Assembly: GCA_963965975.1 (NCBI GenBank)
Contig: OZ014412.1
Span: forward strand, 7,440,708 to 7,504,707
DNA: 64,000 nucleotides
Source: Xestospongia bergquistia
Lineage: Eukaryota > Porifera > Demospongiae > Haplosclerida > Petrosiidae
Direction of reading: 5' to 3'
Every line of letters begins with the position of its first letter. Within the stretch, counting starts at the first letter, position 1. Shown piece by piece: positions 1 through 64,000 of the stretch. A program made the translations under genes and the position numbers. Below the pieces are notes generated by a model that worked only from the letters and a program-made list of their open reading frames with translations, made no database searches and was not told the DNA's origin.

Positions 1-2
1 AC

Positions 3-3000
3 CTTCACATTTGACACCTACATCATCATAATGAGAACAATATGATGGTATGATATAATTATGATAACATTGAATAAGAGTGTCTTCATTTCCAGAACAA
101 GATACAGAAGACATTAAGATAGGTCCAATACCTTGACCAAATCGATTAGCATTTGAATAGCTAATAGATCCTATAAGATAGTATAGTAATATAATAATTA
201 TATATCATGTCTATACCTAATTCCATGTGTCCAAGTTGTTTACAGACTATATTACTGTCTTGTGTGTACCAGTATCTGTCACAGATAGTTCCCCAAACTC
301 TGTTAATACACACTTCTACTCTTCCCTCATACTCAGTACTACCTCCAACTAATCGGACATCACCATCTTTACAATCAGTTCCATTAATTTCAATGTCTAT
401 TTTAATAGAACTATGTATCATTGCAATAACACCATAGTATCATTACCTTGACATGATATTGAGGCATCATTGTTATTAAGGCACTTGTAGTTCAGTAGGC
501 CATTATATGAACAGTTCCAGATACTTTGTTCATTACCAGTACAGTTAAGATCAATGATGTGATATGGCCATTTGTATTGCCTTCTGTATCTGTTACGTAT
601 AGCAACAGCTCCTATAATTTGGATGTAAATGAATATCTCAAGATTGAAGAAAATGTCTTAATAATATTTAATGTTACACCACTTGTAATTGGTAATACTT
701 ACAGTGATAAGTTGATAGACTTTGTAATCAAAATTATGTACATGACAAATTTATTAGAACATGTCCTTTCAGAAATTAAGTAATGAGTGGCTGTCAAACA
801 CTTAATAATGCACTTCTCAACTATATTTCAATGTATTGTATATAGTAAATATAAAACACTTTGTAAAATGGAGTAAATGTAGGGACAGCTAATACCATTC
901 CTTTACAAAGAATTCAAACAAGATAGTAGTGATAGCAGCTGTATCATCCCCACCATACATTAAAACAGGTAAACATAAAATGCAACATTATCTTATAACT
1001 ATATATTTAGCAGTCAGTTAACATTCCTTCATCGTGTGTAATAGAATAGAGTGAGGACAAATCAAATTAATTCATTACTGGATTTTTAATTGTCTATATT
1101 AACCATAGATTTAAGATTTAAGATTTAAGGCATAGATTTAAGATGTGATTCAATAATGACTTATCAAGTCACTACTTTTGCTTTTAAAGTGTTTAAACAT
1201 GAGATAGAAAAGCATATGGCTTGTCAAAAATTGTGCTACATCTGACAACATGGTTGCTTTGGTTATTTATTGCTGGCTACAAAAAGCAGAAAATTGAACA
1301 AATTCAGTACTAAGACAATTTTACTCTTAATCTATAAATCAAACATCACTTGAGTATTTTGTAGCTAAGAAAATCTACCAAGTGTTGAGAAATTTAAATG
1401 TGTATTGGCTAAGATGTTTTGCAAATACATTTCAATGTTAAGATACTCTGGAACATCACTACACAGGTATTTCTACATGCCTGATATCAATCACTGTGTG
1501 ACTTCTACAAATAATGTAGCTAGTGACAACTAAGTCCACAATGTTAAAGATATAGTTTAAAATTATCTAATTAAAACATTCTCCTTTAAAATGATGTATA
1601 CATTACTATATACTATAATATATTTTCTAATAAAGAGGTTCTGTCTTGATATCAATATATAATACATATTATAATATTACCATATGGGGAGTATCCCAGT
1701 TGTGTACAGACCACACTGGCATCATTATTATCCCAGAAATCATTGCACACTTTACCCCATGTTCTATTAACACACACTTGAATATAGCCTGAAGCTTGAT
1801 TAATGGCCTCTTCAACGTGACCGGAACTTGGTAGTGGCTCTTCAGACAATAATAATCGAATAGCTCCATTGATACATAGAGCTAGATCAGATAGACAATT
1901 AGTATTGTGTTGTTAAGATTATAATAACTTACGTTCACACTTTAGTCCAACATCATAAAAATGATTGGTACAATAGCCAGATGTAACAGATAAAATATAT
2001 ATGTTACAATCTAGAAGAGATTTTTTTTGTCCACTACAATGCATATATCCAAGCAGAATAGGTCCACTTCCTTGACCATATGTACTACTGCCATACCACA
2101 CTCCACCTTTTGAGCCAAACTATTAATAACAATGATAATGTATACTCATATTACCTAGTTCTTGATATCCAAGTTGTTTACAGGCTATCCTTGTTTCTTG
2201 ACTACTCCAATAAATACTGCAGACTGTACCCCATACATTGTTGATACATACTTCTAGTCTTCCTTCATAGTCTTTAGTACCTCCTACCAAACGAAGGTCA
2301 CCAGTGGTACAGTTAATAGGTTGTGTAATGTTAACTAAAAAGGAGACAAGGGTTAATATATAATGAAAGAGATGGTCTTACCTTGACATATGACAGAAGC
2401 ATCATGATTCCATAAACAACTGTTATTATGAGTTCCATTATATGGACAGCTCCAAATAGTGTTCTCATTTCCTGTACAGTTCAAATCAATGATTCCAAAT
2501 GGCCATTTCTTAGTTGAGTAAGATCCAGAGACAGATATAGCACCTGTGGTAAGAATTATTATGGAGGATTAGTTAATGTTTCAGTACTTAGAACATACCA
2601 TATGGTGAATGGCCCAATTGACTACATATAACAGAGGCATCAGTATAGTCCCAAAAATCACTACATATTGTTCCCCAGATATTATTCACACACACTTCTA
2701 CTCTGCCGTAATTATCACCACCATCTTTAAGTTGAACAGAACCATTCACACAGGGAGCTGTTTCATTAAAACAAGAAGTGTATAGTTACTATGATAACAC
2801 ATTATAATACTCACCTTCACATTTAACAGCTGCATCATAGTAGTGAGTAAGACACTGTGATTTTGTATTGGCATATCGATAGTTTTGATTGCATTTTGTC
2901 AAGTTGGACTCACTCCCTGAACAGTTTAAGTATCCCATTACAATAGGTCCAGTGCCTTGGTTAAATCCAAATGTTCCAACAAGACCAAGTGAAGAACCTA

Positions 3001-3757
3001 GGGGTAAAATGTTATCAATTGGTAACAGTGTACTGTGACATTACCTAATGTCAGAGCTCCAATTTGTCTGCATACAACTTCAGCTATCTCAGTTCGCAGA
3101 ACATTGAAACCACAAACTGTGCCCCAAGCTTGATTAATACATACTTCAATCCTTCCTTCATATTTATTTGATCCTCCTACTAGTCGAACATCTCCATCAG
3201 TACAGTTACTTTGAGTAGCAACATTAATAGCTATAAGTATGAAATGAACTTTTTAACATTCAAAGTTATATTAAATGTCTTACCTTCACAAAAGATATTG
3301 GCATCATTACTTGAAGAACAGGAGTAATCAGTGAGATTGTTATAGGGACAATCCAATACAGTGTTCTCATTACCAGTACAGTTCAAGTCAATGATATTAT
3401 GTGATAAAGAAGAATGGTAGTATACAACTGGAGAACCAATGGCACCTACATACATGTAAGTACTAGTGTCATGATTTATTTAATGCTGTTAAATTGTTAC
3501 CATATGGTGAGTATCCTAGTTGTTTGCAGACAACACTGGCATCATCATTGTCCCAGAAATCGCTGCAAATACTGCCCCAAGTGCCATTCAAACACACTTC
3601 AACTGCTCCATAATAAGATAATGACGTCTGTACAGGATAGACATACATTAGTTGGAATTGATATAACTAAGGGATAACTTACCACACGTACTTTACCATT
3701 AGTACACGTATTTGCAAATACAGTAGTAAAACATAGAGACAACAAAGACAACAACAT
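3..3757 (-). CDS. SRCR-repeat receptor or secreted protein, 5' part (six SRCR domains, continues off left edge)
   Basis: The start ATG at 3757-3755 opens a hydrophobic signal peptide ([15 protein letters not shown]). Exons on the minus strand, in order: 3757-3683, 3627-3501, 3445-3284, 3230-3045, 2997-2815, 2757-2599, 2543-2382, 2334-2155, 2106-1933, 1881-1681, 611-447, 396-217, 170-3, all with GT-AG borders. After exon 2 every exon is a multiple of 3 with phase 1. The spliced frame is open for about 707 aa. Each SRCR domain is split over two exons, the layout typical of group A SRCR domains; exon pairs 2+3, 4+5, 6+7, 8+9, 10+11 and 12+13 give six domains with recurrent motifs such as RVEVCINxxWGT, VVCxQLG and LNCTGNE. 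Group A proteins are usually ligand-binding or scavenger receptors. No membrane segment is in view. The last donor sits exactly at the window edge. The intron 612-1680 is unusually long (about 1.07 kb). Confidence 0.88.
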
Positions 3758-4188
3758 TGCCTTGGTTTTATGCCTTAAGAAGTGACGTGTAATTCTCCCC
3801 TAACACAGAGGGTTAAAAATGATTCAATTCGTAACTGTCAAGAAATAAATAAATTATATAGACTTGCTTAATTATTGTTTAAGCAATAAAAAAGCTTCAT
3901 GGCTAACATATTATAATAGAATCTATAATAAAATGTTAATTGACAGAGATTACATCACGTGAATTAGCACAGAGATGTTTTGTGAGAGTGTAAGAATAAA
4001 GTATAGCTTTTTAGTTCTTAATTATGTCGTAATTGTTTCCATGATATATGACAATGAGTAACAACATCATATACGACAATCAGTTCCTTTATTTACATAT
4101 TCTTTAATATTTATTGACTGTGATAATAACATGCAGTTACTATAATTCTATTAGATGTCATTCTTCTCGAAATTAATTTTATTAGTTG
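3758..4188. repeat. Upstream region of the SRCR gene with a diverged copy of the gene A 3' flank
   Basis: About 3890-4170 aligns by eye with 21951-22260, the downstream flank of gene A: shared blocks include the stretch around gctaacata and the phrase tttatttacatat followed by ctttaatatttattg. It is therefore a non-coding copy of sequence that normally lies 3' of the adhesion GPCR. No ORF of interest. The promoter of the SRCR gene should lie in the right-hand start of this stretch (just above 3757), but no core element could be recognised. Confidence 0.55.
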
Positions 4189-4648
4189 GAGTAAAACAAC
4201 AATTGGCTACACTAAGTTTGAAAATCAATGTTAATGTTTCATTTGATAAAATGGACAGATTTTGGCTTGTCAATATCATTAACATAACTTGAATATCTAT
4301 CACTTTATCAAGATGGCTGTCCTAATACTAATGCTATTATACCATCACATTCTGGAAGATATGATCTTAATATCACTATTTTGTGGCCTTAAGTTAACAT
4401 TGGAGTACAAGTCATCAGAAGTTGTCCTTGTGGTAACAAGACTTCAGAAGGAGGAGGGATTCTTCAAGCTACTAGATATTGTGGAGGAGACTTCACCAGT
4501 GGAGCTATGTGGATTGAATGTGGATTTGTTCTGGCTGGTACAATTACATATTATGTTTTAACACAGTTAAGAAAACCTCTATTTGGTGATGAAAATGACG
4601 TTCCTCATAAGAATGAATCTGACATTGTGTTTTGGTGGACATAGTATT
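4189..4648 (+). pseudogene. Relic of an adhesion-GPCR hormone-receptor-domain region
   Basis: 4189-4540 is a close copy of gene A sequence 18645-18975: the end of the exon before the hormone-receptor-like (HRM) domain, its short intron, and most of the HRM exon, including the CGGDFTSGAMW motif. It is broken: where gene A reads ...LWPEAN, this copy has an in-frame TAA at 4390-4392. After the HRM homology the frame continues into different sequence with a hydrophobic stretch (GFVLAGTITYYVL) and a short charged end, stopping at the TAG at 4646-4648. The last part may be chance or the remnant of another membrane exon. No GAIN, GPS or 7TM follows. It is probably a dead fragment of an older tandem copy. 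Confidence 0.65.
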
Positions 4649-6130
4649 TGACTTGTTCATGTATGTACATTATATAGTACTAAATAGAGTGTGATTTTAG
4701 ATATTATGATGTTTATATAATGAACTTTACTAAGTGTGTATACACATTAAATATTACTAGTTTTCATTCACTGATTGGTAATTATTTATCCTTTCTTTTT
4801 TCTTCAATAAATTGAGTTTATTGCTAAGAGTGTGATCAATGTTGAACCAAATAGGCTTTTTAACCAATTCATTGTCAGTTAAATTGCATACATATCTATG
4901 TATACTCTCTTAATTACTGAATTAACAGATCATTTACTTCGATAAATCACTCAAGAAAGCTAGTATTGTAAACAGTTCACAGCATTGTAAAGATGACTAT
5001 AAAGTTAGAAGCCTGTATCCTCAGGAGATCATATTTTGTCATTTGATAGTTATGACAATGATATCATTAATATTAGTAACTTCAACAAATATCATCATTC
5101 ATTAATATAGCTGTTGCTTGCATCGTCTGTTTGATGTGTTCTGTAGATTTAGATATGACAAAGTGCCTTCTAGATAAAATATCAGAGTCATTTTGTCAAA
5201 TAAGAGAAATTTCATTGTACTTTTGATGCCTCCATAACTATGTTTTATAAGTGACTATAATAGTAACTAGTTTGGAGTCTTATTGTATGAAGTAATAGTT
5301 ATCCCAAACAAATAGCTGACTAAATTACTTATTTCCATTATCAAAGGGCCACTCAATTATGGTATCACAAGCTAGTAATTTAGCCAAGTGAACATCAATT
5401 GTTACAGTCACTTACCGCTAGTACACCCACGCATATTACCTGTGTTGTCAAAAGTTGTCACATTATGTGAAGCCTTTATTTGATGAATATAGATATCCAT
5501 ATAAGGGCAAGCATCGTTTTGGACTGAATATTTATTACTAGTTCATGTTGTCTTAGCACAGGTTGTCTCAGGATACTGACGCTATAAGCTTGGATGTGAT
5601 AACATCTATTTTAGTTGTTATCTTTATGTTTGAAGGAAGTAAATCAAAAACTTCCTTCCTGGAGCTTTTCTTCATTCCTAGCCTTAATTTCTGTAAATGG
5701 ACAAACCATTAACATCTTAAGAGTACAAGTGTCAACTAATGTTTTAGTATCCCTAGCGTTTGTAGTTTTCTGTGGGACTTTGTTCTATCACATCTAGGAA
5801 CGACTTTTAAAGTCCTGTCTACAAGAACAAATCCAAGCTGCTTTAAAATGCAATCTAATATTGTAGCAATGATGTTAATAAGATAGATTCCCAGATGATA
5901 TCTTCAGCTAATAATATCACATGTTCACTCATGTTGAAGTTACATAAACCTCTTCATGTTGAACAAATTAACACTTCTTTTCAAGAAATTAGCCTGAAAA
6001 TGTATTTTGGTAGACATTATTATTTGATTCTTTTACATATGTATGTTGTATTGTATTAAATACAGTGTGACTTTTGATAGTATATGTGTTGTTGATATAT
6101 ACATGTATATGTAATTTGGTGTGTGTGCTT
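4590..6130. repeat. Diverged duplicate pair 4590-4760 and 5950-6130; otherwise no gene
   Basis: The segments around 4600-4760 and 5950-6130 resemble each other (both read acct-ctt then tgtrttttggtrgaca-tattatttga and end in a gtgtgactttt/gtgtgattttag run), so the flank of the HRM relic was itself duplicated. Between them I see no convincing exon; the short ORF at 5615-5797 has no domain signature and no supporting splice context. Confidence 0.35.
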
Positions 6131-7180
6131 AACAGCCATAACAGATGAAAAGGTATATTGTTGTCTTTTAAATATCAATTAAAGATGATAATTAGAATAA
6201 CTGTTCTCAGTTATTTACAGTGAAAATATTAACAATATCCTTTTTCATTCTAATTGAGTTACATCTGTTGTCATGACAACTATCCCTAGTGATTGTGACC
6301 CTAGTTTTATCAGTTCATCACAGACTTATAGCTACCACACATCATATATGAGGCCTAGATAACAATATGACATAATAGTCTGTCCATAGTTATATTCAAT
6401 TATACATCCATTTGTCAATAAATGAATTTATTGATCCATCTATCCATCTATTCATTCAACTATCCATCCATAAATTATGTCAGGTCTTACTTCAGTTTTC
6501 CTTTATTAAGTTTTGTTACAGCATCATTTAATATATCTTTATGTGAAGTATGTTAAAGACAATACCAGTTGTCTATTTTATAAGATATCATGGCATAATG
6601 CTTAGCTGTAACCTGTACATGACATGATCACATGATAGTCACATGACTTGTCTTTTTAAAAATTACTGTGTCTACAGTCAAGACATTTGTTTTTCTATCA
6701 ACACTTTATAATTTACTAATGGAGGATAACTCTCATATAAAGGATATCATAACAGTGTCTACTAAATAGAGTGGTCCTATTAAATTATCTACTAGCAAAA
6801 GGATACATAAATATTTGCCTTGTTGTGAACCAGAGAGTGTCCATATGGGATCAAAGAGAAAATGAAGGCTGTTCCCCTTTAGGAATAACAGTTTAGTCTC
6901 TGGGGGTTCCAACTGGAGAGAGAGAGAGCAACAGAGAGATGGAACATATAACAAACATGTTTACTTGTAAATCAGGTTGAGTTGTAATCCAATGTCCTTG
7001 TAATGCTAATAAATTAATAACTTCTTGGCAGATTGTGTATAGTAGTAGGTGTGGTTTCATACTTATATCGTTTTTAAAATTGTTCCACTTGGTTTTTAAA
7101 AGACATTGAAGTAATATTAAAATCAGTGATAGAGTAACCAGGTGATACTGCACATGAGATATCAATAATATCATGTGACG
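6131..7180. other. Non-coding stretch, nothing recognised
   Basis: AT-rich intergenic sequence. It contains a short run of atccatc-type tetranucleotide repeats near 6420-6475. The minus-strand ORFs here (6733-6954 and 6893-7174) have a pyrimidine-rich AG upstream but no recognisable domain. They lie next to the integrase-like relic described separately and might be further remains of the same element. Confidence 0.4.
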
Positions 7181-7182
7181 TT

Positions 7183-7308
7183 GACCTGCCTACCTCCTTG
7201 ATCAACAACACAGGACACACCAAGATGTCCTAATGTTGGGTCAGCATGGCAATAGTGCACAATTCGTAATTTTTCAGTCTTTGATCGTACATACCTCACC
7301 CACTGAAA
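7183..7308 (-). mobile_element. Possible retroelement integrase zinc-binding relic
   Basis: Read on the minus strand, 7308-7183 is open and gives QWVRYVRSKTEKLRIVHYC followed by HADPTLGHLGV. The pattern CHxDPTxGHLGV is reminiscent of the integrase zinc-binding motif of Ty3-type elements. No reverse transcriptase, long terminal repeat or DDE core is visible nearby, so at best this is a small fossil. Recognition is from memory of the motif, not from a search. Confidence 0.3.
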
Positions 7309-8099
7309 ATAGAAACACTATTATAACTTATTGTAAGACAGTAAAAAAGAAACTGAAAGAATATTACAAACTTGTCTCAACTTCTTCTCATAGTACATTT
7401 CTCCTTTACTCACAGCTATATAAAATATTTCTTAAAACTCAGTTTCTATAATGATGTATTAAGATATTAGGTAATTTATCACATTGATTATTTTATCAAT
7501 TATCACGAGTGGCACAATAATACGTCAAATTAGCTTTGCTATGAGACACACCCTCCTGTTTTGTTGTGAAATGTCAAGGTTGAAATCCCGTTGTTAGAAA
7601 ACTGTCTGGAGAAGAAGAGTTCTACATTTCTTGACAGCAATACTTTTGTAAGCAAGCTTTTAGTTAATTCATATAATTAAAGATGGTCAGTAAAATACTA
7701 TTTACCTGCAGACATTGTATAAGTGACATCTTTCATATGAATAATTGACATGTAAATAATTAAATAGTTCTAACAATGAGACAATTTGAATAATACATGT
7801 AGATAATCTATTAGTATCAACAGATAATGTTGATAGCTTTGTTAAAGAATTAACATGGTGGAGAATCTTTGTAATAAGTCATGTAGCTCCAAGTATACAT
7901 AAATCATGTGCATCTGTGTAGATAACAGACAATGAGCTTAGTAGATCTTATCATCCTGTTACTACTAGTCAGGTCTATTGTAAGTTGTTCTATAAAAGAT
8001 AACCATGTGTGAGTTATTTTTGTTCAATTACAATGTTATTATTACAATAGTACCTTCAACCATTGTCACAATACTATTATAACATACAAGATGTCTAGT

Positions 8100-8289
8100 T
8101 AAACCTACCTCCTACATTGTTAGTTTGCTGAGTGTATCATAACTAGACAAATGCTTTAGTGTAAAAACAGTAGTACAATCAGACAATTAAATAACACATT
8201 TGTAAATATATTTGTCATACCATACTTACTAGCTGGACTGAACTGCTGATTTAAGAAGAGAACTAACTAAAGACTACTGTCTTGTTAAG
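8100..8289 (+). promoter_or_regulatory. Conserved 5' flank of the Calx-beta gene family (gene A copy)
   Basis: The 190 bp before the gene A start is shared with the flanks before gene B (about 30305-30483) and before the stuttered 5' ends at 51990-52975. Common blocks are an acctcctac/acctgctt-ttgttagttt-gctgagtg start, the phrase agtacaatcagacaat, and ggactgaactgct followed by aagaagagaac close to the ATG. Sharing across all copies suggests a common promoter and 5' UTR and so a common expression programme, although recent duplication alone could also explain it. Confidence 0.5.
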
Positions 8290-8593
8290 ATGACTAATGA
8301 AGAAACTTTCTTGTTGTTCATTCTCTTACCTACAACAGGTATGCAGGATATATTTAATATTATTATATTCAGGAAATCATTATACTACTTTATACCAGCA
8401 CTAGCGCAGATTCCAGCTGTATCAACATTCAATGAAAATGATATTGTACAATGTTTCAATGATATTACATCATGTAATGCTAACAGTAATGTAATGATGA
8501 TAACTGCTGGACAATGTTGTAATTCAACTGGAGGATCGTCTAGACATGTGAGAGTTGTTTCTGGTAATAACTCTACTTGTAGCAATTGTTTTG
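8290..8593 (+). CDS. Gene A exons 1-2: signal peptide and Cys-rich N-terminal module
   Basis: Exon 1 (8290-8338) and exon 2 (8399-8593) join across a 60-bp intron so that the protein begins MTNEETFLLFILLPTTALAQ, a good signal peptide with a likely cut after ALA. The next 60 residues form a compact module with about seven cysteines: QCF, a single C, an adjacent CC pair followed by a GG turn, then C-x2-C. The same module heads genes B and C. I could not assign it to a known family. A long intron (8594-9991) follows; it is AT-rich and shows nothing recognisable. Confidence 0.8.
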
Positions 8594-11500
8594 GTGAGTT
8601 TATTATTATAATAAATATAAACTATGGCAAAAGAATAATTTATTTATAAAATACATAATTATGCTTATATTTATTTAAAAATTGAAACCTAATATAGAAT
8701 AATAAAGTGCAAATAATAGGAAACAATATTATAATATTATATAATTTAGTACAAAATCAAATAGTTTAAAGTTTGTTACATTTGTTTCCTTTAGTCAACA
8801 ATATCAGGTACACAACAGCAGTGCCTATGTAGGGGATTGTTGGATTGTCCATTGAAATGTATTGGCAAAAACAATGAATATATATTTTACTCAAAACTGA
8901 CCAAAATCTTTCAATTTTTTACAGTATTTCGTTCTATCATAATTCCTTCATTATAACTTAGTTATAGGCTAGGACAAAGTTTCTAAGCATCACAGACACA
9001 ATTGGTCAAATGTTGGATTTGTTTGGCAATATCTTTCTGCCTCTATTGCCTTATAGTTCACAATAACTCAATAACAATAAACATTTAGACACAAAATTAA
9101 CAGAGGTAACACACCAAACTACATACTATAATTTTAGAAGTCTCGTTTTGAGCCCTTCAAAAAATAAAACTAGTGATTTCAGCAGTTTACTATCATGAGC
9201 TACTCTTAGTAAGCCATTTTTTATGAATAACTAATATTAACGGAAAGAAACGGATGCAAACGGAGAATACAGCTTCATTCATTGTGTAGCCAGCATAGTC
9301 TCCTATTTCTGTCACTAAGTATAGAGTATTTCCTGTTTTAATGTTCAACTTAAAGAAGATCCAGGATCGTTATTGTATGATTGATAAGCCAGTGATTGTA
9401 AGCCTAGCTATAATGAAGTGAATTAAGTGTTCCATGTCTTGGTTGGAACTCTGAATAATTCCAAGTTCCCTATTATCACTTTATTTAATTAGTTATTAAT
9501 AATAATATCTTCATCAAATATGTAGGAACATTTTTTGTGAGCTGGTTACACATAGAACCTCATCCAGCATCCTACAACGTTTGCTATTGACTATTAAAAT
9601 TCTCACAGTTTAAATAAAAAGAATTAAAATAAAAAATATTTTCTAGAAAATAAAGTAAATATAGGCGTGGATAATATCAGTCAAATATAAAGAATGCAAG
9701 CTAGATGTTGGAATGACAATTGTATCATCCCTACTTAATAACACAAACAATTAGGGATATTTGCCAACTATCTAAATCATTAAGTAATATATTGTTGCAT
9801 TCTGTGTCTGCATCTCCTATTATGTAAGGATGAGGTAATTACCATTCCTATTATCTTGTTGTTTGTGTTCTTTGTAAAGGACTGACATTACCCATTCCCA
9901 CATATACTTTATTTTGTAGAAAATATTTTTATTTACTTGTACATTATTAATCATTCTAATGATTACAGCATTAATTTTCCATATTGTGTAGTTGTTACAT
10001 TCAGTCAAAGATCATATTCTTTTGGACCTGAAAACAGAGGAGAAACTGTCCCTTTTCCAATAACTGTTTTCTACTTCTCTGGTACTGGTAACTATAATGT
10101 TACACTCAGTGTTAACAATAACCCAGATCCATTACCAAGTGAGCTTTGGTTACAGTAAAGTGTAATTATTAACTTTGTAGATGGTGGACGTTTTATTAGC
10201 AGGTTTTCTACAAATAACCTTCAGTATTCACTGACAACTACATCACAAAACTTCTCTATGACATTAGTTACTAGTGGAAACAATATCGCTCTTGAAGATG
10301 CACTAAATTTTACTCTTGTGTTGTCTGTTACTTCCTCCTCCTTCAGTGATTATACAGTTATTGTGTTGAGTTCAACTAATGTTATAATAGATGATTTAGA
10401 TAGTGAGTAAATCAGATAGTTACATGTACATGTGTTGTTGTATATATAACAATATTGATTATAGTCCTGAATATTAATAGAGCAGTGAGGACCTTAATTT
10501 AAATTACCTTCTTCTTTTTATCTCTATTAATTTAAAATTTTTTAAATGATAGTAATTATTGTTGTTTTATTTTACTAGTTATTAGAATAAGATTTGATAA
10601 ACAAAAACTTTATGAAGTTCAAGAATCTTCTGAGCGAGTGTCTGTTAAAATTAATCGTGATACTATTCAACTTGTTAAAACATTTTATGTGACAATAACT
10701 ACCAGAGAGTTTAGTGGAGATCCTACAACTTTGACTAGAGATCAATCAACAGCAACACCTAATATTGGTATGACAATAATATTGTGAATCAGTGATAATT
10801 CTAAACTGTTACTAGATTATATTAATGGTGAGACAGTTACAATGACATTTATAGCTGATACTGAAGAAACTGAAAGAACATTTGAATTTACAATATTAAA
10901 TGATAAAACTGTTGAATTGGATGAACTCTTTGATCTTGTTATAACTGTTAGTGATCCTAGAGTAATTATAAATGGAGATGTGGGTTATGTTGTAATCTCC
11001 GATGATGATAGTATGGGTATATATTATATTGTGTGTATGCTATATCCTGTTACTCTATAGAATTCAGTATTGGTTTTAACCAAACAGAGTACATAATATC
11101 TGAAGGTGAAAATATAACATTGACTGTGATGGAGTATCATGGATTCATTGGTGGTGTGGCACGTGGTGGAGTGCCTGAAGATCGTCTATTGAGATCTTTC
11201 CTGTTATTTTCTAATGGAAATAGTTCAGCTGATGAAAGTTAGTATCATTTATAGAAAAACATTATCTCATATTGTCACTATAGATGTTGACTTTATAATC
11301 AACAAAACTCTTCCTCAATTCACATATTCTCCTAATAACACTATCAACAATATTTCTGTACCATTTCATAGTCTTAGTGATAATGTTCTGGAGAGATTTG
11401 AAATAGCTGTCTTAGAAATAAGACTTAATCAAACTGATCATTTTATTCAAATTCACAATAGCATTGTCCAATTTGTAACTGTCACCATTTTGGATAACAC

Positions 11501-14500
11501 TGGTAAGATTGCATTATATTTGAATATTATAATATATTTGACAGTTGTGCTGCAAATGTTTTCATCATTGAAAATGTTAGTGATTTACTAGAAAGCAATT
11601 TATCAATGCATAGTTAGATATATATTAGCACACAGAAATCTGTGTCACTCTGATTTTGTAAGTTCCAAACCCAAGAAAGTTTTGTCATATTGCAATTGAT
11701 TTGACCTATACAATAAAGCACTGAAGTTTTAAAGGCTGTAAAGCATTTATTATAACATGTATTATGCATTAGAGGCTTCATTGGTTGCTATGTACATTAT
11801 CAGTTTAATTGCTTTTAATTTTTGTATTTAACAATAGAATAAAGTCTTAAAATTGACCATAGGATCATATATTTATAGTTGAGCTTCCTTTATGGATTCC
11901 CTACAAAAAACCTGTCTAATACAGATATAATGTATATTCTAAAATGAGTTCCAATACCTACAATATTTTCACATTCTCAAAAGTACAGAAACTTTCATAT
12001 TCTGCGTAACAAATAATTTTGTTGTCCATATAATAAACATGGAAATTGGGGGTTAATGATGTTAGATATAATAGCATTAACTCCATTGAGCATATCTCCA
12101 TACAAATAATTATAATCTCTAAATAAAGGATATGTCTGCAACCAGGATAACTTTTGCCTGGTCCCAATGAGTCCAGAATAGAGTGGTTCCACTGCAAATG
12201 TATGTGGCCAAAATAAATTAAGTAAAAATCAAGTTTTAGCATCATAAATCCTGGGAAGAAAGTGACAGTATGATGTATTAGTGTGTATCCATCTTTCTAT
12301 AGTGGCCACAGTAATTTTGTTGTCCATATAATAAACACTAACTCTAATAATGGGGGTGCATGATGGTAGCATTAACTTCATTGAACATATCTTCGTGAAA
12401 ACAATTATTACCTCTAAATAAAGGATATGTCTGCAGCCAGGACACTTTTGCCTAGTCCTGTAGATGTATGTAGCCCAAAAGAGTTATTAAATAAGTTTTA
12501 GCTTTGTAAATCCTGGGAAGAGGGTGGCAATATTAATATGTATCCATCTTTCTATAGTGGCAACAGTGAAGTTGTCTGCTAATAAATATAATACATCAGA
12601 GTCAGTTGGAGGAGTACAGGTGTGTGCAGACTTAATTAATGCAACTCTGGGATCTGATCAAAGTTTGCAAGTAAATTTTGTTCTTAATAATGGATCAGCA
12701 TTGTGGAATCGTAAGAGTTGGACAATAAACTTTAATGTTTATTGAGATGCTATTTTTTAGAGGATTATTCTCTATTCAATATTGATCCTCGTTATTTTAC
12801 TTTTATTGCATCTAGTACACAAGTATGTGTTACTATCAGAATTAGAGATGACAACATCAGAGAACCCTTACTTGAGTTCTTCAATATAACGTTACTACCT
12901 TATGATCCAATTACAAGTCCTACTCCAGGTTATACAGGACTAACTGTAGATACAACACCTTCAATTATATATATAGAAGATGATGATGGTAAGCTAACTA
13001 ATCATTATGTCACTCACATTTAATACTTGAGCAAAAGCTGAGGTTAGATTTGAGCAATCTTCTGTCACATTCTCTGAAGCTGATGGTGATCAAAATATCT
13101 ATGTTATACTAGATGGAAGACAAATATCAAACAATAAAACTGTGGAACTCTATGATATTAAAACAAGTAATCACTTGCTAGAAGTCAACATAGCAAGACT
13201 CAATGACCCAATTGATCTATTGATCTATTTCCTTTCTTTCCTAGATCAAACTTTTGGAATTCTTACAATTGTTAGTGGTGCACCTCCTCAAAGACAAACT
13301 GTTGTCTTTCCTGTTGTCAATAACAATATTGCTCTGGAATTGGATAAATTGACACAACTTGGTTTAAGAAATTACAGTATACTTCAAATAGATAATCCAT
13401 TTACTATGAATGTAACAGTTGTGGATGATGATGGTAAATAAAAAATAGATACTAGAGCTCTGTAAATAAATTTATTTACTTCAATTTATAATTAAACTTG
13501 CAATTCTATTGTATTTCTCTTTAGTTGTTACTGCAAAGTTTAGTCAGTCCCTATACTCTTACAATGAGGATCATGGTGTAGTATCAGATATTAATGTTGT
13601 ATTATCTAATGAAATTGCTCAAGATCTTAATTTAACTGTATCTGGAGGTGATAAATGTTTACTTTGTGATTGTTAGTATCTATAGATTGTTACTGTAGGA
13701 CCTGGTATTCAACCTTCAACAGTTGAAATATCTGGTGTTAATATAAACCAAACTATGACATTTACAGCACATGGAGCACAGTTTCAAGGACTACCTAGTT
13801 TTACTATCATCAATGATACTGTTGCCCTGGAGACCATTGAACAATACAGTTTTTCCGTTAGTAACCCTTCCATAACTAATGGTGTCACACTAGGTCCAGA
13901 TTCAACAATACAAATTACAGATGATGATGGTAATAATTATAACAAACCTGTATATACTGTGGAGCAATAACATGTTCCTTGTTAAGAGTACTAGCTCTAA
14001 TACCACTTAAGTGTATTTGCATAGTTTAACCTTAATCTGTATATACATATATGACCATCTTATCCTCAATGTCATTGTTTTAATTATTCTTTTAGTTGTT
14101 ACCGTGAATTTTAGTCAGAGTTTGTATTCATACAGTGAGAATCATGGAGTAGCTTCAGATATTACTATTATATTAAGTACTGCAATAGCTCAAAGTCTTA
14201 CTGTCACTGTATCTGGAGGTAATGATAAATGTACTATAACTGTTTAATATCTTGTTACTTTAGGACCTGGTACACAACCTTTAACAGTTGAAATATCTGG
14301 TGTTAATGTAAATGAAATGATTACACTTGTGGGACGTGGATCTCAATCTCAAGGACTATCTAGCTTTATTATCATCAATGATACTGTTGCCCTGGAGACA
14401 ACAGAACAATATGGTCTCTCTTTTAGTAATCCCTCAATAATTAGTGGTGTTACACTGGGGCCAGATACAACAATACAAATTATGGATGATGATGGTAAGC

Positions 14501-17500
14501 ATCTATGAAGTGTATATTAACTGCTTTTTGTAAAAAATGCAACCATGATTGAATTAATTAATCTTTTCATTGCTGATTATCCATTAAATATTTTTATTTT
14601 CTATATCTCTTCAGCTGTTACAGTCAATTTTAGTCAAAGTTTGTATTCTTACAGTGAGAATCATGGAGTAGTATCAGATATTACTATTACATTAAGTACT
14701 ACAATAGCTCAAATTCTTACTGTCACTGTATCTGGAGGTAATGAGCTTATTACTCTCTATACTCTGTAATATTTTCTTTAGGACCAGGCATCCAAATTCC
14801 AACAGTCGAAATATCTGGTATCAATATAAATAGTACAATCACATTTATAGCACAAGGATCAAGATATCAAGAATTGCCTACTTTTACTATCATCGATGAC
14901 ACTGTTCCCCTGGAAACCACTGAACAATATAATCTTTCTCTTCGTTATCCTTCTATAACCAATGATGTAACACTGGGTCCAGATACAATAATTCACATTA
15001 TAGATGATGATGGTAAACCAAAGATCAAAGTATACACACAACTTTTACTTAATAGATCACAACAATATTTACTAAGAATAAAAGAAATAGCTTGCTATAG
15101 TAGCTAATTAATGGTACAACTGTTCTTATTAGATGTAGTATAACACAAGTTAGTGATATTAGTTTGTGTTCTATAAAGTATTAAATGATTTTATGATTTC
15201 ATTAGGGTAGTCCTCCTCTATATTTTAAATGGTACAAAGATGGTTCACAATTTCTAGGTAGTGATTCAGATCCTGGTACTTTGAGATTGGATCTAGTTGT
15301 TTTAGAAAATAGTGGTATATATGAATGCTGAGTCATCAATGCTTATGGTAATGATTCCATTAACTCTACACTCAAGTGTTTATGGTGATTAGGATGTGGT
15401 CAATTCATCATTTAATAAACCCATGAGGCAGATATACTATTACTAACTTCAATGACAGTATACAAGTAATGGTTGTTTTATGTGATCAACTTATTCTAAC
15501 CTGTACTAATTATTATCAACTTATATTAATGGACAACCCCCTCTAAATATAATAATAATATTATTTAACAATAACAATCTATACTACAATTAATATAGCC
15601 TATCAATCATACATGTATCTTAATAAAATATTATATGTATATTAATAAATTATTTTTACTAACAAAATATCGTGTGGTGATTAAAATCACTCTAAAAACA
15701 GGTCATTATTTCAAGACTTGGATAAACATATACTGTTAGACATTAACAATGTGTACTGCAATTTAGTGTAGCTTATTAATTAAGAATATATCTTAATAAA
15801 ATATTAATTTATATATATATATATCTATACACTTACATGCACATATCTATTAATAATAGTGAGGCTAGTGATGAACATATACAGTTAGGTATTTAAATAT
15901 CAATTTCTTATAATGAGTTATTATTGATTTTTAAATAGACAGCTTGCTAAATTATAATAATTTAATCACTGATCATTACATTTGCTGTAATTTATTAGAA
16001 TTAATTGTACATATATATTTTCTCAAATCTTATCTGTTTTATTATTTCCAAAGCATTCAATATTACAATGAACACAGTATATGTATATACTTTAATAGAC
16101 AATTGGCTTTAAAAAATTCTTTCTTCTTTGTTTTTTAGTTAATGCAGAAATATTGAACAAAACTGGAGGATTTGTTACCAAAAATAAAGGACAAAATGTG
16201 ACATTCAATTGTACTGCTGAAGGTGTTCCACAACCTGTTATTGTATGGAGAAAAAATGGACAAATATTATCGAACACAAGTAGAGTAACAATTGTATCAT
16301 TACAGGAGTCTAATGGTTTTCACACAAAGTATATTCCTACTACAAGTGTGATAATAATCATAAACTTAAGAGGAAATGATAATGGTAACTACTCCTGTCG
16401 AGCTGATAATGCAGTTAAAACTGGATCTGTTTTAATGACACCATATGTACTCCAAGTAGTTGAATGTAAGTGAATTAATTGATTTTCATTTGTAATTATC
16501 TATTTTCAGCTTTACCAACAAACTACTGTTTAAATTCTCCTTGTGGTAAACATGGTAAATGTCACAGTTTGAGTAATGGATATATGTGTGATTGTTCTAG
16601 TGGATATACTGGTATTAATTGTGAACATGGTAAGTTTATCTCTTGCTTATTAGAGTGCACAAACATTTACTCAAAACAATGAAGCATAATCATGTCTCTC
16701 CTCATTAATGCCTATGCACAATAACAACGATAGAAATAGCATTATTTCTAAGCAATAGTCATAAATAGATGCAGATCACTACATAGTTTTTATCATTCTC
16801 ATCTTTATATTTTATTTTTTTGTCTATATTACTTCTAGTTACTCCACTGATTGTTCGTCACTTTAAACCACCTGCTACTAACATACCACTTAGTCCTGGA
16901 ACACAAATACCTCCTAATGTTACTATTGATGTTGGACAAGATGCTATAGTAGCTAATGGTACAACTGTTCTTATTAGATGTAATATAACACAAGTTAGTA
17001 ATTAGTTTGTATTCTATTAAGTATTAAACGATTTCATTATTTCATTAGGGTAGTCCTCCTCTATACTTGAAATGGTACAAAGATGGTTCGCAATTTCTAA
17101 GTGGTGATTCAGATCCTGGTACTTTGAGATTGGATGTAGTTGTTTTAAGAAATAGTGGTATATATGAATGCCGAGTCAGCAATGCTTATGGCAATGATGC
17201 TATTAACTCTACACTCAGTGTTTATGGTAAGTAAGTTGCTGTGAGTTTGTCATTTAATAAACCTAAGAGGCAATATATTATAAAATATTTTAGACAACAA
17301 AATATGCACATATATAACAGTACATTTGACATGCAAACGTTATTAATATAGCTCAGTATGCTATCTTCTTTATTTTTTTAAGTTAATGCAGAAGTATTGA
17401 ACAAAATTGGAGGATTTGTTACCAAAAATAAAGGACAAAATGTGACATTCAACTGTACTGCTGATGGTGTTCCACAACCTGTAATTTTATGGAGAAAAAA

Positions 17501-20500
17501 TGGACAACTCTTATTGAATACAAGTAGAGTAACAATTGTATCATCACAGGAGTCTAATGATTTTCACACAAACTATATTCCTACTACAAGTGTGATAATA
17601 ATCAAAGATTTGAGAGGAAATGATAATGGTAGCTACTCCTGTCGAGCTGATAATGCAGTTAAAACTGGATCTATTTTAATGACACCATATGTACTCCAAG
17701 TAGTTGAACGTAAGGAATTAAGTGATTTTCATTTGTAATTGTCTATTTTCAGCTTTACCAACAAACTACTGTTTAAATTCTCCTTGTGGTAAACATGGTA
17801 AATGTCACAGTTTGAGTAATGGATATATATGTGATTGTTCTAGTGGATATACTGGTATTAATTGTGAACAAGGTAAGTTTATACAAAGCAATGCATACTG
17901 TGTTATATTATCTTTAATTATATAGTTGTGGTAATCTACATTTTACCAAAAATTATACAACCACCTAGAAATACTCCAGGGAATCTTTATTCCACTGTTA
18001 ACCTTACTTGTAGAGCTACTGGTAATCCTATTCCTACTATTTTGTGGTATAAAAATGATGTGTTAATTTCAAATGACAACAATGATCCTTCTGTATTAAT
18101 GTTTACTGAACTGAATTTAAACAATAGAGGATTCTATCACTGTGAAGCTAAGAGTCTAATTAGAGGAAATATTATCTCAGTGAACTCTTCAAGTGTTATA
18201 TTAAACATTTCAGGTATTAATTGAGATAATGTGATAAGTGTTTAACTGACAATTTAATATTCAATATAGATGTTGTTCAATATAAAGCTGAAATGAAAAT
18301 ATCAGAAGATTATGTGACAACCAATATAACTGTATTAGAGATTATTCTGGATATCATTAATCAGGTAAAGCTTGTATATGTGTATGTATATATAAATTTA
18401 TATATTGTATTTATATATTGATAGAGTAATAGTTTACTTTCTGGTAGAAGATTGTACAGTTTAAATACTTTCTTTTTATTCATACAACTTCTTGGTTCAA
18501 ATAACATTAAGTAAGTCTGTACTTTAGACTAGAGACATAATATTTCTCACTTTAATTTACAGTTACACTGCACAACTTAATACTATTCCTATTGTTGTTA
18601 CTTTGGTAACAAAGAATGAAGCTACTGAACAACTCAGAGTTAGAGTACAACAACAATTGACTACACTAAGTGTACAAATCAAAGTTAATGTTTCATTTGA
18701 TAAAGTGGAGAGATTTGGTATGTCAATATAATTAACATAACTTGAATATCTATAACTTCATCAAGATGGTTGTCCTGCTACCAATACTACTATACCATCA
18801 CATTCTGGAAGACATGATCTTAATATCACTATTTTGTGGCCTGAAGCTAACATTGGAGTACAAGTCATCAGAAGTTGTCCTTGTGGCAACAAAAGTTCAG
18901 AAGAAGGAGGAATTCTTCAAGCTACTAGATATTGTGGAGGAGACTTCACCAGTGGAGCAATGTGGACTGAACCAAATGTAGCAGCTTGTAATTTTAGTGA
19001 TCTAACTCGTGAAATATGTGGCTTAAGAAATGTTTGTCAATATACTCAACTGTAATATTGATTGAAAGTATTACTTTGTTTAGGCACCAGTTGCCAAAAA
19101 AGTAAAACAACTGGAGAACCTCACTAGTAATAGCAGTAGATTAGGTTCTACTGAAGTGATAGCAAGTGTGAGTGTCCTGATAACAGCTACAGAAGATGTC
19201 TCTGGAAATTTTACTGTAAGACTTCTCTTGTAATTGTTCTTACAAACTATTTATTATTATATTTATAGTTGTCTACAACATTTTTGGAAGTGGTTGACAA
19301 TATTATAAGTGTCAATCAAAACACTTTACAGACTAGCCAAACAAACTCTAATACATCAGCTAAGTCAGTTGACTTTGTATACTATCAGATATCAATATTG
19401 TCTATTTACATATAGAATGTTAGAAGCTATTGAGTCAGTTGTAGAGAGTATACCAATTAGTAATATTTCTGAACCAGTTATAATAACACAACAATCATTT
19501 GCTGTATCTGTACAACAAGTGAATATTGAAGAATTTACACAATCTGGTCAAAGATTCAGTGTAAATTATAGAGGATTTTCAAATGGAAATCAAACTCTTA
19601 ACTCTAATGATTTAGTATTTGGAACAACTAGTCAACAATCAATGGCAACTATCAGTTTACCAAACAATTTACTGAGTACAATTCCAAATATTACTAATAA
19701 TACTAGAATCACTCATTCAGTCTTCACTACTGAGTCTCTATTCCTGAGGAGAATTAATAACTTTCTTGAGATTGGTAGTATCATCATCTCAACTACTGTT
19801 GTAGGAATAGATACAATAAGTGGACTAGATCCTCCAGTAGGTCTTAGTTTCCAGATTAATCCAGTAAGTATTGTGGCATGTTTTTCATAATGAACATTCT
19901 AATTTTGTTATAGAATTTAAATGGATCATCTCCACAATGTTCATTTTGGAATCAATCTTTAGACAGTAAGTTGAATTAGTTATTGTGTTAGTATAACTGT
20001 TCCTGTTAGATGGATATGGAGACTGGTCTAATAAAGGATGTCATAACACTACTAATAATAAAACAGAAATTCTATGTGAATGTAATCATCTTACTAACTT
20101 TGCTATATTAATGGTAAGTAATAAAATAATTAATATTGTTATTTATTATTATGATTTATAGGATGTATCTCCTGTTATTAATGAACCAATAGAGCAAAGT
20201 GAACTAACATTGTTGTTAGATTCTGTGACTTACATTGGTATCATTGTCTCTATCTTTTGTCTGACTATTACTATCATCTCTTACTTTGCTAACAAGTATG
20301 TTATTAATTCATATTCATTTTATTATATTATCTTGATAGGAAACTACGTACTTCTGAACATGGACAACTTCTTCTTAACTTGTGTTTTGCTTTAATGGGT
20401 CTCTATATTGCCTTTATTTTTGCAGTTCATAGTCGTACTATTCCTTTTCTCTGTGCTGCTACAGCTGCTGTATTGCAGTATTTCTTTTTAGTAACTTTCA

Positions 20501-21447
20501 TGGTCATGGCTGCTGAGGCTATCAACTTGTATATGAATTTAGTGATTGTCCTTGGAAGAAAAATTCATCATTTTGTTTTAAAAGCTACCATATCATCATG
20601 GAGTAAGTACTTAATATCATTGGTATGATGTACTATATAATGATTTCTTACTTGTAGTTACTCCATTGTTCATTGTCTTGTTCTGTTTTGCTCCCAATTG
20701 TAAAAACTACTTGAGTGATCATTTGTAAGTAGTTATATTTGTATATAAAATGTTTAGATTTTATTATTATATAGTTGTCGTGCCTTTAATGAACCATACT
20801 ATATTGGTATGATAGTTCCATTTCTGATCATCTATTTGTTTAATTGGGTGGTGTTCATCATCATCATTGTTTCTCTTCTACGAAAAAACTTCCAGTCAGA
20901 TATAAAAACAAAGAACAATAATAACATAACATTTGTTCGCCAACAACTTCTTATAACTGTAACATTGTCTATCTTGCTTGGTCTTGGATGGGGTATTGGA
21001 TTGTTAGCCACTCAAGATATTCATACCAATAAGACAGTACGAGATCTCTTTGCTGCATTGTTTGTGATTCTCACTGCTTTTCATGGTCTGTTCATTTTTA
21101 TAATGCATTGTCTTCGTTCCAAAGAAGTGAGGAATACTTGGAAGCGATGGTTCTATGGTGCCACTGGCAAAGACTTCAATGAACTCACATCTTCTGCATT
21201 TTTCACTAAGCAAAAAAAACATGTTCCTAGTACAACAGGAGGTTTACGCACAACTATCGGGCAACAAGCAGTGAGTGTTTCTGAAACAGCTCTAGAGAGT
21301 ATGAAGACAGAATCAAAGATAGAAGGTGTTGTGTCTGCTGAGACAACATTTATTGAAATTGAAGATGAAAATGAAAAGAAAATGTTGGAAGCTGAAGAAG
21401 AGAAACAATATCAGTCACAAAGTGTGTCTAACATCCAGGATTCATAA
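8290..21447 (+). CDS. Gene A: Calx-beta/Ig/EGF adhesion G-protein-coupled receptor (about 2,414 aa)
   Basis: A single spliced frame runs from the ATG at 8290 to the TAA at 21445-21447; my exon set sums to 7,245 nt, an exact multiple of three. Domain order with approximate residues: signal peptide 1-18; Cys-rich module to 81; eight Calx-beta domains 82-1053; Ig 1054-1162; EGF 1163-1202; Ig 1203-1313; Ig 1314-1422; EGF 1423-1462; Ig 1463-1558; undefined (SEA-like?) 1559-1670; hormone-receptor-like 1671-1759; GAIN with GPS 1760-2036; 7TM from 2037 to about 2330; cytoplasmic tail to 2414. Adhesion GPCRs self-cleave at the GPS and signal through a tethered agonist. Stacked Calx-beta repeats on such a receptor recall vertebrate ADGRV1, though the Ig/EGF/HRM part differs. 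No lesion was found in the chosen frame. One relic Ig exon pair sits in an intron (15100-15400). Confidence 0.88.
9992..15012 (+). CDS. Gene A exons 3-18: eight Calx-beta domains
   Basis: Exons: 9992-10138, 10181-10402, 10579-10767, 10816-11016, 11061-11237, 11284-11502, 12558-12710, 12761-12988, 13038-13166, 13245-13433, 13525-13647, 13699-13929, 14096-14218, 14264-14494, 14615-14737, 14782-15012. All are phase 1-1. Each Calx-beta domain is built by two exons; the first carries the FSQxxYSxxE start and the second the V-x-LE-x(3)-E...DDD end with the acidic (I-x-I-x-DDDG) loop expected of these calcium-binding beta-sandwiches. The last three domains (exon pairs of 123 + 231 nt) are near copies of each other, a local tandem expansion. 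Domains 1-7 match those of genes B and C in order; B and C have one fewer copy of the 123 + 231 type. Confidence 0.88.
11990..12510. repeat. Intronic repeat, two copies in gene A
   Basis: Within the 1-kb intron between exons 8 and 9, about 11990-12240 and 12300-12510 are diverged copies of one element (shared phrases: tgtccatataataaaca, gcattaact-cattga-catat, ctctaaataaaggatatgtctgca-ccagga-acttttgcct). Single copies sit in the matching introns of gene B (about 32710-32890) and gene C (about 55270-55440). No coding potential; it could be an old short transposable element carried along by gene duplication. Confidence 0.6.
15100..15390 (+). pseudogene. Dead Ig exon pair inside a gene A intron
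   Basis: A partial copy of the two-exon Ig domain at 16839-17226: the end of the first exon (about 15100-15147), a short intron, and the second exon (15206 onwards). The copy has an in-frame TGA at 15329-15331 where the intact exon has CGA (GAATGCCGAGTC), plus a 1-nt insertion further on (acactcaagtg versus acactcagtg). The splice model of gene A skips it and keeps frame. The following 15391-16138 is very AT-rich and otherwise empty. Confidence 0.75.
16139..18213 (+). CDS. Gene A Ig-EGF-Ig-Ig-EGF-Ig block
   Basis: Exons: 16139-16465 (Ig, with VTFNCTA...WRKNG...YSCRADN), 16510-16629 (EGF, C-x4-PCGKHGKCHSLSNGY then CDCSSGYTGINCE), 16839-16993 plus 17049-17226 (Ig over two exons), 17383-17709 (Ig), 17753-17872 (EGF), 17926-18213 (Ig). 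The Ig exon at 17383 and EGF at 17753 are near-identical to those at 16139 and 16510, so an Ig-EGF exon pair was duplicated. Both EGF modules keep six cysteines. They lie between the Calx-beta stack and the GAIN region and probably serve as adhesive or spacer modules. Confidence 0.87.
18270..20113 (+). CDS. Gene A hormone-receptor-like domain, GAIN domain and GPS
   Basis: Exons: 18270-18364, 18425-18510, 18563-18717, 18766-19031, 19084-19215, 19269-19363, 19416-19863, 19914-19965, 20010-20113. Exon 18766-19031 has the HRM-like pattern DGCP...ILWPEANIG...RYCGG...W-x-EPN, with six or more cysteines. Its donor must be the weak GTTTGT at 19032 to stay in frame; the stronger-looking GTAATA at 19052 leads to a stop. 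The later exons form a GAIN domain ending in a complete GPS: CSFWN, a G-x-W-S-x-KGC stretch, then CECNHLTNFAILM. The HL-T cleavage tripeptide is intact, so self-proteolysis and a tethered agonist starting TNFAILM are expected. Confidence 0.88.
20162..21447 (+). CDS. Gene A seven-transmembrane domain and cytoplasmic tail
   Basis: Exons: 20162-20295 (linker and TM1), 20340-20602, 20658-20724, 20775-21447. Seven hydrophobic segments can be followed. The family's usual landmarks are present: a charged RxxxHGQLLLNL-type start of TM2, AEAINLYMNLV at the end of TM3, and LGLGWGIGLLA in TM6. After TM7 (FHGLFIFIMHCLRSKEVR) comes a tail of about 100 residues rich in Ser/Thr and then Glu/Lys, with no PDZ-type end that I would trust. 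It places gene A among adhesion (family B2) GPCRs. Confidence 0.9.
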
Positions 21448-21465
21448 ACAAGTTTACTAATTATA

Positions 21466-21471
21466 AATAAA
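21466..21471 (+). terminator. Polyadenylation signal of gene A
   Basis: AATAAA 19 bp after the gene A stop codon, in a suitable T-rich context. Confidence 0.5.
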
Positions 21472-23039
21472 TTAAATAATTTTGTTTGTACAGTAGCAGT
21501 GTTTACTTTCTTCATTTAACTTTTTATTAAAGCTTGAGTCATTTTTAATCTTATTAATATTTTGTCTTTCAAAGGCTTAGAGTTGACTTTTATAAATGAA
21601 CCATTAGCTGTTGATGTATTCAAATAATAATATTTATATAATAGCTTCAAAATATTGTTACTTCATTTAACTCCTGTCAATTACAATAATCTAGTAATTT
21701 TTATAAATGAAGATTATAAACTGATTTTCTTACTATTTATTATTATCTACACTATTTCTGAGTAGATAAAGTAATATGTATAGGGAAGTTAATTTTTATT
21801 CACTGTCATTGATGTAATAAAGGTGGAGTTATATATAATTGGTGATTGTTTAATAATAATGTTTTTATAATATGATGCTATGTCTGCTTGCTATATCTAT
21901 AAATTGAGTACTTTTAAGAGTATGGAATAAGAGTTGAATGTCTCTCTATTTCAGCTAACATAATATAATGGAATCTATAACAAAATAATTAATTAACAGA
22001 TAATTATATCACAATTTATAATGTATTATTAGTACAGAGATATTTAGTGTCAGTTTTGTGACAATGCAAGAATAAAGTGTATATTACTTAGTTAGTTCTT
22101 ATATAATTACATAAAATTATTGTATGTCATAATAATTCCCTTTGTATATGACAATGGTATGTGTAATTAATGGGTAACTTTATTTACATATCTCTTTAAT
22201 ATTTATTGGTTGTGGTAATACAGTTACTATAGTCCTATGAGATGTCATTATATATTGTCACCAATATTATGAAGAAAAAGACATTGATACAGTAATCACT
22301 ATGTAAGTAAGCCTAAAAATTGTTACAACGCTTAGTTGTAAATTGTTACAGGCGATATATGTATGCAATAACATAAGTATATGTCGGATTCGCCTCGCAA
22401 TGCTAGTTAATTGCCCCATTTGGGTTAAAATAATCTTGATTTAAATAATAAGTTAAATATAATATCCAGACTCCAGACTGACTAGGATGAATGTGAATGG
22501 TTTAAATAGTGAATTTAGCGGTCTCATGATTAAAACAATATGATTGGTTAATGTAGCGTGGGAAAATAAAATACAATGAATCTGATTAGTCCTTTAAACA
22601 ATGAATCTGATTGGTCTATTATTTATTGATCATAAACTTCCTCCATATATGTATGTAATAACATATATATATATATATATTTACAGATATATATGTGTGT
22701 GTGATATGTTATGTATATATATATATATGTAAATACATAATTATTATATATATTAATATACATAATTATCTAAATATATTTAGTTTAAATCCATGAGTCG
22801 ATCCAGCTCTTGCTCTGAAAGGTCATTGATTTCCATCTACATCTCTTCATTGTCCTCAGCTTCCTTTTCTACTCTTTCTTGATGTTCTATATATCCATAT
22901 CTTCTCTCCCTTCTGCACCATGTACATTTCTACTCTCAGCAAAATATTGAGTGGAATGTTCTAGAACGAAGAAGCTTTGACCAAACTACAAAAAATGACA
23001 AAAGTCAAATTTGACAAGTATGCTATTTTAGTCAAATTA
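21472..23039. other. Intergenic region between gene A and Ig1
   Basis: No gene. About 21951-22260 matches 3890-4170. A strongly palindromic AT/GT microsatellite lies at 22655-22735 (gtaataacatatata... against ...tatatatgtaaatac). On the minus strand 22935-22795 reads as a Glu/Lys-rich peptide with a stop, ending MEINDLSEQELDRLMDL; this may be a fossil of a transposon protein but cannot be named. Confidence 0.45.
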
Positions 23040-23116
23040 TGAAATTAAAAATTAACAAGGGTTCTTCAGACTCCAAAAAGTTTGGACCCAGTGTGACAAC
23101 GTTGTTGTCTGCAAAT
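23040..23116 (+). promoter_or_regulatory. Conserved 5' leader of the Ig-type receptor genes (Ig1 copy)
   Basis: The phrase attaacaagggttct-cagactccaaaa followed by cagtgtgacaac directly precedes the start ATG and recurs before Ig2 (about 39380-39451) and Ig3 (about 61966-62029). It is probably the 5' UTR and core promoter. No TATA box was identified with confidence. Confidence 0.45.
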
Positions 23117-26100
23117 ATGATGTGGCCATTGTTTGCAGTGAGTATAGTGACTTGTATTGTTGGAAGTAAGTATGATTGTATTTGTGATCATCTCAAAGAT
23201 CTACTAAGTATATAATTGATTATTGTGTAAACTAACATTACTTGTTTAAAGATGTAATTTTAGTGTGTCTCTCCTTGGCAGGTCAAGGGACTCTTACATT
23301 CACAACTCATCCAGCTAGTCATGAAGTAATAGTGGGCGAATCTATAACATTAACATGTATTGTATCAGATCCTACTGCTGAGATCTATTGGCTATATGAG
23401 TATGTAGCTATTGAGTCTTCAAATACTGACTATACAATCAATGGTGGTAGTTTGACCATCAGTAATTTTACTATTTCAAAATCAGGACATTATCAGTGTG
23501 CTACCAGTAATGACAATAGAGTGACAGTCCTACTATCACATATTGCTTTATTAACTGCATTTAGTAAGTTGAGTTTTAATACACTTTCTCAAACGGTGGA
23601 AATTTAAATAGAATCATAATATGTAGATTTCTGTCATCAGAACACTTGTACTTCCATGTATTATACAAATATTGTACTAAAGACACTCTTCAGACATCAA
23701 ACCAATTAGATCTGATATTTGTACACTCCTTCATTGAAGCAATATAGTCTATATCATATTGTATATGATGTTTGTGTCTAGTAATGTAAAGCTTGAAATT
23801 CTAACATAAGACATGTGTTGCAATGTCAGCAAAGAGGCAGGCAAATATCAGTTATAGTTTTGGTTTATTCTTATAATTAAATAATGGTCATGAATGGTTG
23901 TTTTTCTTTCAATGTATAACAAAATTATATATCAGCTTTTTATAGTATAAAGGACATATACTAAAATTTTATCTGATGTAACATATTATGATATTCTTTG
24001 TTTAGCTCAACGTACCTACTCCATGGAACCTCAAGACTATACATCTTATCTAGTATTCACCACACTATCTGACAATACTATACAACCAGTTGGTCGTACT
24101 GCAGTACCATTTGAGTGTGAACTAGGAAAACCTTTTTATGCTACTGTTCGACCAATCATTACATGGGAAGTTCATTTCTCAAATGGTGAAATGACTGAAA
24201 TTGTCAATAGTCAGCCATTAGATGTCATATATGGGACACAATTCAACAATAAGGGTTATTTACAAATACATTTTCCAAATGTTACTCAACACAATTATAC
24301 CAAAGTAAGATGCATTTCTACAAATCCTTTAAGCCAACAAGAAAAGATCTATAGTAACTGGGCTAGAGTAATAATATTGGGTAAGTTTAAAGTAAACTGT
24401 TTATGTATATATATTTAATGAATAAAAATTGATTGGTTGATTTAACCAATATATCAATATACAGATTATATGTAGCAAATGTCTTTGATGTAAAAAGGAA
24501 ACATAAGTTTGTTTTGTTTATTTATAGCTTATTATGGAAAGAAATAATATTTTTATTTATTCTTAAGCTAAACAAGATGTTGGGTCACTTCAATGTATTT
24601 TGTAGGGATTCATCCAATCAAATGATGTCTATGAGTCAGTTAAATGATGACCTATTTGTTTTTAAAATATTATAATCCAAACTTTGATCATAATTATTAT
24701 TAATCTTTAATAAAATAAAATAAATAATTTTAAGGTTAATACGATGGCAGTTTTGATTGTATTACTTTTAAAATAAATAGATCATTTTAACTGATTCATA
24801 GACAATATTTGTTTGTATGCATCCTTACAAAATATGTTGAAGTAAATAAATCAATTCATCAATAACAGCCCTGGACCATTTAGCATCTTATTTGTCAAAT
24901 AAAATCATTTTCATTACATAGTATATATAAGTAGCAATCAAAACAGACTTATGTTTAGTTTTGTTACATTCAACCTGTACAACCATGTATTGGTTAAATC
25001 ATCCAATCAATTTGACTAGTTATATACATATAGTTAGTTCTCTTTGTTGAGGTAGACATAAGTCAGACTAATAAGAGTCTAATTACATTTTTTCACAGCT
25101 AGCATTAAACATCACATTAAAAACTTCATGAGTACAATTAAAATTAAAGATATTGGTCAAACTTTACTAGACAAAATTACAAAAGTTGATGGAGTGACCA
25201 CTATTCATCTTTACCAAAGATTTGGCCTTACTTTGTATGACTGATAACTACTACCATATAAATATATTAATACATTAAAGAATGTTTTGGATTTGTTAAT
25301 GAAAAAAATATGAAAAATTATTACTTTATTATGAACTTTATAATTGTCTGCTCTTGAATATTATTATTATCATTCTTTCTGAATTAGATGAGATATTTCC
25401 AGTGACACAAGCAACATTTTTATATGATGCCATTGTTCAGAAACCTCCACCAAATGTATGGGACGAGGGTCTAGGAACTGGAACAATCCTGCCATGTCTT
25501 AAAGATATTGGTAATTTTAGTGTGCTAACTCCTGGGTGAGTTAATTCTAAGATATTTATAATATTATGCTTTTAATTAGGTGGAGACTTGGATTTGTTAC
25601 ATTCTACAATGTTATTAATTTGAGACCAACAAGACCTGATGCTGCATTTATAGGATATACTAACATGTGGTTAAATCTAACTAACAATAATTTAGTGGGT
25701 GAAACTATAATTTGTCTTGTATTTAAACAGTCAGGAACTAGTGGGAGTACTACTAAAATTATACAACGTATGTCTTTTGTTACATATGCAGTTTAAATAT
25801 CTTTTGTTTTTTCAGGTCCAGCTCATGTTCTACCTCCATTTAAAGTTGACCAAGTAACTAAAGTGGCTTATACTGAAGCACCTATCACGTTGTCCTTTGT
25901 GGTAACTGGTGGTGGAAATATTGAGTCAGTTCAATGGTGGAATGATGGTGTCCTAGTTACTAGTAATGGAAGTTTAGTAAAGATGGTATTGTATTGACCA
26001 ATGGAGAGCGAATTCAGCGAGCTAATACCTCCCTACTAGTCATCTTCTCAATGAATGTCAATGATATTGGATATTATGAGTGTCATCCAGAAAATAGTAT

Positions 26101-26776
26101 ATATACTTTCAACTATTCAACAACTGAAGTTGGCATCAAAAGTGAGTCTATGCTAGGATAAATGGATAGGCAGATAGATAGATGAATGGACAAAGAGATA
26201 GATAGATGAATGGACAAACAGACAGATAAATGAATGGACAGGTAGATAGATGAATGGGCAGACAGATAGATAGATGAATGGATGAATGGGTAGGTAGATG
26301 GAAAAATGGATTGATAGTATTCATTCCAAGAAGACACTTTGTAGTTTCTGTTATGATAAATTAGAAGTTAGCTTTAATTTGAAAGACGTTTTAATTACTG
26401 CTTCACTTTTAAGAAACTGTAGAATTCATTAATTAAGAATTCCATAAGTTACTATATCATTGTAATAGCAAACCTGTGCAAGCTCCATTATATGTGAGCT
26501 GATGAATTTAGTGATGTGGTACTTGTGTTAGAATTAATTACAATTACTAATTACTCTACATATATTGTTGAGCTAAATGCTCTATACTTAGATTAGTAAT
26601 AAATCCATATAAAGTACTTGTCTTAACTTATTCATGCTAGTATACATATCTTGGTATAACACTTGTCCTTCTGTTTGTAGGAGTAATATCAACACAGACA
26701 TAATTTATTGTGATGGAATGTTATTATAGTGTGATTGTGATATGTCTAGAGTAATTTTTGAATTTGTAGTTATGTT

Positions 26777-26818
<42 letters not shown>

Positions 26819-27754
26819 AAACCTTTCTTAACATCTTTTCTCATTCAGTACCACTTCCTGTCAATGGATCAACTCGACAGACAATTTCCAGTCTAGTTCC
26901 TGTAGCTCCTAGTGGATATAATATTATTCCACCTAATCCTAAGATCATCTTAACTTCATCTGGAGATTTAATGACTATGATATTAAGTCCTTGTGACTCT
27001 GGAACCTACACTATTACATCTCCTGATTTCAATGGAACTATCATTATTGAACTGACAGTATTTGGTTAGTGAAAAGTAAACATCAACTACATTGCACTTT
27101 CACTTATGACTTTTTTAATGGTAGTTTCCTCTATGTTTCACATTTTCTAAGCGATGATTCAGATCCTGGTACTTTGAGATTTTATTTAATTCATCCATTT
27201 TTCAATCTTCCATAAATCATAATCATGTATTACATAATATTCTTAATATAATAGTTTGTTTATGTAAGTACATCAATTTGATAGTATTACTTTTGTTTAG
27301 ACTCTATAACTAATCACATGTCAATGAAAAATTCATCATGTGTTTATGTCTGTAGTACTAATACAATGTCTACAGGTAATTAAACAATCACAAATCAGTT
27401 TGTTTTATCAGTTTCTGTTATAGATTACCCATTAAGTAATGATGATTTTAACATATTGTTAGGTAAACATCATGTGAGTAATGTTTGTAACTCAATGACA
27501 ATCTTATTCTTATAGTTGCACTTCCATTTGTCACTGCTATATTATCATCAGTTATAACTGCTATTATTACATCAGTGATATGTTGGTTTTGCATAAGAAG
27601 GAAACTAGGCTCACCAAAAGAGACTACCTCTCATATCTATGACTTACCTAACATTCCAATATATGACACTCCTAATATTAATGTTGCTGATGTTAGCAAA
27701 ACAACAACACTGGAACTAAAAGATAATGTTGCTTATGGAGAAATAAGTCATTGA
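23117..27754 (+). CDS. Ig1: Ig-type single-pass receptor, shrunken copy, possibly a pseudogene
   Basis: Exons by comparison with Ig2: 23117-23165 (signal peptide MMWPLFAVSIVTCIVG), 23282-23563 (Ig), 24006-24380 (Ig-like), 25388-25535 plus 25580-25767 (Ig-like), 25816-about 26141 (fused, see below), 26849-27064 (Ig-like), 27301-27375 and 27424-27462 (stalk), 27516-27754 (TM and tail, stop TGA). Two deletions relative to Ig2: one of about 540 bp joins the front of one Ig exon to the back of the next near 25975, giving a frameshift and a TGA at 25995-25997; another of almost 5 kb removes the whole Ig pair array near 27085. Because flanking exons are phase 1, skipping the fused exon (25767 to 26849) would restore a frame with four Ig-like domains. 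The tail has YDLP, YDTP and VAYGEI. An AATAAA lies at 27804. Confidence 0.7.
26161..26310. repeat. Tetranucleotide-based minisatellite (Ig1 copy)
   Basis: Imperfect gata/gaat/gaca repeats (agatagatgaatggacaaac-like units) in the intron after the fused Ig exon. A shorter version of the same array lies at 43083-43205 in Ig2. Confidence 0.85.
26786..26815. repeat. CT microsatellite in the pyrimidine tract before an Ig exon (Ig1)
   Basis: An uninterrupted run of about 15 ct units, some 35 bp before the acceptor at 26848. The same tract, slightly longer, is at 43682-43714 in Ig2. Length variation here could affect splicing of the next exon. Confidence 0.85.
27090..27240 (+). pseudogene. Relic Ig and stalk fragments downstream of the Ig1 deletion
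   Basis: 27105-27190 matches 48970-49050 and, more distantly, the second exon of a gene A Ig domain (17060-17150; shared phrase gattcagatcctggtactttgaga). It has no open exon context. The next part corresponds to the region just before the first Ser/Thr stalk exon of Ig2 but has lost that exon's acceptor. Confidence 0.6.
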
Positions 27755-27959
27755 CTCATTATGTTGTATGTGACTTCTTTATTCTTACATTGAACATTTT
27801 AGTAATAAAAATTTGTTTAGTTATGCATACATTTATCATTGGTCTAATGAACAAGAAACATGTCTATAACATTGAGTTTTGTGTCTAAAATATATTATGT
27901 ATGTAGACTTTATTACCATATTAAATAGTTTAGCAGAAAAGTTTTCATTACAATGGCTT

Positions 27960-28165
27960 TTAAATGTGATCTTCAGCTTACACAAACAACTACATCACAA
28001 CTTCTCATGACATAGCTACTAATGAAAACAAAATTGCTCTTGAAGATGCACTAAATTTTATTATTGTGTCTTGTGTTGTCTATTACTTCCTCCAACTTCA
28101 GTGATTATACAGTTATTGTGTTGAGTTTAGCTAATAGATGATTTAGATGGTGAGTAAAGTTTTTG
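27960..28165 (+). pseudogene. Relic Calx-beta exon
   Basis: A degenerate copy of the second exon of the first Calx-beta domain (compare 10200-10402, 31260-31467 and 50160-50345): phrases acttctcatgaca, gctcttgaagatgcactaaatttta and ttgtgttgagttt-gctaa survive. The frame is destroyed by small indels. It is the only visible remnant here of a Calx-beta pseudogene that is longer after Ig2 (50160-51405). Confidence 0.75.
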
Positions 28166-28303
28166 AATAATATATATATTTTGTATTATATATATATATA
28201 TAAGTACTCGAGTTAAGTACAATATTAAGATCATACTGGACTGTACAGACTAAATGGTAAATAGTAAAAATATATTATAATACTGGGATATACTGATCAA
28301 AGG

Positions 28304-29663
28304 CAGGGGTGGAGACAGGTACTGAAAAGTGGGGGGGCCAAGTGCTTAGTGAAGAATCAGATAGATGTAAATGAAAATCTTATTTTAAAAAAATTCACTA
28401 AAAATTACCAAAGTATTTAACCCGTTCATCTGTTGCATGGATAAATTCTTGTGCAATGGATGCTAAGTCTAAATCATCCTTTAAATCTTTGTGGACATGC
28501 AGCAGGAAGCAATTGTTCAATGTTTTTTCAGTCATCTTAGAGCGTGTGTAAGTCTTATTCCTTTTATTTGTACTAAAAGACCTTGTCTTCGAACTTTTTG
28601 AGACTGTTGCAGTTGAGAATTCAACTGTGCTGCTATAGTTTGTCTTCCACAAGCCATCCATTTAGACAATGCTTCCATGTGAGCATGTGAACCTTCGTGC
28701 AATTTGAATTTTTCAATAGCCTTTTTCCAGTTCTGAAACCCAGTTTCAGTGAATGCCTTTTCACCCATTTTACTGAAAGTAAGCAGTTTGTGTTTTACAG
28801 CGAAACGGCAATAAAGGCAGAATGCTTTCCCAACTGTCACACAGATAGTAAGCCAACGAAACTGTTTATATACCATTGTGATTGAAACTTTCTCTTATCG
28901 GTTGCCAGTGTATCTAATGTGTGTTTATCATTAGGCTGAAATGGTTTTTCAAAACTGAATCAACACTCGGCTGTACATGTACTACTACTATCTTCTTTAC
29001 CTCCATCATGGATTATGGAATCACTGAATCCATGGCTCTCAGTATTTGGAGTCTCTTCATTGTCATTGGGAAGATTGTAGGCAGTGCTCACGTTAATGTC
29101 ATCCACCTGATCATGAAGTTCATCATCATGAAGATTGAGTTGCTGTTCACCACTCAGGTTTTGGATTTCGGATGCAGGAGAGCCATAGTTGTCTTCATTG
29201 TCCTCAGATCTTATCCTCTTGCCAGACCAGACAGAAAGCAAACTTTGTTGTCTTTGCCTTTTTACCATTATATCTCTCAGTCATTCTTTAACTTAGCCAG
29301 CTGCCTTTTAATAGCCACATGTGATAGCATAATGTATAGTGTAAATGGTTCATCCCATGAGATCACTTTGACCAATTATTAAATAATGTCATACCCTCTT
29401 AACAATTGTCACACTTTGCTTCTTTGAGCAATTAACTTTAGCATACCAAATTGTGAATGTCATTGATTCTTATACAGCTGGTTGATTGTAACGTTTGATT
29501 TATCAAATTATTTTTCACCCAGTTTGTTAGTGAGGAGTGGAATTCATCATGCATACTTTTATATCACACAGTCAAAAAACAAACAGTAAGGGGGCAGAGC
29601 CCCCCCACTTTCAAAAGTGGGGGGGCTCCAGCCCCCCCTGCCCCCCCTAGTTCTCCACCACTG
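28304..29663 (-). mobile_element. hAT-like DNA transposon, internally deleted, with terminal inverted repeats
   Basis: The left end begins CAGGGGTGGAG and the right end, on the other strand, CAGTGGTGGAG, so the ends are inverted; both are followed by G-runs containing an aaagtgggggggc block. The interior encodes transposase remnants on the minus strand. Flanking 8-mers (atcaaagg left, aaaggggt right) are only loosely alike, so a target-site duplication is not proven. The element is about 1.36 kb, too short for a full hAT transposase. It sits between the Ig1 gene and gene B and is absent from the matching place after Ig2, so it inserted after the block duplicated. Confidence 0.75.
28398..29268 (-). 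pseudogene. Broken hAT transposase N-terminus (TTF-type zinc finger)
   Basis: The ATG at 29268 opens a polar, acidic N-terminus (MVKRQRQQSLLSVW...) to a stop near 28960. A second frame, 28876-28532, carries the TTF-type zinc finger (FCLYCRFA ... ETGFQNWKKAIEKF-x-HEGSHAHMEA) typical of ZMYM1-like hAT proteins. A third, ending at 28398, gives CFLLHVHKDLKDD ... FIHATDERVKYFGNF. Frameshifts separate the three. The DUF4371 catalytic part and the dimerisation domain are missing, so it could not be active by itself. Confidence 0.75.
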
Positions 29664-30304
29664 AAAGGGGTGTAGGTTTTGAGGAAGCCTTGTCAAGATA
29701 CATGGCTACATAAACCTAATCTATTGTTGTTTATTCATTTGTTTAATATATTAGACTCTTAGTGCAGTAAAACATTTTGTCTAATAGCAATGTTACTAAT
29801 GACAAAATGCCAACATGATGTTATTGGAAATGTTTAAACATACACAGTTTTTTTGTCTTGGTAGGTGATCTATTAACTATATGATAGTCTATGGTATCAC
29901 AATTAGAAAGAGGAAAGCATTCATTTGGAAATTAAAGGCTAGCCTTACTGTCTGATAGACACTACTGACATTGATATTGGTGATGTTACTACAATTACAA
30001 TACAATATTGCTTATGAAGGAATATGTTGAATGATTCACATATTACTAAAAGAAATCATTGTTTATTGCTTATGGAAAACATTATTATTAAAGTCTAAAT
30101 ATAATATTATTCACTAGTCTAATGCTATTAGTGTTTGTAAATACATAATTCAACTTGATTTATTAAGTGTCTGATCTTTTCTATATAATGTTTATTGTTA
30201 TTAAATATATATTTATATGTAACTATTATCAATAAAATAATAGTAAACACAAGTTAGTCCATTAACAATGTAACCAATGACAAAGAAGTCAACAAGAAGT
30301 TTAG
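29664..30304. repeat. Non-coding segment shared with 51440-51975
   Basis: From about 29790 to the gene B 5' flank this sequence is nearly identical to 51480-51975 after Ig2 (phrases atgccaacatgatgttattggaaatg and tatcacaattagaaagaggaaag in both). It holds a small tail-like relic (gacattgatatt-gtgatgttactacaa-tacaatatt-cttatgaagg) resembling the ADVSKTTT...NVAYGE part of the receptor tail, with stops. No gene. Confidence 0.6.
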
Positions 30305-30483
30305 TACTAAAATACCTGCTTTGTTAGTTTTGCTGAGTGACCCATTAACTAGATAAATAGTCTAGTGTTAAAACAGCAGTACAATCAGACAATAGAATAA
30401 CAATTTGGAAGCATCAGATTCACTATTTGGACTGAACTGCTTTAAGAAGAGAACTTGCTAAAGGCTACTACCGTCTTGTTAAG
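30305..30483 (+). promoter_or_regulatory. Conserved 5' flank of gene B
   Basis: Shares the agtacaatcagacaat and ggactgaactgctttaagaagagaac blocks with the gene A flank and with the three stuttered copies at 51990-52975. It lies immediately before the ATG at 30484. Confidence 0.5.
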
Positions 30484-33400
30484 ATGACTAATAGAGCAAC
30501 TTTCTTATTGTTCATTCTCTTGCCTACAACAGGTATGCAGGCCCCATTTAATATTATTATATATATATATAAGATTGTTATATTAACTTTTACTTTACCA
30601 GTACTAGCCCAGCAAATTGCAACATTCAATGAAGATGATATGGTACAATGTTTCAATGATGTTACATCATGTAATGTTAACAGTAATGTAATGATGATAA
30701 CTGCTGGACAATGTTGTAATACAACTGGAGGATCTTCTAGACATGTGAGAGTTGTTTCTGGTAATCAAACTTTTTGTAGCAGTTGTTTTGGTGAGTTTAT
30801 TATTATAATAAATATAAACTATGTCAAAAGAATCAATTTACTGAAATAATTTAGTTATAATATGTATAGTAATACTTAAATTTAATTAAAGCAAAAACGT
30901 AATATTTCCATAGAATAATAAAGTGCAAGTAATACTAGACAATATTGTAATATTAGACAATTTAAATCAAAAACTTTCAAGTTTTGTTTGTTTCATTTTG
31001 TCAATACATATTATTAATCAGTAAATAAATCATTAATATTCTATATTGTGTAGTTGTTACATTCAGTCAGGGATCATATTTCTTTGGACCTGATAGCAAA
31101 GGAAAAACTGTTCCTTTTCCAATAACTGTTTCAGATTTTTCTGGTACTGGTAACTATAATGTTAGACTCAGGGTTAAGAATAACCCAGACCCATTACCAA
31201 GTGAGTTCTTGTTGCAGTAAAATGTTATGGTTGACCCTGTAGATGGTGGACGTTTTATCAGTAGATTTTCTAATAATATTGTTCAGTATACCCCAACAAC
31301 TACATCACACAACTTCTCTATGACATTAGTTACTAGTGGAAACCAGGTTGCTCTTGAAGATGCACTAAATTTTACTCTTGTGCTATCTGTTATTTCCTCC
31401 ACCTTCACCAGTGGTTTTGCAGTTATTGTATTGAGTTCAGTTAATATTATAATAGATGATTTAGATGGTGAGTAAATCAGATAGTTAGGTGTTGTTGTAT
31501 ATATAACAATATTGATTATAGTCCTGAATAATAGAACCTTACTTAAATTTTTTTTCTCCCTTAATCAGAATTTTTAAGCAATACTAATGTTGTTATTTCT
31601 TTTATTAGTTATCAGGATAAGATTGGATGAAGAACAACTTAATGAAGCTCAAGAATCTTCTGGACGTGTACCTGTTGTAATTAATCGTGATACTATTTCA
31701 TTTGTTACAACATTTAATGTGACCATAACTACAAGTGAGTGTAGTGGAGCAACATTATCTCCAGATCAATCAATAGCAACACCTAATATTGGTATGATAA
31801 TAATATTATGAATCAGTGATAATTTTAGCTGTTACTAAATTATATTGATGGTCAGACAGTTACAAAGACATTTGTAGCCTTTAGTACAGATACTGAAAGA
31901 ATATTTGAATTTACAATCATGGATGATAAAACTGTTGAATTGGATGAACTCTTTGATCTTGTTATAACTGTTAGTGATCCTAGAATAATTATAGAAAAAA
32001 GCGATTGTTATGCTGTAATCTCTGATGATGAAAGTATGGGTATATATTATAATGTGCGTATACTATATCTTGTTACTCTATAGAATTCAGTATTGGTTTT
32101 AACCAAACAGAGTACACAATATATGAAGGTGAAAATATAACATTGACTGTGATAGAGTATCAAGGATTCACTGGTGGTTTAGCACATGGTGGAGTGCCTG
32201 AAACTCGTCTACCTGGATCTTTCCTATTATTTTATGATATAGACAGCTCAGCTGATGAAAGTTAGTATCATTTATAGAAAAAATATTATCTCATATTATC
32301 ACTATAGATGTTGACTTTATAATCAACAAAACCCTTCCTCGATTCACATACTCTCCTAATAACACTATTAACAGTATTTCTGTACCATTACATAGTCTTA
32401 ACGATAGTGTTCTTGAGAGATCTGAAATAGCTGTCTTAGAAATAAGACTTGATGTAACTGGTCATTTTATTCAGATTCACAATAGCATTGTTCAACGTGC
32501 AATTATCACTATTTTGGATTGTACTGGTAAAATTTGCATTACATAATGAAATTAACATAATATTGTATGGTAATATTAAGATATATGATAGTGCTGTAAA
32601 ACTTCTCATTATTGAGAGTATTGCTAAAAAGTTAAATGTTAACATACAGAAAATTCCTATTACACACAGTATTTGCAAATTGTCTAAAGTACAGAATACT
32701 CCATATTTTGTGTAACAAACACTTTTTGTTGTCCATAATAAAAAAAATACTTCTCATAATTGAAAGTGGAGTGCATGATTGTAGTAAAATAGCATTAACT
32801 CCATTGAGCATATCCAAGTAGCAAATGTTTACTTCTAATTAAAGGACATGTCCTCAACCAGGACGACTTTAGCCTGATTCCAATGAACTCAACAAAAAGA
32901 GTATTGTTCCACTGTATATAAGTACATGCATATTTATGTATGCATCCACATGTGGATCAAGAGAATTAGAAGCAAGTAAAAATCAAATTCAGAATCATAG
33001 CTCTAGAAAGCAAGTGATAGTATAATGTATTAACATGATTCCATCTTTCTATATATATATATAGTGGCCACAGTGAAGTTGTCTGCTAGTAAGTATAATA
33101 CATCAGAGTCAGTTGGAGGAGTACAGGTGTGTGCAGACTTAATTAATGCAACTCTGCAATCTGGTCAAAGTTTGCAAGTAAATTTTGTTCTTAATAATGG
33201 ATCAGCATTGCAAAATCGTAAGAGTTGGACAACACTATTTTTTATTGAGACACTCTTTTTTGTAGAGGATTATTCTTATTTACCTTTTCTACCTACCTAT
33301 TTTAATTTTATTGGACCCAATACACAAGTATGTATTACTATCACAATTGTGGATGACAACATCAGAGAACATTTACTTGAATTCTTCAATATAACATTAC

Positions 33401-35884
33401 TAACTTATGATCCAATTACAAGTCCTACTCCAGGTTATACAGGACTAACTGTAGATACAACACCTTCAAGTATTTGTATAGAAGATGATGGTAAGTTGAT
33501 TTGATCAATCTGTCAGTCACATTTTAATACTTGAGCAGAAGTTAATACTTGAGCAGAAGCTGAGGTTATATTTGAGCGATCATATGTCACATTCTCTGAA
33601 GCTGATGGTAAACAATATATTTATATTATACTAGATGGAAGACAATTATCAAACAATAAAGTTGTGGAAGTTTTTGATATTAAAACAAGTAATCACTTGC
33701 TAGAAGTCAATATAATAATGTTCAGAGACCTTGATAAGTTTCCTTTCTTTTTCAGATCAAACATTTGGAACATTTACAATTGTTAGTGGTACATCTCCTC
33801 AAAGACAAGCTGTTGTTTTTCCTGTTGTCAACAATAAAATAGCTCTGGAATTGGATAAATTGACACGACTTGGTTTAAAAAATTACAGTATACTTCCAGT
33901 AGATAATCCATTCACTATGAATGTAACAGTTGTGGATGATGATGGTAAATGAAAAATAGATATTAGAGCTTTGTAAAATAAATTTATTTACTTCAATTTA
34001 TAATTAAACTTACAATTCTATTGTATTTCTCTTTAGTTGTTACTGTGAACTTTAGTCAGTCCCTATATTCTTACGGTGAAGATCATGGTGTAGTATCAGA
34101 TATTAATGTTGTATTATCTAATGAAATTGTTCGTGATTTAACTGTAACTGTATCTGGAGGTGATAAATGTTTAATATTGTGACTATAATGTAATGTTACC
34201 TTAGGACCTGGTAGTCAACTTTTAATGGTTGAAATATCTGGTGTTAATATAAGTCAAATTGTGACATTTACAGCTCATGGAATACAATCTCAAAGACTAC
34301 CTAGTTTTACTATCATCAATGATACTGTTGCGCTGGAGACCATAGAACAATACAATCTTTCTTTTAGTAACCCTTCCATAACTAATGGTGTCACACTAGG
34401 TCCAGATACAACAATACAAATTACAGATGATGATGGTAATGACTATAACAATACCAGTATATACTGTGGAGCAGTACACATTGAATTTAATACATGTTTT
34501 TATTGAAGAGAACTTGTTCTATATACGTTCTTATAGTACAACTTAAGTCATTAGCATAGTTTAAATCATTCTGAACATATGTGTATCCTATCATCATTGT
34601 CATTATTATAATTATATTTTTTAGTTATTACTGTCAATTTTGGTCTAAGTCTGTATTCCTACAGTGAGAATCATGGAGTAGTATCAGATATTACTATTAT
34701 ATTAAGTACTGTAATAGCTCAAAGTCTTACTGTCACTGTATCTGGAGGTAATGATAAATATACTATAACTGTTTAATATCTTGTTACTTTAGGACCTGGT
34801 ACACAATCTTCAACTGTTGAAATATCTGGTGTTAATGTGAATGAAGCTATCAAATTTACAGCACTTGGAGCACAGTCTCAAAAACTACCTAATTTTTTTA
34901 TCACCAATGATACTGTTGCCTTTGAGACTATTGAACAGTATAATCTTTCTTTTAACAATCCATCTCTAACCAATGGTATTATACTAGGTCCTGGTACAAT
35001 AATAAGAATTATAGATGATGATGGTAAGAAATTATATCTTATTTCAAATACAGAATAATTTTTTTTTAATTTCAATTCATATATATCTATCATCCTTCAA
35101 CTAATCCATTCACAATTATGTGTTCCATAAAATTCTTCCAAAGAATTTAATAATGTCTCAACAACAGGATCATTAATCACATCTACAGGTATTATATAGT
35201 ATAGTTCAATATAACTTGTAGGTAGTTACCTTTTGCAAAGACTCTACTGCTATATTTTTTGTAAAGACTCTGCTGTCATTACACCAACAAGACCACCACT
35301 ATTATCAGCTAATGCTAATGTGACTAGTACAATGCCTACAGGTAATATTTTGTTTATGTAAGTATATACATTTGACAATATTAGTTTTTTTTGTGACTAA
35401 AATATATTAAACTTGACAATATTATTTCTTAATTTTTAGACTCTAAAACTATGTCAATGAAAATTTCATCATGTCTTTACGTCACTAGTATTAATACAAT
35501 TTGTACAGGTAGCTAAACAATCACAAATCAGTTTGTTTTATTAGTTTCTGTTATAGATTACCCATTAAGTAATGATGATACTAACATATTATTAGGTAAA
35601 CATCATGTGAGTAATGTTTGTAACTCAATGACAATCTTATTCTTATAGTTGCACTTCCAGTAGTCACTGCTATATTATCATCAGTTATAACTGCTATTAT
35701 TACATCAGTGATATGTTGGATTAGCATAAGAAGGAAGCTAGGCTCACCAAAAGAGACTACCTCTCATATCTATGATGTTCCTAACTTTCCAATATATGAC
35801 ACTACTGATATTAATACTGCTGATGTTAGCAAAACAACAACACTGGAACTAAAAGAAAATGTTTCTTATGGAATAAGTCTCTAA
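30484..35884 (+). CDS. Gene B: Calx-beta single-pass receptor with tyrosine tail (about 1,085 aa if all exons are used)
   Basis: Exons: 30484-30532, 30602-30790, 31054-31200, 31243-31467, 31609-31791, (31839-32039), 32084-32260, 32308-32526, 33065-33217, 33266-33490, 33560-33688, 33756-33944, 34037-34159, 34205-34435, 34625-34747, 34793-35023, 35144-35188, 35267-35341, 35440-35508, 35557-35595, 35649-35884. Order: signal peptide, Cys-rich module, seven Calx-beta domains, Ser/Thr stalk (four short exons), one TM helix, tail. The ectodomain is the gene A type; the last five exons are the Ig-receptor type, so the gene is a chimera. The bracketed exon has lost its acceptor (tactaa instead of tactag); it is phase 1-1, so skipping keeps the frame but halves Calx-beta 2 and leaves about 1,018 aa. 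The tail reads IYDVP, IYDTT and ends NVSYGISL. Confidence 0.82.
32700..32900. repeat. Intronic repeat (gene B copy)
   Basis: Single copy of the element that occurs twice in gene A, in the same intron. It includes a near-palindrome around aaaggacatgtcctcaacc. Confidence 0.55.
35144..35884 (+). CDS. Gene B stalk, transmembrane helix and tail exons
   Basis: Stalk exons encode EFNNVSTTGSLITST (35144-35188), a Thr/Pro/Asn-rich 25-mer (35267-35341), a 23-mer with one Cys (35440-35508) and DYPLSNDDTNILL (35557-35595). The final exon (35649-35884) encodes a helix of about 21 residues from VVTAIL to SVICW, a basic stop-transfer IRRKLG, then the tail: HIYDVPNFPIYDTTDIN, SKTTTLELK, VSYGISL. Compared with the Ig1 and Ig2 tails, the second YDxP has become YDTT and a codon (Glu) is lost after YG, so the VxYxxI motif is gone. 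Gene C shares both changes, so they predate the block duplication. Confidence 0.85.
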
Positions 35885-38800
35885 CTTATTATTTTGTACA
35901 TGTCCTTGTATTAAACATTTTAGTAATAAGAATTTGCTTATTTAATGTATCATTTCTCACTGCATTGTACAATATTGAGTTTTGTATCTACAATATATTA
36001 AATATGTAGACATTATCATATTAATTGTAAATAGTTGATCAGAAAAGTAATTATAAATATAATATACTCGCTCATTCTCTCTGCCTGATACAATAATTAT
36101 ATACGTGGGAATAATTGTTTGTCAGTGATATCGTTATTTTGATTACCCTTTTGTTCCCTTAGGAATCTTAGCAGTTTCTTCTAACATTAGTTATTGGACA
36201 TTTTATCAAGATACTTGAAGTTCCAGGTACTGCACAGTACTAGTGAACACGTTTCTAATTTCCTGTTCATTGCTGTTGTTGGCAGGTGTTGTAATTAACT
36301 TATTTATAATAACGTCAATTTCTTTTGACTCATTAAGCTTATTTTATAGGGAGTTATACTTTCTGGGAGTTCAGGTAGCTGCATTATTTGCTACATCAGG
36401 TCTTCTCTGCACTACTGTGAGTGTTATACGTGAACTTGCAGGGTTTGTAATTGTCTTTGAATATCACATGTTCTTTCGTTAGAACTCTATTTGAAGTACT
36501 AGTTTTGATACTTTCTTCTCTTATATAACACCAGGTTAGCTAGTGATTGTTGTGTAAAAATGATTGTACTGAAGTAGTGGTATATCTAAGCCACTTTAAT
36601 GTAAGATCATGTAGTTGTTCTAATAATAGTGACAGGTGGAATAATTAATATATTGGTTGTTTTAATTGATTCTTTTCACTTGGGTTACATGCATGGATCT
36701 CCCCACCTAACACACATAAAAAACATATAGACAACATGCATACAGTATGTACGTTTTGATTATTATAATTACTATGGAACTGCACAGTTAATTTGTGTAT
36801 AAAACAAATATTTCCATTTATATAGCATGTTATATATAAACTCCATAGTAAGTCTTCAAGCATGCACACAAGAAAATTTTCTATTTACATTGTACAAAAC
36901 TAAACTTATGTAAATGTGTTGATAAACCATTGTAAAACAATGTGGAAGTCATATATCACATGCATTACTACTATTGGTTGCTTTTAGCTAATAATTGTGT
37001 CTACATGCTCCTGTCCCAATATCCCAATTTCACTCATACCTCCTCAACAGGAAATCTAGCAATAGATTTCATAGGTGCGATGAGTGAAATTATGATAACA
37101 GAGAAGTGACGAGTGTCCAATCCCTCATTTATATATTTGAGTATAACTGTCAATTCCATAGTACATTTAATGTATACATTTAGAGTTCAGTAGATTCACT
37201 GGTAAAATAAGCTGATTGTTTAATCAATTCACGAACATTTTGGTTGTATACATCTCTGCAAAATACATTGACTTCAAAGTATATGCATAAACTTCATACT
37301 AACAGCTCTGCTCCAGCATATCATCATTATCATAGTTCTATCAATTATCTACACAAGCAGTCAATTCCATAGTACATTAATGTATTAGTAATGAAAACTC
37401 TACATGATGTTTACTTTATTTGTATCAAATGATTTGCTACATACTTACAACTTACACTATAATTATTATAGCTGCTATGATATGAGAAGAAACAAACCAA
37501 CATTATGAACAGTATATTTGAGGCACTCCTTTATTGAGCATGTATATAATTTATACACTGAGGTTGAGGTAGATACATGATTTATATACATTCTTCAGAA
37601 GGTATATAAGTTTTTTTATTCACATTAAATGGAGCAATTTGATTGGTCAATTACACTTAAAATAACATTTTGTCATTTCAACCATTGTCTTCGTTACTAG
37701 ATCTTCATCAATACAACGTGAGCCCAATATTGAATTACCACAAAGCCAAAACTGACTTAATTCAGTATGTATTGCACCAACTAGAAGCCAAAAAGTTATC
37801 TTTATAGTTTATGTCCAATAATTGAAACTATGAGGGAGAGGCAGGTACTACTTCAATTGAAATAACTGGGTTTAGTTGAGTTGAAATATTATCTGCTTAT
37901 ATATAGCTTCAATTGAAGCCATAATTTAATTACTATAGCAAAGTGGGTGTAAAAGCATGTGGTTGTAGATTGTAACTAGTTGGCTTTATGCATATTGAGT
38001 TACAATAGTATTGATGTTGTAACAATTTAGAATTGGGTTTACATCATATTGATGAAACTGTGATAACAAAGACCTCAGTTAAAATGCCAAAATGTTTTTT
38101 TCAGTGATAAGGCATTGCATGGTATGAATAATGTTTACATTTAATGAAGTGGTATATATTATTGAATACACAATAAAGCAACTATATGCTATGAGTTTTA
38201 TGTAAGTGTAACATCATAATTTCTACACTGTTATATTCAAGTATATAAATGAGGGAGTGTACACTTGTCAAAGTTTTGATTTCCTTGTTATCATAATTTT
38301 ACTCATAGCAGTTATAACAGAAAATCTATTGGGACTGTAGCTGTTGTAACCTGGCCAAGATAGATTCAACAAATAACAAAAAAATATAAAATAATCAAGA
38401 GAGAGTCAACATGAACAAAGCACTAAAAACACCGCTCACTCAAAACGTGCTCACATAATACATACATGTGCGCTCATCTGGAATATTCTGGAATATATAA
38501 ATATTCATACAGTATTACCATATTCATAATTATCAAAGTAGCAAATAGTCAAATTATTGTTTAAAGCATTTACATACAGTTTAGCATCTATAAAAGTAAC
38601 CGACAAGTCATTATAATACCAATGTGAGTGTTTAGTTGCCCAAAATGTGGTTACAATAAGAATTGATCTTGCAGTGAAATATTGCATTGAATTTAATTTT
38701 TTAGGAAGAAAAATTACTGGCAAGATCTCCAATTCAAATAAAGGATTATATAGTGACAATATGAGCTATCTTAATTCCATTAACAAATACACAATTATAT

Positions 38801-39376
38801 AATAATAACTCATTGCATATTATAAATATCTATATTGAATACTATTGCCACAGGATATGCTGTTTTAGCTAATAACACCAAATTTTTCCATGTCTGTCAA
38901 CATTGTTGCTTGTATTTGTTATAGATAATGTTGTCATATCAGAAGGAAGCCATTATGATACATAATGCTGTTAAGTTATTTAAAACTGAATCAACTATTT
39001 TTTGTTCTTGTGCTATCACAAAGCACACTAGAACTAACCTGATGATATACCTCAGTGCTAATATATGATAACCATTGATATAATTATCTGTCAATTAAGC
39101 ATTTTTTTGAAAATTTTAGTCCTGAAATTTTTATTATTTAAACCATAAATCTAATATTGTTCAATAATGATTATATACAGCTCAATATCTCAGAATTTAC
39201 TGAATATTACATAATTATTATTATGTAATATCTGTTTTTATAATTGAAATTTACATTGCATGTTTGGTCAAGTATTTAACTAACTTTATATACACTTTTC
39301 ATCATTTATATATTAAATCAACAGATTTCATGCATTTTCTATATTATTGAGTGACCAGGTTAGGACTTTATTTCTT
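35885..39376. other. Intergenic region between gene B and Ig2 (duplicated at 58422-61960)
   Basis: No supported gene over 3.5 kb. The whole stretch is matched, with scattered substitutions and small indels, by 58422-61960 downstream of gene C. Open frames at 36243-36482 (plus; no ATG, begins GTG) and 38505-38759 (minus) persist in both copies, but neither has a recognisable domain. The end of the stretch leads into the Ig2 leader. Confidence 0.6.
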
Positions 39377-39451
39377 TTAAAAATTAACAAGGGTTCTTCA
39401 GACTCCAAAAGTTTTGAACCAAGTGTGACAACTATGTTGTTGTCTGCCAAT
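39377..39451 (+). promoter_or_regulatory. Conserved 5' leader of Ig2
   Basis: Same leader as before Ig1 and Ig3. An additional in-frame ATG at 39434 (ATGTTGTTGTCTGCCAAT before the conserved ATGATG) exists only in this copy, so the conserved start at 39452 is preferred. Confidence 0.45.
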
Positions 39452-42400
39452 ATGATGTGGCCATTGTTTGCAGTGAGTATAGTGACTTGTATTGTTGGAA
39501 GTAAGTATGATTGTATTTGTGATCATCTCAAAGATCTATTAAGTATATAATTGATTATTACCCAGAATGTGTGAACTAAAATTATCTATTTAAAGATGTA
39601 ATTTTAGTGTCTCTCTCCTTGGCAGGTCAAGGGACTTTTAACTACACAAATCATCCAGCTAGTCATGAAGTAGTACTAGGGGGATCTGTAACAATAACAT
39701 GTAATGTATCAGATCCTAATGCAGAGATCTATTGGCTATATGAGGATGTAGCCATTGACGCTTCAAATACTGACTACACAATTAGTGGTAGCAGTTTGAT
39801 GATCAGTAATTTCACTATTTCAAAATCAGGACATTATCGGTGTGCTACCAGTAATGACAATAGAGTGACAATCCTCCTATCACATATTGCTTTATTAACT
39901 GCATTTAGTAAGTTGAGTTTTAATACACTTTCTCAAAAGTTGGAAATTTAAATAGAATCATAATATGTAGATTTCTGTCATCAGAACACTTGTGCTTCCA
40001 TATATTATACAAATATTGTACTAAAGAGATATCAAACCAATTAGATCTGATATTTGTACACTCCTTCATTGAAGCAATATAGTGCATAGTATATTGTATA
40101 TGATGTTTGCGTCTAGTAATGTTAAGTTATTCACTCAAAACTTTAACATAACACATGTGTAGCAATTTCAATGAAGATGAAGGCAAATATCAGTAATACT
40201 TTTGTTTTGTTCTTATAATTAATTATGTAGATAATGGCCATAAATGGTTGTTTTTACTATCAATGTGTAATAAAAATTACATATCAGCTTTTTATATTAT
40301 AAAGGACATATACTAAAATTTTGTCTGATGTAACATATTATGATATTATTTCTTTAGCTCAACGTACCTACTCCATGGAACCTCAAAACTATACATCTTA
40401 TCGAGTTCTCACCACACTATCTGACAATAGTGTACAACCAGTTGGCCGCGCTGCAGTACCATTTGAGTGTGAACTAGGAAGACCTTTTTATGCTACTGTT
40501 CGACCAATCATTACATGGGAAGTTCATTTTTCAAATGGTGAAATGATTGAAATTGTTAATAGTCAGCCATTAGATGTCATATATGGGATACAATTCAACA
40601 ATAAGGGTTATTTGCAAATATATTTTCCAAATGTTATTCAACACAATGATACCAAAGTAAGATGCATTTCTACAAATCCTTTAAGCCAACAAGAAAAGAT
40701 CTATAGTAACTGGGCTAGAGTAATAACATTGGGTAAGTTTAAAGTAAACTGTTTATGTATATATACTTGGTGAATAAAAATTGATTGGTTGATTTAACCA
40801 ATATATGGATATACAGATTATATGTAGCAAATGTCTTTGATGTAAAAAGGAAACATAAGTTTGTTTTGTTTACTGTGGGTTGAGTGTTTATGTATAGCTT
40901 ATTATAGAAAGAAATAATATTTTTATTTATTCTTAAGCTAAACAAGATGTTGGGTCACTTCAATGTATTTTGTAGGGATTCATGAAAGCAATGATGTCTA
41001 TGAATCAGTTAAATGATGACCTATTCATTTTTAAAATAATATAATCCAAACTTTGATCATAAGTATTATTAATCTTTAATAAAATTAAAAATTAATTTTA
41101 AGGTTAATACGATGGCAGTTTGGGTTGTATTACTTTTAAAATAAATAGATCATTTTAACTGATTCATATATAGACAATGTTTGTTTGCATGCATCTTTAC
41201 AAAATATGTTGAAGTAAATAAATAAATTCATCAGTAACAGCCCTGGACCATTTAGCATCTTATTTGTCAAATAAAATCATTTTCACTATTATCTACATAG
41301 TATATACAAGTAGCAATCAAAACAGACTTATGTTTAGTTTTGTTACATTCAACCTGTACAACCATGTATTGGTTAAATCATCCAATTTGACTAGTTATAT
41401 GTATATAGTTAGTTCTCTTTGTTGAGGTAGGCACAAGTCAGACTAACAAGAGTCTAATTACATTTTTTCACTGCTAGCATTAAACATCACATTAAAAACT
41501 TCATGAGTACAATTAAAATTAAAGATATTGGTCAAATTTTACTAGACAAAATTACAAAAGTTAATAGAGTGACCACTACTCATCTTTACCAAAAATTTGG
41601 CCTTACTTTGGATGACTGATAACTACTACCATATAAATATATTCATATATTAAAGAATCTTTGATGTGTTAAATAAAAAACATGACTAATTATTATAATT
41701 ATGATTATTATATGAACTTTATAATTGTCCTCTATTGACTGTTATTATTATCATTCTTTCTGACTTAGATGAAATCTTTCCAGTGACACAAGCAACGATT
41801 TCATATGATGCCATTGTTCAGAAACCTCCACTAAATGTATGGGATGAGGGTCTAGGAACTGGAACAATTCTGCCATGTCTTAAAGATATTGGTAATTTTG
41901 GTGTGCTAACTCCTGGGTGAGTTAATTCTAAGATATTTATAATATTATGCTTTTAATTAGGTGGAGACTTGGATTTGTTACATTCTACAATGTTATTAAT
42001 TTGAGACCAACAAGACCTGATGCTGCATTTATAGGATATACTAACATGTGGTTAAATCTAACTAACAATAATTTAGTGGGTGAAACTATAATTTGTCTTG
42101 TATTTAAACAGTTAGGAACTAGTAGGGAAACTACTAAAATTATACAACGTATGTCTTTTGTTACATATGCAGTTTAAATATCTTTTGTTTTTTCAGGTCC
42201 AGCTCATGTTCTACCTCCATTTAAAGTTGACCAAGTAACTAGAGTGGCTTATACTGAAGCACCTATCACATTGTCCTTTGTGGTAACTGGTGGTGGGAAT
42301 ATTGAGTCAGTTCAATGGTGGAATGATGGTTTCCTAGTTACTAATAATGGAAGTTTCTCCATTGATTCAAATACTGGGGCTCTCACTATTAATGATACAA

Positions 42401-43063
42401 CTTTTGATGACTCTGGCTTCTATCAAGCTGAAGTAATGACTGATCAATCTGTTCGTGCTGAGCTCAAGAATTTTCTAATTACTGTAAAAAGTAAGACAAG
42501 AACTTAACAACATTTGAGAACATTTTATTAGAAAGAACATTATTAATCATGTGGTCTAAAAACCAAACTGTGTATTAGCAAAAAATGTCCAAACTAGAAT
42601 TAACTTTGTTGCAAGACAAGCATAAAAACGCACATTTTATAAGCTCATGCTAATACCTTATGCATTATTCAACATTGAGGACACTTCTAAGTACACTCAA
42701 GATTTCAGTGTCTACTATAGAAAACACTTATCACACAAGTTTGTTGCAAGAAATATTACTGTAAATTCCTCCATTTCTTTATTGTAGTTGGACCAGCCCA
42801 TGTTATATCCAGTACTGACAATTTCATTGCCTCTCAATCATCTAAAATTACATTGGAATGTGTTGTAAGTGGAGCTCCACCTATAACATACTCATGGCGT
42901 AAAGATGGTATTGTATTGACCAATGGAGGGCGAATTCAGGGAGCTAATACCTCCCAGCTAGTCATCTTCTCAATGAATGTCAATGATATTGGATATTATG
43001 AGTGTCATCCAGAAAATAGTATATATACTTTCAACTATTCAACAACTGAAGTTGGCATCAAAA
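39452..43063 (+). CDS. Ig2 signal peptide and membrane-distal Ig domains
   Basis: Exons: 39452-39500 (signal peptide), 39626-39907 (Ig: VTITCNVSDP ... IYWLYEDVAI ... SGHYRCATSND, a canonical Cys pair and Trp), 40358-40732 (Ig-like, FECELG ... ITWEVHF ... VRCISTN), 41769-41916 plus 41961-42148 (Ig-like over two exons, ILPC ... IICLVFK), 42197-42490 (Ig fold pattern WWNDG ... DDSGFYQAE but no cysteine pair), 42788-43063 (Ig: LECVVSG ... YSWRKDG ... GYYECHPEN). The introns 39908-40357 and 40733-41768 are 0.45 and 1.0 kb, long for this locus, and shared with Ig1 and Ig3. Confidence 0.85.
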
Positions 43064-43674
43064 GTGAGTCTATGCTAGGATAAATGGATAGGCAGATAGA
43101 TAGATGAATGGACAAAGAGATAGATAAATGAATGGACAAACAGACAGATAAATGAATGGACAGGTAGATAGATGAATGGATGAATGGGTAGGTAGATGGA
43201 AAAATGGATTGATAGTATTCATTCCAAGAAGACACTTTGTAGTTTCTGTTATGATAAATTAGAAGTTAGCTTTAATTTGAAAGACGTTTTAATTACTGCT
43301 TCACTTTAAAGAAACTGTAGAATTCATTAATTAAGAATTCCATAAGATACTATATCATTGTAATAGCAAACCTGTGCAAGCTCCATTATATGTGAGCTGA
43401 TGAATTTAGTGATGTGGTACTTGTGTTAGAATTAATTACAATTACTAATTACTCTACATATATTGTTGAGCTAAATGCTCTATACTTAGATTAGTAATAA
43501 ATCCATATAAAGTACTTGTCTTAACTTATTCATGCTAGTATACATATCTTGATATAACACTTGTCCTTCTGTTTGTAGGAGTAATATCAACACAGACATA
43601 ATTTATTGTGATGGAATGTTATTATAGTGTGATTGTGATATGTCTAGAGTAATTTTTGAATTTGTAGTTATGTT

Positions 43675-43718
<44 letters not shown>

Positions 43719-46700
43719 AAACCTTTCTTAACATCTTTTCTCATTCAGTACCACTTCCTGTCAATGGATCAACTCGACAGACAATTTCCAGTCTAGTTCC
43801 TGTAGCTCCTAATGGATATAATATTATTCCACCTAATCCTAAGATCATCTTAACTTCATCTGGAGATTTAATGACTATGATATTAAGTCCTTGTGACTCT
43901 GGAACCTACACTATTACATCTCCTGATTTCAATGGAACTATCATTATTGAACTGATAGTATTTGGTTAGTGAAAAGTAAACATCATCTACCTTGCACTTT
44001 CACTTCATTTTCATTGTCTAGAACCAGCATATGTTATTGATATTACTGCTGATCAAAAAGCTGCTAATGGTAGTACAATTACAATAGAGTGTACTGCCGG
44101 TGGTACTCCAAGTGACTTTACCTATCAATGGATGAAAAATGGTGTCAATATTTCAGGAGAAACAGACTCAACAATAACAATATCTAGTATTACTACCAGT
44201 GACATTGGAGAATACAAATGTACACCTTCTAACTCAAGGGGTAGTACCAATAGTTCCTCTACCATTCTTAGTGTCAATGGTAAGTATATAAATGGAAAAG
44301 TGTACATCCTAATTTGTTTCTTCTTTCTCAGTTCCACTGATTATAAATGGGTTATCTCCTCAAACTATATCTGGTCTAGCTCCATTAGCTCCTAATGGAT
44401 ACAATATTACTCCATCTAATCCTAAGATTACCTTAACTTCATCTGGAGATTTAATAACTATGATGTTAGATTATAGTGATGCTGGAACCTATACTATTAC
44501 ATCTCCTGATTTTAATGGAGCTAATGTTATAATTACACTGACTGTACAAGGTTAGTTTTATATGTTCAAAATATGTTATAATCCTTCTATCAGGAAAAGC
44601 ATATGTTATTGATATTACTGATAGTCAAACAGCTACTAATGGTAGTACAGTTACAATAGAGATTACTGCTGGTGGTACTCCAAGTGACTTTACCTATCAA
44701 TGGATGAAAAATGGTGTCAATATTTCAGGAGAAACAGACTCAACATTAACAATATCTAGTGTTTCTACCAGTGACATTGGACAATATAAATGTACACCTT
44801 TTAACTCAAAGGGTAGTACCAACAGTTCTTCTACCATTCTTAGTGTCAATGGTAAGGATTTAAATGGAAAAAGTGTACATCCTAATTTGTTTCTACTTCC
44901 TCAGTTCCACTGATTATCAATGGATTATCTCCTCAAACAATACCTGGTCTAGTTCCTGTAGCTCCTAATGGATACAGTATTATTCCATCTAATCCTAAGA
45001 TTAACTTAACTTCATCTGGAGATATAATAACTACAATATTAGATTATAGTGATGCTGGAACCTATACTATTACATCTCCTGATTTTAATGGAGCTAGCGT
45101 TATAATTACACTGACTGTACAAGGTTAGTTTTGTATGTTCAAAATATGTTATAATCCCTCTATCAGGAAAAGCATATGTTATTGATAGTACTGATAGTCA
45201 AACAGCAACTAATGCCAGTACAGTTACAATAGAATGTACTGCTGGTGGTACTCCAAGTGACTTTACCTATCAATGGATGAAAAATGGTGTCAATATTTCA
45301 GGAGAAACAGGCTCAACATTAACAATATCTAGTGTTACTACCAGTGACATTGGAGAATACAAATGTACACCTTCTAACTCATTGGGTAGTACTAATAGTT
45401 CCTCTACCATTCTTAGTGTCAATGGTAAGGATATAAATGGAAAAATGTACATCCTAATTTGTTTCTACTTCCTCAGTTCCACTGATTATCAATGGATTAT
45501 CTCCTCAAACAATACCTGGTCTAGTTCCTGTAGCTCCTAATGGATACAGTATTATTCCATCTAATCCTAAGATTAACTTAACTTCATCTGGAGATATAAT
45601 AACTACAATATTAGATTATAGTGATGCTGGAACCTATACTATTACATCTCCTGATTTTAATGGAGCTAGCGTTATAATTACACTGACTGTACAAGGTTAG
45701 TTTTGTATGTTCAAAATATGTTATAATCCTTCTATCAGGAAAAGCATATGTTATTGATAGTACTGATAGTCAAACAGTTACTTATGGTAGTACAGTTACA
45801 ATAGAGATTACTGCTGGTGGTACTCCAAGTGACTTTACCTATCAATGGATGAAAAATGGTGTCAATATTTCAGGAGAAACAGGCTCAACAATAACAATAT
45901 CTAGTGTTACTACCAGTGACATTGGAGAATACAAATGTACACCTTCTAACTCAAGGGGTAGTACCAACAGTTCCTCTACCATTCTTAGTGTCAATGGTAA
46001 GTATATAAATGGAAAAGTGTACATCCTAATTTGTTTCTACTTCCTCAGTTCCACTGATTATCAATGGATTATCTCCTCAAACAATACCTGGTCTAGTTCC
46101 TGTAGCTCCTAATGGATACAGTATTATTCCATCTAATCCTAAGATTAACTTAACTTCATCTGGAGATTTAATAACTACAATATTAGTTTATAGTGATGCT
46201 GGAACCTATACTATTACATCTCCTGATTTTAATGGAGCTAATGTTGTAATCACAATAACTGTACAATGTTAGTCTTATTATGTTCAAAATTTGTTATTAT
46301 TTCTCTATCAGGGCCAGCTTATGCTATTGGTATCATTGATACAGCTACTGGTAATACAGTTACACTAAAGTGCCTTGCCGGTGGCATTCCAAGTAACTTC
46401 ACTTATCAATGGATGAAAAATGGTGTAACAATTAATGGAGAGACAAATGTGACATTAATGATTCATAGTGTTAGTACCAGTGACATTGGAGTGTATAAAT
46501 GTACACCTTCTAATTCACTGGGTAGTACTAACAGTTCCTCTATCATATTTAGTGTCACTGGTAAGGATGTAGCAACAACATTTTTGTATCTATCTTCCTT
46601 ATACCTCAGTACCTCTGGCTATAAATGGATTACAACCACAAACAATTTTTGGACTAATACCCCCAGTTCCTGATGGATACAATATTACTCCTGATAATCC

Positions 46701-49700
46701 TAAGATCAATCTAACTCTGTCAGGACATTTAGTGACCATGATATTAAGTCCTAATGACTCTGGAGTCTATACTATCACATCTCCTGATTTCAATGGAGCT
46801 AGTATTAGTATTACATTGACTGTATTTGGTTAGTTTGTCTCTGTTATATTTTAATGACATAATTATAATCTGACTTTTATTTTATATGACTTTTTTGTTC
46901 TTAGAACCAGCATATGTTATTGATATTACTGATGATCAAATGGCTGCTAATGGTAGTACAGTTACAATAGAGTGTACTGCTGGTGGTTCTCCAAGTGACT
47001 TCACTTATCAATGGAAGAGAAATGATATTCTTATTACTGAGACAGGCTCAACATTAACAATATCTAGTGTTACTATCAATGACATTGGAGAATACAATTG
47101 TACACCTTCTAACTTATGGGGCAATACCAACAGTTCCTTTACCATACTTAGTGTCAATGGTAAGTATGTATTTGTTGTCACCATAGCTGTGCCATATGTA
47201 GAAATCACACAATTCTTTTTAATCAATATTAATAGATTCACAATTTATTTTTATAAAGTCATGATTTAAAACTTCTTGTTTGAAATGTTTAATTACAATC
47301 AGTGTGGTGTATGAAAATAACCTCATACATTATATTAATGTGATATAATATAGGAATGACAACTACTGTCATCTCTGTTATTAAAGTAACATGTTAAAAG
47401 GAATAACTTTGTTCCTTTAAAAACTTCTTTTTGAAAATTTTATCAACTATCTCTCTTCTTTACTTTAGTTCCACTAGCTATCAATGGATTAACTCCACAG
47501 ACAATTCCCAGTCTAGTTCCTGTAGCTCCTAGTGGATATACTATTACTCCATCTAATCCTAAGATCAGCTTAACTTCATCTGGAGATTTAAAGACTATGA
47601 TATTAAGTCCTGGTGACTCTGGAAGCTACACTATTACATCTCCTGACTTCAATGGAGCTAATGTTGTGATTACATTGAATGTATATGGTTAGTTTTATAT
47701 AATCAGTTGTCATTATTCTTAATATATATGTTTATCAGAACCAGCTTATGTTATTGATATTACTGATGATCAAACAGCTGCTAATGGTAGTACAGTTACA
47801 ATAGAGTGTACTGCTGGTGGTACTCCAAGCAACTTTACCTATCAATGGAAGAAAAATGGTGTCAATATTTCAGGAGAAACAGACTCAACATTAACAATAT
47901 CTAGTGTTTCTACCAGTGGCATTGGACAATATAAATGTACACCTTTTAACTCAAAGGGTAGTACCAACAGTTCTTCTACCATTCTTAGTGTCAATGGTAA
48001 GGATTTAAATGGAAAAGTGTATATCCTAATTTGTTTCTACTTCCTCAGTTCCACTGACTATAAATGGGTTATCTCCTCAAGAAATACCTGGTCTAGTTCC
48101 ATTAGCTCCTAATGGATACAATATTACTCCACCTAATCCTAAGATTACCTTAACTTCATCTGGAGATATAATAACTACAATATTAGATTATAGTGATGCT
48201 GGAACCTATACTATTACATCTCCTGATTTTAATGGAGCTAATGTTGTAATTATACTGACTGTACAAGGTTAGTTTTGTATGTTCAAAATTTGTTATAATC
48301 CTTCTATCAGGAAAAGCATATGTTATTGATAGTACTGATAGTCAAACAGTTACTAATGCCAGTACAGTTACAATAGAGATTACTGCTGGTGGTACTCCAA
48401 GTGACTTTACCTACCAATGGATGAAAAATGGTGTCAATATTTCAGGAGAAACAGACTCAACATTAACAATATCTAGTGTTACTACCAGTGACATTGGAGA
48501 ATACAAATGTACACCTTCTAACTCATTGGGTAGTACTAATAGTTCCTCTACCATTCTTAGTCTCAATGGTAAGGATATAAATGGAAAAGTGTATATCCTA
48601 ATTTGTTTCTACTTCCTCAGTTCCACTGACAATAAATGGATTATCTCCTCAAACAATACCTGGTCTAGTTCCAGTAGCTCCTAATGGATACAGTATTGAC
48701 CCACCTAATCATCCTAAGATTAACTTAACTTCATCTGGAGATTTAATAACTACAATATTAGATTATAGTGATGCTGGAACCTATACTATTACATCTCTTG
48801 ATTTTAATGGAGCTAGCGTTATAATTGTACTGACTGTACAAGGTTAGTTTTATATGTTCAAAATGATTTACAATCCTTCTATCATGAAAAGAATATGTTA
48901 TTGATATTACTGATAGTCAAACAGTTGCTAATGGTAGTACAGTTACACTTGCACTTTGCACTTTCACTTATGACTTTTTTAATGGTAGTTTTCCTCTATG
49001 TTTCACAATTTCTAAGCGATGATTCAGATCCTGGTACTTTGAGACTTTATTTAAATCATCCATTGTTCATCATTCCATAAATCGTAATCATGTGTTACAT
49101 AATATTCTTCCATAGAATTTAAGAATGCCTCAATAACAGGATCATCATCACTTGATTTAACATCTACAGGTATAAACAGTATAATACACTCTAAAATTTT
49201 AAATCCAAACTTCTTTTTTTGCAAAGACTTAAAGACTATATCATCAACAAGATTACACAGTTCATCATCAATCAATACAGGTGTTTTTGGTACAATATCC
49301 ACAGGTACTATACAGTATATGTCAATGTAAGCTATACTTACTTTTTTGTAAAGACTCTGCTGTCATTACATCAACAAGACCACCACTATTGTCAGTTAAT
49401 GCTAATGTGACTAGTGCAATGTCTACAGGTAATAGTTTGTTTATGTAAGTACATCAATTTGATAGTATTACTTTTGTTTAGACTCTATAACTAATCACAT
49501 GTCAATAAAAAATTCATCATGTGATTATGTCTGTAGTACTAATACAATGTCTACAGGTAACTAAACAATCACAAATCAGTTTGTTTTATCAGTTTCTGTT
49601 ATAGATTACCCAACAAGTAATGATGATACTAACATATTGTTAGGTAAACATCATGTGAGTAATGTTTGTAACTCAATGACAATTTTATTCTTATAGTTGC

Positions 49701-49935
49701 ACTTCCAGTAGTCACTGCTATATTATCATCAGTTATAACTGCTATTATTACATCAGTGATATGTTGGTTTAGCATAAGAAGGGAACTAGGCTCATCAAAA
49801 GAGACTACTTCTCATATCTATGACTTACCTAACATTCCAATATATGACACTCCTGATATTAATATTGCTGATGTTAGCAAAACAACAACACTGGAACTAA
49901 AAGATAATGTTGCTTATGGAGAAATAAGTCATTGA
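39452..49935 (+). CDS. Ig2: large Ig-array single-pass receptor with tyrosine tail (about 2,064 aa)
   Basis: The spliced exons sum to 6,195 nt, a multiple of three, with no stop from the ATG at 39452 to the TGA at 49933-49935. Layout: signal peptide; five or so membrane-distal Ig/Ig-like domains (39626-43063); 17 tandem Ig-type exons alternating between two kinds (43749-48842); Ser/Thr stalk; TM; tail. After the first exon all borders are phase 1 except inside one domain (41916/41961, phase 2). The likely role is a cell-surface receptor. The stalk, TM and tail match genes B and C; the distal part matches Ig1 and Ig3. This is the only one of the three Ig genes fully in view and without a visible lesion. 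Confidence 0.87.
43083..43205. repeat. Tetranucleotide minisatellite (Ig2 copy)
   Basis: Shorter version of the array at 26161-26310; it lacks about 30 bp of units present in Ig1. Followed by a 0.5-kb intronic stretch nearly identical to 26311-26785. Confidence 0.85.
43682..43714. repeat. CT microsatellite before the first Y-type Ig exon (Ig2)
   Basis: About 16 ct units, within 35 bp of the acceptor at 43748; matches 26786-26815 in Ig1. Confidence 0.85.
43749..48842 (+). repeat. Ig2 tandem array of paired Ig exons (Y-X pairs, 572-bp period)
   Basis: Seventeen exons alternate between Y (216-222 nt, no cysteines; VPLIINGLSPQT ... TSSGD ... AGTYTITSPDFNGA) and X (249-258 nt, classical Ig; AYVIDIT ... 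TYQWMKNG ... DIGEYKCTPSN). Y: 43749-43964, 44332-44550, 44905-45123, 45477-45695, 46049-46267, 46610-46828, 47469-47687, 48049-48267, 48621-48842. X: 44022-44279, 44594-44851, 45167-45424, 45739-45996, 46312-46560, 46905-47159, 47739-47996, 48311-48568. X starts are spaced 572, 573, 572, 573, 593, 834 and 572 bp. Introns of 43 and about 52 bp are themselves nearly identical between units, so whole Y-X units spread by recent unequal exchange or conversion. Three X exons (44594, 45739, 48311) have Ile in place of the first Ig cysteine. Confidence 0.9.
48885..49080 (+). pseudogene. Truncated ninth X exon and relic Ig fragment in Ig2
   Basis: After the last Y exon a further X exon begins (about 48890-48947) but its acceptor has changed from tatcag to tatcat and the exon stops after about 60 bp, running into tgcactttcactt and then a relic of a gene A-type Ig exon (gattcagatcctggtactttgaga). 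The splice model jumps over it from 48842 to 49116 in phase. The join is the 3' equivalent of the Ig1 deletion breakpoint. Confidence 0.75.
49116..49935 (+). CDS. Ig2 Ser/Thr stalk, transmembrane helix and tail
   Basis: Stalk exons: 49116-49169, 49227-49304, 49354-49428, 49482-49556, 49605-49643, all phase 1-1 multiples of three and all ending in ...TCTACAG or similar, encoding short Ser/Thr-rich segments; several are related to each other, so the stalk grew by exon duplication. Final exon 49697-49935: TM helix of about 21 residues, basic IRRELG, then HIYDLPNIPIYDTPDIN, SKTTTLELK and NVAYGEISH with the stop. YDLP and YDTP fit the pYDxP class bound by Crk/Nck-type SH2 domains; VAYGEI fits the ITIM consensus V/I/L-x-Y-x-x-I/L/V. 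Whether they are phosphorylated is inference. Confidence 0.85.
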
Positions 49936-50149
49936 CTCATTATGTTGTATGTGACTTCTTTATTCTTACATTGAACATTTTAGTAATAAGAATTTGTTCA
50001 GTTATGCATACATTTATCATTGGTCTAATGAACAAGAAACATGTCTATAACATTGAGCTTTGTGTCTAAAATATATTATGTATGTAGACTTTATTATCAT
50101 ATTAAATAGTTTAGCAGAAAAGTTTTCATTACAATGGTTTTTAAATGTG

Positions 50150-51405
50150 ATCTTCAGTTTACACAAAAAACAACTACATCACAACTTCTCATGACATTAG
50201 CTACTAATGAAAACCAAATTGCTCTTGAAGATGCACTAAATTTTACTCTTGTGTCTTGTGTTGTCTGTTACTTCCTCTAACTTCAGTGATTATACAGTTA
50301 TTGTGTTGAGTTCAACTAATGTTATAATAAATGTTGTAGATGGTGAGTAAATCAGATAGTTACATGTACATGTGTTGTTGTATTCATAATAGTCTTGATA
50401 ATATACATAACAATACTGATAATAGTCCTGAATGTTAGAGCTTTATTTTTCTCTTTATCCTCCCCATTAATCAGAATTTTAAAGCAATACTAATATCGTT
50501 GTTTCTCTAGTTATCACTATAACATTTAATAGAATACTTCATGAAGTTCAAGAATCTTCTGGACATGTGTCTGTTGTAATTAATCATAATACTATTTTAT
50601 TTGCTACATCATTTAATGTGACTATAACTACAAGAGAGTATAGTGGAGATCCTTCAACTTTGACTCAAGATCAATCAATAGCAACACCTAATATTGGTAT
50701 GATAATAATATTATAACTCAGTGATAATTCTAACTGTTACTAGATTATATTGATGGTGAGACAGTTACAAAGACATTTACAGCTGAAAGTACAGACACTG
50801 AAAGAACATTTGAATTTACTATCATAAATGATAAAACTGTTGAATTTGATGAACTCTTTGATCTTGTTATAACTGTTAGTGATCCTCGAATAATTATAGT
50901 ATGAGATATGGGTTATGTTTTAATCTCTGATGATGATAGTATGTTGGTATATTTATTGTTTAATATGTTTTTCTTAGAATTTAGTATTGGATTTAGAGAA
51001 ATACAACATAAAATACATGAAGGTGAAATATAACATTGATTGTGGATGAGAAGAAAGGTTTTAAAGGTGGTTTAGCATTTAGTGGAGTGCCTGAAGATCA
51101 ATTGTCTGGAGCTTTCCTAGTACTTTATGATTTTTACAATACAGCCATGGACAGTTAGTATCAATATTTTAAAAATGATCTCATTGTGTCACTGTAGATG
51201 TTGACTTCACTGTCAACAAAAGTCTACATCAGTTTACATATGCTTCTAATAACACTATTAACAGTATCCCTATACTATTTAACAGTCTTAATGATAGCAT
51301 TCTTGAGAGATCTGAAACTATTGTTCTAGAAATTAGTTTTCATAAGACTGATAGATTTATTCAAATTCATGATGATGTTCAAATAAAATACTTAGAAAAA
51401 TAATG
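50150..51405 (+). pseudogene. Calx-beta gene relic between Ig2 and gene C
   Basis: Recognisable exons: 50160-50345 (second exon of Calx-beta 1), 50512-50697 (first exon of Calx-beta 2), 50745-50940 (second exon), 50979-51155, and 51199-51400. They follow the order of gene B. Lesions: an in-frame TGA in the third piece (ATTATAGTATGAGAT at about 50896-50910), a lost base in gaagGTGAAATATAAC against GAAAATATAAC at about 51026, and no signal-peptide exon or later domains. It is a decayed Calx-beta receptor of the B/C kind, left by an earlier round of duplication. Confidence 0.8.
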
Positions 51406-51975
51406 TGTGTTTACTCAGAATAGTGTGATTATTGAGTTAATACAGAGTTGTCAATGTACATAGCTGAATACTAATAAGAAAATGCCAACATGATGTTATT
51501 GGAAATGTTTAAACATACACAGTTTGTTTGTCTTGGGTGAGTGATCTATTAACTGTATGATAGTCTATGGTATCACAATTAGAAAGAGGAAAGCATTCAT
51601 TTGGGAATTAAAGGCTAGCCTTACTGTCTGATAGACACTACTGACATTGATATTGCTGATGTTACTACAATTGCAATACAATATTGTTTATGAAGGTATA
51701 TGTTGAATGATTTACATAAAACTAAAAGAAATCATTGTTTATTGCTTATGGAAAACATTATTATTAAAGTCTAAATATAATATTATTCACTAGTCTAATG
51801 CTATTAGTGTTTGTAAATACATAATTCAACTTGATTTATTAAGTGTCTGATCTTTTCTATATAATGTTTATTGTTATTAAATATATATTTATATGTAACT
51901 ATTATCAATAAAATAATAGTAAATACAAGTTAGGCTATTAACAATGTAACGAATGACAAAGAAGTCTACAAGAAC
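51406..51975. repeat. Non-coding segment shared with the region before gene B
   Basis: Nearly identical to 29790-30290. It lacks the hAT element found at 28304-29663 in the other copy, which shows the ancestral state. No coding content. Confidence 0.65.
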
Positions 51976-52975
51976 TTTAGTACCTAAAATACCTGCTTTG
52001 TTAGTTTTGCTGAGTGATCCATTAACTAGATAAATAGTCTAGTGTTAAAACAGCAGTACAATCAGACAATAGAAAAACAATTTAGAAGCATCAGATTCAC
52101 TATCTGGACTGAAATGCTTTAAGAAGAGAACTTGCTAAAGGCTACTACCGTCTTGTTAAAATGACTATAATAGAGCAATTTTCTTATTGTTCATTCTCTT
52201 GCCTACAACAGGTATGCAGGCCCCATTTAATATTATTATATATATATATATAAGATTGTTATATTAACTTTTACTTTACCAGTACTAGCCCAGCAAATTG
52301 CAACATTGTTATTAAATGTATAATATGTGTAGCTATTATCAAAAAATAATAGTAAACACAAGTTAGGCCATTAACAATGTAATCAATGACAAAGAAGTCT
52401 ACAAGAAGTTTAGTACCTAAAATACCTGCTTTGTTAGTTTTGCTGAGTGACCTATTAACTAGATAAATAGTCTAGTATGAAAACAACAGTACAATCAGAC
52501 AATAGAATAACAATTTAGAAGCATCAGATTCACTATCTGGACTGAACTGCTTTAAGAAGAGAACCCTACTACCGTCTTGTTAAGATGACTAATAGAGCAA
52601 CTTTCTTATTGTTCATTCTCTTGCCTACAACAGGTATGCAGGCCCCATTTAATAATATTATATATATATATATAAGATTGTTATATTAACTTTTACTTTA
52701 CCAGTACTAGCCCAGGAAATTGCAACATTGTTATTAAATGTATAATATATGTAGCTATTATCAAAAAATAATAGTAAACACAAGTTAGGCCATTAACAAT
52801 GTAATCAATGACAAAGAAGTCTACAAGAAGTTTAGTACCTAAAATACCTGCTTTGTTAGTTTTGCTGAGTGACCTATTAACTAGATAAATAGTCTAGTAT
52901 GAAAACAGCAGTACAATTAGACAATAGAATAACATATTTGGAAGCATCAGATTCACTAACCGGACTGAACTTACT
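51880..52975 (+). repeat. Stuttered 5' end of a Calx-beta gene: two full copies and a third partial copy
   Basis: A unit of about 425 bp holding the family's 5' flank, first coding exon, first intron and the first bases of exon 2 is repeated head to tail: about 51885-52307, 52308-52727, then 52728-52975 (flank only). Each full copy runs to ...ccagtactagcccag-aaattgcaacattg and then jumps back to ttattaaatgtataatat. First exons: copy 1 at 52161 has an extra base (ATGACTATAATAGAG for ATGACTAATAGAG), which shifts its frame; copy 2 at 52585 is intact. Neither copy has an exon 2 body of its own. They could act as alternative promoters or first exons for gene C. Confidence 0.75.
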
Positions 52976-53084
52976 AAAAGCTGTAGTGTGAGCTATAGAA
53001 CTCACACTTACAATATCACAGATATATTTGTCTGGACAGAACTAACTGTCTGCCTCAACTAGATCTCTTTATATAACAACAATA

Positions 53085-56000
53085 ATGCATGAGAGTTCAC
53101 AAAGATATAGTAACTATATTAACTATGTTATATTAACTTTTACTTTACCAGCACTAGCCCAGGCTACACTCAATGAAGATGATATAGTACAATGTTTCAA
53201 TGATGAGTCATCATGTAGTGCTTACAGTAATGTAATGATGATAACTGCTGGACAATGTTGTAATTTAGCTGGAGGATCTTCTAGACATGTGAGAGTTGTT
53301 TCTGGTAATCAAACTTTTTGTAGCAGTTGTTTTGGTGAGTTTATTATTATAATAAATATAAACTATGTCAAAAGAGTCAATTTACTGAAATAATTTAGTT
53401 ATAATATGTATAATAATACTTAAATTTAATTAAAGCAAAAACGTAATATTTCCATAGAATAATAAAGTGCAAGTAATAGTAAGCAATATTGTAATATTAA
53501 ACAATTTAACATAAACTCAAAAACTTTCAAGTTTTGTTTGTTTCATTTTGTCAATACATATTATTAATCATTAAATAAATCATTAATATTCTATATTGTG
53601 TAGTTGTTACATTCAGTCAGGGATCATATTTCTTTGGACCTGAAAACAGAGGAGAAACTGTTCCTTTTACAATAACTCTTTCATATTTCTCTGGTGTTGG
53701 TAACTATAATGTTAGACTCAGAGTTAAGAATAACCCAGACCCATTACCAAGTGAGCTCTTGTTGCAGTAAAATGTTATGGTTGACCCTGTAGATGGTGGA
53801 CGTTTTATCAGTATATTTTCTAATAATATTGTTCAGTATACACCAGCAAATACATCACACAACTTCTCTATGACATTAGCTACTAGTGGAAACCAGGTTG
53901 CTCTTGAAGATGCACTAAATTTTACTCTTGTGCTATCTGTTATTTCCTCCACCTTCACCAGTGGTTTTGCAGTTATTGTATTGAGTTCAGCTAATATTAT
54001 AATAGATGATTTAGATGGTGAGTAAATCAGATAGTTACATGTACACGTGTTGTTGCATATGATAACAATATTGATTATAGTCCTGAATAATAGAACCTTA
54101 CTTAAATTTCTATTTTTTCTCCTTATTAATCAAGCAATACTAATATTGTTATTTCTTTTATTAGTTATCAGGATAAGATTTGATGAAGGACAACTTAATG
54201 AAGCTCAAGAATCTTCTGGACGTGTACCTGTTGTAATTAATCGTGATACTATTTCATTTGCTACAACATTTAATGTGACTATAACTACAAGAGAGTATAG
54301 TGGAGCAACATTGTCTCCAGACCAATCAATAGCAACACCTAATATTGGTATGATAATAATATTATGAATCAGTGATAATTTTAGCTGTTACTAGATTATA
54401 TTGATGATCAGACAGTTACAAAGACATTTGTAGCCTTTAGTACAGATACTGAAAGAAAATTTGAATTTACAATCATAAATGATAAAACTGTTGAATTGGA
54501 TGAATTCTTTGATCTTGTTATAACTGTTCGTGATCCTAGAATAATTATAGAAAAAAGCGATTGTTATGCTGTAATCTCTGATGATGAAAGTATGGCTATA
54601 TATTATAATGTGTGTATACTATATCTTGTTACTCTATAGAATTCAGTATTGGTTTTAACCAAACAGAGTACACAATATATGAAAGTGAAAATATAACATT
54701 GACTGTGATGGAGTATCAAGGAATCATTGGTGGCTTAGCACATGGTGGAGTGCCTGAAACTCGTCTACCTGGATCTTTCCTATTATTTTTTGATATAGAC
54801 AGTTCAGCTGATGAAAGTTAGTATCATTTATGGAAGAACATTATCTCATATTATCACTATAGACGTTGACTTTACAATCAACAAAACCCTTCCTCAATTC
54901 ACATACTCTCCTAATAACACTATTAACAGTATTTCTGTACCATTACATAGTCTTAATGGTAGTGTTCTTGAGAGATCTGAAATAGCTGTCTTAGAAATAA
55001 GACTTGATGTAACTGGTCATTTTATTCAGATTCACAATAGCATTGTTCAACGTGTAATTATCACTATTTTGGATTGTACTGGTAAAATTTGCATTACATA
55101 ATAAAATTAATAGATTTTATGGTAATATTAAGATATATGATAGTGCTGTAAAAATTCTCATTATTGAGAGTATTGCTAAAAAGTTAAATGTTAACATACA
55201 GAAAATTCCTATTACACACAGTATTTGCAAATTGTCTAAAGTACAGAATCCTCCATATTTTGCATAACAAACACTTTTTGTTGTCCATAATAAAAAAAAA
55301 ATACTTCTCATAATTGAAAGTGGAGTGCATGATTGTAGTAAAATAGCATTAACTCCATTGAGCATATCTAAGTAGCAAATGTTTACTTCTAATTAAAGGA
55401 CATGTCCTCAACCAGGACGACTTTAGCCTGATTCCAATGAACTCAACAAAAGAGTATTGTTCCACTGTATATAAATACATGTATATTTATGTATGCATAC
55501 ATATGTGGATCAAGAGAATTAGAAGCAAGTAAAAATCAAATTCAGAATCATAGCTCTAGAAAGCAAGTGATAGTATAATGTATTAACATGATTCCATCTT
55601 TCTATATATATATATAGTGGCCACAGTGAAGTTGTCTGCTAGTAAGTATAATACATCAGAGTCAGTTGGAGGAGTACAGGTGTGTGCAGACTTAATTAAT
55701 GCAACTCTGCAATCTGGTCAAAGTTTGCAAGTAAATTTTGTTCTTAATAATGGATCAGCATTGCAAAATTGTAAGAGTTGGACAACACTATTTTTTATTG
55801 AGACACTCTTTTTTGTAGAGGATTATTCTTATTTACCTTTTCTACCTACCTATTTTAATTTTATTGGACCCAATACACAAGTATGTGTTACTATCACAAT
55901 TATGGTTGACAACATCAGAGAACATTTACTTGAGTTCTTCAATATAACATTACTACCTTATGATCCAATTACAAGTCCTACTCCAGGTTATACAGGACTA

Positions 56001-58421
56001 ACTGTAGATACAACACCTTCAAGTATTTGTATAGAAGATGATGATGGTAAGTTGATTTGATCAATTTGTCAGTCACATTTTAACACTTGAACAGAAGCTG
56101 AGGTTATATTTGAGCGATCATATGTCACATTCTCTGAAGCTGATGGTAACCAATATATTTATATTATACTAGATGGAAGACAATTATCAAACAATAAAGT
56201 TGTGGAAGTTTTTGATATATTAAAACAAGTAATCACTTGCTAGAAGTCAATATAATAATATTCAGAGACCTTGATAAGTTTCCTTTCTTTTTCAGATCAA
56301 ACATTTGGAACATTTACAATTGTTAGTGGTACATCTCCTCAAAGACAAGCTGTTGTTTTTCCTGTTGTCAACAATAAAATAGCCCTGGAATTGGATAAAT
56401 TGACACAACTTGGTTTAAAAAATTACAGTATACTTCCAGTAGATAATCCATTCACTATGAATGTAACAGTTGTGGATGATGATGGTAAATGAAAAATAGA
56501 TACTAGAGCATTGTAAAATAAATTTATTTACTTCAATTTATAATTAAACTTACAATTCTATTGTATTTCTTTTTAGTTGTTACTGTGAAATTTAGTCAGT
56601 CCCTATACTCTTACAATGAAGATCATGGTGTAGTATCAGATATTACTGTTGTATTATCTAATGAAATTGGTCAAGATCTTAATGTAACTGTATCTGGAGG
56701 TTATAAATGTTTAATATTGTGACTATAATGTAATGTTACCTTAGGACCTGGTTGTCAACTTTCAATGGTTGAAATATCTGGTGTTAATATAAGTCAAATT
56801 GTGACATTTACAGCTCATGGAATACAATCTCAAAGACTACCTAGTTTTACTATCATCAATGATACTGTTGCCCTGGAGACCATAGAACAATACAATCTTT
56901 CTTTTGGTAACCCTTCCATAACTAATGGTGTCACACTAGGTCCAGATACAACAATACAAATTACAGATGATGATGGTAATGACTATAACAATACCAGTAA
57001 ATACTGTGGAGCAGTACATATTGAATTTAATACATGTTTTTATTGAAGAGAACTTGTTCTATATACGTTCTTATAGTACAACTTAAGTCATTAGCATAGT
57101 TTAACTCATTCTGAGCATATATGTACCCTATCATCATTGTCATTATTATAATTATATTTTTTAGTTATTACTGTCAATTTTGGTCGAAGTCTGTATTCCT
57201 ACAGTGAAAATCATGGAGTAGTATCAGATATTACTATTATATTAAGTACTGCAATAGCTCAAAGTCTTACTGTCACTGTATCAGGAGGTAATGATAAATA
57301 TACTATAACTGTTTAATATCTTGTTACTTTAGGACCTGGTAATCAACCTTTATCAGTTGAAATATCTGGTGTTAAAGTGAATGAAGCTATCAAATTTACA
57401 GCACTAGGAGCACAGTCTCAAAAACTACCTAATTTTTTTATCACCAATGATAGTGTTGCCTTTGAGACTATTGAACAGTATAATCTTTCTTTTAACAATC
57501 CATCTCTAACCAATGGTATTATACTAGGTCCTGGTACAATAATTATAATTATAGATGATGATGGTAAGAAATTATATCTTATTTCAAATACAGAATAAAT
57601 TTTTTTAATTTCAATTCATATATATCTATCATCCTTCAACTAATCCATTCACAATTATGTGTTCCATAAAATTCTTCCAAAGAATTTAATAATGTCTCAA
57701 CAACAGGATCATTAATCACATCTACAGGTATTATATAGTATAGTTCAATATAACTTGTAGGTAGTTACCTTTTGCAAAGACTCTACTGCTATATTTTTGT
57801 AAAGACTCTGCTGTCATTACACCAACAAGACCACCACTATTATCAGCTAATGCTAATGTGACTAGTACAATGCCTACAGGTAATATTTTGTTTATGTAAG
57901 TATATACATTTGACAATATTAGTTTTTTTGTGACTAAAATATATTAAACTTGACAATATTATTTCTTAATTTTTAGACTCTAAAACTATGTCAATGAAAA
58001 TTTCATCATGTCTTTATGTCACTAGTATTAATACAATTTGTACAGGTAGCTAAACAATCACAAATCAGTTTGTTTTATTAGTTTCTGTTATAGATTACCC
58101 ATTAAGTAATGATGATACTAACATATTATTAGGTAAACATCATGTGAGTAATGTTTGTAAGTCAATGACAATCTTATTGTTATAGTTGCACTTCCAGTAG
58201 TCACTGCTATATTATCATCAGTTATAACTGCTATTATTACATCAGTGATATGTTGGTTTAGCATAAGAAGGAAACTAGGCTCACCAAAAGAGACTACCTC
58301 TCATATCTATGATGTTCCTAACATTTCAATATATGACACTACTGATATTAATACTGCTGATGTTAGCAAAACAACAACACTGGAACTAAAAGAAAATGTT
58401 GCTTATGGAATAAGTCACTAA
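53085..58421 (+). CDS. Gene C: Calx-beta single-pass receptor with new 5' exon and two lesions
   Basis: Exons: 53085-53334, 53604-53750, 53793-54017, 54165-54347, 54395-54595, 54640-54816, 54863-55081, 55618-55770, 55819-56046, 56098-56228, 56296-56484, 56577-56699, 56745-56975, 57165-57287, 57333-57563, 57683-57727, 57805-57879, 57977-58045, 58094-58132, 58186-58421. Same plan as gene B: Cys-rich module, seven Calx-beta domains, stalk, TM, tail (IYDVP, IYDTT, NVAYGISH). Differences: the first exon reads straight from an ATG at 53085 through former intron sequence; the exon ending 54595 has lost its donor (GGGTATAT to GGCTATAT); the exon 56098-56228 carries 2 extra bases (gatatattaaa for gatattaaa), giving a stop in the next exon. 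Both damaged exons are phase 1-1 and could be skipped in frame. It may be functional by skipping, or a recent pseudogene. Confidence 0.72.
55270..55445. repeat. Intronic repeat (gene C copy)
   Basis: Same element and same intron as in genes A and B; nearly identical to 32710-32890. Confidence 0.55.
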
Positions 58422-61400
58422 CTTATTATTTTGTACATGTCCTTGTATTAAACATTTTAGTAATAAGAATTTGGTTATTTAATGTATCATTTCTCACTGC
58501 ATTGTACAATATTGAGTTTTGTATCTACAATATATTAAATATGTAGACATTATCATATTAATTGTAAATAGTTGATCAGAAAAGAAATTATAAATATAAT
58601 ATACTCGCTCATTCTCTCTGCCTGATACAATAATTATATGTGGGAATAATTGTTCGTCAGTGATATCGTTATTTTGATTACCCTTTTGTTCCCTTAGGAA
58701 TCTTAGCAGTTTCTTCTAACATTAGTTATTGGACGTTTTATCAAGATACTTGAAGTTCCAGGTATTGCACAGTACTAGTGAACACGTTTCTAATTTCCTG
58801 TTCATTGGTGTTGGTGGCAGGTGTTGTAAATAACTTGTTTATAATAACGTCAATTTCTTTTGACTCATTAAACTTATTTTATAGGCAGTTATACTTTCTG
58901 GGAGTTCAGGTAGCTTCATTATTTGCTACAACAGGTCTTCTCTGCACTACTGTGAGTGTTGTATGTGAACTTGCAGGGTTTATAATTGTCTTTGACTATC
59001 ACATGTTCTTTCATTAGAACTCTATTTGAAGTACTAGTTTTGATAACTTCTTCTCTTATATAACACCAGGTTAGCTAGTGATTGTTGTGTAAAAATGATT
59101 GTGCTGAAGCAGTGGCACATCTAAGCCACTTTAATGTAAGATTATGTAGTTGTTCTAATAATAGTGACGTGGGAACATTGACAGGTGGAATAATTAATAT
59201 ATTGGTTGTTTTAATGATTCTTTTCACTTGGGTTACATGCATGGATCCTCCCACCTAACACACATAAAAAACATATAGACAACATGCATACAGTATGTAC
59301 GTTTTGATTATTATAATTACTATGGAACTGCACAGTTAATTTGTGTATAAAACAAATATTTCCATTTATGTAGCATGTTATATATAAACTTCATAGTAAG
59401 TCTTCAAGCATGCACACAAGAAATTTTTCTACTTACATTGTACAAAACTAAACTTATGTAAATGTGTTGATAAACCATTGTAAAACAATGTAGAAATCAT
59501 ATATCACATGCATTACTACTATTGGTTGCTTTTAGCTAATAATTGTGTCTACATGCTCCTGTCCCAATATCCCAATCTCACTCATACCTCCTCAACAGGA
59601 AATCTAGCAACAGATTTCATAGGTGCTATGAGTGAAATTATGATAACAGAGAAGTGACGAGTGTCCAATCCCTCATTTATATATTTGAGTATAACTGTCA
59701 ATTCCATAGTACATTTAATGTATACATTTAGAGTTCAGTAGATTCATTGGTAAAATAAGTTGATTGTTTAATCAATTCACGAACATTTTGGTTGTATGCA
59801 GCTCTGCAAACTATATTGAATTCAAAGTATATGCATAAACTTCATACTAACATCTCTGCTCCAGCATATCATCATTATCATAGTTCTATCAATTATCTAC
59901 ACAAACTGTCAATTCCATAGTACATTAATGTATTACTAATGAAAACTCTACATGATGTTTACTTTAATGTATCAAATGATTTGCTACATACATACAACCT
60001 ACACTATAATTATTATAGCTGCTATGATATGAGAAGAAACAAACCAACATTATGAACAGTATGTTTGAGGCACTCCTTTATTGAGCATGTGTATAATTTA
60101 TACACTGAGGTTGAGGTAGATACATGATTTATATACATTCTTCAGAAGGTATATAAGTTTTTTTATTCACCTTAAATGGAGTGGTCAATTACACTTAAAA
60201 TAACATTTTGTCATTTCAACCATTGTCTTTGTTACTAGAATTTCATCAATACAATGTGAGCCCAATATTGAATTACCACAAAGCCAAAACTAACTTAACT
60301 CAGTATGTATAGCACCAACTAGAAGCCAAAAAGTTGTCTTCATAGTTTATGTCCAATAATTAAAACTATGAGGGAGAGGCAGGTACTATTTCAATTGAAA
60401 TAACTGGGTTTGGTTGAGTTGAAATATTATCTGCTTATATATAGCTTTAATTGAAGCCATAATTCAATTGCTATAGCAAAGTGGGTGTAAAAGCAATGTG
60501 GTTGCAGATGTAACTAGTTGGCTTTATGCATATTGAGTTACAATAGTATTGGTGTTGTAGCAATTTAGAATTGGGTTTACATCATATTGAGTTACAATAG
60601 TATTGGTGTTGTAGCAATTTAGAATTGGGTTTACATCATATTGATGAAACTGTGGTAACAAAGACCTCAGTTAAAATGCCAAAATGTTTTTTTCAGTGAT
60701 AAGGCATTGCATGGTATGAATAATGTTTACATTTAATAAAGTGGTATATATTATTGAATACACTATAAAGCAACTATATGCTATGAGTTTTATGTAAGTG
60801 TAACATCATAATTTCTACATTGTTATATTCAATGAAGGAGTGTACACTTGTCAAAGTTTTGGTTTCTTTGTTATCATAATTTTACTCATAGCAGTTATAA
60901 CAGAAAATCTATTGGAACTGTAGCTGTTGTAACCTGGCCGAGATAGATTCAACATATAACAACAAATATATAATAATCAAGAGAGAGTCAACATGAACAA
61001 AAACACTAAAAACACTCCTCATTCAAAACGTGCTCACACAATACATACATGTGCTCATCTGGAATATTCTGGAATATATAAATATTCATACAGTATTACC
61101 ATATTCATAATTATCACAGTAGCAAATAGTCACATTATTGTTTAAAGCATTTACATACAGTTTAGAATCTATAAAAGTAACTGACAAGTCATTATAATAC
61201 CGATGTGAGTGTATAGTTGCCCAAAATGTGGTTACAATAAGAATTGATCTTGTAGTGAAATATTGTATTAAATTTAAATTTTTAGGAAGAAAAATTACTG
61301 GCAAGATCTCCAATTTAAATAAAGGATGATATAGTAACAATATGAGATATCTTAATTCCATTAACAAATACACAATTATATAACAATAACTCATTGCATA

Positions 61401-61961
61401 TTATAAATGTCTATATTGAATACTGTTGTCACAGGATATCCTGTTTTAGCTAATAGCACCAAATTTTTCCATGTCTGTCAACGTTGTTGCATTGTATTTG
61501 TTATAGATAATGTTGTCATATCAGAAGGAAGCCATTATGATACATAATGCTGTTAAGTTATTTAAAACTGTATCAACTATTCTTTGTTATTGTGCTATCA
61601 CAAAGCACACTGGAACTAACCTGATGAAATATCTCCATGCTAATATATGATAACCAATGATATAACTACCTGTCAATTAAACATTTTTTGAAAATTTTAG
61701 TCCTGAAATTTTCATTATTTAAACCATAAATCCAACATTGTTCAATAATGATTATATACAGCTCAATATCTCAGAATTTACTGAATATTACATAATTACT
61801 ATTATGTAATATCTGTTTTTGTAATTGAAAATTTACATTGCATGTTTGGTCAAATATTTAACTAACTTTATATACACTTTTGATCATTTATATATTAAAT
61901 CAACAGATTTCATGCATTTTCTATATTATTGAATGACCAGGTTAGGACTTTATTTCTATTA
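58422..61961. other. Intergenic region between gene C and Ig3
   Basis: Second copy of 35885-39376, with no supported gene. Differences include a 54-bp tandem duplication at 60531-60638 and several small indels. The minus-strand frame at 61086-61394 is the counterpart of 38505-38759. Confidence 0.6.
60531..60638. repeat. 54-bp tandem duplication
   Basis: Two perfect head-to-tail copies starting tattgagttacaatagtatt; the homologous place in the other block (about 37990-38050) has one copy. Confidence 0.9.
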
Positions 61962-62029
61962 AAAATTAACAAGGGTTCTCAGACTCCAAAAGTTTTGGAC
62001 CCAGTGTGACAACTTTGGTGTCTGCCAAT
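61962..62029 (+). promoter_or_regulatory. Conserved 5' leader of Ig3
   Basis: Third copy of the leader before Ig1 and Ig2. One base of the ttcttcag phrase is missing here (ttctcag). Confidence 0.45.
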
Positions 62030-64000
62030 ATGATGTGGCCATTGTTTGCAGTGAGTATAGTGACTTGTATTGTTGGAAGTAAGTTTGATTGTATTTGTGA
62101 TCATCTCAAAGATCTACTAAGTACAGAATTGATTATTACCCAGAATGTATGAACTAAAATTATCTCTTTAAAGATGTAATTTTAGTGTCTCTCTCCTTGG
62201 CAGGTCAAGGGACTCTTACATTCACAACTCATCCAGCTAGTCATGAAGTAGTACTAGGGGGATCTGTAACAATAACATGTAATGTATCAGATCCTAATGC
62301 AGAGATCTATTGGCTATATGAGGATGTAGCCATTGACTCTTCAAATACTGACTACACAATTAGTGGTAGCAGTTTGATGATCAGTAATTTCACTATTTCA
62401 AAATCAGGACATTATCGGTGTGCTACCAGTAATGACAATAGAGTGACAGTCCTCCTATCACATATTGCTTTATTAACTGCATTTAGTAAGTTGAGTTTTA
62501 ATACACTTTCTCAAATGGTGGAAATTTAAATAGAATCATAATGTATAGATTTCTGTCATCAGAACACTTGTACTTCCATGTATTATACAAATATTGTACT
62601 AAAGACACTTTTCAGACATCAAACCAATTAGATCTGATATTTGTACACTCCTTCATTGAAACAATGTAGTGTATAGTATATTGTATATGATGTTTACATC
62701 TAGTAATGTAAAGTTATTCACTCAAAACTTTAACACATGTGTAGCAATTTCAATGAAGATGAAGGCAAATATTAGTAATAGTTTTGTTTTGTTCTTATAA
62801 TTAATTATATAGATAATGGCCATAAATGGTTGTTTTTACTATCAATGTATAATAAAAATTATATATCAGCTTTTTATAATATAAAGGACATATACTAAAA
62901 TTTGTCTGATGTAACACATTATGATATTATTTCTTTAGCTCAATGTACCTACTTTATGGAACCTCAAGACTTTACATCTTATCGAGTTCTTACCACACTA
63001 TCTGACAATACTGTACAACCAGTTGGTCGTGCTGCAGTACCGTTTGAATGTGAACTAGGAAAACCTTTTTATGCTACTGTTCGACCAAACATTACATGGG
63101 AAGTTCATTTCTCAAATGGTGAAATGACTGAAATTGTCAACAGTCACCCATTAGATGTTATATATGGAATACAATTCAACAATAAGGGTTATTTGCAAAT
63201 ACATTTTCCAAATGTTAGTCAACACAATGATACCAAAGTAAGATGCATTTCTACAAATCCTTTAAGCCAACAAGAAAAGATCTATAGTAACTGGGCTAGA
63301 GTAATAATATTGGGTAAGTTTAAAGTAAACTGTTTATGTATATATATTTGGTGAATAAAAATTGATTAGTTGATTTAACCAATATATGGATATACAGATT
63401 ATATGTAGCAAATATCTTTGATGTAAAAAGGAAACATAAGTTTGTTCTGTTTATGTATAGCTTATTATGGAAAGAAATAATATTCTTATTTATTCTTAAG
63501 CTAAACAAGATGTTGGGTCACTTCAATGTATTTTGTAGGGATTCATGAAAGCAATGATGTCTATGAATCAGTTAAATGATGACCTATTCATTTTTAAAGT
63601 AATATAATCCAAACTTTGATCATAAGTATTATTAATCTTTAATAAAATTTAAAAAATAATTTTTAAGGTTAAAACAATGGCAGTTTGATTGTATTACTTT
63701 TAAAATAAATATATCATTTTAACTGATTCATAGACAGTGTTTGTTTTGCATGCATCCCTACAAAAGATATTGAAGTAAATAAATTAATTCATCAAAAACA
63801 GTCCTGGCCCAGTTAGCATCTTATTTGTCAATTAAAATCATTTCACTACATAGTATATATAAGTAGCTATCAAAACAGACTTATGTTTAGTTTTGTTACA
63901 TTCAACCTGTACAACCATGTATTGGTTAAATCATCCAATCAGTTTGACTAGTTATATACATATAGTTAGTTCTCTTTGTTGAGGTAGACACAAGTCAGAC
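62030..64000 (+). CDS. Ig3: Ig-type receptor, 5' part only (cut by the right edge)
   Basis: Exons in view: 62030-62078 (signal peptide, MMWPLFAVSIVTCIVG), 62204-62485 (Ig with Cys pair and Trp) and 62939-63313 (Ig-like, FECELG ... VRCISTN). All three have the same lengths as in Ig2 (49, 282, 375 nt), intact GT-AG borders and no stop. The following exon should lie a few hundred bases past the edge, judging from Ig2. From 63314 to 64000 the sequence is intron. The ectodomain is closer to Ig2 than to Ig1 in the first Ig exon. Confidence 0.85.

Follow-up and report, generated by a model that had tools for sequence, protein, structure and literature searches.

A stalk, transmembrane and tail cassette common to Ig-type and Calx-type genes in a tandem cluster of the sponge Xestospongia bergquistia

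Within the 64,000-nucleotide stretch of sponge DNA analyzed here (the window), two genes with immunoglobulin (Ig)-type ectodomains, Ig1 and Ig2, and two with Calx-type ectodomains, B and C, end in one homologous cassette of stalk, transmembrane (TM) and tail exons, and this homology is seen at the DNA level, introns included (Table 1). In the gene models, the last stalk exon has 75, 75, 69 and 69 nt in Ig1, Ig2, B and C, respectively, the DYP exon 51 nt in each, and the TM-tail exon 239, 239, 236 and 236 nt, with phase 1 junctions. Across the cassette and its introns, Ig1 is 83.9% identical to B (669 columns) and 84.3% to C (668 columns), and Ig2 is 81.7% identical to B (827 columns) and 82.2% to C (824 columns), values that exceed chance by far. 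The homology has clear edges. A sequence-only reading had placed the likeness in the last three exons; the near-equal lengths, identities and phase bear it out, but the common block is longer, comprising up to four stalk exons, the DYP and TM-tail exons and the 3' untranslated region (UTR), and stalk exon number differs between genes. Ig2 also matches a Calx gene farther downstream, G, at 79.3% over 1,059 columns of cassette, introns and 3' UTR.

Table 1. Positions, in window coordinates, of the modeled genes, cassettes, duplicated unit and gene remnants.
Feature	Position	Strand	Content
A	8290-21519	+	signal peptide, Cys module, Calx-type ectodomain, Ig and EGF domains, GPS, 7TM
Ig1	23117-27754	+	Ig ectodomain and cassette; modeled gene
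Ig1 cassette	27301-27754	+	one stalk exon 27301-27375; DYP 27412-27462; TM-tail 27516-27754
Calx gene remnant behind Ig1 cassette	27972-28158	+	78-79% to 31282-31476 and 53832-54026
Duplicated Calx+Ig unit, copy 1	30194-41443	+	copy 2 = 52727-64000, runs on
B	30484-35884	+	signal peptide, Cys module, Calx-type repeats, stalk, TM, tail
B cassette	35144-35884	+	stalk 35144-35188, 35267-35341, 35440-35508; DYP 35545-35595; TM-tail 35649-35884
Ig2	39452-49935	+	signal peptide, Ig array of two-exon units, stalk, TM, tail
Ig2 cassette block, introns and 3' UTR	49086-50130	+	homologous to end of Calx genes
Ig2 cassette exons	49116-49169, 49227-49304, 49354-49428, 49482-49556, 49593-49643, 49697-49935	+	
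Partial Calx gene remnant directly behind Ig2 cassette	50153-51369	+	78-79% over ~1.25 kb to 53832-55034 and 10234-11455
Extra partial copies, Calx promoter and first-exon region	51469-52729	+	96% and 93% to parts of 29794-30626
C	52585-58421	+	Calx-type and cassette; modeled gene
C cassette	57683-58421	+	stalk 57683-57727, 57805-57879, 57977-58045; DYP 58082-58132; TM-tail 58186-58421
Ig3	from 62030, continues past window end (64000)	+	modeled gene

The ectodomains above the cassette are assigned by Pfam to different families, in agreement with the earlier view that they are unrelated: Ig domains are found within the first 847 of the 2,092 residues of Ig2 (the stretch scanned), and Calx-beta (PF03160) is found in B over the cut-off (E 3.3e-13). 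In the first 645 residues of another gene, K, Calx-beta stays below the cut-off. The B model is open across 22 exons (1,044 aa) with all 21 introns in phase 1, whether or not a phase bonus is applied, and no product longer than 185 aa came from 20 Markov controls of the region. The Ig2 model is open across 34 exons, 30 of its 33 introns being in phase 1. Exons of B, Ig1 and Ig2 served to train the gene finder, so that model scores are not independent; its division of an open frame in B at 33034-33501 is doubtful, as are the short Ig2 exons 40719-40732 and 41508-41530. Taken as modeled, Ig1, Ig2, B and C would be, or would have been, type I single-pass surface receptors with one common membrane and signaling end.

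How did the alternation of Ig and Calx genes arise? DNA self-comparison aligns the two copies of the Calx+Ig unit at 93.98% identity over 11,385 columns, and the match extends past the window edge. The alternation is thus the tandem duplication of one Calx+Ig unit. The one-strand arrangement proposed before stands, all genes lying on the plus strand, but because a single unit was duplicated, we reject reading the alternation as repeated, independent swapping.

The idea that ectodomains were swapped onto one shared end is nevertheless supported, and over a broader range than first proposed. The TM-tail exon family occupies about 91 places in the genome, weak matches included, with 88 on C2, the same contig as the window. 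We compared 8 tails of this cluster with 20 distant ones (28 of 30 kept; L033 and L044, shorter than 55 aa, were dropped). By tail-only homology, all 20 distant tails score over the shuffle 99th percentile against the local set (hhalign E 9e-9), and 8 of them exceed the maximum of 3,915 scored shuffles (4,000 made). An AG in phase 1 lies near the TM exon start in 26 of the 28, a plain count without chance control. Outside the cluster, FN3 lies at most 1.5 kb upstream of the tail in 18 of 22 distant loci, near Ig+FN3 ectodomains, the seed sequences for this count having come from three of the 22 loci and a stretch overlapping a fourth. Gene H of the same cluster is a mosaic in which the tail family adjoins an FN3-type ectodomain, and on contig C1 a family member adjoins a Cys-rich frame, so that the tail perhaps also serves a Cys-rich ectodomain. 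The presence of the tail family behind these further ectodomains makes more than one join likely. No description of a shared tail in sponge receptors was found in the portions of the literature searched. Relatives outside this genome are few: for the first 500 residues of B, the best 8,000 candidates scored yielded a single Calx-beta protein, from Amphimedon (29% identity over 39%), and a second search yielded one open reading frame (64% over 29%). For the end of B, the 356 candidates scored, with E values allowed up to 1, included no outside relative.

In the cassette tree, the Ig copies are nested among the Calx copies, suggesting that the Ig genes probably took their cassette from a Calx gene; the alternative gives p = 0.0275 in the AU test and 0.052 in the KH and SH tests, which were run under HKY+G where the best-fit model is TPM2u+F. 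An Ig ectodomain would have gained the end of a Calx gene by ectopic recombination in phase 1 introns, before the alternating array was built up by tandem duplication.

All 28 tails keep an N-x-x-Y motif. An ITIM/ITSM-type motif occurs in 19 of them, against a shuffle mean of 6.0 and a maximum of 14 in 1,000, the tails being related and the shuffles ignoring kinship. The full ITIM form, [SIVLT]xYxx[ILV], is present as VAYGEI in Ig1 and Ig2, in 17 of the 20 distant tails, and in none of the other six tails of this cluster (2 of 8 in all), whose Calx copies lack the hydrophobic residue at +3. This difference suggests that the Ig-type and Calx-type receptors may signal differently. YxxP, a Crk/Nck-type motif, is found in all 8 cluster tails; over the whole set it occurs in 12 of 28 (shuffle mean 7.1, maximum 15), which is no enrichment and rules it out as a family motif. 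A canonical ITAM is likewise rejected, the tail tyrosines of the common distant tail lying 23 residues apart, too far for ITAM spacing. The genome contains 81 SH2 domain matches. Upon ligand binding by an ectodomain, phosphorylation of the tail tyrosines (IYD.P and N-x-A-Y-G-x-I/V) could create docking sites for SH2 or PTB proteins, and different sensors would thereby feed one pathway. We regard a common phosphotyrosine-docking end, onto which ectodomains recombine, as the best reading of the cluster and a reasonably probable one. Recognition, of self or of microbes, would be the most likely use of such receptors, and they may have the immune or allorecognition role proposed earlier.

The strongest competing explanation is an ordinary birth-and-death cluster of adhesion genes, in which one old exon-shuffling event was followed by tandem duplication and the tail tyrosines act in trafficking, as YxxPhi or NxxY sorting signals, instead of in recognition signaling. 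One duplicated unit does explain the alternation, YxxPhi is found in 20 of 20 distant tails beside the universal N-x-x-Y, and dN/dS is below 1 in most comparisons. Counting against our own reading, the cassette itself gives 0.79, 0.93 and 1.17 in three pairs, no tighter constraint than in the ectodomains; between B and C, the TM-tail has a value of 1.64 and the stalk one of 0, with one synonymous change each. A single join, however, sits poorly with a tail family found behind FN3, in mosaic H and beside the Cys-rich frame on another contig, and 6 of the 8 cluster tails lack YxxPhi yet keep the NxxY tyrosine. We consider this explanation unlikely.

An array mostly in decay, in which the similarity comes from segmental duplication and most copies have no protein product, is quite improbable. 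Three of the five single-TM Ig or Calx genes starting in the window look damaged: in Ig1, two Ig exons are fused out of frame near position 25975; in C, a 2-bp insertion inside one exon probably shifts the frame; and Ig3, followed past the window edge, lacks a stretch of ~655 bp in which Ig2 has its last stalk exons, TM and tail. For Ig1 and C, the gene finder still built open models through other splice sites. Calx remnants lie behind the Ig cassettes, a stop interrupts some match at 17 of the 91 family places, and the young pair B/C shows a dN/dS of 0.87 or 0.97, depending on the mapping. Against general decay, B and Ig2 are open throughout, and older Calx ectodomain pairs are under constraint (dN/dS 0.58-0.70 over 742-927 codons). 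Finally, a single transcription unit that splices alternative ectodomains or common last exons, for which one could cite the common strand, the nearly uniform phase 1 that leaves most junctions in frame, and Ig3, whose missing TM could be supplied by the cassette downstream in gene D, is highly improbable because Ig1, B, Ig2, C and Ig3 each have a separate signal-peptide exon and, except for Ig3, their own cassette and stop.

The Calx-type ectodomain appears to extend to a second receptor design. Gene A is 84% identical to B over 1.6 kb of DNA and 83% over 2.0 kb, and Pfam finds in it Calx-beta (3.3e-8), Ig_3 (9.8e-35), GPS (PF01825, 4.6e-16) and, on the open reading frames 20308-20625 and 20758-21444, 7tm_2 (PF00002; E 3.7e-7 and 3.1e-9). 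In the model, which omits part of the 7TM exons, A appears to be one gene joining a B/C-type Calx ectodomain to Ig, EGF, GPS and 7TM parts. The GPS motif and secretin-type 7TM are features of adhesion GPCRs, and A carries them below Ig and Calx-type domains. ADGRV1 contains Calx; what differs here is that the Calx ectodomain is common to A and to the single-TM genes of the cluster. Amphimedon adhesion GPCRs are described with Ig, FN3, EGF and SRCR domains (PMC4302439), and the word Calx is absent from the main text of that source. A more far-reaching proposal, which we hold tentatively and think somewhat unlikely in full, is that of combinatorial sponge receptors: a chromosome-wide family would have one phosphotyrosine tail as its fixed output and would exchange its recognition parts (Ig arrays, Calx-type chains, Ig+FN3 and Cys-rich) through phase 1 introns; Calx would also drive 7TM receptors; and these candidate self or microbe recognition receptors would give opposite signals depending on whether the ITIM is retained, as in Ig-type members, or lost, as in Calx-type ones.

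Among known systems, sponge aggregation factors share with these genes the Calx-beta domains and the clustered arrangement. Aggregation factors are secreted proteoglycan cores without a TM segment, whereas the Calx genes B, C, D and G are modeled as membrane proteins finishing in TM and cytoplasmic tail. VWD or Wreath domains also mark aggregation factors; the Pfam scan of B returned Calx-beta only and shows neither of them, although Pfam may lack a Wreath model. Among the listed Calx-beta matches of the genome, 59 in number, all fall on contigs other than C2. The suggested tie to aggregation factors is therefore weak, and we do not adopt it.

The allorecognition receptors of cnidarians and ascidians are also comparable. 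Hydractinia Alr genes form clusters with many copies, pseudogenes among them, and encode single-pass receptors whose ectodomains belong to the Ig superfamily (PMC11067881) and whose tails bear ITIM/ITAM-type motifs (PMC12065747), and Ig2, as modeled, is likewise a single-pass TM protein with an Ig-type ectodomain in a cluster. The Alr family is described as Ig superfamily only in the passages cited, whereas the tail family here has Calx-type, FN3 and perhaps Cys-rich members. The Botryllus fester co-receptors (FcoR) are type I proteins with Ig domains and a tail bearing an ITIM, a hemITAM or a core Y-x-x-I/L/V, and the exons between their TM and ectodomain are alternatively spliced (PMC12065747); here, stalk exon number varies between genes. 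The cited passages give FcoR one ectodomain plan (Ig, sushi) and mention no Calx or FN3 versions, unlike the family here. In the vertebrate paired receptors CD300A/C, which are clustered and exchange parts by gene conversion (PMC12447643), the ectodomains are related and stay similar while the tails differ, according to the part cited; here, unrelated ectodomains stand over one tail. Our results suggest one signaling end reused under several kinds of sensor, with class 1-1 module exon shuffling, including a TM-tail module, still visible in the DNA. According to the cited portions of PMC12065747, sponges, cnidarians and ascidians show no conservation of candidate proteins among them, while the same signaling pathways have been reached by convergence in systems ranging from cnidarians to mammals. 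Clustered tyrosine-tailed receptors being already known from cnidarian and ascidian allorecognition, a sponge family in which several ectodomains stand over a tail of similar logic would extend this convergence in signaling to Porifera and provide concrete candidate receptors for grafting and aggregation.

The last exons of the Ig-ectodomain genes Ig1 and Ig2 and of the Calx-type genes B and C form a common cassette of stalk exons, a DYP exon and a TM-tail exon. When Ig2 is compared at the DNA level with B and with the 3' part of G, a Calx gene lying downstream, homology takes in introns and the 3'UTR. The Ig2 copy is flanked by Ig exons upstream and a Calx gene remnant downstream, so the block is sharply bounded. 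Stalk exons are small phase-1 modules whose modelled number differs by gene: one in Ig1 and in the Calx gene D, three in B and C, and four in Ig2 and G. One stalk exon common to Ig2 and G had no counterpart in B and C in the DNA comparison of cassettes.

The window occupies C2:7440708-7504707 in a genome that spans 146.46 Mb in 21 contigs, and flanks of 40 kb upstream and 100 kb downstream were examined. A purpose-written exon-chaining finder was run on nine genes. The B model (22 exons, 1,044 aa) is uninterrupted from signal peptide to stop, all 21 of its introns are phase 1 with the phase bonus on or off, and 20 Markov-1 controls of the region gave models of at most 185 aa; the finder training set included B, so its open model is support rather than proof. 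The Ig2 model (34 exons, 2,092 aa) is also open, and phase 1 accounts for 30 of its 33 introns (28 of 32 when the bonus is dropped). In Pfam scans, B contains a Calx-beta domain (E 3.3e-13), and the scanned stretch of Ig2, residues 1 to 847, contains Ig domains. The sole outside protein match with B was an Amphimedon queenslandica Calx-beta protein (29% identity, 39% of B covered), which makes a sponge the most likely source of the DNA. Among the modelled proteins, those of B, C, D, G, Ig1 and Ig2 have a strong hydrophobic segment close to the C terminus, and none was found there in Ig3; weaker segments occur within the ectodomain of B, C, D and G. An N-terminal Cys module (DDMVQCFND..AGQCCN..) precedes the Calx repeats, is also seen by eye in Amphimedon protein P0001, and gave no match in Pfam scans of A and B.

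Positions of features in the window, its flanks and the genome (C, contig; values above 64000 or below 1 extend window numbering into the flanks)
Feature	Position	Detail
SRCR domain exon	161-439	minus strand; PF00530, 1.5e-12
335-bp repeat	4184-4518; 18638-18971	91% identity; one copy within gene A
Gene A	8290-21519	
Open frames, Ig1-B interval	28532-29382	both strands; transposon-like to the eye; no above-cut-off Pfam match in the two minus-strand frames scanned
Cys module	30602-30790	plus paralogues
Calx+Ig tandem duplicate	30194-41443; 52727-64000	94% identity
Ig2 vs B cassette	49342-50123; 35255-36048	81.7% over 827 columns
Ig2 vs end of G	49086-50130; 94938-95940	79.3% over 1,059 columns
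Stalk exon, Ig2 and G	49227-49304; 95072-95149	
Calx gene remnant	50153-51369	
H	100451-101907	C2:7541158-7542614
J	~109500-119500	
K	125201-134660	
7TM exon	near -31100	same receptor type as A
L040; L039	C2:5.955 Mb; 5.980 Mb	
Cys-rich frames, L032; L041	C1:2.063 Mb; 2.077 Mb	
Kunitz-type domain	L053 ~3025-3115	PF00014, 2.2e-9; ~3 kb upstream of tail-family Ig+FN3 receptor
Relatives of the window's Calx repeat	C12:6.80-6.81 Mb	
Other Calx-beta clusters	C8:355-374 kb; C13:1.06-1.10 Mb; C12:6.82-6.85 Mb; C4:1.63-1.64 Mb; C15:5.34-5.35 Mb	candidate true aggregation factors
Tandem SH2-domain frames	C6:1.62-1.70 Mb; C3:1.266-1.284 Mb	possibly an expanded signalling family

In an eight-cassette tree with its root placed on H1 and H2, Ig1 and Ig2 grouped with D and G (93.5/90), leaving B and C outside. 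A topology uniting the four Calx cassettes was disfavoured (AU 0.0275; KH and SH, both 0.052, miss the 0.05 level), and one placing Ig with B and C was not rejected (AU 0.116). Given this grouping and the disfavoured all-Calx tree, the Ig genes probably acquired their cassette from a Calx gene, perhaps in a single event. Synonymous divergence between B and Ig2 cassettes is 0.068 (5.5/85 sites); between B and D it is 0.20 for ectodomains and 0.153 for cassettes.

The single-TM genes are flanked by receptors with the same Calx ectodomain. The models of A and K have the same exon chain, in the order Calx, Ig, EGF, GPS and 7TM, and J, at 109-119 kb, has single-exon matches in that order. The Calx part of K falls under the Pfam cut-off, indicating divergent Calx-type repeats. 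From these models, A and K are each predicted to be one gene, the Calx ectodomain seems to be joined to membrane ends of two kinds, and the single-TM end seems to lie beneath several ectodomains.

Three genome searches placed the tail family at 91 distinct places (88 on C2, 2 on C1, 1 on C6), a rough count with matches admitted to E 1, 0.1 and 0.01; 17 have a stop inside some match, and the short C6 match may be chance. Tails of at least 55 aa came from 28 of 30 fetched loci. After the first 26 residues, which hold most of the TM, had been cut off, an HMM built from the 8 local tails scored all 20 other tails above the shuffle 99th percentile and 8 above the shuffle maximum. An FN3 HMM, seeded with four Pfam-confirmed exons from these tail loci and L053, matched within 1.5 kb upstream of the tail at 18 of the 22 non-local loci and at one of the 8 local ones, namely H. 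Upstream of each C1 tail lies a Cys-rich open frame that may be spliced to it; that of L041 starts signal-peptide-like and gave no match in a Pfam scan.

By sequence, H is a mosaic of an Ig+FN3 ectodomain like that of loci 1.5 Mb away and a local-type tail. Its Ig+FN3 part has 78-80% DNA identity with L040 and L039 (724 and 610 columns), its tail has 51-56% identity with four local cassettes, and no tblastn match to the tail was found in L040 and L039 at E 1e-3. Two observations count against a simple swap: likeness to L040 and L039 drops to 42-47% in the second FN3 part, and L033, within the FN3 cluster, carries a degenerate H-type tail.

Five Ig/Calx single-TM genes start in the window, and the two that look intact are B and Ig2. 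Ig3 has lost ~655 bp, its TM and tail included; Ig1 has an out-of-frame fusion of two Ig exons and C an exon with a 2-bp insertion. Damage to Ig1 and C is not certain, since both still yield open finder models through other splice sites. The dN/dS ratio was 0.58-0.70 for older Calx ectodomain pairs (A/K, B/K, B/D, D/G), 0.97 for B/C (0.87 in a second mapping), 0.56 and 0.63 for Ig N-terminal parts, 1.12 for the A/K Ig-EGF part, 0.51 for the GAIN-7TM part, 0.37 for the 7TM exon, and 0.79, 0.93 and 1.17, from few sites, for cassettes. These ratios point to rapid protein evolution, with the cassette no slower than the remainder.

Tail tyrosines can be read as ITSM, YxxP, sorting or PTB motifs. 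N-x-x-Y is present in 28 of 28 tails, and YxxP, in 12 of 28, is not enriched against shuffles. An ITIM/ITSM-type motif occurs in 19 of 28 tails (shuffle mean 6.0, maximum 14, n=1,000), where kinship among these mutually related tails is unaccounted for by shuffling. Ig1 and Ig2 tails carry VAYGEI; B and C tails are one residue shorter, making position +3 a serine; D and G stop after YGK; H1 and H2 have AYEGG. Classical and non-classical ITIM definitions follow the excerpted text of PMC12447643, and the core Y-x-x-I/L/V an excerpt of PMC12065747.

The best reading of the locus would be a reusable signalling end beneath changing sensors. Recombination between symmetric phase-1 exons can leave the reading frame unbroken (PMC8001218, in excerpt), and such exchange would have moved the cassette beneath other ectodomains. 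The signalling end would likely be read by SH2 or PTB proteins; SH2 domains are abundant in this genome (81 matches). The component parts are of known kinds and, as far as literature searches show, the novelty is one tyrosine tail below several unrelated ectodomains. A role of these sponge receptors in self or microbe recognition is suggested by analogy with the Alr and FcoR systems.
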